A DNA stretch of 64,000 nt from Magnetospirillum sp. SS-4 (GCF_902729425.1 NZ_CACVCH010000013.1:1-64000); one strand, 5' to 3'; counted from the first letter of the stretch, positions 1-64,000 are shown. Notes: generated from the letters alone by a model not told the origin. Made by a program: numbers and translations.

Positions 1-108
1 TCGGTCACGTAGCAAAATAATACCTCGCCGAGCTTCGGCAAGCTTGTTCAGGAGGGTTTCGCTGCTCTTGACGACTTTCTCCATAGGGCTAATGTCATTC
101 ATATCCAT
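1..108 (-). CDS. hypothetical protein, N-terminal part (cut by window edge)
   Basis: An open frame of 36 codons runs from ATG at 108 off the left edge, starting MDMNDISPMEKVVKSS. A second in-frame ATG lies at 102. No strong ribosome-binding site is visible. The visible part is short, charged and helical in character, and I do not recognise a family. It sits upstream of the palindrome array that opens the recombinase operon, where islands 2 and 3 carry a 383-387-aa minus-strand gene, but the sequence does not obviously match that gene. It may be a real partial gene or chance. Confidence 0.35.
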   Translation of the reverse strand, partial: MDMNDISPMEKVVKSSETLLNKLAEARRGIILLRDR

Positions 109-236
109 GAGATGGCCCATTTAGCGTCCGCAATACCAAAGCCATAATCTTTCTGTGGCGAAAGACATTCAATCCCTATTTGTTGTGGCCGACCTCGAAT
201 TTTTGGTCCGCGTCGCTCCTGGCCACGTCGTCCATC

Positions 237-318
237 TGTAGGTTTTCCCTACACCAGCTTCCTGTCGGGAAACCCGACAACTTGCCCATGCCCATAAATA
301 GCGTCGGAAAAACCGACA
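237..318. repeat. array of three 17-bp palindromes upstream of coiled-coil/recombinase operon
   Basis: Three dyads: TGTAGGTTTTCCCTACA (237-253), TGTCGGGAAACCCGACA (263-279) and CGTCGGAAAAACCGACA (302-318). The last lies just before the ribosome-binding site of the next gene and just after a conserved CCATGCCCATAAATA stretch that may hold a -10 element. Equivalent four-palindrome arrays precede the same gene in islands 2 and 3. They are likely operators or recombination sites. Confidence 0.75.
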
Positions 319-333
319 GCAGGGAGGCGGCAA

Positions 334-537
334 ATGCGGGCATGGGAATTCATGAGGGAAGATGCGACGGCCAACAGCTTCGCCGACAATCTGAAACGAC
401 AGGCCGACGCCAAGGCCGATCAGGCCAAGAAGCTCAAGCAAGCGGCTTCCGTGCAAAAGAAGCGCGAACAGGTGAACAGCACGAGGACATCCTTGATGAA
501 GAAGCAGGGCGAATTAAGCAAGATCGCCGCCGCATGA
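334..537 (+). CDS. small coiled-coil protein upstream of minimal recombinase (island 1 copy)
   Basis: A 67-aa Lys/Ala/Gln-rich protein starting MRAWEFMRED, with an almost uninterrupted predicted helix or coiled coil (AKADQAKKLKQAASVQKKRE). The start is set by GGGAGG 7 nt upstream and by two homologues starting at the same point (11221 and 29189). Upstream in-frame extensions are not conserved. It is followed by the 188-aa recombinase in islands 1 and 2, so it may be an accessory or directionality factor; that is inference from position only. Function unknown. Confidence 0.75.
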   Translation: MRAWEFMREDATANSFADNLKRQADAKADQAKKLKQAASVQKKREQVNSTRTSLMKKQGELSKIAAA

Positions 538-634
538 GCAAAACATAAGAAAATTCGCAATTTATTATGTTTGCCGTTAACCACTTGATTATCAATGCAG
601 ATAATTGCTGTCGGCCCTACTGCGCTTTTGATCA

Positions 635-681
635 TATAATGTTTTACCTAACGGAATAACTTTTCATTAGGTAAAGCGATG
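635..681 (+). promoter_or_regulatory. -10-like box and inverted repeat over the recombinase ribosome-binding site
   Basis: TATAAT at 635-640 is followed by TTTACCTAA (643-651) and its inverted copy TTAGGTAAA (667-675), which covers the Shine-Dalgarno region directly before ATG 679. The dyad could be an operator over the transcription start or an mRNA hairpin hiding the ribosome-binding site. It is conserved in island 2. Confidence 0.6.
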
Positions 682-1245
682 AAACAGGCCAAGGTACTCA
701 GCGAAACGGAACTCAAGCGCGTGCTGTCCGTTGTCGCCAATCAGCGTCATGCAGCCCGCAACCGCGTTGCGCTCATGCTCAGCTTTTATGCTGGAATGCG
801 CGTTGGCGAGATTGCCCATTTGAAGCTCGGCGATGTGATTGACGGCGATGGCCGCGTGAAGGACCAAATCGTGCTGCTGGCCCATTACACCAAAACCGCC
901 GAGGCCAGGACGGTGTTCGTCAGCGGCAAGCTGCGCCGCGAACTGGAACGCTTCGTGTCGTGTAACACGACAACGGATCGCGCCGCGCCGTTCCTCGTGA
1001 CGCAAAAAGCCACGGCGTTCTCGGCCAACACCCTCTGCCAGCTATTCGGCCAGATTTACGAACTGGCAGGCATTGATGGAGCGAGCAGCCACAGCGGTCG
1101 GCGGTGGTTTATCACGCAGATGGCCCACAAGGGCGTTTCAGCCAAGGTCATCATGACCCTGGCTGGTCATCGTCACCTATCTACCACGCAGCGGTACATT
1201 GAAGTCAACGACCAGATGATGAAAGCTGCGGTAGAAGTTCTATAG
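679..1245 (+). CDS. minimal (188-aa) tyrosine recombinase, island 1 copy
   Basis: The single-domain protein contains only the catalytic half of the tyrosine recombinase/phage integrase fold. Visible catalytic residues are R41 (GMRVGE), K72, H138-x-x-R141 (SHSGR), H164 (AGHRH) and nucleophile Y173 (TTQRYIEV). The N-terminal core-binding and arm-binding domains of ordinary integrases are missing; the length is like FimB/FimE-type invertases. A 17-bp palindrome (956-972) is read in frame as SCNTT at residues 94-98. It is nearly identical to the island 2 copy and about two-thirds identical to the island 3 copy. It is a good candidate for the enzyme that acts on the island palindromes, though this is unproven. 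Confidence 0.92.
   Translation: MKQAKVLSETELKRVLSVVANQRHAARNRVALMLSFYAGMRVGEIAHLKLGDVIDGDGRVKDQIVLLAHYTKTAEARTVFVSGKLRRELERFVSCNTTTDRAAPFLVTQKATAFSANTLCQLFGQIYELAGIDGASSHSGRRWFITQMAHKGVSAKVIMTLAGHRHLSTTQRYIEVNDQMMKAAVEVL
956..972. repeat. 17-bp palindrome inside recombinase CDS
   Basis: TGTCGTGTAACACGACA, a perfect 8+1+8 dyad read in frame within the recombinase. The same dyad is at the equivalent codons of the other two recombinase copies (11855 and 31597). Confidence 0.9.
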
Positions 1246-1404
1246 CTGGCGAAGATTAAATGCGGTCAAATCCGACGTTTTAGAGTTGTGCGAAATTATA
1301 TTGCGGTTCATTCGCAATAATTGTTCTTTGATTACCCCCTCCCTGTTCGTGTAAGAAGATGTGACAAAACCACTCATAATGTATGGGTATTTGAGAGGGC
1401 GGGA

Positions 1405-1602
1405 ATGCTGGCAAGCAACGTGGCGGGAACCAAGGCGGCAGCAATGGCGCCGATGGTTGGAAAGACAGTGGCCGTTGGAATTGGTGCGACCGTCGGATGG
1501 GGCGTGTTGTCCATCCTGGCCGTGGCCGCTGTGGGTAGTGTCTATTTCGCGAGGAAATACGCAGGCCCGATTGATGTGCCTGTTACCGATCTTGAGGCAT
1601 AG
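1405..1602 (+). CDS. small single-span membrane protein, hypothetical
   Basis: A 65-aa protein starting MLASNVAGTK, with a long Gly/Ala/Val hydrophobic segment (about residues 18-48) that fits one transmembrane helix, then a short polar tail. The ATG has GAGGGCGGG upstream, which is why the longer upstream frame is not used. It occupies cargo slot A between the recombinase and the SpoVG-like gene. No homologue in islands 2 or 3. Family not recognised. Confidence 0.55.
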   Translation: MLASNVAGTKAAAMAPMVGKTVAVGIGATVGWGVLSILAVAAVGSVYFARKYAGPIDVPVTDLEA

Positions 1603-1629
1603 GCCGTCGCCTTTTCGCTCGGCCACGCT

Positions 1630-1926
1630 GTGCGTGACGATGATCTGGCCGAACTCGCTAAACAAATAGCTCAAGCTTGGGCACGCGGTAGCGGTCGATC
1701 TGAAATTCAGGGACAGGCGGCCGTAGCGTCAATTTTCATGACGCTCCGCGAAATCCACGATCATGGTCATCAGCAAAATGCGGTCTTCGTGGAAAAGCCC
1801 AAGTCCAAACAATCAGTCAAGCTTGTGTGCTGTCCCGATTGCGAACGGGTGATGCGCGACTATTCTGCACTCGGTCGTCACAGCAAGTTCTGCACGGCCA
1901 ATCTGCGCAATGTCCGCATAAAGTGA
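1630..1926 (+). CDS. small putative zinc-finger protein, hypothetical
   Basis: A 98-aa protein with a GTG start 27 nt after the preceding gene. The C-terminal part holds CCPDCERVMRDYSALGRHSKFC, a Cys-x2-Cys...His-x3-Cys arrangement that could bind zinc and DNA or protein. The N-terminal half is helical and polar. There is no strong Shine-Dalgarno, so coupling to the upstream gene is possible. It ends 11 nt before a 17-bp palindrome that also forms the end of the next, opposite gene. The function cannot be stated. Confidence 0.5.
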   Translation: MRDDDLAELAKQIAQAWARGSGRSEIQGQAAVASIFMTLREIHDHGHQQNAVFVEKPKSKQSVKLVCCPDCERVMRDYSALGRHSKFCTANLRNVRIK

Positions 1927-1937
1927 GCATGACAGCT

Positions 1938-1954
1938 TGTCGTGTTACACGACA
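1938..1954. repeat. 17-bp palindrome supplying stop codon of SpoVG-like gene
   Basis: TGTCGTGTTACACGACA, extended by CT/AG to 21 bp. Its central TAA (minus strand, 1945-1947) is the stop codon of the SpoVG-like gene. Confidence 0.9.
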
Positions 1955-2244
1955 AGCGCCTTCTCCACCAGCAAGCCAGCTTCCATGGCCGCTGCAATCA
2001 TAGCATCGGCCCTCGGCCCGCGAACCTCGTCGGGCAACGTGACAGCGGTCTTCCATGAACCGTCAGGCGCTCGGTAATTGGGCAGGGTGATTTCGGTCTT
2101 GCTGGCATCGGCGCGAACCTGAACGCCGTGGATGACCAAAGACACGCCGTCGAGGATCAACCCCACGTCGGCCAACGCCAGCACGCGGCCAGCATGGATG
2201 GCCGTGATCTTTTGGACGCTGATGGTGGACGTGCTGGTTTCCAT
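1945..2244 (-). CDS. SpoVG-like small protein (island 1 copy)
   Basis: A 99-aa protein with homologues in the same place in islands 2 and 3. The core shows the pattern typical of SpoVG: a strand with 'HGVQV', then 'ITLPNYRAPDGSW' (compare the 'AMPSKRTPDGEFRD' region of SpoVG), then an 'R...DAMIAAA' helix. SpoVG proteins bind DNA or RNA, so a nucleic-acid role beside the AAA+ gene is plausible. The match is by eye and moderate. The last codons GTC GTG TAA are provided by a palindrome. No clear Shine-Dalgarno precedes ATG 2244; the start follows the conserved METST beginning. Confidence 0.7.
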   Translation of the reverse strand: METSTSTISVQKITAIHAGRVLALADVGLILDGVSLVIHGVQVRADASKTEITLPNYRAPDGSWKTAVTLPDEVRGPRADAMIAAAMEAGLLVEKALVV

Positions 2245-2268
2245 GTCGGCAGCATAACATCGGTTCGC

Positions 2269-2357
2269 CGTAGGTTTAACCTACACACCGCCAAGCCCAC
2301 CAAAGAAAACGCCCCCAGGCGTTGGCCTGAGGGCGCGTGCTGTCGGAAAAACCTACA
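2269..2357. repeat. two palindromes flanking a short gap between SpoVG-like and AAA+ genes
   Basis: CGTAGGTTTAACCTACA (2269-2285) and the hybrid TGTCGGAAAAACCTACA (2341-2357, one TGTCGG arm and one CCTACA arm). In island 2 this interval contains a whole extra gene between palindromes. A GC-rich hairpin at 2310-2337 may terminate the AAA+ transcript. Confidence 0.7.
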
Positions 2358-2363
2358 GAACCT

Positions 2364-3182
2364 TTATGGCGTTGCGGCCAACGATTGGTTCGAGGTGGTG
2401 ACCGCTTGTGCTGCGACAACAGGCGGAATTGTGCTGGCCGAGTGCGCCGAAGGTGCCGAGGGCGGTGACGCAACGATGGGGGCTGCCGCAACAGGCGGTG
2501 CAACAATGGCCAAGGGCTGCGGCTGCACAGGTGCAGGGATAGCCCCACTTTGCTGAGCCTTCACAACGATGTCTTCAATCTCGCGCATCAGCTCGCGCAG
2601 ATCAAAGCAATTGGCCTTCACCACGCGCTCAAGCGCAGCCCGATTGACGTTGTGGATGCCGTACTTCTTGAGGACGCTCTCGGCATAAGGGACGTAATTC
2701 ATATAATTGACTTGGGTGAAATCGGCCTTGTAGCACCGACTTGCAATGGACGGAGCAACGTCGTCAATGTTGTTGGTAATGAAAATTGCCATACAATTCA
2801 CGCGGCAGTCAGTCAGAGCATTATTCAAAGTACCGACAGACGCTTTGGAAATTCCCCCGAATTCATCAAAAATGATGAAGGATTTTTTCTTTGAGTTCAT
2901 GCCAATCGTCCGCATGAACGTATTGGCAAGCTGCGCGATGGTCCGTGCGTCGTATTGCGCAGGATTGGCGAGCCTGACCTCCCAGGGATTGACGTCGGGG
3001 GCAATGGCCTTCGGCAGGAGGCCCGCCATCGTCGTCTTTCCCGAGCCCTTCGGCCCATACATGATGATGTGGCCAGATTTCCATCCGTTGACCAGCGCTT
3101 CGCACATGGCCGCAACACCTTCGTTCGGCATGGGGAGGTCGGACAGGTCGGTAATCGCGTTATCAAGTTCAAACTGAGACAT
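2364..3182 (-). CDS. clamp-loader-like AAA+ ATPase (island 1 copy)
   Basis: A 272-aa AAA+ protein starting MSQFELDNAI behind AGGAG. Walker A is GPKGSGKT (residues 43-50), Walker B FIIFDE (102-107), a sensor-1-like FITNN follows, then ASRC (147-150) in the position of the SRC motif of clamp-loader small subunits. The spacing resembles RFC small subunits or phage T4 gp44. The C-terminal ~60 residues are a low-complexity Pro/Ala/Val tail. It lies directly downstream of the partner gene, 79 nt apart, surely in one operon. The equivalent genes in islands 2 and 3 keep the motif positions but share little else. A role in island replication or maintenance is inferred. Confidence 0.85.
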   Translation of the reverse strand: MSQFELDNAITDLSDLPMPNEGVAAMCEALVNGWKSGHIIMYGPKGSGKTTMAGLLPKAIAPDVNPWEVRLANPAQYDARTIAQLANTFMRTIGMNSKKKSFIIFDEFGGISKASVGTLNNALTDCRVNCMAIFITNNIDDVAPSIASRCYKADFTQVNYMNYVPYAESVLKKYGIHNVNRAALERVVKANCFDLRELMREIEDIVVKAQQSGAIPAPVQPQPLAIVAPPVAAAPIVASPPSAPSAHSASTIPPVVAAQAVTTSNQSLAATP

Positions 3183-3261
3183 AAAATTTCTCCTATAAAT
3201 TGGATTGAATTGCGAAGGCGTGGGGAGCGCTGCGCGCACTCCCCTGGCCTTGCTGTTTGCC

Positions 3262-4077
3262 CTACGCGGCTTCGCGGCCAGCAGCGTCGTCGGCAGCAGC
3301 GCCACCACCGATCAGCTTGTTCACCGCATCCTCGTAGCTCATTTCCCCTTCTTCGCTGTTGAAGAAGCGCTCCTTGCGATTAACCGCGCCTTCATCAAAG
3401 CAGGAGAACTGGTTCGGGAAGATGCCGTCGGGGTCCGTCAAGCTCTTGGCGTTATCGTTCTCCTTGCCGATGGCACGGACGATGGCCTTGATCTGATCGC
3501 TGTTGGGATTTCCGACAGGGCGGTGGACCTTGATGGTGCCGTTCGCCTCAACGGTGCAAAGCATCAGGTACAGGCCGCTGCCGCTGGCGATGGTGCGAGT
3601 AGGCTCAAGCGTGGCGTATTCCCCCTGGCCGACCAGCTTGGCCAAGCCATCGGTGAACTGCTTGTCCTTTGTCGCCTGAGAGACAGGCGTCTTGCCGCGC
3701 CGCACATTTTCCACGCCGCCGCTCTTTTCCAGCCAGCTGACAAACTCAGCGGTCTTGATCCCCTCGGCTTCAGCAATACGGAGAACCTGGCCGTAATTGC
3801 TGGCACGCCAGCGGGGTTCTGCGCCGAAAACAATCTTGATCAGCTTGATTGCAGAAGGAGTAGCGCGCTCAACATGGATGCCGAGCTCGTCGGCAACCTG
3901 AGTGAGCAGCTCGCGGCTCGTTTTCGTGAGGGAAACGGTCGTATACAGGTCATAGCATTCGGCCAGAATGCCATAGAGGCGCTTGTTGCTGGCCGCGAGT
4001 TCCACACCCTCCCAGTTCTTGCGGGAGGCGATCAGGGTGGTGCAGGCGTTGGTCAGAGTGAAGATATCGTGAGACAT
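3262..4077 (-). CDS. unknown partner of AAA+ ATPase (island 1 copy)
   Basis: A 271-aa protein without a recognised domain, encoded directly upstream of the AAA+ gene in all three islands. Shared features with its homologues are an N-terminal 'W-E-x-x-ELAASNKRLY-x-ILA-x-CY' helix, a central 'LIKIVFG...YGQVLRIAEA' segment, and 'F-x-x-WLEKSGGVENVRRG'. After that the sequences diverge. The start MSHDIFT has TAGGAG upstream. Replication or partition accessory is only a guess from pairing with a clamp-loader-like ATPase. Confidence 0.8.
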   Translation of the reverse strand: MSHDIFTLTNACTTLIASRKNWEGVELAASNKRLYGILAECYDLYTTVSLTKTSRELLTQVADELGIHVERATPSAIKLIKIVFGAEPRWRASNYGQVLRIAEAEGIKTAEFVSWLEKSGGVENVRRGKTPVSQATKDKQFTDGLAKLVGQGEYATLEPTRTIASGSGLYLMLCTVEANGTIKVHRPVGNPNSDQIKAIVRAIGKENDNAKSLTDPDGIFPNQFSCFDEGAVNRKERFFNSEEGEMSYEDAVNKLIGGGAAADDAAGREAA

Positions 4078-4123
4078 AATATTTTCTCCTATATGGGGTC
4101 AGGCTTGGCGCCGATCTCGTCGG

Positions 4124-4222
4124 TCAAAATTCAGCCGTGACGATGTTCTTATTGATATTGGCTTTACGGGAAGCGCGAACGCCACGTACCAGTAATAGCC
4201 AAAATTGTATGCGATTGAGCAT
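4124..4222 (-). CDS. conserved 32-aa small ORF in the partner-gene leader
   Basis: The ATG at 4222 overlaps the region around the preceding leader stop (TGAGGATG), suggesting coupling. The peptide ends RKANINKNIVTAEF. Island 3 keeps the same C-terminal peptide at 38467 onward (RKANINKNTVTAEF) with mostly synonymous or conservative changes, pointing to translation. The stop TGA overlaps a TTG ACC GAC GAG frame, also conserved, that leads toward the partner gene. Too short to assign a function; a translated leader is the simplest reading. Confidence 0.45.
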   Translation of the reverse strand: MLNRIQFWLLLVRGVRASRKANINKNIVTAEF

Positions 4223-4224
4223 CC

Positions 4225-4245
4225 TCAGGTGGTGTCGATAGACAT
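4225..4245 (-). CDS. six-residue leader peptide with strong ribosome-binding site
   Basis: ATG with GAGGAGGA 5-12 nt upstream encodes MSIDTT and stops. Island 3 has the same arrangement encoding MPNDTS (38569-38589). In island 2 an equivalent GAGGAGGA drives the partner gene directly. Confidence 0.4.
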   Translation of the reverse strand: MSIDTT

Positions 4246-4708
4246 GATAGTCCTCCTCTCGGCAGCGCCTCGTAAAAGGCAAGGCTTGAGCGATATACAG
4301 AAATATTATTTCTGTAGCTTTGGCGAAGTCATGACACAAACGCAGAATAATTTGCGCTGATGCATGTGCTTTTATGGGAGATTTTGGAGCTATCTAAGCG
4401 CGTGTTATTCGACGCTTGTGGAGACAGCTTTGAATTCGACCATTCTGCCTCCCTTCCCCTTAGATGGTAGTGCTCATTTGATGAGATGCACCCTAACAAA
4501 TTTTTTCAGACTGGTGGTCAAGTTTTTTTTGAAATCACGAAAAATATTTTCTCCGCACCTCTTGATTTTTCCTGAAACACGCAGAAAACCGCCATTTTTA
4601 AGGGGCAAAATTTTTGCACAAGCTCCATCGAGCGATATATCAATGCGTGTTACGCAGATTAGAATCTTTACCCATTAATAGAATAGTTGTTGCGCAGAAC
4701 ATTCTGGC
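4246..4708. other. AT-rich gap without convincing gene
   Basis: The stretch is markedly AT-rich with long T and A runs. It separates the minus-strand partner operon from the plus-strand DUF6641-like gene and probably holds both promoters. A 104-codon plus-strand frame here is not conserved in the other islands and is judged spurious. Confidence 0.5.
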
Positions 4709-4750
4709 TGTCGTGTAACACGACACGGCCTTCTGTAGGTTAAACCTACA
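4709..4750. repeat. palindrome pair upstream of DUF6641-like gene
   Basis: TGTCGTGTAACACGACA (4709-4725) and TGTAGGTTAAACCTACA (4734-4750), start-to-start 25 bp. The same pair with the same spacing precedes the island 3 copy (39193 and 39218). Confidence 0.85.
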
Positions 4751-4826
4751 CCTGCCTTTCGGTTGTCCTCCTCGGCCATCAGGCCATAGCATGTTCGTCA
4801 TGTGTTCCCATTTGGAGGATATGATG

Positions 4827-5264
4827 ATGAGTGCATTGGACAAGCTGAAGCTGAGCGAAAAAACCCGACGCGCCGTTGCGGCAACGCCTGAAGGGCGTCT
4901 GCGGCACAAGCTGGTGGAGGCCATCAATCAGCAGATCGCTGCTGCGGAAGCGATGCAGAAGGGCGAAGGCTTTGAAATTCGGCGCAAGCGCTGGACGAAG
5001 GACGGCGAGGGCAACAAGACCCTGCAAGACCGAATGGTAAAATTTCGCCCCTGGTATTGGCAGGAGGCCAATGGGGCGTTCATGCTGGAAGTGCGCTACG
5101 GCAACAAGATCGTGGAGATTAAGCCGAAGAAGACGGCCATTGAGATCGGCGACGTGGCGGAACTGGTGCCCACGCTGACGCTGGTGCGCGATGCGGTGCT
5201 CGCTGGCGAACTGGACAAGCAGTTGGCCGCGATGAAGGGACGCTTCGGCAAGAAGCTCGCTTAA
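4827..5264 (+). CDS. DUF6641-like protein (island 1 copy)
   Basis: A 145-aa protein, MSALDKLKLSEKTRRAV..., with a basic Lys/Arg-rich first half, a central WYW motif (FRPWYWQEANGAFML) and an acidic/helical end (ELDKQLAAMKGRFGKKLA). I believe it belongs to the DUF6641 family known from mobile elements, but no search was possible. TTGGAGGAT precedes three consecutive in-phase ATGs; the third gives the best spacing and the MSALDK start shared by all copies. It is over 90% identical in all three islands, in contrast to the diverged AAA+ gene. Followed by a clear terminator. Confidence 0.85.
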   Translation: MSALDKLKLSEKTRRAVAATPEGRLRHKLVEAINQQIAAAEAMQKGEGFEIRRKRWTKDGEGNKTLQDRMVKFRPWYWQEANGAFMLEVRYGNKIVEIKPKKTAIEIGDVAELVPTLTLVRDAVLAGELDKQLAAMKGRFGKKLA

Positions 5265-5269
5265 ACGCC

Positions 5270-5297
5270 AAACAGCCCCGTACAAGCGGGGCTGTTT
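5270..5297 (+). terminator. rho-independent terminator after DUF6641-like gene
   Basis: Perfect stem AAACAGCCCC/GGGGCTGTTT, also conserved at 23876-23903 and 39753-39780. A conserved micro-ORF starts 2 nt after it. Confidence 0.8.
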
Positions 5298-5299
5298 CC

Positions 5300-5380
5300 A
5301 TGAGTGCCGTACTGCTGGACGCTCAAATCGGCGGCATGTACGACGCGCAAAGGGCCAAAGCGACGGCGGCCTATATATAA
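5300..5380 (+). CDS. conserved 26-aa micro-ORF after the terminator (island 1 copy)
   Basis: It encodes MSAVLLDAQIGGMYDAQRAK and six more residues. Islands 2 and 3 have the same frame with MSAVL, a variable middle, then YDAQRPAA. The variable part differs at several codons without frameshift, and the fixed parts are identical. The preceding terminator stem contains the only G-rich stretch upstream, so initiation may depend on hairpin opening. Function unknown; it may be a cis element rather than a peptide. Confidence 0.4.
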   Translation: MSAVLLDAQIGGMYDAQRAKATAAYI

Positions 5381-5388
5381 GGTGCGCC

Positions 5389-5405
5389 TGTCGTGTAACA
5401 CGACA
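5389..5405. repeat. 17-bp palindrome, left border of hemerythrin cassette
   Basis: TGTCGTGTAACACGACA, 8 nt after the micro-ORF stop. With 6029-6045 it brackets the hemerythrin gene. Confidence 0.9.
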
Positions 5406-5457
5406 CTCACTCGGCACGGCTCAGGCTCGCGGCAAACCAAGGTGCAGGCGGTAGAAC

Positions 5458-5928
5458 TCAAGCAGAAGTTGGAACCAGTATTAGCCCTTTGCTCGGAGGA
5501 ACGGCCTCGGCCGCCGCTAAAGCGGCAGCGTTTCCTCGGATAGCAACAGCCATCAAAGCATCAAATCCTGTAATATGGTCAGCAAGCCAGTTTACGACAC
5601 CCTTTATCACATCTTCACCAATGACAGCGTTTTGATCTGAGATGATTTGCTCGCGCAATTTATGGACATGAGCTTCGAAGCCGTCATGGGCGCGCTTATG
5701 AGCCTCCATTCCATTATATGCACATGCGGCCATGGCGCGTTCTTCACGGCGAAAGTGATGCTCAACGTAATCACACAGGGAATCGATCACGTATATCAGG
5801 GTTTTATGCGGAAAGTTGTACGCGCCCATAGCGTGAATATCATTGATCCACGCAACGATATTCCTGTGGTCGTCATCGATTGACGGCACACCAACTTCCA
5901 GAGCACTTTCCCAATTGATCAGAGCCAT
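5458..5928 (-). CDS. bacteriohemerythrin
   Basis: A 156-aa four-helix hemerythrin with the expected di-iron ligands: H21 (DDDHRN), H58 and E62 (HHFRREE), H77 and H81 (HKRAH), H118 and D123 (DHITGFD). Bacteriohemerythrins bind O2 reversibly and serve O2 sensing or delivery in microaerophiles. MALINWES was chosen as start (GGAGCACCGCC upstream) because it matches the family N terminus; a 13-residue longer frame exists. The gene lies alone between two identical palindromes in cargo slot B. A different hemerythrin is in slot A of island 3. Confidence 0.93.
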   Translation of the reverse strand: MALINWESALEVGVPSIDDDHRNIVAWINDIHAMGAYNFPHKTLIYVIDSLCDYVEHHFRREERAMAACAYNGMEAHKRAHDGFEAHVHKLREQIISDQNAVIGEDVIKGVVNWLADHITGFDALMAVAIRGNAAALAAAEAVPPSKGLILVPTSA

Positions 5929-6028
5929 TGGCGGTGCTCCTGCGAGGCATGCGTGGAAGAGAACCAAATTTGGATAATTTCAAATATATGTCATGCCCTG
6001 CCTTTGACCAATAGGCCAGCGTTCAACC

Positions 6029-6045
6029 TGTCGTGTAACACGACA
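6029..6045. repeat. 17-bp palindrome between hemerythrin and membrane protein
   Basis: TGTCGTGTAACACGACA, 2 nt beyond the stop of the small membrane protein gene. Confidence 0.9.
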
Positions 6046-6047
6046 GG

Positions 6048-6257
6048 TCAGGGCTTTTTGCCTTCCCGTTCGCTTGCGTCATCGCCTTTCCCTCTCTTCG
6101 ATTTATGCGGGAATAGGGCGTGATGAAAAACAAACAAGGCAATGAGTGGGATCAGCATGTAGAGCGCTTTGAAGCGTGGCTCCAGATACTCGTCGAATAG
6201 CCAACTTGTGGCGAACATCACCGACAGTGCCAGAACGATAAAGCGGACCTTCGTCAA
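6048..6257 (-). CDS. small membrane protein, two predicted helices
   Basis: A 69-aa protein with two hydrophobic segments (about residues 5-20 and 30-48) and a charged Lys/Arg/Glu tail. The start is TTG with GGAG 8 nt upstream. It lies between palindromes 6029-6045 and 6334-6350, so it looks like a one-gene cassette in slot B. Not recognised; an alternative overlapping frame exists but is less hydrophobic and lacks a ribosome-binding site. Confidence 0.5.
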   Translation of the reverse strand: MTKVRFIVLALSVMFATSWLFDEYLEPRFKALYMLIPLIALFVFHHALFPHKSKRGKGDDASEREGKKP

Positions 6258-6333
6258 TTATGCGCTCCGATGGTATCCTGCCCATCCCATCCTTGCTGCC
6301 GATCAGCTTAACATACTGCGCTGAAGGTGCGCG

Positions 6334-6350
6334 CGTCGTGTAACACGACA
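6334..6350. repeat. 17-bp palindrome after integrase stop
   Basis: CGTCGTGTAACACGACA, one arm mismatch, 2 nt beyond the integrase stop codon. The palindromes at 25290-25306 and 40444-40460 are in the same place for the other integrases. Confidence 0.9.
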
Positions 6351-6352
6351 GG

Positions 6353-7669
6353 TCAGGGCTTCTTTTTTGGATCGCGCTGTCGCTTTACCTTCTTCAATTT
6401 CTCCCCATCCAGCGTCAGCCAGTCAATGTCTGTGTTGAATTCGTTGGCCCTGCTCACCGACGTGTCGTGTCCGTAATAGCGGTGGATCATGTCGGGGCCA
6501 GTGCCCATGTTGATACCGACCAAGCGATCCGAGACCCCCTCATTGAGCTTCAGCGTGGCATAGGTATGGCGCAAGCTGTACGGCACGAAGTGGTCGCCAT
6601 GCACATCGGTTTCCAGCCTCAGCGCCTTCAACATGGTGTTGAACTGCCGCTTGAATGACACAACCGCCTCGCCCGTTTCCTGATTGGCCAGGACGAAATC
6701 ATCTTCGCCATTGAACTTGCTGACATAGCGAAAGCCCGACAGCATCGGCCACACGAAGCTGTCGCAACGCACCTGTCGCGTGCCCGTCTTCGTATTTTTC
6801 ACGATGGTCAAATAGGCGTGTTCCACGCCGCCGACGACCTTGACGGAAAAGTGCTTCCACTTGATCGGTTGATGCTCTTTCCCTGGCCGAAGCCCCGTGC
6901 CGAGAACGAGGTGGATAAATGCGCTGAATACCATCCGCTCGTTGGTCAGCTTTTCCGAGGGATCGTCGGGGAAGCTGTTGCAGTAATCCAAGATGGCCTT
7001 GGCCTGCTCCTTCGTGAACGCTGGGCGTCGGTTCACAGCGCCTTTATCGCCGCGTGTCGTCTTTTGTCCGATGATCGGCATTCGCGAACCATCAAGGTAA
7101 TCGTTGCTGACCGCGAATTTGAAGATTTGCCTCAGCACAGTGTCTTCCGCGTCGCCCTTGCCCTTGCTCGTGACCGTCTTTTCCCGCGTGTATGATGTGC
7201 CGTCGCGCTTGCGGATTGTCTCTTCGCGCTGCTCAGCACCAGGACCAGTCTGCCAAAACGCCGCTCGCCAAATCTCGTATTCGCCCAAGGTCTTTTGTGT
7301 GATCTGCGTGATCTTGTGCTTGCCGAAATATGGGATGTGGTAGCGCTTCACGATCTTCGTGTAGTCGCTGATCTTGCGAGGCTTGTTGGACGGATCACGA
7401 CCAATCGCAGCAAGCCAAAGCTCGGCCACCGATTTGAAGGACTTGGTGTTGGGATCAAGCCCTTGCTCCGTCAGCACCTCGGCCCGCATCTTCTCCTTGC
7501 GTGCCCAAGCCAAAGCCTTGTCAAAATTGCGCTCGCCTGTGCTGCGGACAAATGCCTTGCCGTCTTCCTTGACGATCCGCGTCTGCCACAAGGTGCTGTT
7601 GGGCCTCTGGTAGAGCGCTATCGCCTTGTCATCATAGTAGAAATATTCTGTCTTCTTTTCGCGGGGCAT
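6353..7669 (-). CDS. int: tRNA-targeting tyrosine integrase of island 1
   Basis: A 438-aa full-length tyrosine recombinase with an N-terminal arm-binding/SAM-like region and a C-terminal catalytic domain. Visible catalytic motifs are GTGLRPGKE (first Arg), TKTGTRQ (Lys region), YSLRHTYAT (second Arg and His) and MIHRYYGHD (His and Tyr nucleophile). The MPREKKTEY start is shared by all three copies; a 5-residue longer frame is not. The 5' end faces the tRNA-Thr-derived core at 7797-7843, as expected for an integrase next to its own att site. About 90% identical to the integrases of islands 2 and 3. Confidence 0.95.
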   Translation of the reverse strand: MPREKKTEYFYYDDKAIALYQRPNSTLWQTRIVKEDGKAFVRSTGERNFDKALAWARKEKMRAEVLTEQGLDPNTKSFKSVAELWLAAIGRDPSNKPRKISDYTKIVKRYHIPYFGKHKITQITQKTLGEYEIWRAAFWQTGPGAEQREETIRKRDGTSYTREKTVTSKGKGDAEDTVLRQIFKFAVSNDYLDGSRMPIIGQKTTRGDKGAVNRRPAFTKEQAKAILDYCNSFPDDPSEKLTNERMVFSAFIHLVLGTGLRPGKEHQPIKWKHFSVKVVGGVEHAYLTIVKNTKTGTRQVRCDSFVWPMLSGFRYVSKFNGEDDFVLANQETGEAVVSFKRQFNTMLKALRLETDVHGDHFVPYSLRHTYATLKLNEGVSDRLVGINMGTGPDMIHRYYGHDTSVSRANEFNTDIDWLTLDGEKLKKVKRQRDPKKKP

Positions 7670-7726
7670 CTCGCACCAAAACAACTGTTAATTGTATCAA
7701 TTCAATTCGCACTCGCTCTGAGCTTA

Positions 7727-7917
7727 TGTGAAAAGAGTGTGAAATGCAAAAGGCCGCTTTTCAGCGACCCTGCATCATTGATTTTATTGAGGAAAATGGT
7801 GCCGGCGAGAGGACTCGAACCCCCGGCCCGCGCATTACGAATGTATGTTCCAAAAATATTGCATTGAAATACATAGCTTATTAATGCCATTTGCAAACTG
7901 TGAAAAGAGTGTGAAAT
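7727..7917. repeat. att region between islands 1 and 2: core with flanking arm repeats
   Basis: The core at 7797-7843 is an exact 47-bp copy of the 3' part of tRNA-Thr, including CCA. It is flanked by direct copies of TGTGAAAAGAGTGTGAAAT at 7727-7745 and 7899-7917, likely integrase arm-type sites. Everything left of the core matches the integrase side of the other islands; everything right matches the left end of island 3. Confidence 0.9.
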
Positions 7918-8124
7918 AAACTGCGGAAAACATTATGATAGTTTTATAACAATATATGGCGTGCAAAATCAGCAATGCACCCAACATTTAGCGTCATTGA
8001 GTGCATTTTGCGCAGTGAAAATGCGCGGGTCGCAACTTGGTAGGTTCTTTATTTGTTCTTGTCCGATTTTGCTCGTTATCGTATGCTATAATGGGAAATC
8101 TGACCACCGAACGTGGCGCTCGGC
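7918..8124. other. left-end sequence of island 2, no gene
   Basis: About 200 bp repeated almost exactly at the left end of island 3 (26874-27080). It contains a TATAAT hexamer in TATGCTATAATGGG near 8085, a possible rightward promoter. No open frame is supported. Confidence 0.6.
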
Positions 8125-8141
8125 TGTCGTGTAACACGACA
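8125..8141. repeat. 17-bp palindrome at island 2 left end
   Basis: TGTCGTGTAACACGACA, matching 27081-27097 in island 3. It lies 29 nt beyond the end of the Trp-rich gene. Confidence 0.9.
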
Positions 8142-8170
8142 GTGATGTGACAGGATTGGGGGGGGCTAAA

Positions 8171-8917
8171 TCAAAACGCGACCGATGCATCAATTAAAGG
8201 GGAAATTACTACAGCAACTCCATCTCCACTAGTACAACTCCATTTATAATCATGATGATCTGGAAACCAATGATAACGAAGATTTATAACAGCATTTGCC
8301 CCATTGTGCTTTGCCTTCCACGAAAGCAAAGCGATGATTCGCTCATCTACTATTTCATTGTTGTCAATAGAATGATCAAACGCACTAATTTCTCCTATAT
8401 TATTTGCAACATAATATCCCGGAACGCTGTCGCCTTGTGTGATCATTACGCCATCTATTAGAATTATATCTGGCGCTTTCAAAAAATTGTCACACGGGTG
8501 GTCAAGCCCTTTGCAAATAATAAAGTCATCGTCGCTGCGAAACAAATCGCGCACACAGTAACTCGAGGCAAAAAAATAATCTAACTCGTTCCGAGCCCAT
8601 TTGTCCCAATCGTCATTCTCAATTGATGGAGTATTATTTTTCCATTCCCATATTTCACTCTCAGTCATTATCTTCCAGGCATCATCCGCCATTGCCTCCC
8701 ACTCAGTTTTCACCCATCTCCATCGTTCAGTTCCCGACATTGTTGCCCAGGCATCTTCCCCCATAGTCACCCATTTATCCTCTGCCCAAGCCCTCCATTT
8801 GGCCCATATAATTTCCCTCCAAGTAGGAGGCTTGGAAGAGGCCTTCTCAACGTACCACTCGGGCAATAAAGAGCTTTTTTCGCTCCACCTGCGAAGATAA
8901 TAATTTTTAATGGACAT
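8171..8917 (-). CDS. Trp-rich repeat protein with possible YbjQ/DUF74-like C-terminal domain
   Basis: A 248-aa protein behind GGAGG. Residues ~30-95 hold repeated motifs with Trp every 8-15 residues (WAEDKW, EDAWATM, TEWEAM, DDAWKIM, SEIWEW), suggesting a helical repeat. The C-terminal ~110 residues (IILIDGVMITQGD ... GANAVINLRYHWF ... GDGVAVVISP) resemble the YbjQ/UPF0145 fold by strand order and the GANAVINL motif; this is an eye match. AT-rich against its neighbours and absent from island 3, so it is island-specific cargo. Function unknown. Confidence 0.7.
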   Translation of the reverse strand: MSIKNYYLRRWSEKSSLLPEWYVEKASSKPPTWREIIWAKWRAWAEDKWVTMGEDAWATMSGTERWRWVKTEWEAMADDAWKIMTESEIWEWKNNTPSIENDDWDKWARNELDYFFASSYCVRDLFRSDDDFIICKGLDHPCDNFLKAPDIILIDGVMITQGDSVPGYYVANNIGEISAFDHSIDNNEIVDERIIALLSWKAKHNGANAVINLRYHWFPDHHDYKWSCTSGDGVAVVISPLIDASVAF

Positions 8918-9149
8918 CCTCCACCTCGCTCACCATCTCAGTGCTTAGAACGAAGCTCCATTTTAACCCATTTTGAAGAAGATACGCTAATAAAATTAGT
9001 TATTCATTTTATGATCGCCGCTTTGGCAGCAAAATATTAAGCGAAGTTTTCCTAAAAATATTAACGGCAAACATATATACACGCAACATTCTCGTCGAAA
9101 AGCTTGCAATATTACATATGCGCAATTTATAGCCATACGCAGAATTTTA
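8918..9149. other. AT-rich intergenic stretch
   Basis: No open frame or repeat supported. It probably contains the promoter of the Trp-rich protein gene. Confidence 0.4.
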
Positions 9150-9458
9150 TTAATGCACCAACTCAACCACGCCACTTTGCAACTCTTTGATAGCTCTAAT
9201 CGCCATGCAATTCAGCTCGCTGAGCTTGCGGCAGTTCGCCTTCTCCATCTCGGTCGTCGCCACAGCGGCGTATTTGGCCGAGATGGATGCAAGTTTCTGC
9301 GACAGCCGCATCAGAACCAGCAATGACGGTGGCCGCTTCCGCGCCTTGGCGCAGGACATATAGCTGCGGGATTGGCCGAGCCAAAACCGCGAGAACTCAT
9401 ACTGGCTCTCAACCATCCACATCTCCCGCAATTCCCTATAGACCGTTTCCAACAGCAT
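9150..9458 (-). CDS. small HTH-like protein (DUF6626-like), island 2 copy
   Basis: A 102-aa protein starting MLLETVYRELREMWMV behind GGGAGAACGGAC. The segment EFSRFWLGQSRSYMSCAKARKRPPSLLVLMRLSQKL has the look of a helix-turn-helix (a 'xxFSxxWLGKSxxYxS' pattern I associate with DUF6626, not verified). It is divergent from a 66-aa gene over an inverted repeat and may repress that region. The island 3 homologue is nearly identical up to LNC, then has an unrelated tail that ends in a palindrome. Confidence 0.75.
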   Translation of the reverse strand: MLLETVYRELREMWMVESQYEFSRFWLGQSRSYMSCAKARKRPPSLLVLMRLSQKLASISAKYAAVATTEMEKANCRKLSELNCMAIRAIKELQSGVVELVH

Positions 9459-9488
9459 GTCCGTTCTCCCTCAAGGTGTTTCACGCCC

Positions 9489-9513
9489 GTATTTAGCCCT
9501 CCGCGCTAAATAC
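9489..9513. promoter_or_regulatory. inverted repeat between divergent genes
   Basis: GTATTTAG and CTAAATAC with a 9-bp spacer, between the HTH-like gene (minus) and the 66-aa gene (plus). Conserved in island 3 at 27470-27492 with one flank base changed. It fits an operator for the HTH-like protein. Confidence 0.6.
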
Positions 9514-9564
9514 GCTTACGGAGCAGCGCCACGCGGGACGCTGCCGCAAGGAGGAGAAAACGCC

Positions 9565-9765
9565 ATGAACAGACTGACCTATTTGCCGAGGGGCTATTGC
9601 GAGATCGGATTTGACCGAGAGATCGTGCTGATCGAGGAGGCCGTCCATCAGGCCATCATCGTTACGCTGCTGCGGATGACAGCGAGGCGGTCGCCTTGTA
9701 CTGCGGTGCTTTCAGGTTCGCATTGCGGGTCGGCTGAAGGTCAAATTTCCAGTCAGTGCCATTGA
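9565..9765 (+). CDS. 66-aa hypothetical protein (island 2 copy)
   Basis: It starts MNRLTYLPRGYCEIGF behind AAGGAGGAG and has a conserved copy in island 3. The last ~34 codons overlap the opposite 387-aa gene, so similarity there may only reflect that gene. The first 35 residues differ at FDREIVLIEE versus FANEVVTIEE, a pattern compatible with real coding. The overlap may mean a longer ancestral gene was truncated when these modules were joined. Not recognised. Confidence 0.6.
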   Translation: MNRLTYLPRGYCEIGFDREIVLIEEAVHQAIIVTLLRMTARRSPCTAVLSGSHCGSAEGQISSQCH

Positions 9766-10825
9766 TCTGCACGACGCACTGATTGGGCACGTCGCCGCGA
9801 TAGCCCATGAACGCAATGCCGCAGCTCACGCCATGCCCTTCGCATTTGCTGTCGCGGAATTCATGGATGGCGCTGGCGACGTGCTTACGGGCCAATCTGC
9901 CCTCGGCAGCTTCGGCCTTGTCCAGCCAGAAGGGAATGACCTGGCTGCTGACTGCCTCGTACCACTGCCGCGCTTCCACGTCCTGGCCGCGCTCCACATA
10001 GATCAATTCCTCCACGTGACGTGGGCTGCGGAAATTCACGCGGTACTTCTCGTCTCCGACCTCCAATTGGCCGCGCACATAGCTGCGCGAACTGCCATCG
10101 ACCCAGAGCGATATCGTGGCCTTGGAATTGGCCTTCATCTGACCTATTGGCCGATTGGCCTTTGCCCAAGTGGCGAACTCCTCATTCCCTCCAAGTGGCT
10201 CCCTCCTTCTCCCCAATGGCTCGTCCGATTTGGCGGCGAAGCCACGAAGTGGCGCAGCCGCATCGTCAATCACATTGTCATTCATTCCGATTGGGCAGAT
10301 CACATCTCTTTCTTCCGAGTGGCGAGCCACAAGCGAGCCACCATCGACGAAATCGACCGAAGGGCCATTGGGCGTGGCCGAAGGCCGCGAATGAGCCAAA
10401 GGCGCATCGATTAGTTTTAGCAATAGCTTAGCAATAGTGACTTCATAAGTCGTTGTATCAACAGACGAATTAGCGCCTTTGGTGTGGAAAACGTGTGGGA
10501 ACCGTGTGGAAACGGTGTGAAAAGTGTGTGGAAAGCGCCCGTTCAGATAGGCCATGCGGGTACTTGATGCATGGGCGTTTGTCCAATCCACGGCTTCCTT
10601 GATTGGCCGACGCTGCGCCTTCGTCATCTGTATTGCGCCGTGATGGGCCACCTGGATGCCGTAGTGCATGTCCAACTGCCTGACCAGCCAATCGCCCTGC
10701 TTCTCGGACGAACGCCCCTTTTGATGAAAGGCCGCGATGCAGCCAATCAGCATGTCGTCATACCGATGGCCCCCTTGGTGCTCGCATAGCTTGTTGATGT
10801 GTCTGTTCCATTGAATGTTTGCCAT
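9662..10825 (-). CDS. 387-aa island protein of unknown function (island 2 copy)
   Basis: The start MANIQWNRHINKLCEH lies behind GGAGGAAAACGCAA. The N-terminal ~100 residues look like a folded helical domain. Residues ~94-116 are a repeated segment (FPHTFHTVSTRFPHVFHT) encoded by ~11-bp iterated GTGTGGAAA-type DNA. A polar linker follows, then a C-terminal domain rich in strands (ISLWVDGSSRSYVRGQLEVG and beyond). The island 3 copy is about 95% identical. The iterated DNA and position at one end of the conserved core would suit a replication initiator, but no Rep, primase or helicase motif is visible. Confidence 0.75.
   Translation of the reverse strand: MANIQWNRHINKLCEHQGGHRYDDMLIGCIAAFHQKGRSSEKQGDWLVRQLDMHYGIQVAHHGAIQMTKAQRRPIKEAVDWTNAHASSTRMAYLNGRFPHTFHTVSTRFPHVFHTKGANSSVDTTTYEVTIAKLLLKLIDAPLAHSRPSATPNGPSVDFVDGGSLVARHSEERDVICPIGMNDNVIDDAAAPLRGFAAKSDEPLGRRREPLGGNEEFATWAKANRPIGQMKANSKATISLWVDGSSRSYVRGQLEVGDEKYRVNFRSPRHVEELIYVERGQDVEARQWYEAVSSQVIPFWLDKAEAAEGRLARKHVASAIHEFRDSKCEGHGVSCGIAFMGYRGDVPNQCVVQINGTDWKFDLQPTRNANLKAPQYKATASLSSAAA
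10482..10535. repeat. iteron-like 10-11-bp repeats within the 387-aa gene
   Basis: Five degenerate tandem units of GTGTGGAAAAC type. They resemble the integrase arm repeat TGTGAAAAGAGTGTGAAAT. The copy in island 3 is at 28450-28503. Confidence 0.6.
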
Positions 10826-10839
10826 TTGCGTTTTCCTCC

Positions 10840-10923
10840 ATGAGCGCTTTCGGTGAAAACGCTGGGGCGGCCTGGAAAACGCTGATGAAAGAGGCTGTCA
10901 CTGATCCCGTCGGACGCAGTTAA
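10840..10923 (+). CDS. conserved 27-aa micro-ORF divergent from the 387-aa gene
   Basis: It encodes MSAFGENAGAAWKTLMKEAV and seven more residues. The island 3 copy (28808-28891) differs by A3V and G5S only. No convincing ribosome-binding site. Two direct GAAAACGCTG repeats lie inside, so the conservation may be regulatory. Confidence 0.3.
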   Translation: MSAFGENAGAAWKTLMKEAVTDPVGRS

Positions 10924-11082
10924 GCCCCAGCATTGTATTTATCCCGAGCAGCCGCGCTGCCAACACGAATTTGGAAAATATTTTCTGCCGTCTTGTCACG
11001 TCGCGCCACATTGCTGCATGGCAGTAATCGTGCTGTTTGCAAGTCATTGATCTTATAGCAGAATTTCAGTTGATTATCGTGT

Positions 11083-11206
11083 TGTCGTGTTACACGACAC
11101 CCGCGCCTGTAGGTTTAACCTACAGGCGGTCGACTTCCACGCCGTCAACTTGTCGGGAAAACCGACAACTCCCCCATGCCCATAAATAGTGTCGTGAAAC
11201 CCGACA
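11083..11206. repeat. array of four palindromes upstream of coiled-coil/recombinase operon
   Basis: TGTCGTGTTACACGACA (11083), TGTAGGTTTAACCTACA (11108), TGTCGGGAAAACCGACA (11151) and TGTCGTGAAACCCGACA (11190). Start-to-start steps are 25, 43 and 39 bp, exactly as in island 3 (29051, 29076, 29119, 29158). Confidence 0.9.
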
Positions 11207-11220
11207 ATAGGGAGGCGGCG

Positions 11221-11436
11221 ATGCGGGCGTGGGAATTCATGACGGAGGAGGCGACGGCCAACAGCTTTGCGGACAATCTGAAGCGACAGGCCGATGCCAA
11301 GGCCGATCAGGCGAAGAAACTCAAGCAAGCGGCATCCGTGCAGAAAAAACGCGAGCAGGTAAACAGCGTCAGAGCGTCCCTGACCAAGAGGCAAGGCGAG
11401 TTAATCAAGCTGGCAGCTACAAACGCCAGCGCCTGA
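11221..11436 (+). CDS. small coiled-coil protein (island 2 copy)
   Basis: A 71-aa homologue of the island 1 protein, starting MRAWEFMTEEATANSF behind GGGAGG. Same Lys/Gln/Ala-rich helix through the centre; the C-terminal end is slightly longer. It precedes the recombinase by 141 nt and is probably in the same transcription unit, although the recombinase also has its own regulated start region. Confidence 0.75.
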   Translation: MRAWEFMTEEATANSFADNLKRQADAKADQAKKLKQAASVQKKREQVNSVRASLTKRQGELIKLAATNASA

Positions 11437-11533
11437 GCAAAACATAAGAAAATACGAAATTTATTATGTTTGCCGTTAACCGCTTGATTATCAATACAGA
11501 TAATTGCGGTCGGGCCTGCTGTGCCTTTTATCA

Positions 11534-11580
11534 TATAATGATTTACCTAACGGAATAACTTTTCATTAGGTAAAGCGATG
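11534..11580 (+). promoter_or_regulatory. inverted repeat over the recombinase start (island 2 copy)
   Basis: TTTACCTAA (11542-11550) and TTAGGTAAA (11566-11574) lie just before ATG 11578, with TATAAT at 11534-11539. Same arrangement as in island 1. Confidence 0.6.
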
Positions 11581-12144
11581 AAACAGGCCAAGGTACTCAG
11601 CGAGGCGGAACTCAAGCGCGTGCTGTCCGTTGTCGCCAATCAGCGTCATGCAGCCCGCAACCGCGCGGCTCTCATGCTCAGCTTCTATGCGGGAATGCGC
11701 GTCGGCGAGATCGCCCATTTGAAGCTCGGCGATGTCGTTGATGGCGAAGGCCGCGTGAAGGATCAGATCGTGCTGCCAGCCCATTATACCAAGACAGCCG
11801 AGGCCAGGACGGTGTTCGTCAGTGGCAAGCTGCGCCGCGAGTTGGAACGCTTCCTGTCGTGTAACACGACAACGGATCGGGCCATGCCGTTTCTCGTGAC
11901 GCAAAAAGCCACAGCGTTCTCGGCCAACACGCTCTGCCAGCTATTCGGACAGATTTATGCGCTGGCCGGAATTGATGGTGCGAGCAGCCACAGCGGTCGG
12001 CGGTGGTTCATCACCCAGTTGGCACACAGCGGAGTGTCCGCGAAGGTCATTATGACGCTGGCCGGTCATCGCCACTTGTCCACCACGCAGCGTTATATCG
12101 AGGTCAACGACCAGATGATGCGGGCAGCGGTGGAGGGGCTTTAA
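11578..12144 (+). CDS. minimal (188-aa) tyrosine recombinase, island 2 copy
   Basis: All catalytic residues of the island 1 copy are kept (R41, K72, H138/R141, H164, Y173). About 93% identical to it, with changes scattered over the protein. A palindrome is again in frame at the SCNTT codons. The gene is followed 11 nt later by another palindrome that opens the defence cargo of slot A. Lack of an N-terminal domain implies that it binds its DNA site with the catalytic domain alone or with help from the coiled-coil protein. Confidence 0.92.
   Translation: MKQAKVLSEAELKRVLSVVANQRHAARNRAALMLSFYAGMRVGEIAHLKLGDVVDGEGRVKDQIVLPAHYTKTAEARTVFVSGKLRRELERFLSCNTTTDRAMPFLVTQKATAFSANTLCQLFGQIYALAGIDGASSHSGRRWFITQLAHSGVSAKVIMTLAGHRHLSTTQRYIEVNDQMMRAAVEGL
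11855..11871. repeat. 17-bp palindrome inside recombinase CDS (island 2)
   Basis: TGTCGTGTAACACGACA, read as SCNTT, at the same codons as in island 1. Confidence 0.9.
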
Positions 12145-12155
12145 CGGCATGTGCC

Positions 12156-12172
12156 TGTCGGGATTCCCGACA
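12156..12172. repeat. 17-bp palindrome, left border of defence cargo
   Basis: TGTCGGGATTCCCGACA, 11 nt after the recombinase stop. The same sequence recurs at 20833-20849, on the far side of the cargo and the SpoVG-like gene. Confidence 0.9.
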
Positions 12173-12292
12173 GGCGATTACCCCATACCCCAGCATTAAT
12201 GCCTATGGAAGGCCAATCAACTTGTTGGAGCATCAGAAGGGCATCGTAAAAACTGCCTCAGCCTCCTCGCTCTAGGCAATATTAGAAAGCAC

Positions 12293-12499
12293 TTAAGGAG
12301 TTAATGTTCGCACAATCATGGGGCGAGTTATTGGGTTAAGCTCCCGAGACCTATCCATTCCCCGAGCATCAACAGAAAACTGTTGTCCTACTCCGGAACC
12401 TCCCCCCTGAGTGCGCCCGGTTTCGAGTTGGCGGCGAAACTCCTCTCCCGCAGAGGTCGGGTAATTGCGGAGGCGTTCAATTTCTGCAACAAGCGTCAT
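12293..12499 (-). CDS. small hypothetical protein downstream of serine protease
   Basis: A 68-aa Arg/Gly-rich protein, MTLVAEIERLRNYPTS..., starting 12 nt after the protease stop and so likely co-transcribed. The N-terminal part is helical and the rest looks disordered. Not recognised. Confidence 0.5.
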   Translation of the reverse strand: MTLVAEIERLRNYPTSAGEEFRRQLETGRTQGGGSGVGQQFSVDARGMDRSRELNPITRPMIVRTLTP

Positions 12500-12511
12500 T
12501 GGTTGTCCCCG

Positions 12512-13396
12512 TCAGTTCACATGGCTACTGTAAAGGTAGGAGCGGATATCAACCCGAGACAGGTATTCTGAAAGGGTATCATTGTAGCGTCTAACAGCAC
12601 GTTGCAGATCAGGATCTTGCCCGAAGTCGTCGATGTCTAGCTTACACCGCTCCTTTAGGGTCTGCATCCCGATCATGCGGCCATGGGAATGCCACTCCGC
12701 ATTCGACGAAAGTAGGGTGGCTATTTCCCGCGCGCGCACAGCTTTCTCAACGTCCGTAACAGGTGCTCCCGCATTCTGCGTGCGATGGACCACCCAATCT
12801 TTAAATTTATACTGAACTAGCCATTTTTCAAGCAAGGCAACGGACAAGTCCCTCGCCTGCTCATAAAATCTAAGCATTGCCATATCTTGACTTATCAGCC
12901 ACTGGAATTCGGCAGGGGTAATCGTGTTGTTTCCAGACTTTAATACAAGTTCATTTACCTTATCTAAATATCCCAGCGCAGGAACTAAAAATTTTCCCTC
13001 TCTATCGGGAACTTGTGGGTCGATTGGGCCTAGGGACGAGGAGTAATCCATATAGATTTTATCGCCGGACATGCAGAAAATGGTTCCTGCGGACATTGCC
13101 GCAACGGGCACAACAAAATAGACAAGCTTGAAGTGATTACGAACAACCTCAACAAGCTTCTCAACAGCTTCAGCTTGCCCGCCTGGAGTTGTTAGGAAAA
13201 TTGCGATTGCATTCTTTTTCTCACGACGACCGGCTATTTTCTCAATAATCTCCCGGAACCAGGAGAATACATTCATCCGTATTTCGCTGTTGAAGTATAT
13301 CACATCGGCGTCCAGGCGCTGTTCCAGGTCCATCTGGGCATCGCGTACAACCGTGAATATGATATCGTCATAGGCTGCCAATGCGCTTCCTCCCAC
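12512..13396 (-). CDS. SppA/ClpP-superfamily serine protease (serine dehydrogenase proteinase-like)
   Basis: A 294-aa protein with the crotonase/ClpP-fold signature of the SDH-type serine proteinases: a TTPGGQAEAVEKLV strand-loop, then PVAAMSAGTIFCMSGDKIYM, where the Ser of AMSAG is the likely nucleophile, then YSSSLGPIDPQV. There are no signal peptide or membrane segments, so it is cytoplasmic. Start is GTG 13396 (GGAGGG upstream); TTG 13381 behind GGAGG is a realistic alternative. Divergent from the methyltransferase over a shared dyad. Related proteases occur in defence islands, but a role here is inference. Confidence 0.85.
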   Translation of the reverse strand: MGGSALAAYDDIIFTVVRDAQMDLEQRLDADVIYFNSEIRMNVFSWFREIIEKIAGRREKKNAIAIFLTTPGGQAEAVEKLVEVVRNHFKLVYFVVPVAAMSAGTIFCMSGDKIYMDYSSSLGPIDPQVPDREGKFLVPALGYLDKVNELVLKSGNNTITPAEFQWLISQDMAMLRFYEQARDLSVALLEKWLVQYKFKDWVVHRTQNAGAPVTDVEKAVRAREIATLLSSNAEWHSHGRMIGMQTLKERCKLDIDDFGQDPDLQRAVRRYNDTLSEYLSRVDIRSYLYSSHVN

Positions 13397-13747
13397 TGGA
13401 CACCCTCCCTATTAGCATACTGAGGGGGGCGTGAGAAGGCGTTCAGGCACAATATCTAGCTGCGGATATTGTGGAGGGGTGCGAATTGAGACGGTCGCGC
13501 CTGACAAAGGGATTGTTGGATTATGGCGAGACAGAGCATCAAATCGGCCGCGCCACCACAATTGCAGCTTACGAATGCCGTTTTCGGGCTACTGGATATG
13601 CCAGCAAGGGCACAATCCGATCACAGCCTTAATCGGCGTCCAAACCAAACCGGCTGGTGACGGATTTCCTCCGCTCTTGTACAAACAATAAGCGCACCGA
13701 AAGGCCTTCGTGCGCTGTCAGAGCTGTTGGATTGGGAGCCGTCGCCT
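13397..13747. promoter_or_regulatory. divergent promoter region with a 26-bp dyad
   Basis: CACAATATC (13448-13456) and GATATTGTG (13465-13473) form a perfect 9-bp inverted repeat with an 8-bp spacer between the protease and methyltransferase genes. It is a likely operator. An 86-codon plus-strand frame here has no ribosome-binding site and is not annotated. Confidence 0.55.
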
Positions 13748-16513
13748 GTGAACGCCGTCGAGATCGAAGAAGCCATCTCCGCGCTGGCTGAACAGCCTTT
13801 CGACCCTGCGGAATTTCCCTTCGCCTTCTTGGAAGCGTTCGGCAACAAGGACGCGACGCTGAAGCGTCTGCGCACCGGCGCGACCAATGGGTCCGACGTG
13901 GAAGGCGGCATTTGCCAGCGCAGCAACATTCATCTTGCCACCTGCGCGGCCGGAACCGTGTCGGCGACCCTGACCAAGCTGAAGGACAGCCCGGCCACCG
14001 CCAAGAACAAGGTGAAATTCATCCTCGCCACCGATGGCGATGAATTTCAGGCCGAAGACATGGCCTCGGGCGAGGTGGTGGCCTGCACCTATGCCGACTT
14101 CCCCAATCATTTCGGCTTTTTCCTGCCGCTGGCCGGGATCACCACGGTCAAGCAAATCCGGGAAAACGCCTTCGACATCCGGGCGACCAGTCGCCTGAAC
14201 CGGCTGTATGTGGAACTGCTGAAGGACAATCCCGATTGGGCGGCGGCGGATCGGCGCAGCGACATGAACCATTTCATGGCCCGCCTGATTTTCTGCTTCT
14301 TCGCCGAGGACACCGACATCTTCAACGGGTCCGGCCTGTTCACTGCCACCGTCGATCAAATGAGCGCCAAGGACAGCAGCAACACCCACGAGGTTATCAG
14401 CTCTATCTTCCGCGCCATGAACACCAAGTTCTCAACGCCGGAACGTGCCGAACTGCCGCGTTGGGCGGGTGTGTTCCCCTATGTCAATGGCGGCCTGTTT
14501 TCCGGCAGCACCGATGTGCCGCGCTTCAGCAAGATTGCCCGGTCCTACCTTTTGACCATCGGCAATCTGGATTGGCGGCAGATCAACCCGGATATTTTCG
14601 GGTCCATGATCCAGGCCGTGGCCGATGACGAGGAACGTGGTGCGTTGGGAATGCACTACACCAGCGTCCCCAACATCCTGAAGGTGCTGAACCCGCTATT
14701 CCTGGATGATTTGCGGGCAAAGCTGGAAGAGGCGGGCGACAATCCGCGTTCACTGCTGAACCTGCGCAAGCGGTTGTCAAAAATCCGTGTCTTCGATCCG
14801 GCCTGTGGGTCCGGCAATTTCCTGGTCATCGCCTATAAGCAGATGCGAGCCATCGAGGCTGAAATCAACATTCGCCGGAGCGAAGCTGATCGCAGCAGCG
14901 AAATCCCCCTGACCAATTTTCGCGGCATTGAATTGCGGGAATTTCCGGCGGAAATCGCCCGCCTTGCCCTGATCATCGCCGAATTCCAGTGCGATATTCT
15001 GTATCGCGGTCAGAAACTGGCCTTGGCCGAATTTCTGCCCCTGGATTCCCAAAACTGGATTACCTGCGGCAATGCGCTGCGGTTAGATTGGTTAAGCATC
15101 TGCCCCCCGACCGGAACCGGGGTAAAGCTGCATGCTGAAGATTTGTTCCATACTCCGCTCGATCAGGCACAAATCGATTTCGAGAATGAAGGTGGGGAGA
15201 CGTACATTTGCGGAAACCCTCCATACCAAGGAAGTCGAGAGCAGGCCAAAAGTCAAAAGGAAGATATGGACATCATCTTCTCGCCATACTTGAAAACATA
15301 TAAAGATCTTGATTATGTCGCAAGCTGGCTTGTGAGAGCCTCAGAGTACTCACGCACTACAATGTCATGCTCTGCCTTCGTCGCGACTAATTCAATTTGC
15401 CAGGGCGAGCAGGTAGCGATGCTCTGGCCAATTTTACACTCCTTGGGGCAGAGCATATTTTTTGCCCATACATCGTTCAAATGGCAGAATAGTGCCACCG
15501 AAAATGCCGGCGTCACCTGTGTAATAGTTGGAATATCTCCAAACAAAATGCCTAGAGCAGTGCTTTATGAAAATCACGTAAGCCGCACAGCTCAAGTTAT
15601 TGGTCCATATCTGATACCAAACAGCACTATAATAGTTCAAAAATTAGGAATAAGTGCATTTGGACTGCCGGAGATGGTGTCTGGAAACAAGGCAACGGAT
15701 GGGGGCCATCTTATATTTTCGCGCGAAGAGGTTGATGAAATAGTCTCAGAATACCCAGATGGTCGTAATTTTTTTCGCCGCCTAGAGGGCGCGAAGGAAT
15801 TTATACAGGGAACAATGAGGTGGTGCCTTTGGCTAGATGATAAGCAGCTCAGTGACGCAATTTTAATTGATGCAATACGGAGACGCTTGGAACTTGTTCG
15901 TTTTGTGCGGGAAGAAAGCAGGGGTAAGCAAGCAAACGATGCTGCAAAATTCCCTCATCGTTTTGTTTATGCTCCACACCAGAAGGGGCGCAGCATTCTC
16001 ATACCATTTGTCTCATCTGAGCGCAGGAATTATATAACCTGCGGCCTATTTGATGACCATACGATCATAGTTGCGCCAAATCAGGTGGTTTATGACGCCC
16101 CTATATGGGGACTATCCCTAATCTCATCAAAGCTGCATCTAGTATGGATTACTACCATATGCGGTAAATTGGAGACTCGCATCCGATATTCCAACACTCT
16201 TGGATGGAACACATTCCCCGTTCCCTTGTTGACCGAGAAGAACAAAGCCGATCTAACTCGTTGCGCCGAAGACATCTTGCTGGCACGGGAATCGCATTTT
16301 CCGGCCACCATTGCCGACCTCTATGACCCGGATGCCATGCCTGACAATCTGCGGGCATCCCATGATCGCAATGACGAGGTGTTGGAACGCATCTATATCG
16401 GTCGCCGCTTCAAGAACGACACGGAACGGCTGGAAAAGCTGTTCGAGATGTATGGCCAGATGATTGCCGCTGAAGGTGGCGGCAAGAAGACGAAAGCCAA
16501 AAAGGGGGCCTGA
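13748..16513 (+). CDS. class I SAM-dependent DNA methyltransferase of a restriction/defence module
   Basis: A 921-aa protein starting GTG AAC GCC (VNAVEIEEA) behind GGGAG. The N-terminal helical region ends in DMNHFMARLIFCFFAEDTDIF, typical of MmeI/YeeA-like enzymes. Motif I is VFDPACGSGNF (near residue 347) and motif IV NPPY (near 489), the adenine-N6/cytosine-N4 signature. The C-terminal third is the target-recognition part. No PD-(D/E)XK nuclease is evident at the N terminus, so cleavage may come from a partner. DNA from about 15.1 to 16.2 kb is clearly AT-richer than both ends, which suggests exchange of the recognition domain. It heads an operon with a helicase and a GIY-YIG-type protein. 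Confidence 0.9.
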   Translation: MNAVEIEEAISALAEQPFDPAEFPFAFLEAFGNKDATLKRLRTGATNGSDVEGGICQRSNIHLATCAAGTVSATLTKLKDSPATAKNKVKFILATDGDEFQAEDMASGEVVACTYADFPNHFGFFLPLAGITTVKQIRENAFDIRATSRLNRLYVELLKDNPDWAAADRRSDMNHFMARLIFCFFAEDTDIFNGSGLFTATVDQMSAKDSSNTHEVISSIFRAMNTKFSTPERAELPRWAGVFPYVNGGLFSGSTDVPRFSKIARSYLLTIGNLDWRQINPDIFGSMIQAVADDEERGALGMHYTSVPNILKVLNPLFLDDLRAKLEEAGDNPRSLLNLRKRLSKIRVFDPACGSGNFLVIAYKQMRAIEAEINIRRSEADRSSEIPLTNFRGIELREFPAEIARLALIIAEFQCDILYRGQKLALAEFLPLDSQNWITCGNALRLDWLSICPPTGTGVKLHAEDLFHTPLDQAQIDFENEGGETYICGNPPYQGSREQAKSQKEDMDIIFSPYLKTYKDLDYVASWLVRASEYSRTTMSCSAFVATNSICQGEQVAMLWPILHSLGQSIFFAHTSFKWQNSATENAGVTCVIVGISPNKMPRAVLYENHVSRTAQVIGPYLIPNSTIIVQKLGISAFGLPEMVSGNKATDGGHLIFSREEVDEIVSEYPDGRNFFRRLEGAKEFIQGTMRWCLWLDDKQLSDAILIDAIRRRLELVRFVREESRGKQANDAAKFPHRFVYAPHQKGRSILIPFVSSERRNYITCGLFDDHTIIVAPNQVVYDAPIWGLSLISSKLHLVWITTICGKLETRIRYSNTLGWNTFPVPLLTEKNKADLTRCAEDILLARESHFPATIADLYDPDAMPDNLRASHDRNDEVLERIYIGRRFKNDTERLEKLFEMYGQMIAAEGGGKKTKAKKGA

Positions 16514-16518
16514 GACAT

Positions 16519-18570
16519 ATGAGTGCCGCACAATCCATCCCTTCGGTTTCCGTCACCTATGCCCAGACCGGCAAGTCGGCCAAGGCCAATGAGTTGGGCA
16601 TGCGTCCCATGCAGGAACGGGTCTATGAGAAGCGGGGCGAGCAATATCTGCTGATCAAATCGCCGCCCGCGTCGGGCAAAAGCCGGGCGCTGATGTTCGT
16701 CGCCCTGGACAAACTGCAAAAGCAGGGCCTATCGCAGGCCATCATCGTCGTGCCGGAACGCTCCATCGGGTCCAGCTTCAACGACGAACCGCTCTCCAAG
16801 TTCGGCTTTTGGGCCGATTGGGTGGTCACGCCTAAATGGAATTTGTGCAATGCCCCCGGCGATGACGGCGGCAAGGTCAATTCGGTCAAGGCGTTTCTGG
16901 ACAGCGACGACAAGGTGCTGGTCTGCACCCATGCATCCTTCCGCTTTGCCGTTGATCGCTTTGGGATTGAGGTTTTCGACAACCGGCTGATCGCCGTGGA
17001 TGAATTCCACCATGTCAGCGCTAGTCAGGACAATAAGCTGGGCGCACATCTGGGCCAGTTCATCGCCCGCGACAAGGTGCATCTGGTCGCCATGACCGGA
17101 TCGTATTTCCGGGGTGACGCTATTCCGGTCCTGGCCCCGCAGGACGAGGCCAAGTTCGAGACGGTGACCTATACCTATTACGAGCAGCTAAACGGGTACG
17201 AATATCTGAAGGCCCTGGATATTGGCTATTTCTTCTATACCGATGCGTATACCGACCACATCATGCGTGTGCTGGACCCGATGGAAAAAACCATCGTCCA
17301 CATCCCCAACGTCAATTCACGGGAAAGCCTGAAGGACAAAATCCGCGAGGTGGAACACATCCTGAGCGGCCTGGGGGATTGGCAGGGCAGCGACCCGGTG
17401 ACCGGCTTCCAATTGATTGCCACGCCGGATGGCCGGAAGCTGAAGGTGGCCGACCTGGTTGATGATGACGCTGTAAGGCGCGAGCGTGTGATTACCGCCC
17501 TGAAAGACCCCGCGCACAAGAATGACCGCGATCATGTGGACATCATCATCGCACTTGGGATGGCGAAGGAAGGCTTTGACTGGATTTGGTGCGAACACGC
17601 CCTGACCGTGGGCTATCGCTCCAGCCTGACAGAGATTGTTCAGATCATTGGCCGTGCCACCCGTGATGCGAAGGGCAAGACCCGCGCCCGGTTCACCAAC
17701 CTGATCGCCCAACCTGACGCATCCGACGAAGCTGTAAACGAAGCCATAAACGACACCCTGAAAGCCATCGCAGCCAGCCTGTTGATGGAACAGGTGCTTG
17801 CTCCCCGGTTCAACTTCGTTCCCAAGACCACCCAAAGCGGCCCACAGGAAGGCTTTGATTACGGCGAGGCCGGGTATGACCCTAATCGCTGCAATGTGGG
17901 ATTCAACGAGGAAACCGCGCAGTTCCAGATCGAGATCAAGGGATTGGTGGAGCCGAAAAGCAAGGAAGCCACTCGCATCTGCAAGGAAGACCTGAACGAG
18001 GTGATCACCGCCTTTGTTCAGGACAAGACCACGTTGGAGCGCGGCCTGTTTGACCCGGAACTGGTCCCGGAGGAACTGACTAATGTGCGCATGGGCAAGA
18101 TCATCAAGGACCGCTATCCCGAACTGGATGCGGAAGATCAGGAAGCTGTGCGCCAACATGCCGTCGCGGCCCTGAACCTGACCCAGCAGGCCAAGGCCAT
18201 TGCCTTGAACAGCGATGACGGCATGGCAAAAGGCAACACGGCCCTGATCGACGGCGTGCGCCAATACGCCATGGATGTGCGTGAACTGGACATCGACCTG
18301 ATTGATCGGATCAATCCGTTTGGCGAGGCTTATGCCATCATGGCCAAGACCATGAGCGAGGAAAGCCTGAAGCAGGTCCAAGCTGTCATCAATGCCAAGC
18401 GGGTGAACTTGACGCTGGAAGAGGCCCGCGAACTGGCCCAACGTGCCCTGAAATTCAAACAGGAACGTGGCCGGTTGCCGTCCATTACCTCGGCGGATGC
18501 GTGGGAAAGACGTATGGCCGAGGGAGTTGCGTTCCTTCAGCGCAAGGCTGCCGAGGCCAAGAATGGTTGA
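16519..18570 (+). CDS. SF2 DEAD/DEAH-type helicase of the defence operon
   Basis: A 683-aa protein starting 5 nt after the methyltransferase stop. Visible motifs: Walker A SPPASGKS (residues 48-55), motif II DEFHH (161-165, a DEAH variant), motif III MTGSY (192-196), and motif VI QIIGRATRD in the second RecA domain. The C-terminal ~250 residues are helical. Such helicases translocate DNA for restriction nucleases. The last codons overlap the next gene (ATGGTTGA), a sign of translational coupling. Confidence 0.9.
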   Translation: MSAAQSIPSVSVTYAQTGKSAKANELGMRPMQERVYEKRGEQYLLIKSPPASGKSRALMFVALDKLQKQGLSQAIIVVPERSIGSSFNDEPLSKFGFWADWVVTPKWNLCNAPGDDGGKVNSVKAFLDSDDKVLVCTHASFRFAVDRFGIEVFDNRLIAVDEFHHVSASQDNKLGAHLGQFIARDKVHLVAMTGSYFRGDAIPVLAPQDEAKFETVTYTYYEQLNGYEYLKALDIGYFFYTDAYTDHIMRVLDPMEKTIVHIPNVNSRESLKDKIREVEHILSGLGDWQGSDPVTGFQLIATPDGRKLKVADLVDDDAVRRERVITALKDPAHKNDRDHVDIIIALGMAKEGFDWIWCEHALTVGYRSSLTEIVQIIGRATRDAKGKTRARFTNLIAQPDASDEAVNEAINDTLKAIAASLLMEQVLAPRFNFVPKTTQSGPQEGFDYGEAGYDPNRCNVGFNEETAQFQIEIKGLVEPKSKEATRICKEDLNEVITAFVQDKTTLERGLFDPELVPEELTNVRMGKIIKDRYPELDAEDQEAVRQHAVAALNLTQQAKAIALNSDDGMAKGNTALIDGVRQYAMDVRELDIDLIDRINPFGEAYAIMAKTMSEESLKQVQAVINAKRVNLTLEEARELAQRALKFKQERGRLPSITSADAWERRMAEGVAFLQRKAAEAKNG

Positions 18571-19774
18571 TCAGTCCGATCTTGAACTTCTTGAGGCCCT
18601 TGGGGTTGATGTGGAGCCGGAGCGCAAGGGTTCGCGCACGGCCCGCGAAGAACGCATCATTGCGGGCTTCGAGGAAATCCAACGCTTCTATGACCAACAT
18701 GGTCGAGCGCCCCGTCATGGCGGAGATCGCGATATTTTCGAGCGCCTTTATGCCGTGCGTCTGGACCGCTTGCGTGAACTGGAAGATTGCCGGGCCTTGC
18801 TGTTGCCGATGGACCGGCAGGGCTTGCTGAGCGGTAATGGCGCTGCCGATGCAGCGGCGGGCGAAAGCTTGGATGACGATGCTTTGTTGGCCGCGCTTGG
18901 TGTTGAGGCCGGTGGCGACGACGATCTGAGCAATCTGCGTCATGTCCGCTCGGTGGCCGAAAAGCGCGCCGCCGAAGAAATCGCCAACCGCACCAAATGC
19001 GAGGATTTCGACAAGTTCAAGCCGCTGTTTGCTCAGGTACAAAAGGAACTGGATGCGGGCATTCGGCAGACTCGTCCATTGAAGATTGGGGGCGAGGTTC
19101 GGCTTGAGGAAATCGCGCTTGCCGCATACTTCATCGTCGGCGGCCAGAAGGCCTACATCGCCGAAATGGGCGAGGAATTCGTCACAGAATACGACCGGCG
19201 TGATCGGCGATTGCGCGTCATCTACGACAATGGGACCGAGGCGGAAGTTCTATCGCGCTCCTTTCAGCGGGCGTTGCATCGAGATGACGCAGCCCGCAGG
19301 ATCACCGATCCATCAGCAGGCCCCTTGTTCGATAACGTTAAGACCGAAGGCGACACCGAAAGCGGGACGATCTATGTCCTGCGCAGCAAGTCGGACCATC
19401 CCGTGGTCGTGTCACATCGGGAAGTGCTTCACAAGATCGGTGTGACCGGCGGCAGCGTCGAGCAGCGCATCGCCAATGCCAAGTTTGACCCCACCTATCT
19501 GATGGCCGAGGTCGAGGTGGTTGCCACCTACAAGCTCTGCAACATCAATCGGTCCAAGCTGGAACACTTGATCCATCGGTTCTTTGAACCGGCCCGGCTA
19601 AAAATCGAGATCACGGATCGTTTCGGCCACCCGGTTTCACCCAAGGAATGGTTTCTGGTCCCCCGCTTTGCCATTGATGAGGCGGTGGACCGGATACGGG
19701 ACGGTACGATTGCCAACTTCACCTATGATCCCGGCAGCGCCAAGCTGGTGGTCCCAGCAAGCGGCAAGAATTAA
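18563..19774 (+). CDS. GIY-YIG/T5orf172-type nuclease-like protein of the defence operon
   Basis: A 403-aa protein starting MVDQSDLELLEALG and overlapping the helicase by 8 nt. The N-terminal half is helical and acidic. The C-terminal ~110 residues (from about 268) have IYVLRS, then KIGVTGGSVEQRIANAK, then a conserved Glu in SKLEHLIHRFF and PKEWF, the pattern of T5orf172/Mug113 GIY-YIG domains. It is the likely nuclease of the trio. A longer frame beginning upstream inside the helicase gene is rejected because the start overlaps properly at 18563. Confidence 0.85.
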   Translation: MVDQSDLELLEALGVDVEPERKGSRTAREERIIAGFEEIQRFYDQHGRAPRHGGDRDIFERLYAVRLDRLRELEDCRALLLPMDRQGLLSGNGAADAAAGESLDDDALLAALGVEAGGDDDLSNLRHVRSVAEKRAAEEIANRTKCEDFDKFKPLFAQVQKELDAGIRQTRPLKIGGEVRLEEIALAAYFIVGGQKAYIAEMGEEFVTEYDRRDRRLRVIYDNGTEAEVLSRSFQRALHRDDAARRITDPSAGPLFDNVKTEGDTESGTIYVLRSKSDHPVVVSHREVLHKIGVTGGSVEQRIANAKFDPTYLMAEVEVVATYKLCNINRSKLEHLIHRFFEPARLKIEITDRFGHPVSPKEWFLVPRFAIDEAVDRIRDGTIANFTYDPGSAKLVVPASGKN

Positions 19775-19835
19775 AGGTAGTGATTGTTCAAAACGTTAAT
19801 CGTGGCAGTTCTGTTTTTTTACAAGGCTGCATAGC

Positions 19836-19899
19836 ACGCAGGCAGTGCTACATCGAGGTCAACGACCAGATGATGCGCGTTGAGGTCGAGGGGCTTTTA
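19836..19899 (+). pseudogene. remnant of a minimal tyrosine recombinase (C terminus)
   Basis: The translated stretch CYIEVNDQMMRVEVEGLL matches the end of the 188-aa recombinase (RYIEVNDQMMRAAVEGL), including the active-site Tyr. Everything upstream is missing. It marks a former recombinase copy at the right end of the defence cargo. Confidence 0.8.
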
Positions 19900-20020
19900 C
19901 GACAAGAAACTGGCTTAGGTGCTGTTGGATGGCACCTAAAATCACCTTGCCATCTCCCATCTACAGGAAGAATCTGAGGCGAACTCTTCATAAAGGCAAT
20001 CATCTCTTTGGAGGACAAAT

Positions 20021-20473
20021 ATGCCAACGCCGAAGCTTGATCAAAAATGTCGTTGGGTCATTTTCCCTGGCATGAAGAATAAGAAGAAACTTACTGAGTT
20101 TATGGATCAACCTACGAACAGGTCTTTTGCCAAGATCAGTTTGGCAATATTAGCAAAAAGTGGAAATGACGGAGTTCCTGTCGGAGCGCTCGGTTTTCTA
20201 GATGAGGACGCAACGGCATTCGTTTCGCATTTGGGACTGCCTCAAGAGCCTTGGGTTTCAGAAAATTTACATACAGAAGAAGAAATCAGGGCTTTGCTTG
20301 AAGATGTAAGCATGGAACTCTCTCATCAGAAATTTGCAAGGGGCCTAAAAGCTTTTTATAAGAAAAATGATCTAAATAAAGGCGATGAAGAGGTGAAGGA
20401 TGGTGTTGAGTTCTGCTCTGATATAGGAGACAAAGCAGACAACTCCCTATTCGTACTTCAAGCTAAAATTTAG
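20021..20473 (+). CDS. hypothetical protein at right end of defence cargo
   Basis: A 150-aa protein starting MPTPKLDQKCRWVIF behind a strong TTTGGAGGACAAAT. AT-rich compared with the defence operon, rich in Lys, Glu and Asp, with no recognised motif. It has its own ribosome-binding site and is 246 nt from the GIY-YIG gene, past the recombinase remnant. It could belong to the defence cargo or be an independent cassette. Confidence 0.6.
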   Translation: MPTPKLDQKCRWVIFPGMKNKKKLTEFMDQPTNRSFAKISLAILAKSGNDGVPVGALGFLDEDATAFVSHLGLPQEPWVSENLHTEEEIRALLEDVSMELSHQKFARGLKAFYKKNDLNKGDEEVKDGVEFCSDIGDKADNSLFVLQAKI

Positions 20474-20495
20474 GATGTTGTAAGGTGGCGGCGCG

Positions 20496-20795
20496 CTACA
20501 CGATAGCCACCTTCTCCATCAGCAGTCCAGCTTCCACGCCAGCAGCCATGACGGCGTCGCCCATTGGCCCGCGCACCTCCTCAGGCAGTGTCACGGCAGA
20601 ACGCCATGAACCATCGGGCGCTCGGTAATTGGGAAGGGTGATTTCCGTTTTGCTGCCATCGGCACGGACCTGAACTCCGTGCAGGATAATCGCCACGCCA
20701 TCAATGAGTAGTTCAACGTCGGCGAGCGCCAGCAAGCGGCCAGCATGAACGGGCGTGATGTTCAAAACGGTGATGGTGGCCGTGCTGGTTTCCAT
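20496..20795 (-). CDS. SpoVG-like small protein (island 2 copy)
   Basis: 99 aa, about 80% identical to the copies in islands 1 and 3, with the LHGVQV, ITLPNYRAPDGSW and GDAVMAAG segments intact. The 3' end reads ATC GTG TAG instead of GTC GTG TAA, so the palindrome that closes the gene in islands 1 and 3 has decayed here. It is separated from the AAA+ gene by an extra gene between two palindromes. Confidence 0.7.
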   Translation of the reverse strand: METSTATITVLNITPVHAGRLLALADVELLIDGVAIILHGVQVRADGSKTEITLPNYRAPDGSWRSAVTLPEEVRGPMGDAVMAAGVEAGLLMEKVAIV

Positions 20796-20832
20796 CGGGG
20801 CAGCATACCACGGAGGGCGTGCTGCGATAACT

Positions 20833-20849
20833 TGTCGGGATTCCCGACA
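20833..20849. repeat. 17-bp palindrome, right border of defence cargo and left border of 166-aa cassette
   Basis: TGTCGGGATTCCCGACA inside a 21-bp dyad. Identical to 12156-12172 and 21539-21555. About 70 bp around it recur in decayed form at 25081-25155. Confidence 0.9.
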
Positions 20850-20962
20850 AGTTGGCCGAGGCCAGAAGCACGAACGCCCCCAAGGGGTGAGCCTGGGGGC
20901 ATTTGCGAAACAAGTGATGAACGGCAGCAGCTTTTTGGCTGAGCCGAGCTATAATATAGGCG

Positions 20963-21463
20963 CTATGCGGTAAGATTTGCGTGCGCAGACCTCTCTATTG
21001 AACGCAAGTGAGCCAATGATAGCGCCATAGAGTTGACAATTGACGCATGATCTTGCGGCATAAGCTTAATTGTATTGCTACATACAGGTATTGAAACATA
21101 TCTTTTCGAGGTGCGAGATAAATTATTAATTGCATTTATCGTGCGGTCAAGCGCAATAGCGTCCTGCTTGGCAGTCAAGTACGCATTTATTAACGGCTTT
21201 AATTGCGTAAAAGTACAAGGCGAACCTTTGTTAAGTATAATTTTTTGCAACGCCGCGTTGTTTAGCGAAATCTTATACGCAAAAGCTTCGCTCTCGCTGA
21301 CAAAGCCCATTACAACAGATGAGAATCCTAAACGCGGTATTTCTAGAGTTTTGTAATAAGTTTGGCACCACGCAAACGGCTGTAAATCACTGTTGATAGA
21401 GTCGATGGCGCTGCTAATGCTATTGAATTCGGTTAAAAAGTAATAGCGATTTTGTGTTGGCAT
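20963..21463 (-). CDS. hypothetical protein, single-gene cassette
   Basis: A 166-aa protein starting MPTQNRYYFLTEFNS behind TAGGAGGTC. Mostly helical with many Asn, Ser and Leu residues; distinctly AT-rich. Not recognised. It exists only in island 2, between the SpoVG-like and AAA+ genes, which are adjacent in islands 1 and 3, and identical palindromes lie on both sides. GC-rich hairpins near 20870-20903 and 21501-21530 may act as terminators. Confidence 0.7.
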   Translation of the reverse strand: MPTQNRYYFLTEFNSISSAIDSINSDLQPFAWCQTYYKTLEIPRLGFSSVVMGFVSESEAFAYKISLNNAALQKIILNKGSPCTFTQLKPLINAYLTAKQDAIALDRTINAINNLSRTSKRYVSIPVCSNTIKLMPQDHASIVNSMALSLAHLRSIERSAHANLTA

Positions 21464-21538
21464 TTTGACCTCCTATTTGTTTCTGGAAATTTCTTGTTTA
21501 ATGCTCCCCAGGCTTTGGGCCTGGGGGCATTAACAATG

Positions 21539-21555
21539 TGTCGGGATTCCCGACA
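21539..21555. repeat. 17-bp palindrome, right border of 166-aa cassette
   Basis: TGTCGGGATTCCCGACA, 6 nt from the AAA+ stop codon. Confidence 0.9.
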
Positions 21556-21561
21556 AGTTAA

Positions 21562-22221
21562 CTACGCGGCGATTTGCTGCTGCGTTTTACGAATGCCGAG
21601 GACGACCTTTTCAAGGGCGCGCAGCAGCTGGCGGATGCTGCTGCTGTGCTGCTTGACCAGATCGACAACGACGTCGTGAGGCACTGCGACGTTTTCAGCA
21701 CGCAGGACGCGTTCGGCCAGCGGCAGATAGGTCATGACGGAGCCATTGCTGAAATCAAAAGGATCGCAGCGGTCAAAAAGGCCGTGGTCAAATTTTGAAA
21801 CGTCGTTGCTGGTCAAGATGACCATCAAGGATTCGGCGTTCTTCTCCAACGCGCCGCGCAGCACCGTTTTGGCCTCGGTGGACATCGTGTCCGCCTCGTC
21901 CAAAATCAGAAACAGCCTGTCACTATTAGGGGTAAACGCCGTGCCAATCATAAAGCTGTTGGCAAGATCGCGAATCTTATCAACGCTGGCATCCTTTGCT
22001 GCACTGATGAACAGAATGTCGTTCGGGTCAATGCCAGGGACAATTGCTTCGGGCAACATCTTGGCGATGGTCGTTTTGCCGCAACCATGCGGGCCATACA
22101 TGAGGATATGCGCAAACGAACGGCCATCTACGTAATCCCCAAATTTTTCGGCAATAGCGGTACTTGGAAATACCAATTCGTCAAAGGTCTTAGGGGCGTG
22201 CTTTTTGAAAAAAATACTCAT
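21562..22221 (-). CDS. clamp-loader-like AAA+ ATPase (island 2 copy)
   Basis: A 219-aa AAA+ protein. It begins KKHAPKTFDELV, like the 'KYRPKTLDDVVG' start of clamp-loader small subunits. Walker A is GPHGCGKT (43-50), Walker B LFLILDEA (103-110), sensor-1 ILTSND, and FDRC stands where clamp loaders have SRC. It lacks the long low-complexity tail of the island 1 and 3 proteins. The start MSIFFKK follows AGGAGAAA. It is in an operon with the partner gene 62 nt upstream. Confidence 0.88.
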   Translation of the reverse strand: MSIFFKKHAPKTFDELVFPSTAIAEKFGDYVDGRSFAHILMYGPHGCGKTTIAKMLPEAIVPGIDPNDILFISAAKDASVDKIRDLANSFMIGTAFTPNSDRLFLILDEADTMSTEAKTVLRGALEKNAESLMVILTSNDVSKFDHGLFDRCDPFDFSNGSVMTYLPLAERVLRAENVAVPHDVVVDLVKQHSSSIRQLLRALEKVVLGIRKTQQQIAA

Positions 22222-22283
22222 CGTTTTTCTCCTTTTCTGATGAGGAAAGGCGGGGAAGCAACGCGCTCCCCCGAGCCTTCTGG

Positions 22284-23075
22284 TTACGCAGCGATAGGCT
22301 GCTGGGTGCTGGACTGATTAAGGTCAGTGCCAGCGTTAATCGCGGCCTGAAGGGCGTCGGCCTGGGCCGTAGCCTGTGCGGCAGCGATATTGGCGACTGT
22401 GCTGGTCGGCACAGGCGTATTGGCATTGGACTTGCCCGACTTGGCCTTGTCGTTGCCGATGCGGCGGATTTCGGCCTTCACCTGGTCGCTGTCGGGATTC
22501 CCGACAGTTTGGATGACGGACAGAGCGCCGTTGGCATCGACGTAGCAGACAGCCAGGACATAGCCGTTGCGGGCAGTGACGTTGGCATGCGGGGCGATTG
22601 AGCCGATGCTGCCGACTTGCTGAAGCTTGGCAAGGCCGCTGCTGTAGGCATTGGTCTGCGCGGTCTGCTTTTGCTCGGGAGTAAGGCTGTTGCCGCGACG
22701 AACGGCATAAACGCCGCCGCTGTTGCTCAGCCACGCTTCAAAATCCGCTTTGCCAACATCCTGTGCGTCAGCGATTTTTAGCACTTTGGCGTAGTCACTG
22801 ACTTGGTGGCGGTTGCCGTCGCCGAAGATGATTTTAATGACCTTGGCAGCCGTTGACGTGACTTCGTTGAACGACACGTTCAATGCAGCGGCAGCGTCGT
22901 TAATCGCCTTGCGGCCATCGTCCGTTTTGTTGTTGTCAACAAAGACGGCGTAGCAGCGAGCAAGAATGGAGTAAAGTCGCTTGTTGCTGGCGGAAAGCTC
23001 GTTTAGCTCCCAGTTTTCACGCTCGGCAATGATGGTGGCTAGTACGGACTGAAGGGTATTGTTTGTATTTTGCAT
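22284..23075 (-). CDS. unknown partner of AAA+ ATPase (island 2 copy)
   Basis: A 263-aa protein with the same landmarks as the other copies (W-E-x-NELSASNKRLY, KVIKIIFGDGNRHQVSDYAKVL, FEAWLSNSGGVYAVRRG), then a divergent C-terminal half ending in an Ala/Gln/Thr-rich tail. The start follows GAGGAGGACCTT. Unlike in islands 1 and 3, no leader ORFs precede it. The codons for VGNPDS contain an exact 17-bp palindrome (22490-22506). Confidence 0.8.
   Translation of the reverse strand: MQNTNNTLQSVLATIIAERENWELNELSASNKRLYSILARCYAVFVDNNKTDDGRKAINDAAAALNVSFNEVTSTAAKVIKIIFGDGNRHQVSDYAKVLKIADAQDVGKADFEAWLSNSGGVYAVRRGNSLTPEQKQTAQTNAYSSGLAKLQQVGSIGSIAPHANVTARNGYVLAVCYVDANGALSVIQTVGNPDSDQVKAEIRRIGNDKAKSGKSNANTPVPTSTVANIAAAQATAQADALQAAINAGTDLNQSSTQQPIAA
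22490..22506. repeat. 17-bp palindrome inside partner gene
   Basis: TGTCGGGATTCCCGACA in coding sequence. The homologous codons in island 1 (3501-3517) read TGTTGGGATTTCCGACA, an imperfect version. Confidence 0.8.
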
Positions 23076-23433
23076 AAGGTCCTCCTCTATGCAGGTTGCG
23101 GCATTTTGCCGTGTCGCAATTGCGCGACAAGAGGAAGCCTGATACTGTTGAAATACTATTTCAATAACTAAATGAATGTGAAAAGTGCCAAAATTGCACT
23201 TTTATTGCGTGGAAAAACAAGGGGTTACAAAAACGCTCTGTCCGCTTTTTGCCTGTCAGGTACCCCTGTACCGGGGGCGATTTTCGCCGGTTTTTCAAAA
23301 ATTGATTTTTCGGCATGGAATTGGCCCTCCACGGCCAACTTGTCGTGTTTCCCAACAAGTGCCTTTCGGTTGTCCACCTCGGTTATCAGGCCATAGTGTG
23401 TTCGTCATGTGTTCCCAATTGGAGGATGTGATG
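23076..23433. other. intergenic region between partner and DUF6641-like genes (island 2)
   Basis: It contains an imperfect dyad TGTCGCAATTGCGCGACA (23112-23129), a hairpin AAAAGTGC/GCACTTTT (23181-23203), and a decayed palindrome TGTCGTGTTTCCCAACA (23341-23357) where island 1 and 3 have two good ones. No gene is supported. Confidence 0.6.
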
Positions 23434-23871
23434 ATGAGTGCATTGGACAAGCTGAAGCTGAGCGAAAAGACCCGACGTGCTGTTGCGGCCACGCCTGAAG
23501 GGCGCTTGCGGCACAAGTTGGTGGAGGCCATCAATCAGCAGATCGCTGCTGCGGAAGCGATGAAAAAGGGCGAGAGCTTTGAAATTCGGCGCAAGCGCTG
23601 GACGAAGGACAGCGAGGGCAATAAGACCCTGCAAGATCGACTGGTCAAATTTCGCCCCTGGTACTGGCAGGAGGCCAATGGCGCGTTCATGCTGGAAGTG
23701 CGCTACGGCAACAAGATCATCGAGATCAAGCCGAAGAAGACGGCCATTGAGATCGGTGACGTGGCGGAACTGGTCCCGACGCTGACGCTGGTGCGCGATG
23801 CCGTGGTGGCTGGTGAACTGGACAAGCAGTTGGCCGCGATGAAGGGACGCTTCGGCAAGAAGCTCGCTTAA
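23434..23871 (+). CDS. DUF6641-like protein (island 2 copy)
   Basis: 145 aa, differing from the island 1 and 3 copies at only a handful of residues. Start MSALDKLKL behind GGAGG; an ATG one codon earlier is possible. The high conservation between islands, including the downstream terminator, contrasts with the AAA+ pair and implies recent exchange or strong constraint. A truncated, more diverged relative lies at 24851-25036. Confidence 0.85.
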   Translation: MSALDKLKLSEKTRRAVAATPEGRLRHKLVEAINQQIAAAEAMKKGESFEIRRKRWTKDSEGNKTLQDRLVKFRPWYWQEANGAFMLEVRYGNKIIEIKPKKTAIEIGDVAELVPTLTLVRDAVVAGELDKQLAAMKGRFGKKLA

Positions 23872-23875
23872 CGCC

Positions 23876-23903
23876 AAACAGCCCCGTACAAGCGGGGCTG
23901 TTT
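23876..23903 (+). terminator. rho-independent terminator after DUF6641-like gene (island 2)
   Basis: The same AAACAGCCCC/GGGGCTGTTT stem as at 5270-5297. Confidence 0.8.
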
Positions 23904-23905
23904 CC

Positions 23906-23986
23906 ATGAGTGCCGTACTGCCCGCGTATCAAATCGGCGGTGTGTACGACGCGCAAAGGCCCGCTGCGACGGCGGCCTATATATAA
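23906..23986 (+). CDS. conserved 26-aa micro-ORF (island 2 copy)
   Basis: It encodes MSAVLPAYQIGGVYDAQRPA and six more residues and stops 8 nt before a palindrome, as in island 1. Confidence 0.4.
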   Translation: MSAVLPAYQIGGVYDAQRPAATAAYI

Positions 23987-23994
23987 GGTGCCTC

Positions 23995-24011
23995 TGTCGT
24001 GTAACACGACA
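23995..24011. repeat. 17-bp palindrome, left border of receiver cassette
   Basis: TGTCGTGTAACACGACA, in the same place as 5389-5405. Confidence 0.9.
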
Positions 24012-24178
24012 ACGCCCGTGTATGTCACTGGCCTGCGTATAAAGAATTATTCTCCATACGCGCAGTAAAAATCACGACGTACAACACCAGTTGTTGCATA
24101 TTAAAAATTGTGCGTTAGCTATGCGTTAGTATCGCGCCTTATGGCTGCCTATATCTGCTGTGAAAATGTAAGCTACCT

Positions 24179-24622
24179 TCATTCTTTGTGCGCCAACTCA
24201 ATATCCACGCCTCTTGCAACGACAAAATCAACTATTGCAGTTGTCAGCAGTTCTAGTAGCTCGTCAATATGTGCCGGTTTTTGCATAAACCGATTTGCAC
24301 CAGCATTATGCACCAAAGTGCCAACGTTAGTCTCGTCCTGTGACGACATAACGACAATTGGGATGTTCAACCACGAGTAAAATGAACGTATATATTTGGT
24401 AAGCTCAATTCCGTTAATAAAGTTCATATGTATGTCTGTAATTACTATGTCGTAGAAATTGTCTTCGCTTTTAAAGCGCTCACCCAGCATCTTTATTGCT
24501 TCCACGCCGTTAGCGGCTCTATCTATTATGCTGCTATATTCCATCTGCTCAAAAAGGAATAAAACAAGTCGTGCATAGCTATCGTCATCTTCAACAAGTA
24601 GCACCTCTACCGAACGCCCCAT
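24179..24622 (-). CDS. single-domain response regulator (receiver only)
   Basis: A 147-aa CheY-like receiver: acidic pair E11/D12 (VEDDDS), phospho-acceptor D63 (IVITDIHM), conserved Ser/Thr of VMSSQDE, and Lys of FMQKP. There is no output domain, so it probably passes phosphate or binds a partner. Start MGRSVEVLLVEDD follows GGAGTTTCAAA; the longer upstream frame is not used. AT-rich. No kinase is nearby in island 2. Cargo of slot B. Confidence 0.9.
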   Translation of the reverse strand: MGRSVEVLLVEDDDSYARLVLFLFEQMEYSSIIDRAANGVEAIKMLGERFKSEDNFYDIVITDIHMNFINGIELTKYIRSFYSWLNIPIVVMSSQDETNVGTLVHNAGANRFMQKPAHIDELLELLTTAIVDFVVARGVDIELAHKE

Positions 24623-24850
24623 TTTGAAACTCCGCACACAAAAAGCTGCCCAGCCCCATGTGCCAGACAGCTTCTTCGTCACGTCCCAAACCCTGCATTA
24701 CCGCGGAATTTGGAGATCCGTGTTAGCGCAAAATGCACATCCAATGCGGGTATGCCGTTGAGCGCATTGCATTTTTACGCTTTGAAATGCTGCCTGCTTC
24801 ATACCTGTTATATCCCAAAAGCATAGTTGCAATCTACCACCTTTGCATCG

Positions 24851-25036
24851 TCAGCCCTTCCGCAGCGTCGCCATGCGCTCTTTCTTCGCTGCCGCTAGGG
24901 CCTTGTCCAGTTCGCCCGCTGCCACAGCCTCCATCAGCGTCTCGATCACGCCCGCAAGCTGCTCCAGCTTGCCCACCAGCACCGCCGTGTTGTCGCCGTT
25001 CAGCTTCAGTGGCTGATTGCCATAGCGCAGTTCCAA
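24851..25036 (-). pseudogene. truncated DUF6641-like gene (C-terminal half)
   Basis: The 61 codons (ELRYGNQPLKLNG ... AGELDKALAAAKKER) match the C-terminal half of the DUF6641-like protein (EVRYGNKIVEIKP ... AGELDKQLAAMKGR) at moderate identity. The N-terminal half is absent. It is a relic of another, more distant element. Confidence 0.75.
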
Positions 25037-25306
25037 AAGTCAGTTGTACTCGTCACTTCGTTGGCAATGGCGGAGGCTTTCGCGTCAGGGCAGCATAGCA
25101 CGGAGGCCGTACTGCGATAACTTGTCCGGAATCCAGACAAGTTGGCCGAGCCACAACATACATCATGTATGTTCATCGGCGTGTCGTGTTACACGACACT
25201 CGTCCCGTCAGATTTCTCATGCGAGCCGTTTGTCGGAAAACCCGACAGGCATAATCCAAGACTCCGTCGTGCTATATATAAGGCGCGCCTGTCGTGTAAC
25301 ACGACA
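25037..25306. repeat. palindrome-rich mosaic before integrase of island 2
   Basis: It holds TGTCCGGAATCCAGACA (25123-25139, decayed), TGTCGTGTTACACGACA (25182-25198), TGTCGGAAAACCCGACA (25231-25247) and TGTCGTGTAACACGACA (25290-25306). The part at 25081-25155 is a decayed copy of 20806-20870. No gene is supported. Confidence 0.8.
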
Positions 25307-25308
25307 AC

Positions 25309-26625
25309 TCAGGGCTTCTTTTTCGGATTGGGCGGTCGCTTCAGCTTCTTCAGCTTCTCCGCATCCAGCGTCAGCCAATCAATGTCCGTGTTGAATTCGT
25401 TGGCCCTGCTCACCGACGTGTCGTGTCCGTAATAGCGGTGGATCATGTCGGGGCTTGTGCCCATGTTGATGGCGACCAGCCGATCCGAAACGCCTTCATT
25501 GAGCTTCAGCGTGGCATAGGTATGGCGCAGGCAGTACGGGGTAAATGGGTCGCCTTGCACGTCGGTTTCCATCTTCAGCGCCTTCAACATGGTGTTGAAC
25601 TGCCGCTTGAATGAAACGACGGCCTCGCCAGTTTCCTGATTGGCCAAGACAAAATCGTCCTCGCCATTGAATTTGCTGACATAGCGAAAACCCGACAGCA
25701 TCGGCCACACGAAACTGTCGCAACGCACCAGCCTCGTGCCCGTTTTTGTCTCTTTCACAATGGTCAAATAGGCGTGCGGTACGTCATCAACGACCTTGAG
25801 GGAGAAGTGCTTCCACTTGATCGGCTGATGCTCTTTCCCTGGCCGCAGGCCCGTGCCGAGAACAAGATGGATGAAGGCGCTGAAAACCAGCCGTTCGTTG
25901 GTGAGCTTTTCCGACTGAGTGTCGGGGAAGCTGTTGCAGTAGTCCAAGATGGCCTTGGCCTGTTCCTTGATGAATGAGGGGCGTCGCTTCACAACGCCCT
26001 TATCTCCTCGTGTCGTCTTTTGCCCGATGTTCGGCATGCGCGAACCGTCAAGGTAGTCATTGTTGACCGCGAATTTGAAGATTTGCCGCAGCACAGTGTC
26101 TTCCGCATCGCCCTTGCCCTTGCTCGCGACCTTCTTTTCTCGCGTATAGGTGGTGCCATCGGCCCGTCGGATTGTCTCTTCCCGCTGCTCAGCACCAGGG
26201 CCTGTCTGCCAAAACGCCGCTCGCCATATCTCGTAATCGGCCAAGGTCTTTTGGGTGATCTGCGTGATCTTGTGCTTGCCGAAATACGGGATGTGATAGC
26301 GCTTCACGATCTTCGTGTAGTCGCTGATCTTGCGGGGCTTGTTGGTCGGATCGCGGCCAATGGCAGCAAGCCAAAGCTCGGCAACCGACTTGAACGACTT
26401 GGTGTGCGGATCAAGCCCTTGCTCCGTCAGCACCTCGGCCCGCATCTTCTCCCGACGCGCCCATTCCACGGCCTTGTCAAAGTTGCGCTCGCCCGTGCTG
26501 CGCACAAAGGCGTTGCCGTCCTCCCTGACAATCCGCGCTTGCCACATGCTGCTGTTGGGCCGCTGGTAGAGCGCTATCGCCCTGTCATCAAGGTAGAAAT
26601 ATTCCGTCTTCTTTTCACGGGGCAT
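25309..26625 (-). CDS. int: tRNA-targeting tyrosine integrase of island 2
   Basis: 438 aa, nearly identical to the island 3 enzyme and about 90% identical to that of island 1. Motifs GTGLRPGKE, TKTGTR, YCLRHTYAT and HRYYGHD are intact. Its 5' end faces the att core at 26753-26799. With three near-identical integrases and three identical cores, excision of one or more islands together should be possible. Confidence 0.95.
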   Translation of the reverse strand: MPREKKTEYFYLDDRAIALYQRPNSSMWQARIVREDGNAFVRSTGERNFDKAVEWARREKMRAEVLTEQGLDPHTKSFKSVAELWLAAIGRDPTNKPRKISDYTKIVKRYHIPYFGKHKITQITQKTLADYEIWRAAFWQTGPGAEQREETIRRADGTTYTREKKVASKGKGDAEDTVLRQIFKFAVNNDYLDGSRMPNIGQKTTRGDKGVVKRRPSFIKEQAKAILDYCNSFPDTQSEKLTNERLVFSAFIHLVLGTGLRPGKEHQPIKWKHFSLKVVDDVPHAYLTIVKETKTGTRLVRCDSFVWPMLSGFRYVSKFNGEDDFVLANQETGEAVVSFKRQFNTMLKALKMETDVQGDPFTPYCLRHTYATLKLNEGVSDRLVAINMGTSPDMIHRYYGHDTSVSRANEFNTDIDWLTLDAEKLKKLKRPPNPKKKP

Positions 26626-26682
26626 TTCACACCAAAACAGCTAATAATTGCAGTAACCGCCCATGTGCTCGCTGCGAGCTTA

Positions 26683-26873
26683 TGTGAAAAGAGTGTGAAA
26701 TGCAAAAAGCCGCTTTTCAGCGGCCCTGCATCATTGATTTTATTGGGAAAAATGGTGCCGGCGAGAGGACTCGAACCCCCGGCCCGCGCATTACGAATGT
26801 ATGTTCCAAAAATATTGCATTGAAATATATAGCGTATTACTGCCATTCGCGAAATGTGAAAAGAGTGTGAAAT
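26683..26873. repeat. att region between islands 2 and 3: core with flanking arm repeats
   Basis: Core at 26753-26799 (47 bp, identical to the tRNA-Thr 3' part). TGTGAAAAGAGTGTGAAAT direct repeats at 26683-26701 and 26855-26873. Same layout as the island 1/2 junction. Confidence 0.9.
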
Positions 26874-27080
26874 AAACTGCGGAAAACATTATGATAGTTT
26901 CATAACAATATATGGTGCGCAAAATCAGCAACGCACCCAACAATTAGCGTCATTGAGTGCATTTTGCGCAGCGAAAATGCGCGGGTCGCAACTTAATAAG
27001 TTCTTTGTTTGTTCTTGTCCGATTTTGCTCGTTATCGTATGCTATAATGGGAAATCTGACCACCGAACGCGGCGGTCGGC
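26874..27080. other. left-end sequence of island 3, no gene
   Basis: Nearly identical to 7918-8124. It contains the same TATGCTATAATGGG promoter-like string. No open frame is supported. Confidence 0.6.
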
Positions 27081-27155
27081 CGTCGTGTAACACGACAGTG
27101 ATGCAGCCAACTTGTCGGGAAACACGACAACTGCCTCCTGTCGGTTAAGCCGACA
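27081..27155. repeat. three adjacent palindromes at island 3 left end
   Basis: CGTCGTGTAACACGACA (27081-27097), TGTCGGGAAACACGACA (27113-27129) and TGTCGGTTAAGCCGACA (27139-27155). In island 2 the Trp-rich gene occupies this place. The third one supplies the stop codon of the next gene. Confidence 0.9.
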
Positions 27156-27438
27156 AGGCATCCGCTCTGACCGCGTTGCTGACGATGCAGTTCAATTCGC
27201 TGAGCTTGCGGCAGTTGTTCTGCTCCATCTCGGTCGTCGCCACAGCGGCGTATTTGGCCGACATGGATGCAAGCCGTTGCGACAGCCGCATCAGCACCAG
27301 CAGCGACGGTGGCCGCTTCCGCGCTTTGGCGCAGGACATATAGCTGCGCGACTGGCCGAGCCAAAACCGCGAGAACTCATACTGGCTCTCGACCATCCAC
27401 ATATCCCGCAATTCCCTATAGACCGTTTCCAACAGCAT
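27145..27438 (-). CDS. small HTH-like protein (DUF6626-like), island 3 copy
   Basis: A 97-aa homologue of the protein at 9150-9458, nearly identical up to LNC; then the tail IVSNAVRADALSA differs completely. The final codons TTG TCG GCT TAA come from the palindrome at 27139-27155. The divergent neighbour and the operator-like repeat are conserved. Confidence 0.75.
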   Translation of the reverse strand: MLLETVYRELRDMWMVESQYEFSRFWLGQSRSYMSCAKARKRPPSLLVLMRLSQRLASMSAKYAAVATTEMEQNNCRKLSELNCIVSNAVRADALSA

Positions 27439-27469
27439 GTCCGTTCTCCCTCAAGGCGTTTCGTCCCGC

Positions 27470-27492
27470 TATTTAGCCCTCCGCGCTAAATA
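27470..27492. promoter_or_regulatory. inverted repeat between divergent genes (island 3 copy)
   Basis: TATTTAG and CTAAATA with a 9-bp spacer, as at 9489-9513. Confidence 0.55.
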
Positions 27493-27544
27493 CGCTTGCG
27501 GAGCAGCGCCACGCTGGACGCTGCCGCAAGAAGGAGAAAACGCC

Positions 27545-27745
27545 ATGAACAGACTGACCTATTTGCCGAGGGGCTATTGCGAGATCGGCTTTGCCAACGA
27601 GGTTGTGACCATCGAGGAGGCCGTCCATCAGGCCATCATCGCTATGCTGCTGCGGATGACAGCGAGGCGGACGCCTTGTACTGCGGTGCTTTCAGGTTCG
27701 CATTGCGGGTCGGCTGAAGGTCAAATTTCCAGTCAGTGCCATTGA
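27545..27745 (+). CDS. 66-aa hypothetical protein (island 3 copy)
   Basis: It starts MNRLTYLPRGYCEIGFANE behind AAGAAGGAG. The last half overlaps the opposite 383-aa gene, as in island 2. Differences from the island 2 copy cluster in residues 17-35, where no opposite gene constrains them. Confidence 0.6.
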   Translation: MNRLTYLPRGYCEIGFANEVVTIEEAVHQAIIAMLLRMTARRTPCTAVLSGSHCGSAEGQISSQCH

Positions 27746-28793
27746 TCTGCACGACGCACCGGGTGGGCACGTCGCCGCGATAGCCCATGAAAGCGATGCC
27801 GCAGTTCACGCCAAGCCCTTCGCAATTTCTATCCTGGAATTCATGGATGGCGCTGGCGACGTGCTTACGGGCCAATCTGCCCTCGGCAGCTTCGGCCTTG
27901 TCCAGCCAGAAGGGAATGACCTGGCTGCTGACTGCCTCGTACCACTGCCGCGCTTCCACGTCCTGGCCGCGCTCCACATAGACCAATTCCTCCACGTGAC
28001 GTGGGCTGCGGAAATTCACGCGGTACTTCTCGTCTCCGACCTCCAATTGGCCGCGCACATAGCTGCGCGAACTGCCATCGACCCAAAGCGATATCGTGGC
28101 CTTCACCTGAGCTGTTGGCCAATTGGCCTTTGCCCAAGTGGCGAACTCCTCATTGCCTCCAAGTGGCTCCCTCTTTCTCCCCAATGGCTCGTCCGATTTG
28201 GCGGCGAAGCCACGAAGTGGCGCAGCCGCATCGTCAATCACATTGTCATTCATTCCGATTGGGCAGATCGCCTCTCTTTCTTCCGAGTGGCGAGCAGCAA
28301 GCGAGCCACCATCGACGAAATCGACCGAAGGGCCATTGGGCGTGGCCGAAGGCCGCGAGTGAGCCAAAGGCGCATCGATTAGTTTTAGCAATAGCTTAGC
28401 AATAGTGACTTCATAAGTCGTTGTATCAACAGACGAATTTGCCCCTTTGGTGTGGAAAACGTGTGGGAACCGTGTGGAAACGGTGTGAAAAGTGTGTGGA
28501 AAGCGCCCGTTCAGATAGGCCATGCGGCCACTTGATGCATGGGCGTTTGTCCAATCCACGGCTTCCTTGATTGGCCGACGCTGCGCCTTCGTCATCTGTA
28601 TTGCGCCTTGATGGGCCACCTGGATGCCGTAGTGCATGTCCAACTGCCTGACCAGCCAATCGCCCTGCTTCTCGGACGAACGCCCCTTTTGATGAAAGGC
28701 CGCGATGCAGCCAATCAGCATGTCGTCATAGCGATGGCCTCCCTGGTGCTCGCATAGCTTGTTGATGTGTCTGTTCCATTGAATGTTTGCCAT
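27642..28793 (-). CDS. 383-aa island protein of unknown function (island 3 copy)
   Basis: About 95% identical to the 387-aa protein of island 2, four residues shorter because of a small deletion in the linker (WAKANWPTAQVKATIS). The FPHTFHT repeat segment and its iteron-like DNA are kept. The start MANIQWNRH follows the same GGAGGAAAACGCAA. Function unknown; see the island 2 entry. Confidence 0.75.
   Translation of the reverse strand: MANIQWNRHINKLCEHQGGHRYDDMLIGCIAAFHQKGRSSEKQGDWLVRQLDMHYGIQVAHQGAIQMTKAQRRPIKEAVDWTNAHASSGRMAYLNGRFPHTFHTVSTRFPHVFHTKGANSSVDTTTYEVTIAKLLLKLIDAPLAHSRPSATPNGPSVDFVDGGSLAARHSEEREAICPIGMNDNVIDDAAAPLRGFAAKSDEPLGRKREPLGGNEEFATWAKANWPTAQVKATISLWVDGSSRSYVRGQLEVGDEKYRVNFRSPRHVEELVYVERGQDVEARQWYEAVSSQVIPFWLDKAEAAEGRLARKHVASAIHEFQDRNCEGLGVNCGIAFMGYRGDVPTRCVVQINGTDWKFDLQPTRNANLKAPQYKASASLSSAAA
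28450..28503. repeat. iteron-like 10-11-bp repeats within the 383-aa gene
   Basis: Same units as 10482-10535. Confidence 0.6.
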
Positions 28794-28807
28794 TTGCGTT
28801 TTCCTCC

Positions 28808-28891
28808 ATGAGCGTTTTCAGTGAAAACGCTGGGGCGGCCTGGAAAACGCTGATGAAAGAGGCTGTCACTGATCCCGTCGGACGCAGTTAA
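28808..28891 (+). CDS. conserved 27-aa micro-ORF (island 3 copy)
   Basis: It encodes MSVFSENAGAAWKTLMKEAV and seven more residues; see 10840-10923. Weak evidence for translation. Confidence 0.3.
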   Translation: MSVFSENAGAAWKTLMKEAVTDPVGRS

Positions 28892-29050
28892 GCCCCAGCA
28901 TTGTATTTATCCCGATCAGCCGCGCTGCCAATGTGGATTTGGAAAATAATTTCAGCCGTCTTGTCACGTCGCGCCATATTGCTGCATGGCAGCAATCGCG
29001 TCATTTGCAAGTCATTGATCTTATAGCCGAATTTCAGTTGATTATCGCCT

Positions 29051-29174
29051 TGTCGTGTTACACGACACTCGCGCCCGTAGGTTTAACCTACAGGCGGTCG
29101 GCCTCCACGCAGCCAACTTGTCGGGAATCCCGACAACTCCCCCATGCCCATAAATAGTGTCGTGAAACCCGACA
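29051..29174. repeat. array of four palindromes upstream of coiled-coil gene (island 3)
   Basis: TGTCGTGTTACACGACA (29051), CGTAGGTTTAACCTACA (29076), TGTCGGGAATCCCGACA (29119) and TGTCGTGAAACCCGACA (29158). Spacing is identical to island 2. Confidence 0.9.
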
Positions 29175-29188
29175 ACAGGGAGACGACG

Positions 29189-29404
29189 ATGCGGGCGTGG
29201 GAATTCATGACGGAAGAAGCGGCGGCCAACAGCTTCGCGGACAATCTGAAGCAGCAGGCTGACACCAAGGCTGATCAGGCTAAGAAGCTCAAGCAAGCAG
29301 CATCCGTCCAGAAAAAACGCGAGCAGATAAACAGCGTCAGAGCGTCCCTGACCAAGAGGCAAGGCGAACTGGGCAAGGTCATGGCATCGGCCTCTTCGTT
29401 ATAG
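29189..29404 (+). CDS. small coiled-coil protein (island 3 copy)
   Basis: 71 aa, starting MRAWEFMTEEAAANSF behind CAGGGAG, close to the island 2 copy. Here the gene is not followed by a recombinase; a TCCGTA-type palindrome 6 nt after the stop opens a 6.7-kb sensory module instead. The recombinase of island 3 lies inside that module on the other strand. Confidence 0.75.
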   Translation: MRAWEFMTEEAAANSFADNLKQQADTKADQAKKLKQAASVQKKREQINSVRASLTKRQGELGKVMASASSL

Positions 29405-29410
29405 ATGGCC

Positions 29411-29427
29411 TCCGTATCGGCTACGGA
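29411..29427. repeat. 17-bp palindrome of a second sequence type, left border of sensory module
   Basis: TCCGTATCGGCTACGGA, one mismatch in the 8+1+8 dyad. Its partner TCCGTAGCGGCTACGGA is at 36100-36116. This type was seen nowhere else in the window. Confidence 0.85.
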
Positions 29428-29564
29428 TAATCGGTCCTGCCGGGATCTGGTAAAATCTCAATCCCTGGAAATGCAGTTGGGGCCGTCTCATGAGTGCCGC
29501 GCCGTTCTGGCCCCTTTTCGGCCTCCAACCTCCGTCTCAAGACTCGCGATTACGGGAGCATGGC

Positions 29565-29768
29565 ATGAGCCAGGATGGAGAAAAGTGCAAAACGCTCAAG
29601 GCAATGAGGAAAAGGCCCGCGCTGGCAGGAAACGATCACATTGATTTTCATCGGCGCACGATTAACTCCATGCTCAATTGCCCAAATGGCCGGGAATGTG
29701 AAGATCGTTCACTCTGCACCATTACCTGCGCCGCACTTCTGAGTGAATTACCCGTCAAGCATGACTGA
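29565..29768 (+). CDS. small Cys-rich hypothetical protein before response regulator
   Basis: A 67-aa protein starting MSQDGEKCKTLK behind GGGAG. The C-terminal half has spaced Cys residues (CPNGRECEDRSLCTITC) that could bind metal. The stop overlaps the start of the next gene by 8 nt, suggesting coupling. An upstream ATG at 29490 is in frame. Not recognised. Confidence 0.5.
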   Translation: MSQDGEKCKTLKAMRKRPALAGNDHIDFHRRTINSMLNCPNGRECEDRSLCTITCAALLSELPVKHD

Positions 29769-30411
29769 CAATCAGCGCTTTACCGTCGCGGTGATCGATG
29801 ACGACGAGAGCTTTCGCGAAGCTGCTTTGTGGCTTGCCGCATCAAGAGGCTATTCCACAACAGGCTATGCCGATGAAAGCACCTTCTTGCGCGGACATCC
29901 TCTTGATGCTGTGGGGTGCGCCCTCATGGACCTGCGATTGGGCGAAAGATCGGGGCTTGATGCATTCCTGCAAGCGCGTGACCAGGGATTTGATATGCCC
30001 GTCATTATGATTTCTGCCTACGGTGATATTGCGACCGCCGTTCGTGCCGTTCATATGGGAGCATTTAGCTGGATCGAGAAGCCTATTCGGAATGAAAAAT
30101 TAATCAAGGCGATTGAGGCAGCTTGTGCCGCACATGATGATATTTGTCGTCGTTATGGACGAGCCGCGAATTATGTTCGTAATTTCTCCATGCTTACTCA
30201 GCGTGAGCTTGAGATTTATTGGCATCTCTGCAAAGGACTGACTGCAAAGGAAATTGCCTCGGAGCTGGCCATAAGCCATCGGACGGTCGAGACGCATCGC
30301 AATCAAATTTCTGCGAAGCTGTGCATCCGCTCAATTAGGGATTTCTCATCCGCCGCATATCATACCAGATTTTTCGCCCCAAACGCCGCCGCATCAGTAT
30401 CGGATACTTAG
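29761..30411 (+). CDS. FixJ/NarL-type response regulator
   Basis: A 216-aa protein. Receiver domain with VIDDDES, phospho-acceptor D57 (ALMDLRLG), SAYGD and EKP; then a LuxR-type helix-turn-helix (LTQRELEIYWHLCKG ... SHRTVETHRNQISAKL). It is a transcription factor probably phosphorylated by the MASE1 kinase in the same module. About 65% identical to the second regulator at 33641, so the pair arose by duplication. The start has a weak ribosome-binding site and overlaps the preceding gene. A GTG six codons earlier is possible. Confidence 0.92.
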   Translation: MTDNQRFTVAVIDDDESFREAALWLAASRGYSTTGYADESTFLRGHPLDAVGCALMDLRLGERSGLDAFLQARDQGFDMPVIMISAYGDIATAVRAVHMGAFSWIEKPIRNEKLIKAIEAACAAHDDICRRYGRAANYVRNFSMLTQRELEIYWHLCKGLTAKEIASELAISHRTVETHRNQISAKLCIRSIRDFSSAAYHTRFFAPNAAASVSDT

Positions 30412-30534
30412 TTTCCTGTGCTGAGCGTAGCCCACTTAGTAATCAGACCGAATATCCCTGAGCCGTTCTGTTTGAGACAACCACTTCCAGGTGGCGTGCT
30501 TGTCTCGCGCAGATTACTCAAGGGGAACACTCAA

Positions 30535-31254
30535 ATGAAACATTTTGCCGCTCTGGTCTGCTCGGTTGCCGTGTGCGCGACCATCGCAAGTGTCGCGACC
30601 GCCGCTGAAAATCAGCCCGCGAAGAAGTCTGGGTTCTACATGGGGGCTGAGGCTGGTTGGTCAGGGTCGCAGAGCACCAACTGGGGCGACGACCAGGGCA
30701 ACACCAACATTCAAGTTTTTGGCTCTCAGAACGGAAGCCCGAATAAGCTGAATGCAGACGCAGGAAATGCCGCCGTCATGGGGCTGATGTTTGGCTATCA
30801 GTTTACCGATTGGTTCAGGGCCGACCTCGGCGTTGATTATCGGACGGGCTTTCAGGTGGATGGTTCCCGTACCGACATCACCATCAAGCAGTACAAGTCT
30901 GATGTCGATGTGTGGACTGTCATGGCCAATGGCTATGTTGAGCCGTTCACTTTCGGTAACTTCAAGCCGTATGTTGGCGTGGGCCTCGGAACTGCGATTG
31001 TCTCTACCAGTGGCGGTTATATCAATGATACCACCTCTGCGGGTGGCGTCAGCGGTAGAACCCAGACCAATTTCGCCTGGGATGCCAAGGCTGGTGTTGG
31101 TTACGCGCTGAATGACAAGTGGACCTTGGATTTGAGCTATCGTCACCTGGACGCGGGCAAGGTCGCTGTCGGAGGCGGTAGCGGGTATGGCCAGACCAAA
31201 GGTGATAAGCTGGAAACCAATGAGGTTCTCTTGGGCGTTCGTTTCGGTCTCTGA
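30535..31254 (+). CDS. outer-membrane beta-barrel protein
   Basis: A 239-aa protein with a typical signal peptide (MKHFAALVCSVAVCATIASVATA, cleavage probably after ATA-A), then alternating strands rich in Gly and aromatic residues, ending FGL as in outer-membrane barrels. An 8-strand OmpA/Omp25-like barrel is likely. The start follows AAGGGGAACAC. It may be regulated by the FixJ-type protein upstream. A strong terminator follows. Confidence 0.85.
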   Translation: MKHFAALVCSVAVCATIASVATAAENQPAKKSGFYMGAEAGWSGSQSTNWGDDQGNTNIQVFGSQNGSPNKLNADAGNAAVMGLMFGYQFTDWFRADLGVDYRTGFQVDGSRTDITIKQYKSDVDVWTVMANGYVEPFTFGNFKPYVGVGLGTAIVSTSGGYINDTTSAGGVSGRTQTNFAWDAKAGVGYALNDKWTLDLSYRHLDAGKVAVGGGSGYGQTKGDKLETNEVLLGVRFGL

Positions 31255-31273
31255 TCGGCTATCAAGGCAATAC

Positions 31274-31302
31274 AATAGGGCGGCCTTGGGCCGCCCTATT
31301 TT
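31274..31302 (+). terminator. rho-independent terminator after beta-barrel gene
   Basis: AATAGGGCGGCC-TTG-GGCCGCCCTATT followed by TT, a strong stem that would serve both converging genes. Confidence 0.85.
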
Positions 31303-31323
31303 GTTGTGATGCTTCTGAACCCG

Positions 31324-31890
31324 CTACAGAATCTCTACCGCAGCCCGCATCATTTCGTCGTTCACATCAATGTAGCGCTGCGTCGTGCTCAGGTGCTTGT
31401 GCCCCGCCAGCGTCATGATGACCTTGGCCGATACACCCGAATGAGCGAGCCGCGTGATGAACCAGCGGCGGCCACTGTGGCTGGTCGCGCCATCAATACC
31501 GGCCTCATCATAGATCTGACCAAACAACTGGCACAGAGTGTTGGGCGAGAATGCCGTACGCTTCTGCGTCATCAGCAGCGGCTCCGCGATATCAAATGTC
31601 GTGTAACACGACACATAGCGCTCAATTTCTTTTCTCAGCTTGCCATTGATGAAGATCGTTCGTGCTTCATTAGCCTTGGTCATCGCTGCGCGGAGCGATA
31701 TGCTGTCGCGCAATCGGCGTTCACTGTCAATTACGTCGCCAAGCTTCAGTGCCGCGATCTCTCCGACCCGCAATCCCGCGTAATAGCTCAGCATAACCGC
31801 CATACGGTTGCGGGACGCGAAGCGAGACTGCGCGATAACTGAGAGGACGCGTTTGAGTTCTGCTTCAGTTGGTACTCTTGCCTGCTTCAT
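31324..31890 (-). CDS. minimal (188-aa) tyrosine recombinase, island 3 copy
   Basis: Same length and catalytic set as the other two (GLRVGE, MTK, SHSGRRW, AGHKH, QRYIDV) but only about two-thirds identical, so it is an older lineage. The in-frame palindrome is kept at 31597-31613 (SCYTT). The start MKQARVPTE follows GAGGTGTTGCG; the TTTACCTAA/TTAGGTAAA control dyad of the other copies is absent. It lies inverted within the sensory module, unlike the plus-strand copies of islands 1 and 2. Confidence 0.92.
   Translation of the reverse strand: MKQARVPTEAELKRVLSVIAQSRFASRNRMAVMLSYYAGLRVGEIAALKLGDVIDSERRLRDSISLRAAMTKANEARTIFINGKLRKEIERYVSCYTTFDIAEPLLMTQKRTAFSPNTLCQLFGQIYDEAGIDGATSHSGRRWFITRLAHSGVSAKVIMTLAGHKHLSTTQRYIDVNDEMMRAAVEIL
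31597..31613. repeat. 17-bp palindrome inside recombinase CDS (island 3)
   Basis: TGTCGTGTAACACGACA at the same codons as in the other recombinases, although the flanking sequence has diverged. Confidence 0.9.
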
Positions 31891-32003
31891 CGCAACACCT
31901 CATAAAATGTACGCTTTACGTATTTAATATTATACGATAGATATATGGCGGATCGCTACGGCGCTATTCTTTCGTAAGTTTCAATGCGTTAACGTGAAAC
32001 ATA

Positions 32004-33644
32004 ATGAAACATAGCTTTTATGAGGTATTTTCCTGGGCAGTAAGGCCCCGTAAGGGAGCCGCGCTCTTTCGTGCCGCAGGGACAAGTGCCGTTTATGTTT
32101 TTGCGTGGATCGCCCTGTTTCGTGCGGCTATTGCCATGGGAGCCGCCCCAGGGGTAAGCGCTTGGTTCCCCCCTGCGGGTTTGACTTTTGCATTTCTTCT
32201 CAGGTTCCCGCGCTTGTGGCCCGTGGCATATGTTGGCGTTGGCTATATCGTTGCCACTGCACCGTATCCGCATTCAGCAATTGCCATTTTTCTCTCGTGG
32301 GTCATTCCACCGACGACTTACGTTGTTGGTGTTCATGCCTTGCGGCGCTCGCTGGGTTACGCGCGAATTGACCTCGCCAACATGCGCCACCTGATTGCTT
32401 TCTCAATAGTCTCGCTGCTGGTCCCCGTCGTGGCGGCGCTGGCCCTCATCGCGACCTTCTGTGCCGATGGACTGATCCTCTGGTCAAATTTCTGGGATAT
32501 GGTTCTGCGGTTCTCCCTCGGTGATGCAATCGGCATCGTCACGCTCACCCCGATATTGCTGTTGACGCGTAGTGATTGGGTGGCGGCCATAAGCGGGCGC
32601 TCACTGATCTGGCTGATCGCCAGCTTTGCCGCAATCGGGCTGGCGCTCTATGTGGAAACGGTCGCCGTCATTCTGGGGCAAGACCAGGGGCCGATGTCGT
32701 ATTTCCTGATGCTCCCCATTGCCTGGACAGCCATGCATTTCGGCAATGTTGGATCGTCGGCATCCAGTTTGATCGCTAATATCTCAATTACCTTAGCGAG
32801 TTGGTTGGCCCCCGATCATCGGATTGTCGCGGGCGCTCCCTACTTCATGCTGTCGGTCGGCTATCTCGGCCTGATCATCGGCAGCATGACCAGTGAACGC
32901 GAGCGAAGTGTGCAGAAGCTGCGGGTGCAGGAACGCGCTCTTGATCGCGCCTACACCCATTTTACAGGGCAGCAAACGGCGGCGAAGCTGGCTCACGAAA
33001 TCCGACAGCCATTGGCGGTGGTCTCAACCTATGTCGAGGGGCTTGTCGGATATATTGAGAAGGACACCAATCGTACCGATGATGCACTGATGCTGGCTAA
33101 ACGCACAGACCGCGAGGTTCAGCGCATCGGGGAAATCATTTCCGCTGCTCAGTCCAAAATTGAACATGCGGCAGGAAAGCGGGAGATTTTTGATTTCGCC
33201 AGCGTCATGCAAGACGTTGATCCCCTGTTACGCCAGATTTGCAAGGATCACGGTGTAACCGCGAGTTTTGATGTGGCCACATCGGCTCAGGTCTCGGGCA
33301 TCAAAGCATCCTTGCAGCAAGTAATGGTGAATTTTGTGCGGAATGCCTGCGAGGCCATGAGCACGACTTCTCCAACGGACCGCCACCTCATGGTGGAAAG
33401 CAGCCACGACGACGAGCGGATCAACGTGACCGTTTCGGACACTGGAATGGGTCTTGCTGAGGACTTGGAGAAGGCTGGTCATGCACTGTTTGCATCCACA
33501 AAAGTCGGAGGCAGCGGCTTTGGCCTTCCCATCTCAAAAACCATCATCGAGGGGCATGGGGGGGCTTTGTTTATCATGAACCGCCCAGAAGGTGGTGCGG
33601 TTATTTCGTTCTGGCTCCCCATTGTGAAGGCCGACCGATCATGA
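32004..33644 (+). CDS. MASE1-type membrane histidine kinase
   Basis: A 546-aa protein. The first ~300 residues have about eight hydrophobic helices with the WFPPAGL signature of MASE1 sensor domains. The kinase core follows: phospho-His in KLAHEIRQPLA, N box NFVRNACEAM, G1 VSDTGMGL, G2 GGSGFGLPIS. It resembles FixL-class kinases in the transmitter. The signal sensed is unknown. The stop overlaps the next regulator by 4 nt (ATGA), so kinase and regulator are a cognate pair. Confidence 0.93.
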   Translation: MKHSFYEVFSWAVRPRKGAALFRAAGTSAVYVFAWIALFRAAIAMGAAPGVSAWFPPAGLTFAFLLRFPRLWPVAYVGVGYIVATAPYPHSAIAIFLSWVIPPTTYVVGVHALRRSLGYARIDLANMRHLIAFSIVSLLVPVVAALALIATFCADGLILWSNFWDMVLRFSLGDAIGIVTLTPILLLTRSDWVAAISGRSLIWLIASFAAIGLALYVETVAVILGQDQGPMSYFLMLPIAWTAMHFGNVGSSASSLIANISITLASWLAPDHRIVAGAPYFMLSVGYLGLIIGSMTSERERSVQKLRVQERALDRAYTHFTGQQTAAKLAHEIRQPLAVVSTYVEGLVGYIEKDTNRTDDALMLAKRTDREVQRIGEIISAAQSKIEHAAGKREIFDFASVMQDVDPLLRQICKDHGVTASFDVATSAQVSGIKASLQQVMVNFVRNACEAMSTTSPTDRHLMVESSHDDERINVTVSDTGMGLAEDLEKAGHALFASTKVGGSGFGLPISKTIIEGHGGALFIMNRPEGGAVISFWLPIVKADRS

Positions 33645-34279
33645 GCGACAATCAGCACTGTACCGTTGCCGTGGTCGATGATGATGAAAGTTTCCGCGAA
33701 GCCGTTGTCTGGCTGCTGTCGTCGAGGTCTTTCAATGCCGCAGGTTACGCCGATGCCGCATCGTTCTTCGCCAAGCACCCCATCAAGGCTTTGGGCTGTG
33801 CTTTCATGGACCTGCGGTTGGGCGACCTGTCGGGCCTGGACGCGTACAGACAGACGCGTGAACGCGGCTTTGATATGCCTGTCATTATGATCTCCGCATA
33901 CGGGGACATCTCAACGGCAGTCCATGCCGTTCAACTCGGAGCTTTCGGCTGGGTTGAAAAGCCGGTGCGCAACGAAAAGCTGGTTGAAATGGCTGTGTCG
34001 GCTTGCGCTGCGCATGAGCAGATATGCAAGCAATATGGTCGTGCGGTCGATTATGTCCGCAATTTCTCTCTGCTCACACCTCGCGAGCGGGAAATCTTGA
34101 TGCATCTTGGCAAAGGGGCTACCGCAAAAGAGGTCGGCTTGGAATTGGAAATTAGCCACCGCACTGTTGAGACGCATCGCAATCAGATTGCGGAAAAGCT
34201 TGGCCTGAAATCTGCGCGAGACATTGCCGCAGCTCTTTTTCATACGCGGCATTTCTATGCAGAAGGGTCTGTTGAATGA
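33641..34279 (+). CDS. FixJ/NarL-type response regulator, cognate to the MASE1 kinase
   Basis: A 212-aa protein with receiver (VVDDDES, D57 in AFMDLRLG, SAYGD, EKP) and LuxR-type HTH (LTPREREILMHLGKG ... SHRTVETHRNQIAEKL). Start and stop both overlap the neighbours by 4 nt, giving a tight kinase-regulator-porin operon. It is a close paralogue of the regulator at 29761. Confidence 0.93.
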   Translation: MSDNQHCTVAVVDDDESFREAVVWLLSSRSFNAAGYADAASFFAKHPIKALGCAFMDLRLGDLSGLDAYRQTRERGFDMPVIMISAYGDISTAVHAVQLGAFGWVEKPVRNEKLVEMAVSACAAHEQICKQYGRAVDYVRNFSLLTPREREILMHLGKGATAKEVGLELEISHRTVETHRNQIAEKLGLKSARDIAAALFHTRHFYAEGSVE

Positions 34280-35391
34280 ATTATTTTTGCTCCCGCAGCG
34301 TGGCCGCTGCAATGTGTGTCGCCTCCATGGGAGTGATGCCCGCAGTCGCGGCTGAAGTTTCCAGCGACCATAAGCCGTCGATCAGTGGAACGGTGAATAT
34401 GTTCATTGCCGACCGTTGGCGCTTTGCGGCTGAAGACAAAACCCAGCGCAATGACCTCTTCGTTTTTGTCGAGCCGTTCATAAAGGCAAACCTCAACAAA
34501 GAACTCTCAATTCAAACGCTATTCACCTACGACCCTGCCGTCGATCCCCATCCCGATGAAAGCCGTGCATTTGCGAATGAACAGCTGCACCTGAAAAACT
34601 TGGTCATTGACTACAGCAAGGACGAATGGGGCGTCTATGGCGGAAGGTTTGCCGCCGAATTTGGTCAGGCCTGGCTCACGCTTCCAGGCTATTTCGGCAG
34701 GGAACTGGCTGAGGACAACGCCATATGGGATCGCAACGGTGTTGGCGGCTGGATGAATGTGAAAGGCGGTGAAGCGGGGACCGTTCGCCTTGCCGCGAGC
34801 ACCTTCATGCTTGACACCACTATTATGAGCAAATCGTGGATAGGGACGCCGACACGGACACGCAAGCGGCAATTTGACGGTGGAGCAAGCAATACGGGGC
34901 GTCTGGATTCTTTTGCAATATCCGCGACGGGAACCAAGTTGCCATCACTTGAGGGGTTTTCCTGGCATACGGGGGTATTGCGGCAGGAGGTCAGAAAAAT
35001 CAGCACCACTAATTCCGATATTCCCGATGGTGAACTCGGTGTGGTCGGAGGCATTCGGCAGGAATGGAAATTTGACGAATGGCTTGTTGTGGCCCCGATG
35101 TTTGAGTATCAGCATTTCTGGAACAGGGGCGGTGTGCAGGGAGCGGAGCGGGATTACGTCTCAACGGGCATGGAGGTAAATCCTGCGAATTGGCGACTGA
35201 GCGTCGGCTATACGCTACGGGTCAGCAATGCGCCCAATGCCGAGGAAAAGCGCGACTATCTGTTCAACACGAGCCTCGGCTATGAGTTCGGAAACGGCGT
35301 TCGCCCCGAAATCGGCTACCGCGTCAGGAGCATCGACAGCCTTGAGGTGTACGAGATTACCTCACGGGTTCTGTACGTCTATAAATTTTGA
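34276..35391 (+). CDS. porin-like outer-membrane beta-barrel protein
   Basis: A 371-aa protein with a signal peptide ending AVAAE, then long alternating strands and a C-terminal Phe (LYVYKF), as in outer-membrane barrels of about 16 strands. It contains WGVYGGRFAAEFGQAW, a typical porin strand-turn. It is translationally coupled to the regulator. I would call it a transport or selective pore protein, substrate unknown. Confidence 0.85.
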   Translation: MNYFCSRSVAAAMCVASMGVMPAVAAEVSSDHKPSISGTVNMFIADRWRFAAEDKTQRNDLFVFVEPFIKANLNKELSIQTLFTYDPAVDPHPDESRAFANEQLHLKNLVIDYSKDEWGVYGGRFAAEFGQAWLTLPGYFGRELAEDNAIWDRNGVGGWMNVKGGEAGTVRLAASTFMLDTTIMSKSWIGTPTRTRKRQFDGGASNTGRLDSFAISATGTKLPSLEGFSWHTGVLRQEVRKISTTNSDIPDGELGVVGGIRQEWKFDEWLVVAPMFEYQHFWNRGGVQGAERDYVSTGMEVNPANWRLSVGYTLRVSNAPNAEEKRDYLFNTSLGYEFGNGVRPEIGYRVRSIDSLEVYEITSRVLYVYKF

Positions 35392-35425
35392 TCCAGGATC
35401 GATTAAGCATATTGGGGCGATATCT

Positions 35426-35620
35426 TTATAGAGATCTGTCTGGCGGTATTTGCGGATCAGATTGCATTCTTAAACATTCCACCGCAACCATTACCAACTC
35501 ATAGGCCAGTCCATTCCCGCAGGCGCGGATTTCCTCGGCGGCACGTTCAAGAAACATGGCAAGGGCTTGCGGTGATGACGCCTGCTCTTTGGCGTGCCAG
35601 CGTTCAGGGTAAATGATCAT
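35426..35620 (-). CDS. small hypothetical protein after hemerythrin
   Basis: A 64-aa helical protein (MIIYPERWHAKEQASS...) starting 13 nt after the hemerythrin stop with a GGGGGTGATCA leader. Probably co-transcribed with it. Not recognised. Confidence 0.5.
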   Translation of the reverse strand: MIIYPERWHAKEQASSPQALAMFLERAAEEIRACGNGLAYELVMVAVECLRMQSDPQIPPDRSL

Positions 35621-35633
35621 TGATCACCCCCTT

Positions 35634-36080
35634 TCACGCCGAAACCGAGGAAACCTGAAGCGCCCGTGCGAGAGAGGCGTCAGCTTGATGCAGATGAATA
35701 ATCAAATCGGGGATGAGGAAATCCAGAATTTTGGCAGCAGCGACAAAGTCGCCTTTGTCGCAGAGTGCCTCTTTCAGGTTATTGGCTATTCTTCTTGTTT
35801 CATAATGGGTTGCCCTGTGGCGCTCATCTTCGTGATCGCCCGCCTTTGTGAACAGCGTTTCCTCAAAAAGAAAATGCTGTTCGTTGACTTCCTCAAATTC
35901 CGCGAAAGCAATTTGAGCGGCTCCCAGGAGCCGCGCTTCCACAGCAGCGGCCACGGTGTCCAGTCGCATGAATAGCAGATGATGGGCCTCATCCAGTTCG
36001 GGGATGCCCAATATCATGCTGTCTGTCCATCTGAGCCGCATGGCCGCCGCTTTCGCCGATCCAATCAGCAAGGGTGTCAT
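35634..36080 (-). CDS. bacteriohemerythrin
   Basis: A 148-aa hemerythrin with H in LDEAHHLLF, H and E in EQHFLFEETL, H...H in HRATHYE, and H/D in IIHLHQAD. It is not a close copy of the island 1 hemerythrin, so O2-binding cargo was acquired twice. A start at the later MRLRWTDSM is possible and closer to the usual family N terminus. Last gene of the sensory module before its right-border palindrome. Confidence 0.9.
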   Translation of the reverse strand: MTPLLIGSAKAAAMRLRWTDSMILGIPELDEAHHLLFMRLDTVAAAVEARLLGAAQIAFAEFEEVNEQHFLFEETLFTKAGDHEDERHRATHYETRRIANNLKEALCDKGDFVAAAKILDFLIPDLIIHLHQADASLARALQVSSVSA

Positions 36081-36099
36081 TGCCGCGTGATGGCGTGTA

Positions 36100-36160
36100 T
36101 CCGTAGCGGCTACGGAGGCGCGAGAAAGCTGTTCTGCGAATGGTGTCGTGTTACACGACA
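36100..36160. repeat. two palindromes: right border of sensory module and end of SpoVG-like gene
   Basis: TCCGTAGCGGCTACGGA (36100-36116) pairs with 29411-29427. TGTCGTGTTACACGACA (36144-36160) supplies the TAA stop of the SpoVG-like gene, as at 1938-1954. Confidence 0.9.
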
Positions 36161-36450
36161 GCCGCCTTCTCCATCAGCAGCCCAGCTTCCAGGCCAGCAG
36201 CCATAACGGCATCGCCCATCGGCCTACGCACTTCCTCGGGCAACGTCACGGCGGTGCGCCATGAGCCGTCAGGCGCGCGGTAATTGGGAAGGGTGATTTC
36301 GGTCTTGCTGCCATCGGCACGAACCTGAACGCCGTGCAGGATGACGGACACGCCATCAATGAGCAGTTCCACATCGGCCAGCGCCAGCAGGCGTCCAGCA
36401 TGAACGGGCGTGATGGTCAAAACGGTGATGGTGGCCGTGCTGGTTTCCAT
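36151..36450 (-). CDS. SpoVG-like small protein (island 3 copy)
   Basis: 99 aa, with METSTATITVLTITPVHAG start and the conserved LHGVQV and ITLPNYRAPDGSW segments. The last codons GTC GTG TAA are part of the palindrome. It lies 77 nt downstream of the AAA+ gene, without the extra gene seen in island 2. Nucleic-acid binding is inferred from the SpoVG resemblance. Confidence 0.7.
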   Translation of the reverse strand: METSTATITVLTITPVHAGRLLALADVELLIDGVSVILHGVQVRADGSKTEITLPNYRAPDGSWRTAVTLPEEVRRPMGDAVMAAGLEAGLLMEKAAVV

Positions 36451-36527
36451 GCCTGAAAAATATCATGGGAGGCATTGCCCACAAAAGCGAAGACCCCCGA
36501 CTGCTTGGCAGGCGGAGGCTTCGCTGG

Positions 36528-37412
36528 TTAGGCCGCTTGGGAGCTTGGCGGCGACTGGTTGGGTGTCGGGTTACACGACACGGGGTTGGAGGTGGCCGCA
36601 CTGGTCGGCGGCGACTGGTTGGGTGTCGGGTTACACGACACGGGGTTGGAGGTGGCCGCACTGGTCGGCGGGGACTGGTTGGGCGTCGTGTTACACGACA
36701 CGGGGTTGGAGGTGACCGCACTAGTCGGCGGGGACTGATTGGGCGACGGTGTTTGGGTTGTAGTGCGCAAACGGTTGCGAAGCTTAAATTTGAGGACCAT
36801 GCTTTCAAGCTGCATCAACAGTCCGCGCACACTGCCGCCGTGCGTTTCGGCAAAATGCTTGATTTGCTGATCGCTCATCGACAGCCCTTCCGCATTCAGC
36901 ACCCGCTTCACCAGGGGGACGAGCTGCTGAACAGGAAGAGGGTCGAACAGAAACGCCTCTGACCGACTTTGAATTCCACCGTCCAGTTTGTTGATGGTGT
37001 TTGTAGTAAAGATAAACATTGCGCTCTCGATGAATTCGTCCAGAACGCCCTTCAACGAAAACTGTGCGGCTGCAGTAAGCTGTTCGGCTTCGTCAATGAT
37101 GACAAACTTCGCGCCAATTTTGTTCCATGATACGTAATTCAGGAAATCTTCAATTGCACGAACCTCATTAATCCCGCGAACCATACTTCCATTGATAAAG
37201 CGCACATCATTCACTTCATCAACATCATCAACAACGGCCTTCGGCAACAGGCTGGCGACTGTCGTCTTGCCAGTCCCGAAAGTTCCATGAAGAATAATAT
37301 GATTAAAGCGAACTGCATTTTCATAGAGCTTAATGCCAATTTCCGTATCAGTGTCGGGATACACGACATCAGCAAGGCACTTAGGCTTGTACTTAGTAAC
37401 AAACGAAACCAT
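36528..37412 (-). CDS. clamp-loader-like AAA+ ATPase with palindrome-encoded repeat tail (island 3 copy)
   Basis: A 294-aa AAA+ protein. N terminus KYKPKCLADVVYP is the classical start of RFC-type small subunits. Walker A GTFGTGKT (43-50), Walker B KFVIIDEA (102-109), sensor-1 FTTNT. From about residue 225 the tail is a 20-residue repeat, PNQSPPTSAATSNPVSCNPT, in three and a half copies. Start MVSFVTK follows TAGGAGAAAG; a 15-residue longer frame is not supported. In operon with the partner gene. Confidence 0.88.
   Translation of the reverse strand: MVSFVTKYKPKCLADVVYPDTDTEIGIKLYENAVRFNHIILHGTFGTGKTTVASLLPKAVVDDVDEVNDVRFINGSMVRGINEVRAIEDFLNYVSWNKIGAKFVIIDEAEQLTAAAQFSLKGVLDEFIESAMFIFTTNTINKLDGGIQSRSEAFLFDPLPVQQLVPLVKRVLNAEGLSMSDQQIKHFAETHGGSVRGLLMQLESMVLKFKLRNRLRTTTQTPSPNQSPPTSAVTSNPVSCNTTPNQSPPTSAATSNPVSCNPTPNQSPPTSAATSNPVSCNPTPNQSPPSSQAA
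36548..36745. repeat. 60-bp in-frame tandem repeat, each unit with a 17-bp palindrome
   Basis: Three full units and a partial fourth within the AAA+ gene. Palindromes: TGTCGGGTTACACGACA at 36564 and 36624, CGTCGTGTTACACGACA at 36684. The partial unit lacks it. Confidence 0.9.
37352..37368. repeat. 17-bp palindrome-like site in AAA+ gene 5' part
   Basis: TGTCGGGATACACGACA, two arm mismatches, coding for VVYPDT. Confidence 0.6.
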
Positions 37413-37483
37413 TTTCTTTCTCCTAGCGGCTGGTGGATTTGTGCTGGAGGAGCGCCGCACCCCTCCAACACTGTTGGCCTGTT

Positions 37484-38419
37484 TTAGGCCGCAACATTAG
37501 CCTCAGTATTTTCATCATCTGCCTTGTAGGTGATTTCAAATTTTACACTGCTAATATCAATATTGCCGTCGTCATCATGGATATTGATATCTTCAGCCTC
37601 CTGTTCCGCCTTCTGTGCTGCCGCAAGCCGCCCATCAGGGGAATATTCCCACTTCCTCTTCTCTTCATCATCCTTCATTTTCCGCTCAATTGCCCGCTTT
37701 TCAGTCGCCTTATTCTTCTTAACGCACTTGCCAACGGACTTTTCCAGCAGCTTTTTTTCTTCGTCCTTGCGTGCCTTTTCTTCGGAGGCAACGACCTTAA
37801 TGACCTGCGACTTTGCGTGGTCGTCGTTGACCTTGCCGACGAACTTGACGACGCTCAGGCTGCGATCAGGCGCAATGCGGGCAAGCACCATCACGTAGCC
37901 AGTTCCTTCGGGAAACTTGGAGCTGGGGGCAGTGGTGATGATGGCGGGCGTCTTGCTCAGCTGCGCATCGGCCTTGGTGAAAGCCTCAGTGCTTTTGGTC
38001 GATCCCGAGGAAGTGCTGCCACCCGTCGTGTTGCCAGTCCGAATAGCCTCAATGCCGCCCTTGTTCTTGACCCATGCCGTAAAGTCCGCGGTCGCTTTGC
38101 CCTTGTCTTCGTGCGCGGCCCGCATCACCGTCGCGTAGGAGCTGACGCGGCGGCGGTCATTGTCCCCGAAGATCAGCTTCATCAGCTTATTCGCGGGATG
38201 CAGCGTGGAGATGAACTTGATGCTATTCGCCTCCAGCAGCTTATCAACCTGGTCAACCAGAAACACATTGGCGACCATCTGCTTGTACACATCAAAGCAG
38301 GCGCTCAAGATCGTGTAGAGCTTGGCATTGCTGGCTGCGAGTTCGGTCGCTTCCCAGCTGACGCGCTGCTTGATGAGATTCTTGCAAGTAGTGGCGATGG
38401 AAGTATTAGAATTATTCAT
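37484..38419 (-). CDS. unknown partner of AAA+ ATPase (island 3 copy)
   Basis: A 311-aa protein starting MNNSNTSIATTC behind AAGGAGAGC. Shared landmarks: W-E-x-TELAASNAKLY, KLMKLIFGDNDRRRVSSYATVM, FTAWVKNKGGIEAIRTG. Its C-terminal ~110 residues are a long Lys/Glu-rich coiled-coil-like helix not present in the other copies. A TTG 17 codons upstream is in frame and conserved with a leader frame in island 1 (TDEIGAKPD), so the true start is uncertain. Confidence 0.78.
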   Translation of the reverse strand: MNNSNTSIATTCKNLIKQRVSWEATELAASNAKLYTILSACFDVYKQMVANVFLVDQVDKLLEANSIKFISTLHPANKLMKLIFGDNDRRRVSSYATVMRAAHEDKGKATADFTAWVKNKGGIEAIRTGNTTGGSTSSGSTKSTEAFTKADAQLSKTPAIITTAPSSKFPEGTGYVMVLARIAPDRSLSVVKFVGKVNDDHAKSQVIKVVASEEKARKDEEKKLLEKSVGKCVKKNKATEKRAIERKMKDDEEKRKWEYSPDGRLAAAQKAEQEAEDINIHDDDGNIDISSVKFEITYKADDENTEANVAA

Positions 38420-38568
38420 AATGTAGCTCTCCTTTATATTGTCAGGCTTGGCGCCGATCTCGTCGGTCAAAATTCAGCCGTGACGGTGTTTTTATTGATA
38501 TTGGCTTTACGGGCAGCGCGGACGCCACATACACGCAATAGCCAAATTATATTAGTGCAATTAAGCGC

Positions 38569-38589
38569 TTAAGATGTGTCGTTAGGCAT
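38569..38589 (-). CDS. six-residue leader peptide (island 3 copy)
   Basis: ATG behind GAGGAGGA encodes MPNDTS. Past its stop the same frame stays open and ends in the peptide RKANINKNTVTAEF (stop at 38467-38469), also seen in island 1. Confidence 0.4.
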   Translation of the reverse strand: MPNDTS

Positions 38590-38973
38590 GGTTATCCTCC
38601 TCTGCTCATTTGCAGTTAAAATCCGAGATGGAGCAGCGCTGCGATGTAAAGTAAAAAACTATAAATTAGGCGCAAATATATCTTAGCGATGACATTGAAT
38701 ATCGTCGCAGTTCTTTTGCATCGATGTTTATGGAAGGTTTTAACTTGGCCTGCTGGCCGTGGGTTTTGGCGAAAAAAATACTGACCACTTTGTGATTTGC
38801 GGTCAGTTTATTTTTTTAAGGTGTTGCGCTTGACTGATTGGGAGACTACCAGAGCCACAAAATCTGTCAAGGAAAAAGTGAAGAAACATGGTTGACGAAG
38901 ACTGTATTTTTATGGCAGCCACTCTGGCGTGACCTAGTCATTTGATTTCCCGTGATATTATTTTTTAGGCCGC
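38590..38973. other. AT-rich gap, no gene
   Basis: It lies between the leader of the partner operon and a small inverted-repeat element. Probably holds the operon promoter. No open frame or palindrome supported. Confidence 0.4.
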
Positions 38974-39140
38974 TTAACAGGCTGCGGAAAAACTCTCGTC
39001 ATTCCCGCGAAAGCGGGAATCCATGCATCAGCAACTCAATATCTTGTATCTAATCCCTCTCTTGCATCAACATGGCCCCCCACCTGCGCGGGGGTGACGA
39101 TAGAAAGGGAGAGGGAACGAGTTTTTCCGCACCCTGTTAA
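38974..39140. mobile_element. 167-bp MITE-like element
   Basis: Terminal inverted repeats TTAACAGGCTGCGGAAAAAC and its counterpart ending CCTGTTAA match over about 19 bp with one mismatch. Inside, ATTCCCGC-GAAA-GCGGGAAT (39001-39020) and a CACCTGCGCGGGGGTGACG stretch recall dispersed palindromic elements of Proteobacteria. No coding capacity. Confidence 0.75.
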
Positions 39141-39192
39141 ATCTTGCTGGGAAGTTAACACGGCAAGGCTCAATTTCATCCTTACAGGCCTC

Positions 39193-39234
39193 TGTCGTGT
39201 AACCCGACACCCCCTGCCGTAGGTTAAACCTACA
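39193..39234. repeat. palindrome pair upstream of DUF6641-like gene (island 3)
   Basis: TGTCGTGTAACCCGACA (39193-39209) and CGTAGGTTAAACCTACA (39218-39234), 25 bp apart as in island 1. Confidence 0.85.
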
Positions 39235-39310
39235 CCTGCCTTTCGGTTGTCCAGCTCGGCGATCAGACCATAGTGTGTTCGTCATGTATTCCTATTTGGA
39301 GGATGTGATA

Positions 39311-39748
39311 ATGAGTGCATTGGACAAGCTGAAGCTGAGCGAAAAGACCCGACGTGCTGTTGTGGCCACGCCTGAAGGGCGCCTGCGGCACAAGCTGGTG
39401 GAGGCCATCAACCAGCAGATCGCTGCTGCGGAAGCGATGCAGAAGGGCGAAGGATTTGAAATTCGGCGCAAGCGCTGGACGAAGGACAGCGAGGGCAACA
39501 AGACCCTGCAAGACCGACTGGTCAAATTTCGCCCCTGGTACTGGCAGGAGGCCAATGGCGCGTTCATGCTGGAAGTGCGCTACGGCAACAAGATCATCGA
39601 GATCAAGCCGAAGAAGACGGCCATTGAGATCGGCGATGTGGCGGAACTGGTCCCGACGCTGACGCTGGTGCGCGATGCGGTGGTTGCTGGCGAACTGGAC
39701 AAGCAGTTGGCCGCGATGAAGGGACGCTTCGGCAAGAAGCTCGCTTAA
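39311..39748 (+). CDS. DUF6641-like protein (island 3 copy)
   Basis: 145 aa, nearly identical to the other copies (one notable change: RRAVVATPEG). Start MSALDKLKL behind TTGGAGGATG. Followed by the conserved terminator and micro-ORF. Confidence 0.85.
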   Translation: MSALDKLKLSEKTRRAVVATPEGRLRHKLVEAINQQIAAAEAMQKGEGFEIRRKRWTKDSEGNKTLQDRLVKFRPWYWQEANGAFMLEVRYGNKIIEIKPKKTAIEIGDVAELVPTLTLVRDAVVAGELDKQLAAMKGRFGKKLA

Positions 39749-39752
39749 CGCC

Positions 39753-39780
39753 AAACAGCCCCGTACAAGCGGGGCTGTTT
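39753..39780 (+). terminator. rho-independent terminator after DUF6641-like gene (island 3)
   Basis: Same stem as in islands 1 and 2. Confidence 0.8.
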
Positions 39781-39782
39781 CC

Positions 39783-39911
39783 ATGAGTGCCGTACTGCAT
39801 TCCCAACAATTCCCCGGCGTGTACGACGCGCAAAGGCCCGCTGCGGCGGTGGCCTATAAGCGGCAATCTCAGTTCCGTTCACACAGGCGCGCGCATGGTG
39901 CGCCGAACTGA
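39783..39911 (+). CDS. conserved micro-ORF, extended version (island 3 copy)
   Basis: It starts MSAVLHSQQFPGVYDAQRPA and continues to 42 residues because the usual stop region and palindrome are replaced. It overlaps the end of the convergent membrane-protein gene. Confidence 0.4.
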   Translation: MSAVLHSQQFPGVYDAQRPAAAVAYKRQSQFRSHRRAHGAPN

Positions 39912-40141
39912 GTTGGACAGCCATGTAGCCGCCGCCACATCTCAAACGGTGTAAGAACGTAGAATGCGCCAAACACACAGAAGACTATGATTGATGCATT
40001 CCAAATAATATTGCCAAATTCAATATTAATTACAATGTATGAAATAATAGCGATGATTAAAGACGCAAGCAGCCATAGCATTAATGATGGTATTTTATAC
40101 AGTGTGCACAGAGTGTGTTTATTTTTATTTGAAAGTATCAT
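39869..40141 (-). CDS. small membrane protein, slot B cargo of island 3
   Basis: A 90-aa protein starting MILSNKNKHTLC, with two hydrophobic segments (about residues 20-38 and 45-65) and a basic C terminus. GAGAG precedes the start. AT-rich. Not related in sequence to the island 1 membrane protein in the same slot. Family not recognised. Confidence 0.55.
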   Translation of the reverse strand: MILSNKNKHTLCTLYKIPSLMLWLLASLIIAIISYIVINIEFGNIIWNASIIVFCVFGAFYVLTPFEMWRRLHGCPTQFGAPCARLCERN

Positions 40142-40443
40142 TATTCGCTCTCTTCGCATCGCGGTGGGGCCCAGGGGGGGGCAGGCAGAGCCGCCAACCA
40201 AGTGCTCATTTTCTCAGTTTGAGGGTGTATTGTCCATTCGTAGAATTTACGCTAAAACTTTAGTATTGGTCTGCGTGGTTGTCTTTGCCTCGTCCCAGCA
40301 ATCATGGCGAGCCTGGGGGGCTAATCCCGCTAAAACACTGGCCCAAAAATTCACTTTTTGTTCGGCGCGCGTTCCGAATGACGCACCCATATTCTGATTG
40401 CCGAACCGTGGCGGTCGGCATCAGAGACAGGGGATGCCCAGCC
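40142..40443. other. intergenic region before integrase of island 3, no gene
   Basis: Mixed composition with a G-run near 40170. Open frames here run opposite to or across real genes and lack ribosome-binding sites. Confidence 0.4.
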
Positions 40444-40460
40444 TGTCGTGTAACACGACA
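40444..40460. repeat. 17-bp palindrome after integrase stop (island 3)
   Basis: TGTCGTGTAACACGACA, 2 nt beyond the integrase stop codon. The last palindrome before the chromosome. Confidence 0.9.
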
Positions 40461-40462
40461 AC

Positions 40463-41779
40463 TCAGGGCTTCTTTTTCGGATTGGGCGGTCGCTTCAGCT
40501 TCTTGAGCTTCTCCGCATCCAGCGTCAGCCAATCAATGTCCGTGTTGAATTCGTTGGCCCTGCTCACCGACGTGTCGTGTCCGTAATAGCGGTGGATCAT
40601 GTCGGGGCTTGTGCCCATGTTGATGGCGACCAGCCGATCCGAAACGCCCTCGTTGAGTTTCAACGTGGCATAGGTATGGCGCAGGCAATACGGGGTAAAT
40701 GGGTCGCCTTGCACGTCGGTTTCCATCTTCAGCGCCTTCAACATGGTGTTGAACTGCCGCTTGAACGAAACGACGGCCTCGCCAGTTTCCTGATTGGCCA
40801 AGACGAAATCGTCCTCGCCATTGAATTTACTGACATAGCGAAAACCCGACAGCATCGGCCACACGAAACTGTCGCAGCGCACCAGCCTCGTGCCCGTTTT
40901 TGTCTCTTTCACAATGGTCAAATAGGCGTGCGGTACGTCATCAACGATCTTGAGGGAGAAGTGCTTCCACTTGATCGGCTGATGCTCTTTCCCTGGCCGA
41001 AGTCCCGTGCCGAGAACGAGGTGGATGAAGGCGCTGAACACCAGCCGCTCGTAGGTAAGCTTTTCCGACTGAGTGTCGGGGAAGCTGTTGCAGTAGTCCA
41101 AGATGGCCTTGGCCTGTTCCTTGGTGAATGAGGGGCGCCGCTTCACCGCGCCCTTATCCCCTCGTGTCGTCTTTTGCCCGATGTTCGGCATGCGCGAACC
41201 ATCAAGGAAGTCGTGGTTGACCGCGAATTTGAAGATTTGCCGCAGCACAGTGTCTTCCGCATCGCCCTTGCCCTTGCTGGCGACCTTCTTTTCCCGCGTA
41301 TAGGCGGTGCCATCGGCCCTTCGGATTGTCTCTTCCCGCTGCTCGGCACCAGGGCCTGTCTGCCAAAATGCCGCTCGCCATATCTCGTAATCGGCCAAGG
41401 TCTTTTGGGTGATCTGCGTGATCTTGTGCTTGCCGAAATACGGGATGTGGTAGCGCTTCACGATCTTCGTGTAGTCGCTGATCTTGCGGGGCTTGTTGGT
41501 CGGATCGCGGCCAATGGCAGCAAGCCAAAGCTCGGCAACCGACTTGAAGGACTTGGTGTTCGGATCAAGCCCTTGTTCTGTCAGCACCTCGGCCCGCATC
41601 TTCTCCCGACGCGCCCATTCCACGGCCTTGTCAAAATTGCGCTCGCCCGTGCTGCGCACAAAGGCGTTGCCATCCTCCCTGACAATCCGTGCTTGCCACA
41701 TGCTGCTGTTGGGCCGCTGGTAGATCGCTATCGCCCTATCATCAAGGTAGAAATATTCCGTCTTCTTTTCACGGGGCAT
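40463..41779 (-). CDS. int: tRNA-targeting tyrosine integrase of island 3
   Basis: 438 aa, nearly identical to the island 2 enzyme, all catalytic motifs intact (GTGLRPGKE, TKTGTR, YCLRHTYAT, HRYYGHD). The 5' end faces the intact tRNA-Thr gene 127 bp away. It is the innermost integrase next to the chromosome. Confidence 0.95.
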   Translation of the reverse strand: MPREKKTEYFYLDDRAIAIYQRPNSSMWQARIVREDGNAFVRSTGERNFDKAVEWARREKMRAEVLTEQGLDPNTKSFKSVAELWLAAIGRDPTNKPRKISDYTKIVKRYHIPYFGKHKITQITQKTLADYEIWRAAFWQTGPGAEQREETIRRADGTAYTREKKVASKGKGDAEDTVLRQIFKFAVNHDFLDGSRMPNIGQKTTRGDKGAVKRRPSFTKEQAKAILDYCNSFPDTQSEKLTYERLVFSAFIHLVLGTGLRPGKEHQPIKWKHFSLKIVDDVPHAYLTIVKETKTGTRLVRCDSFVWPMLSGFRYVSKFNGEDDFVLANQETGEAVVSFKRQFNTMLKALKMETDVQGDPFTPYCLRHTYATLKLNEGVSDRLVAINMGTSPDMIHRYYGHDTSVSRANEFNTDIDWLTLDAEKLKKLKRPPNPKKKP

Positions 41780-41836
41780 TTCACACCAAAACAGCTAATA
41801 ATTGTAGTCACAGCTCGCGCACTCGCTGCGAGCTTA

Positions 41837-41855
41837 TGTGAAAAGAGTGTGAAAT
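41837..41855. repeat. integrase arm-type repeat beside tRNA-Thr
   Basis: TGTGAAAAGAGTGTGAAAT. No second copy lies beyond the tRNA, as expected for the chromosomal side of an integrated element. Confidence 0.75.
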
Positions 41856-41906
41856 GCAAAAAGCCGCTTTTCAGCGGCCCTGCATCATTGATTTTATTGG
41901 GAAAAA

Positions 41907-41982
41907 TGGTGCCGGCGAGAGGACTCGAACCCCCGGCCCGCGCATTACGAATGCGCTGCTCTACCAACTGAGCTACGCCGGC
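41907..41982 (-). tRNA. tRNA-Thr (anticodon CGT), island integration site
   Basis: 76 nt, with acceptor GCCGGCG/CGCCGGC, D-arm GCTC...GAGC, anticodon stem GCGCA/TGCGC with loop TTCGTAA (anticodon CGT), T-arm GGGGG-TTCGAGT-CCTCT, and encoded CCA. The 47 bases at its 3' end (41907-41953) are the att core repeated at 7797 and 26753. Confidence 0.97.
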
Positions 41983-42167
41983 CCATGACGTGGCGCGGAC
42001 GTTACCGCCGCCGCCGCCGATTTGCAAGCACCGCCGTCGGACAGGGCTGGGCAACGGGTCCGGGTCAACCGCCGCCCAGAGCCGGAACCGCCGCTCCGAG
42101 GTATCCACGGCGGGATGAATCGTGCTAAAGCTTCCCGCCTTTCCAATGTGACGTGGTGTCGAGGTTG

Positions 42168-43151
42168 ATGGTGAAGCGCTGGTTGCCGTGGCTGCTCAAG
42201 GGCGTGCTGTCGGTCGGACTCATCTGGTTCGCGTTCCGGAATATCGATCTCGACGCCGCCTGGGTTCAGGCCAGGACGATCGACCCCGCCATGCTGGCCC
42301 TCGCCCTCGGCCTGGGGGTGCTTCAGATCCTGCTGGGGGCGGTGCGCTGGTGGCTGGTGCTGCGCGCGCTGAAGGCGGCCTTCTCGGCGACCCAGGCCCT
42401 GCTGGTCTATTACATCGGCGTCTGCTTTTCCATCGTCACCCCGGTGGCCGGCGACGCCCTGCGCATGTGGAAGGCGCATCGGTCCGGACTGTCGCTGAAG
42501 GGCAGCGTCAATTCGGTGATGCTGGAGCGGGTGGTGACCATCCTGGGGCTGGTGCTGCTGGTGGCGGCGACCCAGCCGCTGCTGCTGTCCCGCGTCCCCG
42601 ACATTCCCGGCTCCTGGGTGTTCCCGCTGCTGTCGGTGGCCGGGGTCGCCGGCATCGTGCTCCTGAGCCAGTTGGACCGGCTGCCCCAGACCCTGCACCG
42701 CTGGCGGCTGGTGCGCGGCCTCGCCCATCTGGCCGGCGACACCCGCCTGCTGTTCCGCCAGCCGGGATGGAGCGGCGGCACCCTGGCGGTCGCCATCATC
42801 GGGCACGCCAACCTGTCGGTGGTGGCCTATGTCCTGGCCCTGGGGCTCGGACTGGGGGACAAGGTCGACATGATCGATTGCCTGGTGCTGGTGCCGCCGG
42901 TGATCCTGGCCCTGACCCTGCCCATTTCCATCGCCGGATTCGGCGTGCGCGAGAACGTCATGAAGGTGGCCTTCGGCTATGTCGGCGTCGACGAGACCTC
43001 GGCGACGGTGCTGGGGCTGCTGTTCGGACTGAGCGGCATGATCACGGCCCTGCCGGGCGGCGTTCTCTGGCTGTTGTCCGCCGACCATCCCAGGCCGGAG
43101 GAAATCGCCGAGGTCGAACATGCCGTCGAGGACGCCGCCGAGAAGGCATAG
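42168..43151 (+). CDS. YbhN/UPF0104-type integral membrane protein
   Basis: A 327-aa protein with about eight hydrophobic helices and the PVAGDALRMWKA and PISIAGFGVREN motifs of the lysylphosphatidylglycerol-synthetase transmembrane (flippase-like) family. No C-terminal synthetase domain, so it is the membrane half only, possibly a lipid or polyprenyl-linked substrate transporter. ATG 42168 follows GAGG; a GTG 5 codons earlier is possible. First chromosomal gene beyond the tRNA. A glycosyltransferase follows 46 nt later. Confidence 0.85.
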   Translation: MVKRWLPWLLKGVLSVGLIWFAFRNIDLDAAWVQARTIDPAMLALALGLGVLQILLGAVRWWLVLRALKAAFSATQALLVYYIGVCFSIVTPVAGDALRMWKAHRSGLSLKGSVNSVMLERVVTILGLVLLVAATQPLLLSRVPDIPGSWVFPLLSVAGVAGIVLLSQLDRLPQTLHRWRLVRGLAHLAGDTRLLFRQPGWSGGTLAVAIIGHANLSVVAYVLALGLGLGDKVDMIDCLVLVPPVILALTLPISIAGFGVRENVMKVAFGYVGVDETSATVLGLLFGLSGMITALPGGVLWLLSADHPRPEEIAEVEHAVEDAAEKA

Positions 43152-43197
43152 GGGGCACGCCCCGGACGGACGGACGGAGCGGAAGGGAGGCCGAGGC

Positions 43198-44370
43198 ATG
43201 ACCAAGGCGCTGGTCGTTCTCAGCGATGCGCGCTTCAGCCTGCTGCGCAGCACCTGCGCCGAACTGGCCGAAGGGCTGGCCGAACTGGGCGTCGAGGCGG
43301 CGCTGGCCTGCTTTCCCGACCCCGCCGACGGACAGGCGGCGTTCGAGGCGGGCTATGATCGGGTCCTGGCCCGCATCCAGGCCATGGTCGATGCGGACGA
43401 CGATTTCTTTCTCGTCGACCTCAACTGCAAGCTCAGCTACACGTCCCTGCGCCGACGCCGGCCGTTGCGGCGGTTCAGTTACGTCACCGACGCGCCGTGG
43501 AGCCAGTTCGACCATATCCATTCCGTCGGCGACGACACCACCATCAGCTATGTGGACCGCCACCACGCCGCTTTTCACCAGCGTTTCGCCAGCGGACGGC
43601 GGACGGTGTTCATGCCCCACGGCGGACCGCCGCCCGACCCGGCCTGGCATGACGAACGCCCCATCGACGTCCTGTTCATCGGCAATCTGGCCCCGCCTTG
43701 CCGCATGGAACAGTTCGAGGCGGCGCTGGCGCCGCTGCCGGAACCGCTTGGCCGCGCCGCCCGGCTGGCCCTCGACATGGTTCTTTGGGATGGCGGCGAG
43801 CCGTTCACCGCCCTCGATGGAGCGCTGGCGGCGGAAGGGCTGACCCCGGAAGGCCTGGGGCTGAGGCCATTCCTCGACCTGCTGCGCTTCCTGTCCGCCT
43901 TCGCCGAATCCCACGCCCGCCACCGCCTGCTGACCGGCCTGGGGCGGGTCAGGATCACCGTGGCCGGCCGGGTCGCGCCCGGCTTTTTCGACACGGTGCC
44001 GGACAACGTCCATCTGCTTGGAATGGTCGACGAGGCGGCGGCGCTGGCGCTGATGCGGCGAAGCCGCATCCTGCTGAATTCGGTGACGGTGTTTCCCGCC
44101 GGCTCGCACGAGCGCGTCTGGTACGCCATGGCCTGCGGCGCCGCCGTCTGCACCGAGCGCAGCAGCTTCATCGGGGAAACCCTGGATTGGGGGACCCATC
44201 TGCTGGACGCGGCCGACGCCATCGCCAGCGGCGGCGACACCCTGGCCGAAGCCCTGGCCGCCCCGCCCGGCGTGCTGGAGATGGCGCGGGCGGCGCGGAT
44301 TCCCTATTCCGCCAATCATACCTGGCGGCGCCGCGCCGGCATCATCCGCCGGGCGATGACCGGGGGCTGA
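43198..44370 (+). CDS. glycosyltransferase-like protein (family 1/CgeB-like)
   Basis: A 390-aa protein with a GT-B-like layout: an N-terminal Rossmann half (MTKALVVLSDARFSLL), DVLFIGNL in the middle, and a C-terminal half with VHLLGMVDEAAALALMRRSRILLNS and SHERVWYAMACGAAVCTE, the glycosyl transferase 1 pattern. Start ATG behind GGGAGGCCGAGGC. Probably acts on a cell-envelope glycan together with the upstream membrane protein. Confidence 0.8.
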   Translation: MTKALVVLSDARFSLLRSTCAELAEGLAELGVEAALACFPDPADGQAAFEAGYDRVLARIQAMVDADDDFFLVDLNCKLSYTSLRRRRPLRRFSYVTDAPWSQFDHIHSVGDDTTISYVDRHHAAFHQRFASGRRTVFMPHGGPPPDPAWHDERPIDVLFIGNLAPPCRMEQFEAALAPLPEPLGRAARLALDMVLWDGGEPFTALDGALAAEGLTPEGLGLRPFLDLLRFLSAFAESHARHRLLTGLGRVRITVAGRVAPGFFDTVPDNVHLLGMVDEAAALALMRRSRILLNSVTVFPAGSHERVWYAMACGAAVCTERSSFIGETLDWGTHLLDAADAIASGGDTLAEALAAPPGVLEMARAARIPYSANHTWRRRAGIIRRAMTGG

Positions 44371-44385
44371 GCCCTTCCCCGCCCG

Positions 44386-47361
<2,976 letters not shown>

Positions 47362-48519
47362 TCAGTGCTCCTCGCGCCAGGAGGCCATGGCCTGTCTCGC
47401 CAAGGTCGGCGGGGCGAAGTGCAGCCCCTGGCCCGTCGCATAGCCGAGATCGAGCAGGGTGGCGGCGGTCTCGGCGTCCTCGATGCCCTCGGCCACCACG
47501 TCGATGTCCAGACGGCGGCACAGGTCGAGAATACCCTGAAGAATGGCCCGCTGTCGCGAGGAGGCATGGCAGCCCTGCACCAGCGAGCCGTCGACCTTGA
47601 CGATGTCGAAATGCTGGCGGCACAAGACGTTGATGGAGGACAGGCCGGTACCGAAATCATCCAGGGCCATCCGGACCCCCAGGTTCCGCAGTTCGGTCAT
47701 GCTGCGCCCGGCCGCGTCCATGTCGTCGATCAGGGCGGTTTCGGTCACCTCCAGGCACAGCCGCGACGGCGCCAAGCCGTGCTGATCCAGCATGCGCCGC
47801 AAGGTGGCGGCCAGATCGCGATCCTGGAACAGCCAGCCAGAGAAATTGACGGTGACGAACGGGGCGTCCGGGGCGTCCCCCAGGTGGGAGGCCACCGTCA
47901 TGGCGCGGTCGGTCATGGTGAGGTCGATGCGCCGGATCAGGCCGGTGCGCCGGGCCATGGGCAGAAAATCGAACGGCCGCATCAGGCCCATGGTTTCCGA
48001 CCGCCAGCGCGCCAGGGATTCGTAGCCCAGGGCGGCGCCGCTGCGCAGGTCGACGATGGGCTGGAGATAGGGCTCGATCTCGCCGCTGATGATGGCCTCG
48101 GCGATATTGCGTTCCACCACCAATTCGTTGTAGCCCGCGCCCAGATCCGAGGATCGCAGGGCGACGATGTCGTCGCCGGCGATCAGCGAGGCCTGGGTGT
48201 CGCGCAGGCGCCCCACCAGCTTGCGCATCAGTTCGGCGAAGAACGGATCGGATTTGGCGATGACCTGCTGAATCTGCTCGGCCGAGACCTCCACCAGCAG
48301 GCAGTTGCCGATGGCGGTGGCGGTGGCGGAACGGGGCGAGCCGTCGATCACGCCCATTTCGCCGAAGACCTCGCCCGGTCCCAGCATGGCCAGGGTCTGG
48401 CCGCCGCCGTCCGGTCCGACCGAGATTTCGACCGTGCCTTCCTCGATCAGGAAGGCCGCGTCGGCGGGCTCGCCCTCTGAAAAGATCAGATCGCCGGCGT
48501 CGATCTTCCTGGTCCGCAT
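47362..48519 (-). CDS. cyclic-nucleotide-binding EAL-domain phosphodiesterase
   Basis: A 385-aa protein. N-terminal cNMP-binding domain (GEVFGEMGVIDGSPRSATATA) and C-terminal EAL domain with YESLARW (EAL variant ESL), TVNFSGW, EVTETALID, DDFGTGLSS, KVDGSLV and EGIED, all metal and catalytic positions present. It probably degrades c-di-GMP in response to a nucleotide. It is followed immediately by a cyclase gene, giving an antagonistic pair. Confidence 0.92.
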   Translation of the reverse strand: MRTRKIDAGDLIFSEGEPADAAFLIEEGTVEISVGPDGGGQTLAMLGPGEVFGEMGVIDGSPRSATATAIGNCLLVEVSAEQIQQVIAKSDPFFAELMRKLVGRLRDTQASLIAGDDIVALRSSDLGAGYNELVVERNIAEAIISGEIEPYLQPIVDLRSGAALGYESLARWRSETMGLMRPFDFLPMARRTGLIRRIDLTMTDRAMTVASHLGDAPDAPFVTVNFSGWLFQDRDLAATLRRMLDQHGLAPSRLCLEVTETALIDDMDAAGRSMTELRNLGVRMALDDFGTGLSSINVLCRQHFDIVKVDGSLVQGCHASSRQRAILQGILDLCRRLDIDVVAEGIEDAETAATLLDLGYATGQGLHFAPPTLARQAMASWREEH

Positions 48520-48572
48520 TCCGAAAGTCTCCCGAGGCTGTCTCCCGGCGGAGGCTGCACCCAGCCGCCGGC

Positions 48573-49694
48573 CTAGTCAACCATGCCGGAAGCGGATTGG
48601 CTAGCATCGGCCACTTCCACCCGGTTCCGGCCCATGGCCTTGGCCCGGTACAAGGCGGAATCGGCCTGGTCCAGCAGGGCGGACACGTCCGCCTGGGCGA
48701 CGTCGCCGCGATCGAGGCAGGCGATGCCGATACTGACCGTCATGCCGAACTGATGCCCATGGGACGGCCGCACCACCACCTCGTCCACCTGATGGCGCAG
48801 GCGTTCGGCGATGACGCAGGCGCCGTCGCGTCCGGTGTTGGGCAGGGCGACGGCGAATTCCTCGCCGCCCAGCCGGCCCAGGATGTCGTATTCACGCAGG
48901 CAAAGCCGGCAGGCGGCGACGAAGGCCCGCAACGCCTCGTCGCCGGCGGCGTGGCCGAAGGTGTCGTTGACGCGCTTGAAATGATCGATGTCGAGCGCCA
49001 GCAGCGCGAAGGAACGGCCCATCCGCCGGGCGTGATCCAGTTCCAGCCCGGCGAGATGGTGAAAATGGCGGCGGTTGGCGATGCCGGTCAGGGAATCGCG
49101 GGTGGCCAGCACCTCCAGTTCCGCCACATGCTGCCGGGTGTCGCAGAAATCGCGCAACGACAGCGCCAGGTCGGCGACGCCGCCATCCTCGCCCAGCACC
49201 ACCGGCACCCGCTCGATGGCCAGACGCAGAAGGGCGGTGGCCTCGTCGTCCCGGTCTCCGCAGGCCGTCGGATAGGCCCCCACCGCCAGCCAGCCGCCGC
49301 CGACCGGCAGCACCAGCCGCTGCCAGGTCTCAACCCGGCCGCCGTCGAACGGCGCGGTATAGGAACGCCACAGCGGCCGCCCCACCTGCCGGGCATAGGC
49401 GTATTCGAATTCCAGCATGCCGCGCCGCTCGGCCGGCAGCACGTCGGCCGGCAGCACGTCGATGACGCAACCGGTCAGGTCGGCGCCGAAATGCCGGGTG
49501 AAGGCGGCGCCGTAATGGACATAGCGGTTCCCCGCCGGTTCGGCCTCGATGACCAGCAGATGCGGGGCGTGCCGGGCGAAATGGGCGGCCGGGTCGGCGA
49601 TATTGCCGCCCGCCGCCCGCCATTCGGCCAGCAGGTCGAGCAAGCGCGCGTCCATGACCTTGGCGATAAGAGCGGAGGCTGTCGTTGCCTGCAT
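48573..49694 (-). CDS. diguanylate cyclase with N-terminal PAS-like domain
   Basis: A 373-aa protein behind AGGAGTCTTTTC. N-terminal ~150 residues look like an alphaproteobacterial PAS-type sensor (VHYGAAFTRHFGADLTGCVIDVLP). GGDEF domain with DSLTGIANRR, DIDHFKRVNDTFGH and LGGEEF. Third c-di-GMP enzyme in a row on this strand but separated by 53 nt and its own promoter region. Confidence 0.9.
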   Translation of the reverse strand: MQATTASALIAKVMDARLLDLLAEWRAAGGNIADPAAHFARHAPHLLVIEAEPAGNRYVHYGAAFTRHFGADLTGCVIDVLPADVLPAERRGMLEFEYAYARQVGRPLWRSYTAPFDGGRVETWQRLVLPVGGGWLAVGAYPTACGDRDDEATALLRLAIERVPVVLGEDGGVADLALSLRDFCDTRQHVAELEVLATRDSLTGIANRRHFHHLAGLELDHARRMGRSFALLALDIDHFKRVNDTFGHAAGDEALRAFVAACRLCLREYDILGRLGGEEFAVALPNTGRDGACVIAERLRHQVDEVVVRPSHGHQFGMTVSIGIACLDRGDVAQADVSALLDQADSALYRAKAMGRNRVEVADASQSASGMVD

Positions 49695-49779
49695 GAAAAG
49701 ACTCCTGGCAGACGAGGCGGATTGATAGCACGATTATCGTTAACGACCCCTTCACGAGCCTCCGTCCGCAAGGATCACC

Positions 49780-50691
49780 ATGCCATCCATGCCCCCGTCG
49801 GGTCTCGCCCGCGACCTGTTCCTGGCCACCCGGCCCATGTTCCTTCCCGCCTCGGCGATACCGGTGGCGGTGGGAACCGCCTGGGGCATGCACCAGTCCG
49901 GCAGGCTGGACCCGGCGGTGCTGGCGCTGACCCTGGCCGGAATGGCGCTGCTGCACGCCGGCGCCAACGTGATCAACGATGTCGGCGACGAGATCAACGG
50001 CAGCGACCGCCTCAATCACGACCGCATCCCTCCGTTCACCGGCGGATCGCGCATGATCCAGGATGGCCGCCTCGACCTGCGGACCATGGCGGTGTGGGGA
50101 ACGCTGCTGCTGCTGGCCGGCGCCGGCGTCGGCATGGCGCTCTACACGATCAAGGGGCCGCTGGTGCTGGTGTTCGGCGTGGTGGGCGGCGGGCTGGCGC
50201 TGGCCTATTCCCTGCCGCCGCTGGCGCTGGCGTCGCGCGGACTGGGCGAACTGGCGGTGGCGGCGGGATTCGGCCTGCCGGTAACCGCCACCGCGTGGTT
50301 GCAGGGCGGCGCGTTCAGCCTTGCCGGCATCCTGGCGGCGGCGGTGGTGGGATGCTGGACCGCCGCTATCCTGATCTGCAATGAGGTTCCCGACAGCAAG
50401 GCCGACGAAGCCGCCGGCAAGCGGACCCTGGTGGTGCGTCTCGGCGCCAGGAGCGCGCCGTCCCTCTATGTCGCGGTCCACGCCGTGGCGGCGGCGCTGC
50501 AACTGGCGTTGGGCTGGCTGTCCCACCTGCCGCCGTGGGCGACGGTGCCGCCGCTGCTGATCATGCTGGCGGCATTGGCGGCGGCGCCGCTGATGCTGGG
50601 CGGCCGCGGCGGCCAGTTGGCCGCCATCCGCATCACCCTGGCGATTCACCTGCTGGGCGGAAGCTGGCTGGTCGCCGCCGCGCTGGTATGA
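49780..50691 (+). CDS. UbiA-family prenyltransferase
   Basis: A 303-aa protein with about nine hydrophobic helices and two Asp-rich motifs of UbiA enzymes: NVINDVGDEINGSD and NEVPDSKADEAAGKR. It resembles MenA-type 1,4-dihydroxy-2-naphthoate prenyltransferases more than UbiA proper, so a quinone-related substrate is likely but not certain. Divergent from the GGDEF gene. Confidence 0.85.
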   Translation: MPSMPPSGLARDLFLATRPMFLPASAIPVAVGTAWGMHQSGRLDPAVLALTLAGMALLHAGANVINDVGDEINGSDRLNHDRIPPFTGGSRMIQDGRLDLRTMAVWGTLLLLAGAGVGMALYTIKGPLVLVFGVVGGGLALAYSLPPLALASRGLGELAVAAGFGLPVTATAWLQGGAFSLAGILAAAVVGCWTAAILICNEVPDSKADEAAGKRTLVVRLGARSAPSLYVAVHAVAAALQLALGWLSHLPPWATVPPLLIMLAALAAAPLMLGGRGGQLAAIRITLAIHLLGGSWLVAAALV

Positions 50692-50849
50692 CGCCGGGCG
50701 CGGCCCAGACGGCCGCGCCCGGATGACTCGTTTCCAGTCCCTCAATCGCCGGGCGCATTCCTCCGGAATGCTTGGCTTTCGCGCCATGTGGCGCGCCGGG
50801 CGTCGCCCGCAACTCCTCGCCAATGAATTCATTCATTGGCTCGTCAATA

Positions 50850-51953
50850 TTATACATTAAACAGGAAGTGGAAGATGTCGCCGTCCTGGACGAGGTATTC
50901 CTTGCCCTCCAGCCGCATCTTGCCGGCCTCCTTGGCGCCGGCCTCGCCGCCGCAGGCGATGAAGTCGTCATAGGCGATGGTCTCGGCGCGGATGAAGCCG
51001 CGTTCGAAATCGGTGTGGATGACGCCGGCCGCCTGGGGGGCCTTGGCGCCCTTCTGCACCGTCCAGGCGCGGGCCTCCTTGGGACCGACGGTGAAGAAGG
51101 TCACCAGGTGCAGCAGTTCGTAGCCGGCGCGGATGACGCGGGCCAGGCCGGTCTCCTCCAGCCCCAGGGTTTCCAGGAACTCCCGGCGCTCGTCCTCCGA
51201 GGCCAGTTGCGCCACCTCGGATTCGATGGCGGCCGAGATCACCACGTGGAGGTTGCCCTCGGCGGCGGCGAATTTGGCCACCCGCTCGGAATACTCGTTG
51301 CCGGCGGCGGCCGAGGCCTCGTCGACGTTGCAGGCGTAGACCACCGGCTTGGTGGTCATCAGGCCGAGCGTGCGCAGGATGCGGCGCTCCTCCTCCGAGT
51401 CGAAGGAGACGACGCGGGCCGGCTTGCCCTCGCGCAGCACCGCCAGCAGCGGCGTCATGACGTCGACCTGGGCCTTGGCCTCCTTGTCGCCGTTCCTGGC
51501 CTTCTTCTCCAGCGGCACGATGCGGCGTTCCAGCGAATCCAGATCGGCCAGCATCAGTTCGGTCTCGATGGTCTCGGCATCGCGCACCGGATCGACCGAG
51601 CCTTCCACATGGGTGATGTCGTCATCCTCGAAGCAGCGCAGCACATGGACGATGGCGTCGACCTCGCGGATATTGGCCAGGAACTGGTTGCCCAGCCCCT
51701 CGCCCTTGGAGGCGCCGCGCACCAGACCGGCGATGTCGACGAATTCCAGCTGGGTGGGGATCTCCTTCTGGCTTTTGGCGATGGCCACCAGCTTGTCCAG
51801 GCGCGAATCCGGCACCGCCACCCGGCCCACATTGGGCTCGATGGTGCAGAACGGGTAATTGGCCGCCTGCGCCGCCGCCGTCGAGGTCAGCGCGTTGAAC
51901 AGGGTGCTCTTGCCCACATTGGGAAGCCCGACGATGCCGCAATTGAAACCCAT
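50850..51953 (-). CDS. ychF: redox-regulated Obg-family ATPase YchF
   Basis: A 367-aa protein with G1 [21 protein letters not shown], switch [20 protein letters not shown], the NVDEA replacement of NKxD that gives ATP preference, and a C-terminal TGS domain ending [16 protein letters not shown]. Full length. Ribosome-associated ATPase. Confidence 0.97.
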
Positions 51954-51970
51954 GAAGGTCCTCGTTCTTG

Positions 51971-52357
51971 CTAGAGCGCGAAACGGCTGATGCCGTCGCG
52001 GATGAGGGGAACGTTGAAATTGATCAGGAAACCGAGCCGCTTTTCCGCCAGCTTGAGATAGGTCAGTATTTGGGCGCGGTGAACCGGAATGATCCGTTCC
52101 ACCGCCTTGATCTCGATAATCACCGCATCCTCGACCAGGATGTCCAGCTTCAGGGCGGCGTCGATCACCTCTCCGTCGTAGATTACCGGCAACGGCACCT
52201 GACGTCTGGCCTGAAGACCGCGCTTGGCGATCTCGTGTGCGATGCAGTGCTCATACACCGATTCCAGCAAACCCGGACCGAGCGTCCGGTGAACCTGGAA
52301 GGCACAATCAACGATCACCTTCGCTAGGGGATCGAGATGGTTCGGTACATCAACCAT
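51971..52357 (-). CDS. GxxExxY protein
   Basis: A 128-aa protein with the defining [10 protein letters not shown] motif, then [26 protein letters not shown], a PD-(D/E)XK-like DxxxEIK arrangement. Function of the family is not established. Start MVDVPNHLD is preferred; the longer frame reads through a repeat. It is flanked upstream by the inverted CCACCAAG repeat often seen with these genes. Confidence 0.85.
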
Positions 52358-52465
52358 CTTGGTGTCCTTGGTGCCTTGGTGGTGAAAAATCGTTGCTTTC
52401 ACGGTCCCGGCCGGTGGTGGACCGGTCGCCGCAGGTTCTACCACCAAGACACCAAGGACACCAAG
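52358..52465. repeat. 26-bp inverted repeat upstream of GxxExxY gene
   Basis: Left arm 52358-52383, right arm 52440-52465, 25 of 26 positions complementary, 56-bp loop. Made of CCACCAAGACACCAAGG-type units. Confidence 0.75.
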
Positions 52466-52516
52466 AGGACCTGCCGGCGGCTTCCCTCGAACCCGATCAG
52501 AAAGATCGCGAATGGA

Positions 52517-53215
52517 TTATTCTTTCTTGTTTCCCGTCATGGCCGCCCGCAGCGCCTCGGCGAGGCTGCCGCCGGGCTGGGCGGTTGAATCCCGAGGCTC
52601 CGGAGCCGGGGCGGCCGCCGCCGGCTTTTCCTTTTTCGGCCGGGGCGGCGCGGTCAGATGCGCCACCCGCGTCATGAAGCCGGCATCGTCGCCCGCGACC
52701 AGCATGGGAAAGGCGGCGGCCACCGCGTCCAGCAGCGGCGTCAGCCAGGCCTCGTCCGCCTTGGCGAAATCGTGCAGCACATAGCCCGACACCAGATCCC
52801 GGTCGCCGGGATGGCCGATGCCCAGCCGCACCCGGCGATAAGTCTGTCCCAGGTGGGAATCGATGCTCTTCAGCCCGTTATGGCCGCCGGCGCCGCCACC
52901 GCGCTTGACCTTGAGGCGGCCCGGGACGATGTCGAGCTCGTCATGCAGCACGACGACGTCATCCACGGGAATCTTGAGGAACCGCGCCGCCGCCGCCGCC
53001 GACTGGCCCGACAGGTTCATATAGGTCATGGGCTTCAGGACCAGGACCTTGTCGCCGCCGATGGTTCCCTCGGCCAGTTGCCCCTGGAACTTGGCGCGCC
53101 ACGGCCCAAAGGAATGGCGGCGGACGAGTTCGTCCGCCGCCATGAAGCCGATGTTATGCCGGTTCCTGGCGTATTCGGGTCCGGGATTGCCCAGTCCGAC
53201 CACCAGCAGCGTCAT
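52517..53215 (-). CDS. pth: peptidyl-tRNA hydrolase
   Basis: A 232-aa protein. Core of ~190 residues with [19 protein letters not shown] (catalytic His in RHNIG), [12 protein letters not shown] and [14 protein letters not shown]. The C-terminal ~40 residues are a Pro/Ala/Lys tail longer than in most homologues. Recycles stalled peptidyl-tRNA. Starts 1 nt after the rplY stop. Confidence 0.97.
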
Positions 53216-53216
53216 G

Positions 53217-53825
53217 TCAGCCGGCGGCCTCTGCCTCGGTGGTCTCGCCACGGGCCACGGTCGGGGCCGCGATGGAAAGCACGGTGGCCTCGGCCGACAT
53301 GTGATAGAGCTTCACGCCGGCCGGCAGCGCGATGTCCTTCAGATGAACCGACTGGCCGATCTCGAAGCCGGCGAGGTCGATGACGAACTCGTGCGGGATG
53401 TTGTCGGGGCTGCAGGTGACGTCGATCTCGTGCAGTTCGAGATTGACGACGCCGCCCTTCTTGATGCCCGGCGACTTGGCTTCGTTGGTGAAGTGGACCG
53501 GCACCTTGACGTGGATGGCGTGATCGGCCGAGACGCGCATGAAGTCGACGTGAACCGGCTGGTCGGTCACCGGGTGCATCTGGACGTCGCGGGCAAGGCA
53601 GCGATGCTTGCCGTTGGCGCCGAGGTCGACGTCGAACAGCTGGGTGAAGAAGCCCGACTTGGTGATCTGGGCCCACAGGACGCGGGGATCGAGCTGAATG
53701 CAGACGGGGGCCTGCTTCTCGCCATAAATGACTCCGGGAACCAAACCGGCGCGACGAGTGGCACGGGCGGCCCCCTTTCCGCTCCGATCGCGCAGCTCGG
53801 CGACGATGCTGATAGCTTCGGACAT
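53217..53825 (-). CDS. rplY: 50S ribosomal protein L25, long (Ctc) form
   Basis: A 202-aa protein with the L25 5S-rRNA-binding N-terminal domain ([24 protein letters not shown]) and the C-terminal TL5/Ctc domain. Start MSEAISIV behind GGAGAACATC. Usual rplY-pth operon. Confidence 0.96.
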
Positions 53826-53888
53826 GATGTTCTCCAAGCAAACAGGTATGGGCGCGGCCTCCAGGGGTGCCGCGCGGAAGGGGCCCGT

Positions 53889-54869
53889 TTACACCGGTTG
53901 CGCCGGATTGGCAAGCGCCACGGCACGGGGAACCAGCCCCTTCATCCGTTCGGTCGCCCCGACCAGGGCGGCGCGCACCGGAACCTCCATGGCGGAATGG
54001 CCGGCGTCGGGAATGATCCTCAGCCGCGCCAGGGGCCAGGACTGGGCCAGTTCCTCGGCGGTGGCCGGCGGGCAGATGACGTCGTAGCGGCCCTGCACGA
54101 TGATGGCGGGCAGATGCTGAATCCGCCCCAGCCCGGCCAGAAGCTGATCCGGTTCCAGAAAGCCGTCGTGGATCATGTAGTGGGCCTCGATGCGGGCCAT
54201 GGCCAGGGTTCCGGGACCGTCCGATTCGTGAGCGGGGCCGATGGCGGATGGAATCAGGCGGGCGCAGGCCTCCTCGTAGCCGCACCAGATTCGCGCCGCC
54301 GCCATGTGCACCTCCGGATCGGGGTGGTTGAGGCGGCCCATATAGGCCGACAGCGGATCGGCCCGCTCGGCGACCGGAAGATGGCCCATGAACCGCCGCC
54401 ACGCCTCGGGAAAGAAATGCCCCATTCCCGACAGGAACCACTCGACCTCGTGGCGGCGGAACAGGAACACGCCGCGCAGCACGAAGCCGGTGCAGCGTTC
54501 GGGGTGGGCCTCGCCATAGGCCAGCGCCAGGGTGCTGCCCCACGAGCCGCCGAACAGCAGCCAGCGCCCGATGCCGAGATGGCGGCGCAGGACCTCCATG
54601 TCGGCCACCAGATGGGCGGTGGTGTTGGCCTCCACCGAGGCGTGCGGGCGCGAGCGGCCGCAGCCGCGCTGATCGAACAGCACGATGCGCCAGAAGGCCG
54701 GGTCGAAGAAGCGGCGATAGGCGGGGGCGGACCCCGCGCCCGGCCCGCCATGGACGAACACCGCCACTGGCCCGTCGGGATTGCCCGAGACCTCCCAATA
54801 CAGGCTGTGGCCGTCGCCGACCTCCAGCATGCCGAAGGCGTGCGGCTCGAACGGGGGGAACAGGTCCAT
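53889..54869 (-). CDS. pip: proline iminopeptidase
   Basis: A 326-aa alpha/beta-hydrolase with HGGPGAG oxyanion loop, FDQRGCGRS, nucleophile Ser in GGSWGST, Asp in GRYDVICP and His in AGHSAME. Releases N-terminal proline from peptides. Start [10 protein letters not shown]; a much longer upstream open frame is antisense to queA and rejected. Confidence 0.95.
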
Positions 54870-54957
54870 GACGTCTCTTCGGTTACGGCAACGTCGCCTA
54901 CTATGCCACGACGCCAGATCATTGACGCGCCTCTTTTGCCGGCCTAAACCGGGCGCC

Positions 54958-55995
54958 ATGAACGTGGACGACTTCGATTTCGACCTGCCCCGCGAGATGA
55001 TCGCCGAACGCCCGGCCGAGCCGCGCGGCGCGGCGCGCATGCTGCGCGTGACGCCGGACGGCCTCGCCGATGGCAAGGTGGCCGAACTGGCCGGCCTGCT
55101 GCGGCCGGGCGACGTCATGGTGTTCAACGACACCCGCGTCATTCCGGCCAGGCTGGCCGGCCGGCGCGGGCTGGCCGGCGTCGAGGTGACGCTGCACCAG
55201 CGGGTCGGGCTCGATTCCTGGAAGGCCTTCGCCCGCCCGGCCAAAAAGCTGCGTCCCGGCGACCGCATCGATTTCGCCGAGGGCTTCGCCGCCGAGGTGA
55301 TGGAAAAGGGCGAGGCCGGCGAGGTCGGGCTTCGCTTCGACCGCTCCGGTGACGATCTGCTGGCGGCGCTGGAGACGTTCGGCCGCATGCCGCTGCCCCC
55401 CTATATCCGGAAGGGCGAGGCCGACGACCGCGACCGCGACGACTACCAGACGGTGTTCGCCAGCGCGAAGGGAGCGGTGGCGGCGCCCACCGCCGGGCTG
55501 CACTTCACCCCCGAATTGCTGGCCGGGCTGGCCGGGCGCGGGATCGGGCGGGTGACGGTGACCCTGCATGTGGGGGCCGGAACCTTCCTGCCGGTCAAGG
55601 TCGACGACACCGACGACCACCGCATGCACGCCGAGACCGGCGTGGTCACCGCCGAGGCCTGCGCCGCCATCAACGCCGCGCGGGCGGCGGGCGGGCGGGT
55701 GGTGGCGGTGGGCACCACCTCGCTGCGGCTGCTGGAAAGCGCCGCCGACGAACAGGGAATGCTGCATCCGTTCGACCGGGCCACCGACATCTTCATCACC
55801 CCGGGCTACCGCTTCCGGCTGGTGGACGTGCTGCTGACCAATTTCCACCTGCCGCGCTCGACCCTGTTCATGCTGGTTTCCGCCTTCATGGGGCTGGAGC
55901 GCATGAAGGCGGCCTACGGGCACGCCAAGGCTTCGGGCTATCGCTTCTATTCCTATGGCGATTGCTGTCTGCTGGAGCGGAGAATCGCGCCATGA
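54958..55995 (+). CDS. queA: S-adenosylmethionine:tRNA ribosyltransferase-isomerase
   Basis: A 345-aa full-length Que[50 protein letters not shown] and [17 protein letters not shown]. Makes the epoxyqueuosine precursor in tRNA. The stop overlaps tgt (ATGA), so the two queuosine genes are coupled. Divergent from pip. Confidence 0.97.
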
Positions 55996-57119
55996 CTTCC
56001 TTTTCCTTCGACCTGCTCGCCACCGACGGCACCGCCCGGCTGGGCCGGATCAATACCGCCCACGGCGCCATCGACACCCCGGCCTTCATGCCGGTGGGCA
56101 CCGCCGGCACCGTCAAGGCCATGCTGCCCGGATCGGTGGCCGCTACCGGCGCCCAGGTGGTGCTGGGCAACACCTATCACCTGATGCTGCGGCCCGGCGC
56201 CGAGCGGGTGGCGCGGCTGGGCGGCCTGCACCGCTTCATGAACTGGCCGGGGCCGATCCTGACCGATTCCGGCGGCTTCCAGGTCATGAGCCTGGCCAAG
56301 CTGCGCACGCTGACCGAGGACGGCGTCACCTTCCAGTCCCATCACGACGGATCGAGGCACCACCTGACCCCGGAAAGCTCCATGGCGATTCAGCACCTGC
56401 TGGACGCCGACATCACCATGGCGTTCGACGAATGCACCCCGTTTCCCGCCACCGTCGAACAGGCGGCCCAATCCATGCGGCTGTCCATGCGCTGGGCGGC
56501 GCGGTCCAAGGCTGCGTTCGTGCCGCGTCCCGGCTATGGCCTGTTCGGCATCGTCCAGGGCGGCATCCATCCGGAGCTGCGGGCGGAATCGGCCAAGGCC
56601 TTGCAGGAGATCGGCTTCGACGGCTACGCGATCGGCGGCCTCGCGGTGGGCGAGGGCCAGGAGGCCATGTTCGCCACCCTGGACGTCACCACGCCGCATC
56701 TCCCCGCCGACCGGCCGCGCTATCTGATGGGAGTGGGCCGGCCGTCCGACATCATCGGGGCGGTGCTGCGCGGCGTCGACATGTTCGATTGCGTCATGCC
56801 GACCCGGTCGGGCCGCACCGCCCAGGCCTTCACCCGGCGCGGCACGGTCAACCTGCGCAACGCCCGCCACCAGGACGACCCCCGGCCGCTGGAGGAAGGG
56901 TGTCCCTGCCCGGCCTGCCGCGATCATTCCCGCGCCTATCTCCATCACCTGATCCGCTCGGAGGAGATTCTCGGCCCCATGCTGCTGACCTGGCACAACA
57001 TCCAGGCCTATCAGGATCTGATGAAGGGGTTGCGCGACGCCATCGCCGCCGGACGGGTGGCCGATTTCGCCGCCGAGGCCGCCCGGCTGGAAGCCCTGGG
57101 CGACATCGAGGCGCCGTGA
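55992..57119 (+). CDS. tgt: tRNA-guanine transglycosylase
   Basis: A 375-aa protein with [35 protein letters not shown], catalytic Asp region [17 protein letters not shown], and Zn ligands [17 protein letters not shown]. Exchanges guanine for preQ1 in tRNA anticodons. Coupled to queA. Confidence 0.98.
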
Positions 57120-57709
57120 CCCCCGCCCTGGCCCACGCCCTCTACGCCCTGGCTTGGCTGGCCTTCGGCCTCGGCCATTCGCTGCTGGCCGGGCGGGTCT
57201 GGCTGGGGCGATGGTCGCGGCTGGCCTATAACGGAATCGCCGTCGCCTCGTTCGCCGGCGTCTCGGCGGTGGGGGCCGTGACCCTGGCCGGCCAGCCGAT
57301 GTTCGACCTGCCGGCGCCGGTCCTGGCCGGACTGGCGGCGATTCATTTCGGCGGCTGGGCGGTGCTGCTGCTCTCGGCCCGCCATTACGACCTGGGACGG
57401 CTGGGCGGCCTGACCCAATTGCGCCACCCCGATCGGCCGTCCGACGAGGAACTGCGCCTGGACGGCCCCCACCGCTGGGTCCGCCATCCCCTCTATGCCG
57501 GGGCGTTCCTGATCCTGTGGGGGGCGGCGGTCAACCCGCTGGGGCTGGCCACCGCCTGCTGGGGCAGCCTGTACCTGCTGGCGGGAACGTGGTGCGAGGA
57601 ACGCCGCCTGATCCGCCTGTACGGCCGGGCCTATTCCGACTACCGCGCCCGGGTTCCCGCCTTCGCGCCATGGCGGGGGCGGGTCACTGATCCTGGGCGG
57701 CGAGACTGA
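57116..57709 (+). CDS. membrane methyltransferase-like protein (NnrU/isoprenylcysteine methyltransferase type)
   Basis: A 197-aa protein starting GTG ([14 protein letters not shown]), overlapping tgt by 4 nt. Four to five hydrophobic helices and a C-terminal [17 protein letters not shown] ... [21 protein letters not shown] motif, typical of ICMT/PEMT-type membrane methyltransferases. Substrate unknown. Confidence 0.8.
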
Positions 57710-58541
57710 CGAACAGGGGGCCGAACACCTTTTCCGGCTCGCTGCCCCAGCGCTCCATGAAGGCGGCCTTGCGCTCGGGCGTGAAGGTCTCGATCCGGAA
57801 CTGCGAGAACAGCGCCTGGAACAGCCGCGACATCTGATGTTCGCCGAATTCCCGCGTCACCTTGTCCTCCGCCTTCTTGGGAATGAAGGCGTTGGAGGCG
57901 GTCGAGATCGACGACGGGCTGGAGTTCATGATGATCAGGAACCAGTCCCTGCGCGGCTCGAACCGCCGGAACGAACGGGCCACCGCCACCGCAATGGTCT
58001 CGAACACCCGCTTGACGTCGTCATCGCCGTAGAAATTGTCCCAGGCCACCGCGCCGTCGGCGGTGCGGTGGCGCTCCGCCGCCTCGTTGGCGCGGGTGCG
58101 CAACCCGTCATAGGGCTCGTCGCCGACGATCAGGTGGATGGCGGCGAAGAATTGCGGCAGGTGCTTGCGCTCGATACCGGAGGCGCGGTCGTCGAGCAGC
58201 GCCGAGAACGGCTGGGTGACGATGCGGCCGATGAAATCGGTGCGCTGCTGCTCGATCCGCCGCAGGGTGAAGGCGGAATCGCAGCCCATCTCCCAATTGG
58301 CATAGTATTCCGACAGCGGCCCGCGCGCCGACAGCACCGCGTTGGCGATGCGCCGCACCACGTCCATGGAGACGGTCCCGTCGGTCGCCGATTCGTCAAG
58401 CAGATCGATCAGGGCGCGGACAGCCACGCCGGCCACCCCCCGACACCGCTTGCCACCGGGTTCCCGCAACTGGATGGCGGCATCCGGCTCGGCCACCGGC
58501 GCGTTCTGCTGCGCCCCCATTCCAACCTGCCCTTGACGCAT
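57684..58541 (-). CDS. conserved-looking hypothetical protein
   Basis: A 285-aa soluble, mostly helical protein starting MRQGQVGMGAQQN. The first ~30 residues are low-complexity; the folded part begins near ALIDLLDESATDGTVS. A run NSSPSSISTASNAFIPKKAE suggests a loop. The codon use is chromosomal. I do not recognise a family. It overlaps the convergent gene by 26 nt. Confidence 0.75.
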   Translation of the reverse strand: MRQGQVGMGAQQNAPVAEPDAAIQLREPGGKRCRGVAGVAVRALIDLLDESATDGTVSMDVVRRIANAVLSARGPLSEYYANWEMGCDSAFTLRRIEQQRTDFIGRIVTQPFSALLDDRASGIERKHLPQFFAAIHLIVGDEPYDGLRTRANEAAERHRTADGAVAWDNFYGDDDVKRVFETIAVAVARSFRRFEPRRDWFLIIMNSSPSSISTASNAFIPKKAEDKVTREFGEHQMSRLFQALFSQFRIETFTPERKAAFMERWGSEPEKVFGPLFVSLAAQDQ

Positions 58542-58694
58542 CCGTCAAATTAAAAGCCCATCTCCCCCACTAATAATATAGCCCACATCTTGGGCGTTAT
58601 GAAGTATGTCTATTGGTTGTCTCCCGGATATGACGATAAGTTCTGCGGCAAGTTTGTACCGCATCGCAATATAAGACAGATCTCACACATGAAT

Positions 58695-60263
58695 TCAGTG
58701 GCCGCCGCCGCTGGCGCTGGGATGCCCGACCTTTTGCAGCAGCGGCAGCAACAGCAATCCCAGCACGAACACCGAGGCCATCAGCATCATGACGTCGGCG
58801 AAGGCCATGGTCATGGCCTCGCGCCGCGCCATCTGGGTCAGCAGCTTCAGCGCGGCGGCCTCGGACGAGCCGCCCAGCATCGGCTCCAGCCGGGCGGCAA
58901 GGCCGTCCAGCGCCCCCATGGCCGCCATGCGCGCCGTGGTCAGGGTCTCGGACAGCCGCGTCATGTGCAGGTCGATCCGGTTGGTCAGGGCGGTGTTGAT
59001 GGCGGCCAGGCCGATGGCGCCGCCCAGATTGCGCATCAGGTTGTAAAGCCCCGAGGCGTTCTGGACCTGATCGGGCGGCAGATGTCCCAGCGCCACCGCG
59101 TTGATGGGCACGAAGCAGAACATCAGCGACAGACCGCGCACCGCCTGGGGCAGGAACATCTCCCAATAGCCCCACTCCGACGTCATGGCGGAATTCAGCC
59201 ACAACCCGCCGCCGAACAGGGCAAGGCCCAGCCCCAGCATCCAGCGCAGGTCCATGTGGCGGGCCAGATTGCCGGCCAGTGGCGCCGACAGCGCCTGGAA
59301 CAGGCCGGTGACCATCATGGTGATGCCAATCTCCAGCGCCGAGAAGCCGCGGATGCGGCCGAGATAGAGCGGCACCACGTAGACCGAGCCATAGAGCCCG
59401 ATGCCGATGATGAAGCTGTAGAGGCACCCCACCGAGAAATTGCTGTCGGCGAAGGCCTTGAGGTCGACCACCGGATGCAAGGCGGTAAGCTCGCGCCAGA
59501 CGAAGGCGAGGCCGGCGGCAACGGTGACGATGCTCAGCGCCACGATATGCCGGTCGTCGAACCAGTCCTTGGCCGCCCCTTCCTCCAGCACGTATTGCAG
59601 ACAGCCCAGGAACACCGCCACCAGCACGATGCCGGCCAGGTCGAATCCCTTCAGCATGTCGAGCCGCGGCGATTCGCGCCGGCCGCAGACCAGGACCAGG
59701 GCCGCCACGATCACGCCGGGAACCACGTTGATCAGGAACAGCCAGTGCCAGCTCCAGGCCTCGGTCAGCCAGCCGCCCAGGCTCGGCCCCAGGGTCGGGG
59801 CCATGGTGGCCACCAGGCCGATCACCACCGACAGCCCCGCCTGCATGCGCGGCGGAAAGATCATGTAGGTCATGGCGAAGACGGTCGGAATCATCGCGCC
59901 GCCGAGAAACCCCTGAATCGCCCGGAACACGATCATGGACTCGATGTTCCACGAGAAGGCGCAGGCGACGCTGGCCAGGGTGAAGGTGACGCACGAGGCG
60001 AAGAACAGATAGCGGGTCGACACCACTCGGGCCGCCCAGCCCGACAGCGGAATCATCACCACCTCGGCGATCAGGTACGAGGTCTGTATCCAGCTGATCT
60101 CCTCGGCGGAGGCCAGGATGCCGGCCTGGATCTGGGTGATGGAGCTGGCGACGATCTGGATGTCCAGGATCGCCATGAACATGCCCAGCACCATGGCCAG
60201 GAACGCCACCCAGTCGCGGGTGGTGACGACCCGGTCCTGCGGCAGGACCGCCGCCACGCTCAC
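58695..60263 (-). CDS. DHA2-family MFS drug exporter (EmrB-like)
   Basis: A 522-aa protein with about 14 hydrophobic helices, LDIQIVASSITQIQA in helix 1 (motif D1-like of EmrB), GPSLGGWLTEAWSWHWLFLINV (antiporter motif C). GTG 60263 overlaps the stop of the HlyD-type gene (GTGA). Works with the periplasmic adaptor encoded upstream to export toxic compounds. Confidence 0.93.
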   Translation of the reverse strand: MSVAAVLPQDRVVTTRDWVAFLAMVLGMFMAILDIQIVASSITQIQAGILASAEEISWIQTSYLIAEVVMIPLSGWAARVVSTRYLFFASCVTFTLASVACAFSWNIESMIVFRAIQGFLGGAMIPTVFAMTYMIFPPRMQAGLSVVIGLVATMAPTLGPSLGGWLTEAWSWHWLFLINVVPGVIVAALVLVCGRRESPRLDMLKGFDLAGIVLVAVFLGCLQYVLEEGAAKDWFDDRHIVALSIVTVAAGLAFVWRELTALHPVVDLKAFADSNFSVGCLYSFIIGIGLYGSVYVVPLYLGRIRGFSALEIGITMMVTGLFQALSAPLAGNLARHMDLRWMLGLGLALFGGGLWLNSAMTSEWGYWEMFLPQAVRGLSLMFCFVPINAVALGHLPPDQVQNASGLYNLMRNLGGAIGLAAINTALTNRIDLHMTRLSETLTTARMAAMGALDGLAARLEPMLGGSSEAAALKLLTQMARREAMTMAFADVMMLMASVFVLGLLLLPLLQKVGHPSASGGGH

Positions 60264-61291
60264 TTCGCGGCGTCCCGGGTGTCGACCTTGACCACCACCG
60301 ACAGGCCGGGGCGCAATTGGCCGGCCAGGGGATGGTCGGCGGCAAGGGCGATGCGGACCGGCACCCGCTGCACCACCTTGGTGAAGTTGCCGGTGGCGTT
60401 CTCGGGCGGCAGCAGGCTGAACTTGGCGCCCGAGGCCGGAGCGAAGCTGTCGACCACGCCGGCGATGGGGCGGCCGGGAAAGGCGTCCACCGCCACATGG
60501 ACCGGCTGCCCCGGCTTCAGGCGATGCAGTTGGGTCTCCTTGAAATTGGCGTCGATCCACAGCCGGTCCAGCGGAACCACCGCCATCAGCATCTGGCCGG
60601 GGCGGGCATACTGGCCGTCGCGCACGGCGCGATTGCCGACGACGCCGTCGACCGGAGCCCGGATCACGGTGGCGTCCAGGTCGTTGGCGGCCAGGTTCAC
60701 CTGCGCCTTGGCCTGCTCGACCTGGGCCTGGACCATGGCCCGTTCCGAGGCCAGCACCGCCAGTTGCCGCCGCGCCGCCTGCAATCCAGCCCCCGAACCC
60801 GATACCCCGGCCTGGGCCTTGGCGGCATCGGCGGCGGTGACGTCGAAGCGCTGGCGGCTGACGAAATCCTCGCGCACCAGCTTGCGCGACCGCTCGAAAT
60901 CGGCCTGGGCGCGGGCCATGTCGGCCCTGGCGGCCGAGATGGAGGCCGCCATCTGGACGATCACCGCGTCCTGGACCGCCACCTTTTCCTCGATCTGGAT
61001 CAACTGGGCCATGCGGGCGGCAAGCTGGGCGTTGGCCTCGGCCAGACGGGCGCGGTAATCGCGGTCGTCGATGCGCAACAGCACATCACCCCTGGCGACT
61101 CTGCGGTTGTCGGCGGCGACGAGGTCGACCACATGACCGGCCACCTTGGGGACAATGACGGTGATGTCGCCGTCCACATAGGCGTCGTCGGTGGATTCCA
61201 TCCAGCGCCAGTCCTCGGCCCAGCGCCTGGCGGCCCAGCCGCCCGAGGCCAGCAGGATGACGAGAACGGCGAGGGCGATGACCTTCTTCAT
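60260..61291 (-). CDS. HlyD/EmrA-family periplasmic adaptor
   Basis: A 343-aa protein with one N-terminal membrane helix (VIALAVLVILLASGGW), a biotinyl-lipoyl half (VPKVAGHVVDLVAADNRRV), a long coiled-coil hairpin and the second lipoyl half (VIRAPVDGVVGNRAV). Start MKKVIAL chosen for the family N terminus; GTG five codons upstream is an alternative. In operon with the EmrB-like exporter. Confidence 0.93.
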   Translation of the reverse strand: MKKVIALAVLVILLASGGWAARRWAEDWRWMESTDDAYVDGDITVIVPKVAGHVVDLVAADNRRVARGDVLLRIDDRDYRARLAEANAQLAARMAQLIQIEEKVAVQDAVIVQMAASISAARADMARAQADFERSRKLVREDFVSRQRFDVTAADAAKAQAGVSGSGAGLQAARRQLAVLASERAMVQAQVEQAKAQVNLAANDLDATVIRAPVDGVVGNRAVRDGQYARPGQMLMAVVPLDRLWIDANFKETQLHRLKPGQPVHVAVDAFPGRPIAGVVDSFAPASGAKFSLLPPENATGNFTKVVQRVPVRIALAADHPLAGQLRPGLSVVVKVDTRDAAK

Positions 61292-61315
61292 GACGGATGC
61301 CACCAAGTAAACTGA

Positions 61316-61330
61316 ACTGAACGGTTCAGT
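61316..61330. promoter_or_regulatory. TetR-type operator upstream of exporter operon
   Basis: ACTGAACGGTTCAGT, a 7+1+7 dyad with an extra ACTGA half-site at 61311-61315. Its position fits repression of the emrAB-like operon by a TetR-family protein encoded elsewhere. Confidence 0.7.
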
Positions 61331-61412
61331 TTATAGCTCCGTCATGGCGACCGAGTCAAACGGACATCGCCCATCCCGCCCGCGGCGGCGGAACGGGATG
61401 GGCGGCGCGGTT

Positions 61413-62804
<1,392 letters not shown>

Positions 62805-62905
62805 GATCGTCCCTTGGGCTATGAATGGCATGCTGCGCCGTATGTAGCAGCCTCCCGCCCAGAACGCAATATCATATAAAGATATCTTTATGTATTAATG
62901 TGAAA

Positions 62906-64000
62906 TCAGGCCAGGGTGGCGTTGAAGACCGTCTCCCACAGCGGCAGGCCAGGATCATCGGGATGACGCATGTAATGGGCGACGAATGCGGCATAGGCGG
63001 CGCGGTCGTGGTCCAGCAGGCCGGCCAAGGGGACGGATTCGGGATCGTCTTGCGATCGCGCCGGCGTTCCCAGGGCGCGGGCGATGCTGTCGACGGCGAT
63101 GGGGTACATGGAATGGCAGTTCAGCATGTCCTGGCTGGCGAACAGGCCGATGGGCTTGTTCAGGGCCGCCGCGATGCCGAGGGCGGTGCTCACATAGCCG
63201 AGAACGAGCCGGCTTTGGGCGATCAATTCGGCGGTGCGGCCGAACAGGACCCGCCGGCCGGGATAGGCGAAGGGCTTGTCGCCGTAATCGGCGCGGGGAT
63301 GGGCGGCGATCACCACCTCGAGGCCATATTCCGCCTCGATACGGCGAAACAGGCCCTCAAGCTGACGGTAATGCAATGCCGGATCCGGCGCCCGGTAGCC
63401 CATGGCGATGGTATCGGGATGGAAGGGCAGATACTGGTCGAGATAGACGGCCTGGGGCAGATCGGCCGCCGCCTCGGACGGCACGGCGCGCAGCAAGGTG
63501 TCGTAATCCCAGCTGTGGGTGGCGATGACCTTGGTGTCGGGGCCGACCAGATTGTTGCGGATCGAGGCCGCCGCCAGCGACCCGTGAACGACGTGGGCGG
63601 CGTGATGGATGCCGAGCAGGGGCGGCGGCATCCGGGTCAGAAGCGAGGTCAGGGGATCGAACGACCGCAACCGGCGGATCAGGGCGCCGAGGCGGCCCGT
63701 CTGCATGGATGGCGCCGTGAACGGTATGGGCTGGGGGGCCATGACCAGATAGGGGGCTCCGACCTTGCCCAGGGCATGAAAGACCGGCAGCACCAGACGA
63801 GACAGACCCGATGACGAAATTCCGGCGACCACCAGATCCGCCTTGCGGGCGATCCGGGCCAATTCCGGCAACTGGCGACGATGGGACAGCCGGCGAATGT
63901 CAAGGTCGGGAACGTCGGGACCGAACCGGACGGCGTTGTCCAGATTGGGGTGCAGCATCTCGCTGAGATCAAAAAGCGTCACCGAAAAGCCGCGGGCGAG
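62906..64000 (-). CDS. glycosyltransferase-like or surface-polysaccharide protein, N terminus missing
   Basis: The frame is open to the right edge (the visible sequence begins LARGFSVTLFDLSEMLHP), so the gene starts outside the window. It has a two-Rossmann look: VTLFDLS, ADLVVAGISSSG, VIATHSWDYDTL, VVIAAHPRADYGDKP, then ELIAQSRLVLGYVSTALGIAAALNKPIGLF, which resembles GT-B or epimerase-fold nucleotide-sugar sites. No precise family recognised. Confidence 0.65.
   Translation of the reverse strand, partial: LARGFSVTLFDLSEMLHPNLDNAVRFGPDVPDLDIRRLSHRRQLPELARIARKADLVVAGISSSGLSRLVLPVFHALGKVGAPYLVMAPQPIPFTAPSMQTGRLGALIRRLRSFDPLTSLLTRMPPPLLGIHHAAHVVHGSLAAASIRNNLVGPDTKVIATHSWDYDTLLRAVPSEAAADLPQAVYLDQYLPFHPDTIAMGYRAPDPALHYRQLEGLFRRIEAEYGLEVVIAAHPRADYGDKPFAYPGRRVLFGRTAELIAQSRLVLGYVSTALGIAAALNKPIGLFASQDMLNCHSMYPIAVDSIARALGTPARSQDDPESVPLAGLLDHDRAAYAAFVAHYMRHPDDPGLPLWETVFNATLA

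Follow-up and report, generated by a model that had tools for sequence, protein, structure and literature searches.

Short dyads at the probable boundaries of exchangeable segments in tRNA-integrated islands of Magnetospirillum sp. SS-4

Integrons exchange cassettes beside a tyrosine recombinase, at sites whose sequence varies while their structure stays. Dif-like sites consist of a XerC and a XerD arm and are about 28 bp long. The pdif (xrs) sites of Acinetobacter plasmids are described as dif-like and dependent on host XerC/XerD, with many short sites per element, cargo enclosed by pairs of sites, modules that recur in several contexts, and tyrosine recombinases implicated (PMC9455709; PMC11705084). 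FimB, FimE and IpuA are presented as small, simple tyrosine recombinases with short inverted repeats (7-16 bp) near the gene, and one of the inverted repeats of the E. coli recombinase IpuA, an ipuS repeat, lies within the ipuA coding sequence (PMC6083910). Mycobacteriophage stoperators are described as many short sites over one mobile element, with a specificity that varies among relatives (PMC9283540; PMC6550527).

We compare with these systems a window of Magnetospirillum sp. SS-4 DNA (NZ_CACVCH010000013.1:1-64000), the window being the whole 64,000-nucleotide stretch analysed. Unlike pdif plasmids, it holds near-perfect 17-bp dyads (some about 25 bp) in chromosomal islands with their own recombinase and, judged by their form, the symmetric TGTCG-N7-CGACA dyads (17 bp; GGG type about 25 bp) are not dif-like. 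FimB, FimE and IpuA invert one promoter segment, whereas each island here has 13-16 sites and swaps cargo. In contrast to integrons, there is no long asymmetric attC and no attI-anchored one-way array; the sites are short and symmetric, adjacent GTG dyads share an orientation in 24 cases and are opposed in 32, without bias, and dyads also lie upstream of and within genes. Identity as an integron integrase was likewise rejected (TIGR02249, 30.5 bits; cutoff 265). Stoperators are asymmetric repressor sites, whereas the dyads are symmetric, lie on recombination breakpoints, and no repressor for them was found; the DUF6626 protein looks HTH-like, and its presence does not track the dyads.

Number, form and placement of the dyads

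Three tandem islands at tRNA-Thr carry the window dyads; the landmarks of these islands are:
41907..41982, minus strand: tRNA-Thr(CGT); 3' half repeated at ~7797-7843 and ~26753-26799 (att repeats)
6353..7684, minus strand: island integrase 1, a tyrosine recombinase distinct from the 188-aa protein
25309..26625, minus strand: island integrase 2
40463..41779, minus strand: island integrase 3
679..1245, plus strand: 188-aa tyrosine recombinase, island 1; catalytic domain only; candidate enzyme
11578..12144, plus strand: 188-aa recombinase, island 2
31324..31890, minus strand: 188-aa recombinase, island 3; 75% identical to the island 2 copy

Movement of whole islands at tRNA-Thr is likely due to the separate 443-aa integrase.

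When both half-sites were scored against TGT[CA]G[GT][GT][TA], with at least 14/16 letters matching, 45 dyads were found, spanning 237 to 40460 of the window. All 45 lie in 1-42,000 and none in 42,001-64,000; the islands hold 13, 16 and 16 and the flanking chromosome (22 kb) 0, while 40 Markov shuffles of island DNA gave a mean of 0.7 (maximum 5). These counts bear out the initial annotation, which had reported about 45 short dyads confined to the islands and had noticed none in 42-64 kb, and the comparison of islands with chromosome that it proposed comes out, in the window, in favour of the islands. It had also suggested a genome-wide motif scan: 51 matches to the loose pattern TGTMGN7CKACA were obtained, where the reversed-pattern control gave 9, and among the matches listed 35 lie in the window and 15 elsewhere, two of the latter being real dyads in another small island, on contig C59. 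Perfect 8+1+8 dyads of any sequence number 28 starting below 41,000 (22 TGT-type, 6 of unrelated sequence) and 3 beyond; shuffles give 0.9.

An 8+1+8 layout with TGT ends, including hybrid and decayed forms, had been described. The dyads are real, and their symmetry is better described as 7+3+7, because positions 8 and 10 frequently fail to pair. Conservation is strong in the outer letters TGTCG, present in 142/158 sites picked for symmetry and TGT/ACA ends. GGG-type dyads frequently extend to AACTTGTCGGG...CCCGACAAGTT (about 25 bp), and a rarer family, AACATAC...GTATGTT, is also present in these islands, with one window copy at 25156. The homologous position near att carries a TGTCGTG, TGTCGG or AACATAC dyad, depending on the island, and some other loci of the same recombinase family have unrelated dyads (GAACATACT-TGA-AGTATGTTC, TAGTTCAT-AGT-ATGAACTA, AAAACTTGAT-TTA-ATCAAGTTTT, GGAGTACGA-GTA-TCGTACTCC). 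Constant geometry with unrelated arms across loci is compatible with a single family of proteins whose members differ in specificity, so this part of the earlier proposal is supported and extends beyond the window; but several flavours and hybrids occur together within a single island whose recombinases all belong to one family, so a separate binder need not exist for each flavour.

The dyads, listed without strand, are:
Dyad 1, 237..253: array upstream of p86; hybrid TGTAGGTTTTCCCTACA
Dyad 2, 263..279: GGG type; homology edge, islands 1/2
Dyad 3, 302..318: decayed; p86 starts 15 bp on
Dyad 4, 956..972: within recombinase gene 1, codons 93-98
Dyad 5, 1938..1954: holds SpoVG-like gene stop codon; right flank differs between islands
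Dyad 6, 2269..2285: TAGG type; before SpoVG-like gene 1
Dyad 7, 2341..2357: hybrid; AAA gene stop 6 bp before
Dyad 8, 3501..3517: decayed; within p271; ambiguous because it overlaps the conserved coding motif VG.P(D/N)S
Dyad 9, 4709..4725: upstream of DUF6641 gene 1; breakpoint
Dyad 10, 4734..4750: TAGG type; upstream of DUF6641 gene 1
Dyad 11, 5389..5405: hemerythrin cassette, DUF6641 side
Dyad 12, 6029..6045: hemerythrin cassette, opposite end; 11-nt copy of integrase 3' end
Dyad 13, 6334..6350: 2 bp after integrase stop
Dyad 14, 8125..8141: near att end, island 2
Dyad 15, 11083..11099: array upstream of p86/recombinase operon 2
Dyad 16, 11108..11124: TAGG type; same array
Dyad 17, 11151..11167: hybrid; same array
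Dyad 18, 11190..11206: hybrid; same array
Dyad 19, 11855..11871: within recombinase gene 2, codons 93-98
Dyad 20, 12156..12172: GGG type; 11 bp after recombinase 2 stop; restriction-modification cargo begins
Dyad 21, 20833..20849: GGG type; before SpoVG-like gene 2
Dyad 22, 21539..21555: GGG type; AAA gene stop 6 bp before
Dyad 23, 22490..22506: GGG type; within p271; ambiguous (coding motif)
Dyad 24, 23341..23357: hybrid; upstream of DUF6641 gene 2
Dyad 25, 23995..24011: response-regulator cassette, DUF6641 side
Dyad 26, 25123..25139: decayed
Dyad 27, 25182..25198: scoring-rule match
Dyad 28, 25231..25247: hybrid
Dyad 29, 25290..25306: 2 bp after integrase 2 stop
Dyad 30, 27081..27097: near att end, island 3
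Dyad 31, 27113..27129: hybrid
Dyad 32, 27139..27155: overlaps DUF6626 gene 3 end
Dyad 33, 29051..29067: array upstream of p86, island 3
Dyad 34, 29076..29092: TAGG type; same island 3 array
Dyad 35, 29119..29135: GGG type; same island 3 array
Dyad 36, 29158..29174: hybrid; same island 3 array
Dyad 37, 31597..31613: within recombinase gene 3, codons 93-98
Dyad 38, 36144..36160: holds stop codon of SpoVG-like gene 3
Dyad 39, 36564..36580: hybrid; AAA gene 3 tail (60-bp tandem unit)
Dyad 40, 36624..36640: hybrid; AAA gene 3 tail
Dyad 41, 36684..36700: AAA gene 3 tail
Dyad 42, 37352..37368: hybrid; AAA gene 3 N-terminal region
Dyad 43, 39193..39209: hybrid; upstream of DUF6641 gene 3
Dyad 44, 39218..39234: TAGG type; upstream of DUF6641 gene 3
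Dyad 45, 40444..40460: 2 bp after integrase 3 stop

As had been noted, they occur in arrays upstream of genes (25-26 bp spacing), at gene ends and in coding sequence. Nine of the 45 lie inside genes, in a stretch that is 76% coding by genes hand-picked from ORFs, and 10 lie within 20 bp of a stop codon against 4.6 expected, only a mild enrichment on the same hand-picked ORFs.

Homology edges and exchangeable segments

The main property of the dyads, which had escaped the initial annotation, is that they are the breakpoints of mosaicism between islands. With a homology block defined as at least 85% identity between islands and coincidence as a distance within 8 bp, 123/234 dyads from 17 dyad-rich loci lie on a block edge, compared with 143/1114 positions just downstream of stops and 235/3400 intergenic positions. 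Of 1069 block edges, 371 fall within 20 bp of a dyad, against 42 +/- 12 after circular shifting. Where homologous segments were bounded by dyads, both outer flanks were unrelated in 72/269 pairs, and for random segments of equal lengths in 8/584, so that site-bounded modules in unrelated contexts, as in pdif elements, are found here too; counted by segment, the figures are 18/60 and 5/196.

The segments and cargo concerned in the window are:
5406..6028, no strand: exchangeable cassette; bacteriohemerythrin-like gene 5458-5967, minus strand
24012..25289, no strand: exchangeable segment; response-regulator gene 24179-24682, minus strand
12173..19838, no strand: cargo after recombinase 2; ClpP-like, type IIG restriction-modification (MmeI family), helicase and T5orf172-domain genes
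19839..19904, plus strand: recombinase 3'-end remnant, on the far side of that cargo

Empty and filled sites can be paired. The single dyad at L028:8019 corresponds to two filled sites in the window, 5389...6334 (hemerythrin, 945 bp) and 23995...25290 (response regulator, 1295 bp), each between two dyads; further pairs are L018 with L025 (1064 bp) and L031 with L023 (529 bp). Many different sequences follow the junction of the SpoVG 3' end and its dyad among the 13 copies listed, and a 409-bp pair, 100% identical, ends 1 bp past a dyad (L024; one copy reaches the contig end). The dyads are the joints of the island mosaic, and gene content changes exactly there in many cases. Among 87 pairs with differing dyads beside a conserved flank, exchange did not settle on the dyad centre: the flank-side half was kept in 26, the reverse held in 22, both halves differed in 34 and the centre alone in 5.

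The 188-residue recombinase and its relatives

The island 1 copy of the 188-aa protein matches PF00589 (E 1.4e-25), and the catalytic residues R41, K72, H138, R141, H164 and Y173 are invariant among 25 aligned relatives. For the island 2 copy the predicted structure is confident (mean pLDDT 92.4), and Foldseek matches the model to the C-terminal part of XerA (5hxy, E 6e-11). The 188-aa protein also aligns with residues 103-274 of an archaeal Xer chain. The R-K-H-R-H-Y residues and the predicted fold place it in the tyrosine recombinase superfamily, in a class of ~200 aa that has the catalytic domain without a core-binding domain. FimB itself has no core-binding domain. The NCBIfam tyrosine-type DNA invertase model PRK09870 covers residues 2-177 of the window protein (E 1.2e-8; 34.8 bits, far below the cutoff of 221), and PRK09871 gives 25.1 bits, below its cutoff of 222.

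A dyad lies inside 17/27 recombinase genes at one fixed position, codons 93-98, whose residues are predicted to form a helix end and loop. Its flavour varies between genes, with paired changes: 88.6% of cells are paired against 79.2% in shuffled data, and the covariation score is 0.190 against 0.068, neither value being reached in 500 shuffles. Two pairs changed on both sides, a number equalled in 129/500 shuffles, and palindromes of equal strength also arise by chance elsewhere in these genes. The in-gene sites align with relatives lacking the dyad without inserted length, and comparison of the recombinase halves on either side of the dyad gave no clear switch.

Of 17 genomes in the genus, 11 contain the strict dyad pattern, for which the control gave 0 or 1 matches, and these 11 all have a recombinase match at E 1e-54 or better; the four genomes that lack a close recombinase (their best match is E 1.7e-9) contain no strict dyads. 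Genome G011 has the recombinase (77%) but no strict dyads. Locus L033, with a recombinase 87% identical, has no TGTCG dyads, a decayed in-gene site and another dyad family instead. The DUF6626 protein there shares 83% identity and differs by one Q/K exchange in the putative recognition segment, and since a near-same protein occurs in this locus free of TGTCG dyads, DUF6626 is disfavoured as their specific reader. Islands of the L044/L021/L020 type have TGTCG dyads, and no 188-aa recombinase was matched in the dyad-bearing unit. Among more distant relatives, a recurrent dyad lies within 60 bp past the recombinase stop in 5/33 loci (three unrelated dyad sequences) and is absent there in 28/33; the control, other ORF ends of the same loci, gives 7/544 (Fisher p 2.7e-4). 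When 20 of the distant loci were retested under a looser rule, L072 alone gained one.

Proposed cassette boundary sites and the alternatives

We favour, at a probability of roughly 0.55, the reading that the dyads are cassette boundary sites in a family of tRNA-integrated islands, where exchange is likely carried out by the islands' 188-residue recombinase. One recombinase molecule would sit on each of the two inverted half-sites (outer TGTCG/CGACA), strand exchange would take place within the short middle part, and exchange between dyads could insert, excise or invert a cassette. Arrays might be sites left side by side, or might also let the enzyme regulate its own operon, and the in-gene dyad may be a further site through which the recombinase gene is controlled by its own reaction, by analogy with IpuA. 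Counted against the cassette-boundary reading are the exchange point that is not centre-fixed, the lack of orientation bias, the L044-type islands without recombinase, the recombinases of L033 and G011 that have no TGTCG or no strict dyads beside them, and the majority of distant relatives with no recurrent dyad, as well as the absence of excision in the tests described for similar xrs/pdif cassettes of Acinetobacter plasmids (PMC11705084).

The main rival, which we hold possible if doubtful, makes the dyads passive boundaries: an island regulator would use them as operators, or as dispersed silencers resembling mycobacteriophage stoperators, and selection would maintain them at promoters, at gene ends and in genes. 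Breakpoints would fall at them because they are shared short sequences that join unrelated DNA by general recombination. The 17-bp dyads and 25-26 bp spacing resemble lambda operators, and arrays so spaced precede p86 and DUF6641, between genes that face away from each other. The unbiased centre, the dyads of recombinase-free L044-type islands and the hybrids, which imply that half-sites are read separately, also suit an operator. However, DUF6626, the best repressor candidate, is little changed in L033, a stoperator-type repressor was not found, and a single operator would hardly be expected to vary among three dyad types at one near-att position; where a segment is switched on each side exactly at a dyad, recombination would have to go through 17 bp only.

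Single-strand folding is an unlikely explanation, in which an HUH-type rolling-circle protein, replication pausing or template switching stops at any short hairpin, so that breakpoints and flavour swaps follow structure rather than sequence. It would account for unrelated dyads that share an n+3+n geometry and interchange at one position, and for the paired changes in the in-gene site. L044-type islands encode a protein of ~300 aa that weakly matches the IS91 zinc domain (E 0.024) and shows HUH-like letters by eye, with relatives in L021, L020/L071 and L040/L090 and a fragment in L080; the window islands, however, have no match to it. The strongly kept outer letters also speak against folding, as do the many hybrid array sites, whose broken inner pairs would fold poorly. 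That the dyads are transcription terminators or a REP-kind mobile repeat, with no part in cassette exchange, is hardly credible: some do lie 2-11 bp past stop codons, but none of the 45 is flanked by TTTT in the 9 nt to its left or right, 9/45 are within genes, Rfam models leave the tRNA alone above threshold in 1-42,500, the dyads keep to the islands instead of being scattered, and the in-gene sites add no length.

In L079 and L072, unrelated dyads lie near the same in-gene position of the recombinase. As no more than a lead towards inversion of a promoter segment of the FimB/FimE kind, L072 also has inverted near-copies, one in the recombinase gene and one 29 bp past its stop.

Islands, cargo and dyads

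The window opens contig G000:C18, which is 175 kb long and belongs to a draft genome of 4.53 Mb. Its island part comprises three units, arranged in tandem at the 3' half of a tRNA-Thr gene (41907-41982). Repeats of this half lie at ~7797-7843 and ~26753-26799 (tRNA copy 41907-41953), and the first unit continues leftward past the contig. All three units have an integrase of their own (443 or 438 aa), a SpoVG-like protein, an AAA protein, the orphan p271, DUF6641 and the 188-aa tyrosine recombinase, while DUF6626, p387 and p86 are present in two or three of them within the sequence covered. The cargo differs, and includes a bacteriohemerythrin-like protein, a response regulator, an MmeI-type restriction-modification set, and a histidine kinase with regulators and a porin. 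The genes referred to here are:

2364-3188, AAA protein gene of island 1, adjoining orphan p271
21562-22221, AAA protein gene of island 2, adjoining orphan p271
36528-37418, AAA protein gene of island 3, adjoining orphan p271
12512-19774, restriction-modification cargo lying between recombinase 2 and the remnant of a recombinase: an MmeI-family type IIG enzyme, plus genes of ClpP-like, helicase and T5orf172 type

The AAA protein is related to phage clamp loaders (island 2 copy, phrog_168, E 2e-36), and the MmeI protein matches PADLOC REase_MTase_IIG (E 2e-277). No family match was obtained for p271, and homologue searches with p387 and p271 returned unannotated proteins only. Among the comparison loci from related genomes (L-numbers), shortened recombinase remnants adjoin the dyad-bearing end of the SpoVG-like gene at L030:5817-5942, L047:10689-10814 and L048:9188-9313.

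The initial annotation had described about 45 short dyads confined to the islands, and this held up under a single scoring rule, which found 45, every one before 42,000, compared with a mean of 0.7 in shuffled DNA. Of 17 genomes from the genus, 11 contain the strict pattern. Over 158 sites the outer letters TGTCG are kept on both sides in 142, and the central heptamer is TGTAACA (97), GGAAACC (22), GGAATCC (10) or GTTAAAC (8). Dyad types in the islands are TGTCGTGTAACACGACA, GGG and TAGG, plus hybrids; further families are AACATAC, TAGTTCAT and AAAACTTGAT. The second family, AACATAC...GTATGTT, occurs at 25156 in the window, at L022:4444 and at L033:871, 8821, 11105 and 13438, and in L022 it takes the near-att position in place of the TGTCGTG dyad. 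Small tandem islands of the same genus (L044 on contig G000:C59 of the same genome, L021, L020 and L016) hold an integrase, a response regulator, an IS91/HUH-like protein, DUF6626 and DUF6641; an array made up of TGTCGTG, AACATAC and ACTTACG dyads separates the DUF6626 and DUF6641 genes. No description of such dyads was found in full-text literature of partial coverage. An origin of the dyads in phages was considered and rejected, the pattern occurring once in each of five IMG/VR stretches, about the estimated chance rate. DUF6641 had no match in the phage collection searched, and PHROG families exist for DUF6641, DUF6626 and the AAA protein. Plasmids of Legionella, Piscirickettsia and Acinetobacter are known here as entries of a match list only.

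Homology edges and cassettes

Comparison of homologous loci shows the dyads to be joints of cassettes. The comparison set comprised 40 stretches from 16 genomes; with the window included, 17 loci had at least five dyads. In the printed flanks of homologous dyads one side is kept and the other switched, and at least one such one-sided switch was seen in 166 of the 226 dyads having any flank homologue. The SpoVG gene has its last codons and stop inside a dyad, and the sequence beyond differs in most of 13 printed copies. Wholly different integrases stop just before a dyad with the same DUF6641 flank beyond it. The order integrase-dyad-DUF6641 in L028 contrasts with integrase-dyad-cargo-dyad-DUF6641 in window islands 1 and 2; this comparison of empty and filled sites began with seven rows, of which three joined different islands and were dropped, leaving four.

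Homology edges fall at 123 of 234 dyads (53%), whereas they fall at 143 of 1114 positions just after stops (13%) and at 235 of 3400 intergenic control positions (7%). Segments between neighbouring dyads have a full-length homologue in 60 of 102 cases, and in the 269 resulting pairs the outer flanks were both unrelated in 72, one unrelated in 108 and none in 89. Random segments (612, of which 196 had a homologue, giving 584 pairs) yielded 8, 95 and 481, respectively. As these pairs are non-independent, they were also counted per segment: a homologue differing in both flanks turned up at least once for 18 of 60 dyad-bounded segments against 5 of 196 random ones. One example is the hemerythrin segment, 93% identical over 488 bp between island 1 and L025 (P. 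magnetotacticum), with both outer flanks different. At identity of at least 97%, 10 of 35 block edges lie within 10 bp of a dyad, a raw count without a control. Two features resemble scars left by insertions that happened repeatedly: at 6029, 27 bases that copy the integrase 3' end plus dyad, and at 19839-19904, past the restriction cargo, what remains of a recombinase 3' end.

A minimal recombinase as candidate enzyme, and rival explanations

The 188-aa recombinase has the full catalytic set, and its alignment with Xer proteins covers their C-terminal two thirds; FimB-like enzymes are similar in having no core-binding region. Because a survey gives core-binding and catalytic regions to all tyrosine recombinases (PMC8138268), the absence of the former is unusual. 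The kept outer letters and few central heptamers on short symmetric sites would suit a core site of arm-overlap-arm form. Neighbouring GTG dyads are in the same orientation in 24 cases and in opposite orientation in 32, a lack of bias that speaks against a directed overlap. Exchange at the dyad centre was also considered; differing dyads beside a conserved flank show no preferred position, and therefore no cut site is claimed. This lack of a fixed exchange point likewise counts against a directed overlap.

Our best inference is that the 188-aa recombinase performs cassette exchange at the dyads (probability roughly 0.55). If the dyads were instead operators, with passive recombination between them, the dyad arrays would be accounted for, as would islands of the L044 type, which have dyads without such a recombinase; we regard this as rather improbable. 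DUF6626, considered as reader of the TGTCG dyads, has lost ground in that role because it is nearly unchanged in L033, which has no TGTCG dyads. A hairpin-driven process would explain how unrelated dyads come to occupy one position, and is given distinctly less weight still, while terminators or REP-like repeats are unlikely.

Cassette exchange by the recombinase may, more tentatively, be part of a self-contained shuffling system. A recombinase family of alphaproteobacterial islands, with a catalytic domain only, would work on its own short n+3+n dyads and keep one within its own gene; the dyad sequence would shift between lineages and the geometry stay. The cargo swapped would include restriction-modification and signalling genes and, in distant relatives (Shimia, an Emcibacter MAG, Azospirillum and a Rhodospirillaceae MAG), a TGT-like operon next to the recombinase, bracketed by unrelated dyads. 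Such a system would work like pdif modules, with a different type of site, and is no integron. If this is right, magnetotactic-type bacteria possess an exchange platform akin to integrons or pdif modules, equipped with its own recombinase and sites, both minimal, and recognised purely from sequence. It would account for the trade of island cargo gene by gene, reveal the small amount of DNA that suffices as a site for a tyrosine recombinase and offer a compact, testable recombination tool. Even with another enzyme, 17-bp dyads marking mosaic joints make island evolution readable.

A dyad lies at codons 93-98 in 17 of 27 recombinase genes. The residues encoded there vary (SCNTT, SCYTT, SCSTT, SGVPT, SVFPT) and the symmetry is kept; in L022 both sides have changed together. 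In ten chosen variants, pairing holds in 88.6% of cells, compared with 79.2% when shuffled and at most 52.9% when slid, and pairs changed on both sides are not unusual (reached in 129 of 500 shuffles). Relatives lacking the dyad align without extra length at this site, which a confident structure model places at a predicted helix end and loop. Unrelated dyads occur near the same position in L079 and L072. Palindromes of similar strength arise by chance elsewhere in recombinase genes, so it is recurrence in the locus that counts. A domain swap at the in-gene dyad was rejected, the identities of the two halves giving no clear outlier. Dyads within p271 coincide with a stretch coding for the conserved motif VG.P(D/N)S and are thus not counted as selected DNA sites. 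In L072, one dyad has inverted near-copies on either side of the gene's 3' half, at 10283 and 29 bp beyond the recombinase stop, an arrangement like that of an invertible segment.

Distant lineages

Recurrent unrelated dyads stand within 60 bp after the recombinase stop in 5 of 33 distant loci, compared with 7 of 544 other ORF ends. Three sequences are represented: the ACATAC type, shared by L057, L058 and L071, and those of L080 and L083. Together with the proteins described below, these dyads independently support the reading of dyads as cassette ends, though 28 of the 33 loci have no recurrent dyad after the stop. Loci with recombinase relatives on a Paracoccus plasmid and in a Caulobacter phage have no recurrent dyad. 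On the Azospirillum B510 plasmid the stop is followed at 16 bp by an imperfect copy, with a perfect one 4 kb farther along.

In L080, L083, L096 and L033/L057, the DNA separating the gene-end dyad from its next copy encodes related proteins (25-30% identity), one of which (L033) has a sub-threshold TGT match (PF01702, E 0.011). These TGT-like proteins, with the motif DSGG[FY]Q, lie beside the 188-aa recombinase, between dyads:

L033:11945-13549, TGT-like protein
L080:7383-8813, TGT-like protein
L083:13548-15107, TGT-like protein
L096:13407-14852, TGT-like protein

The structure model of the protein was poor (mean pLDDT 44) and was left out of the analysis. The protein may be base-modification cargo. 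In L083 it has as neighbour a match, below threshold, to a family of vitamin uptake transporters.
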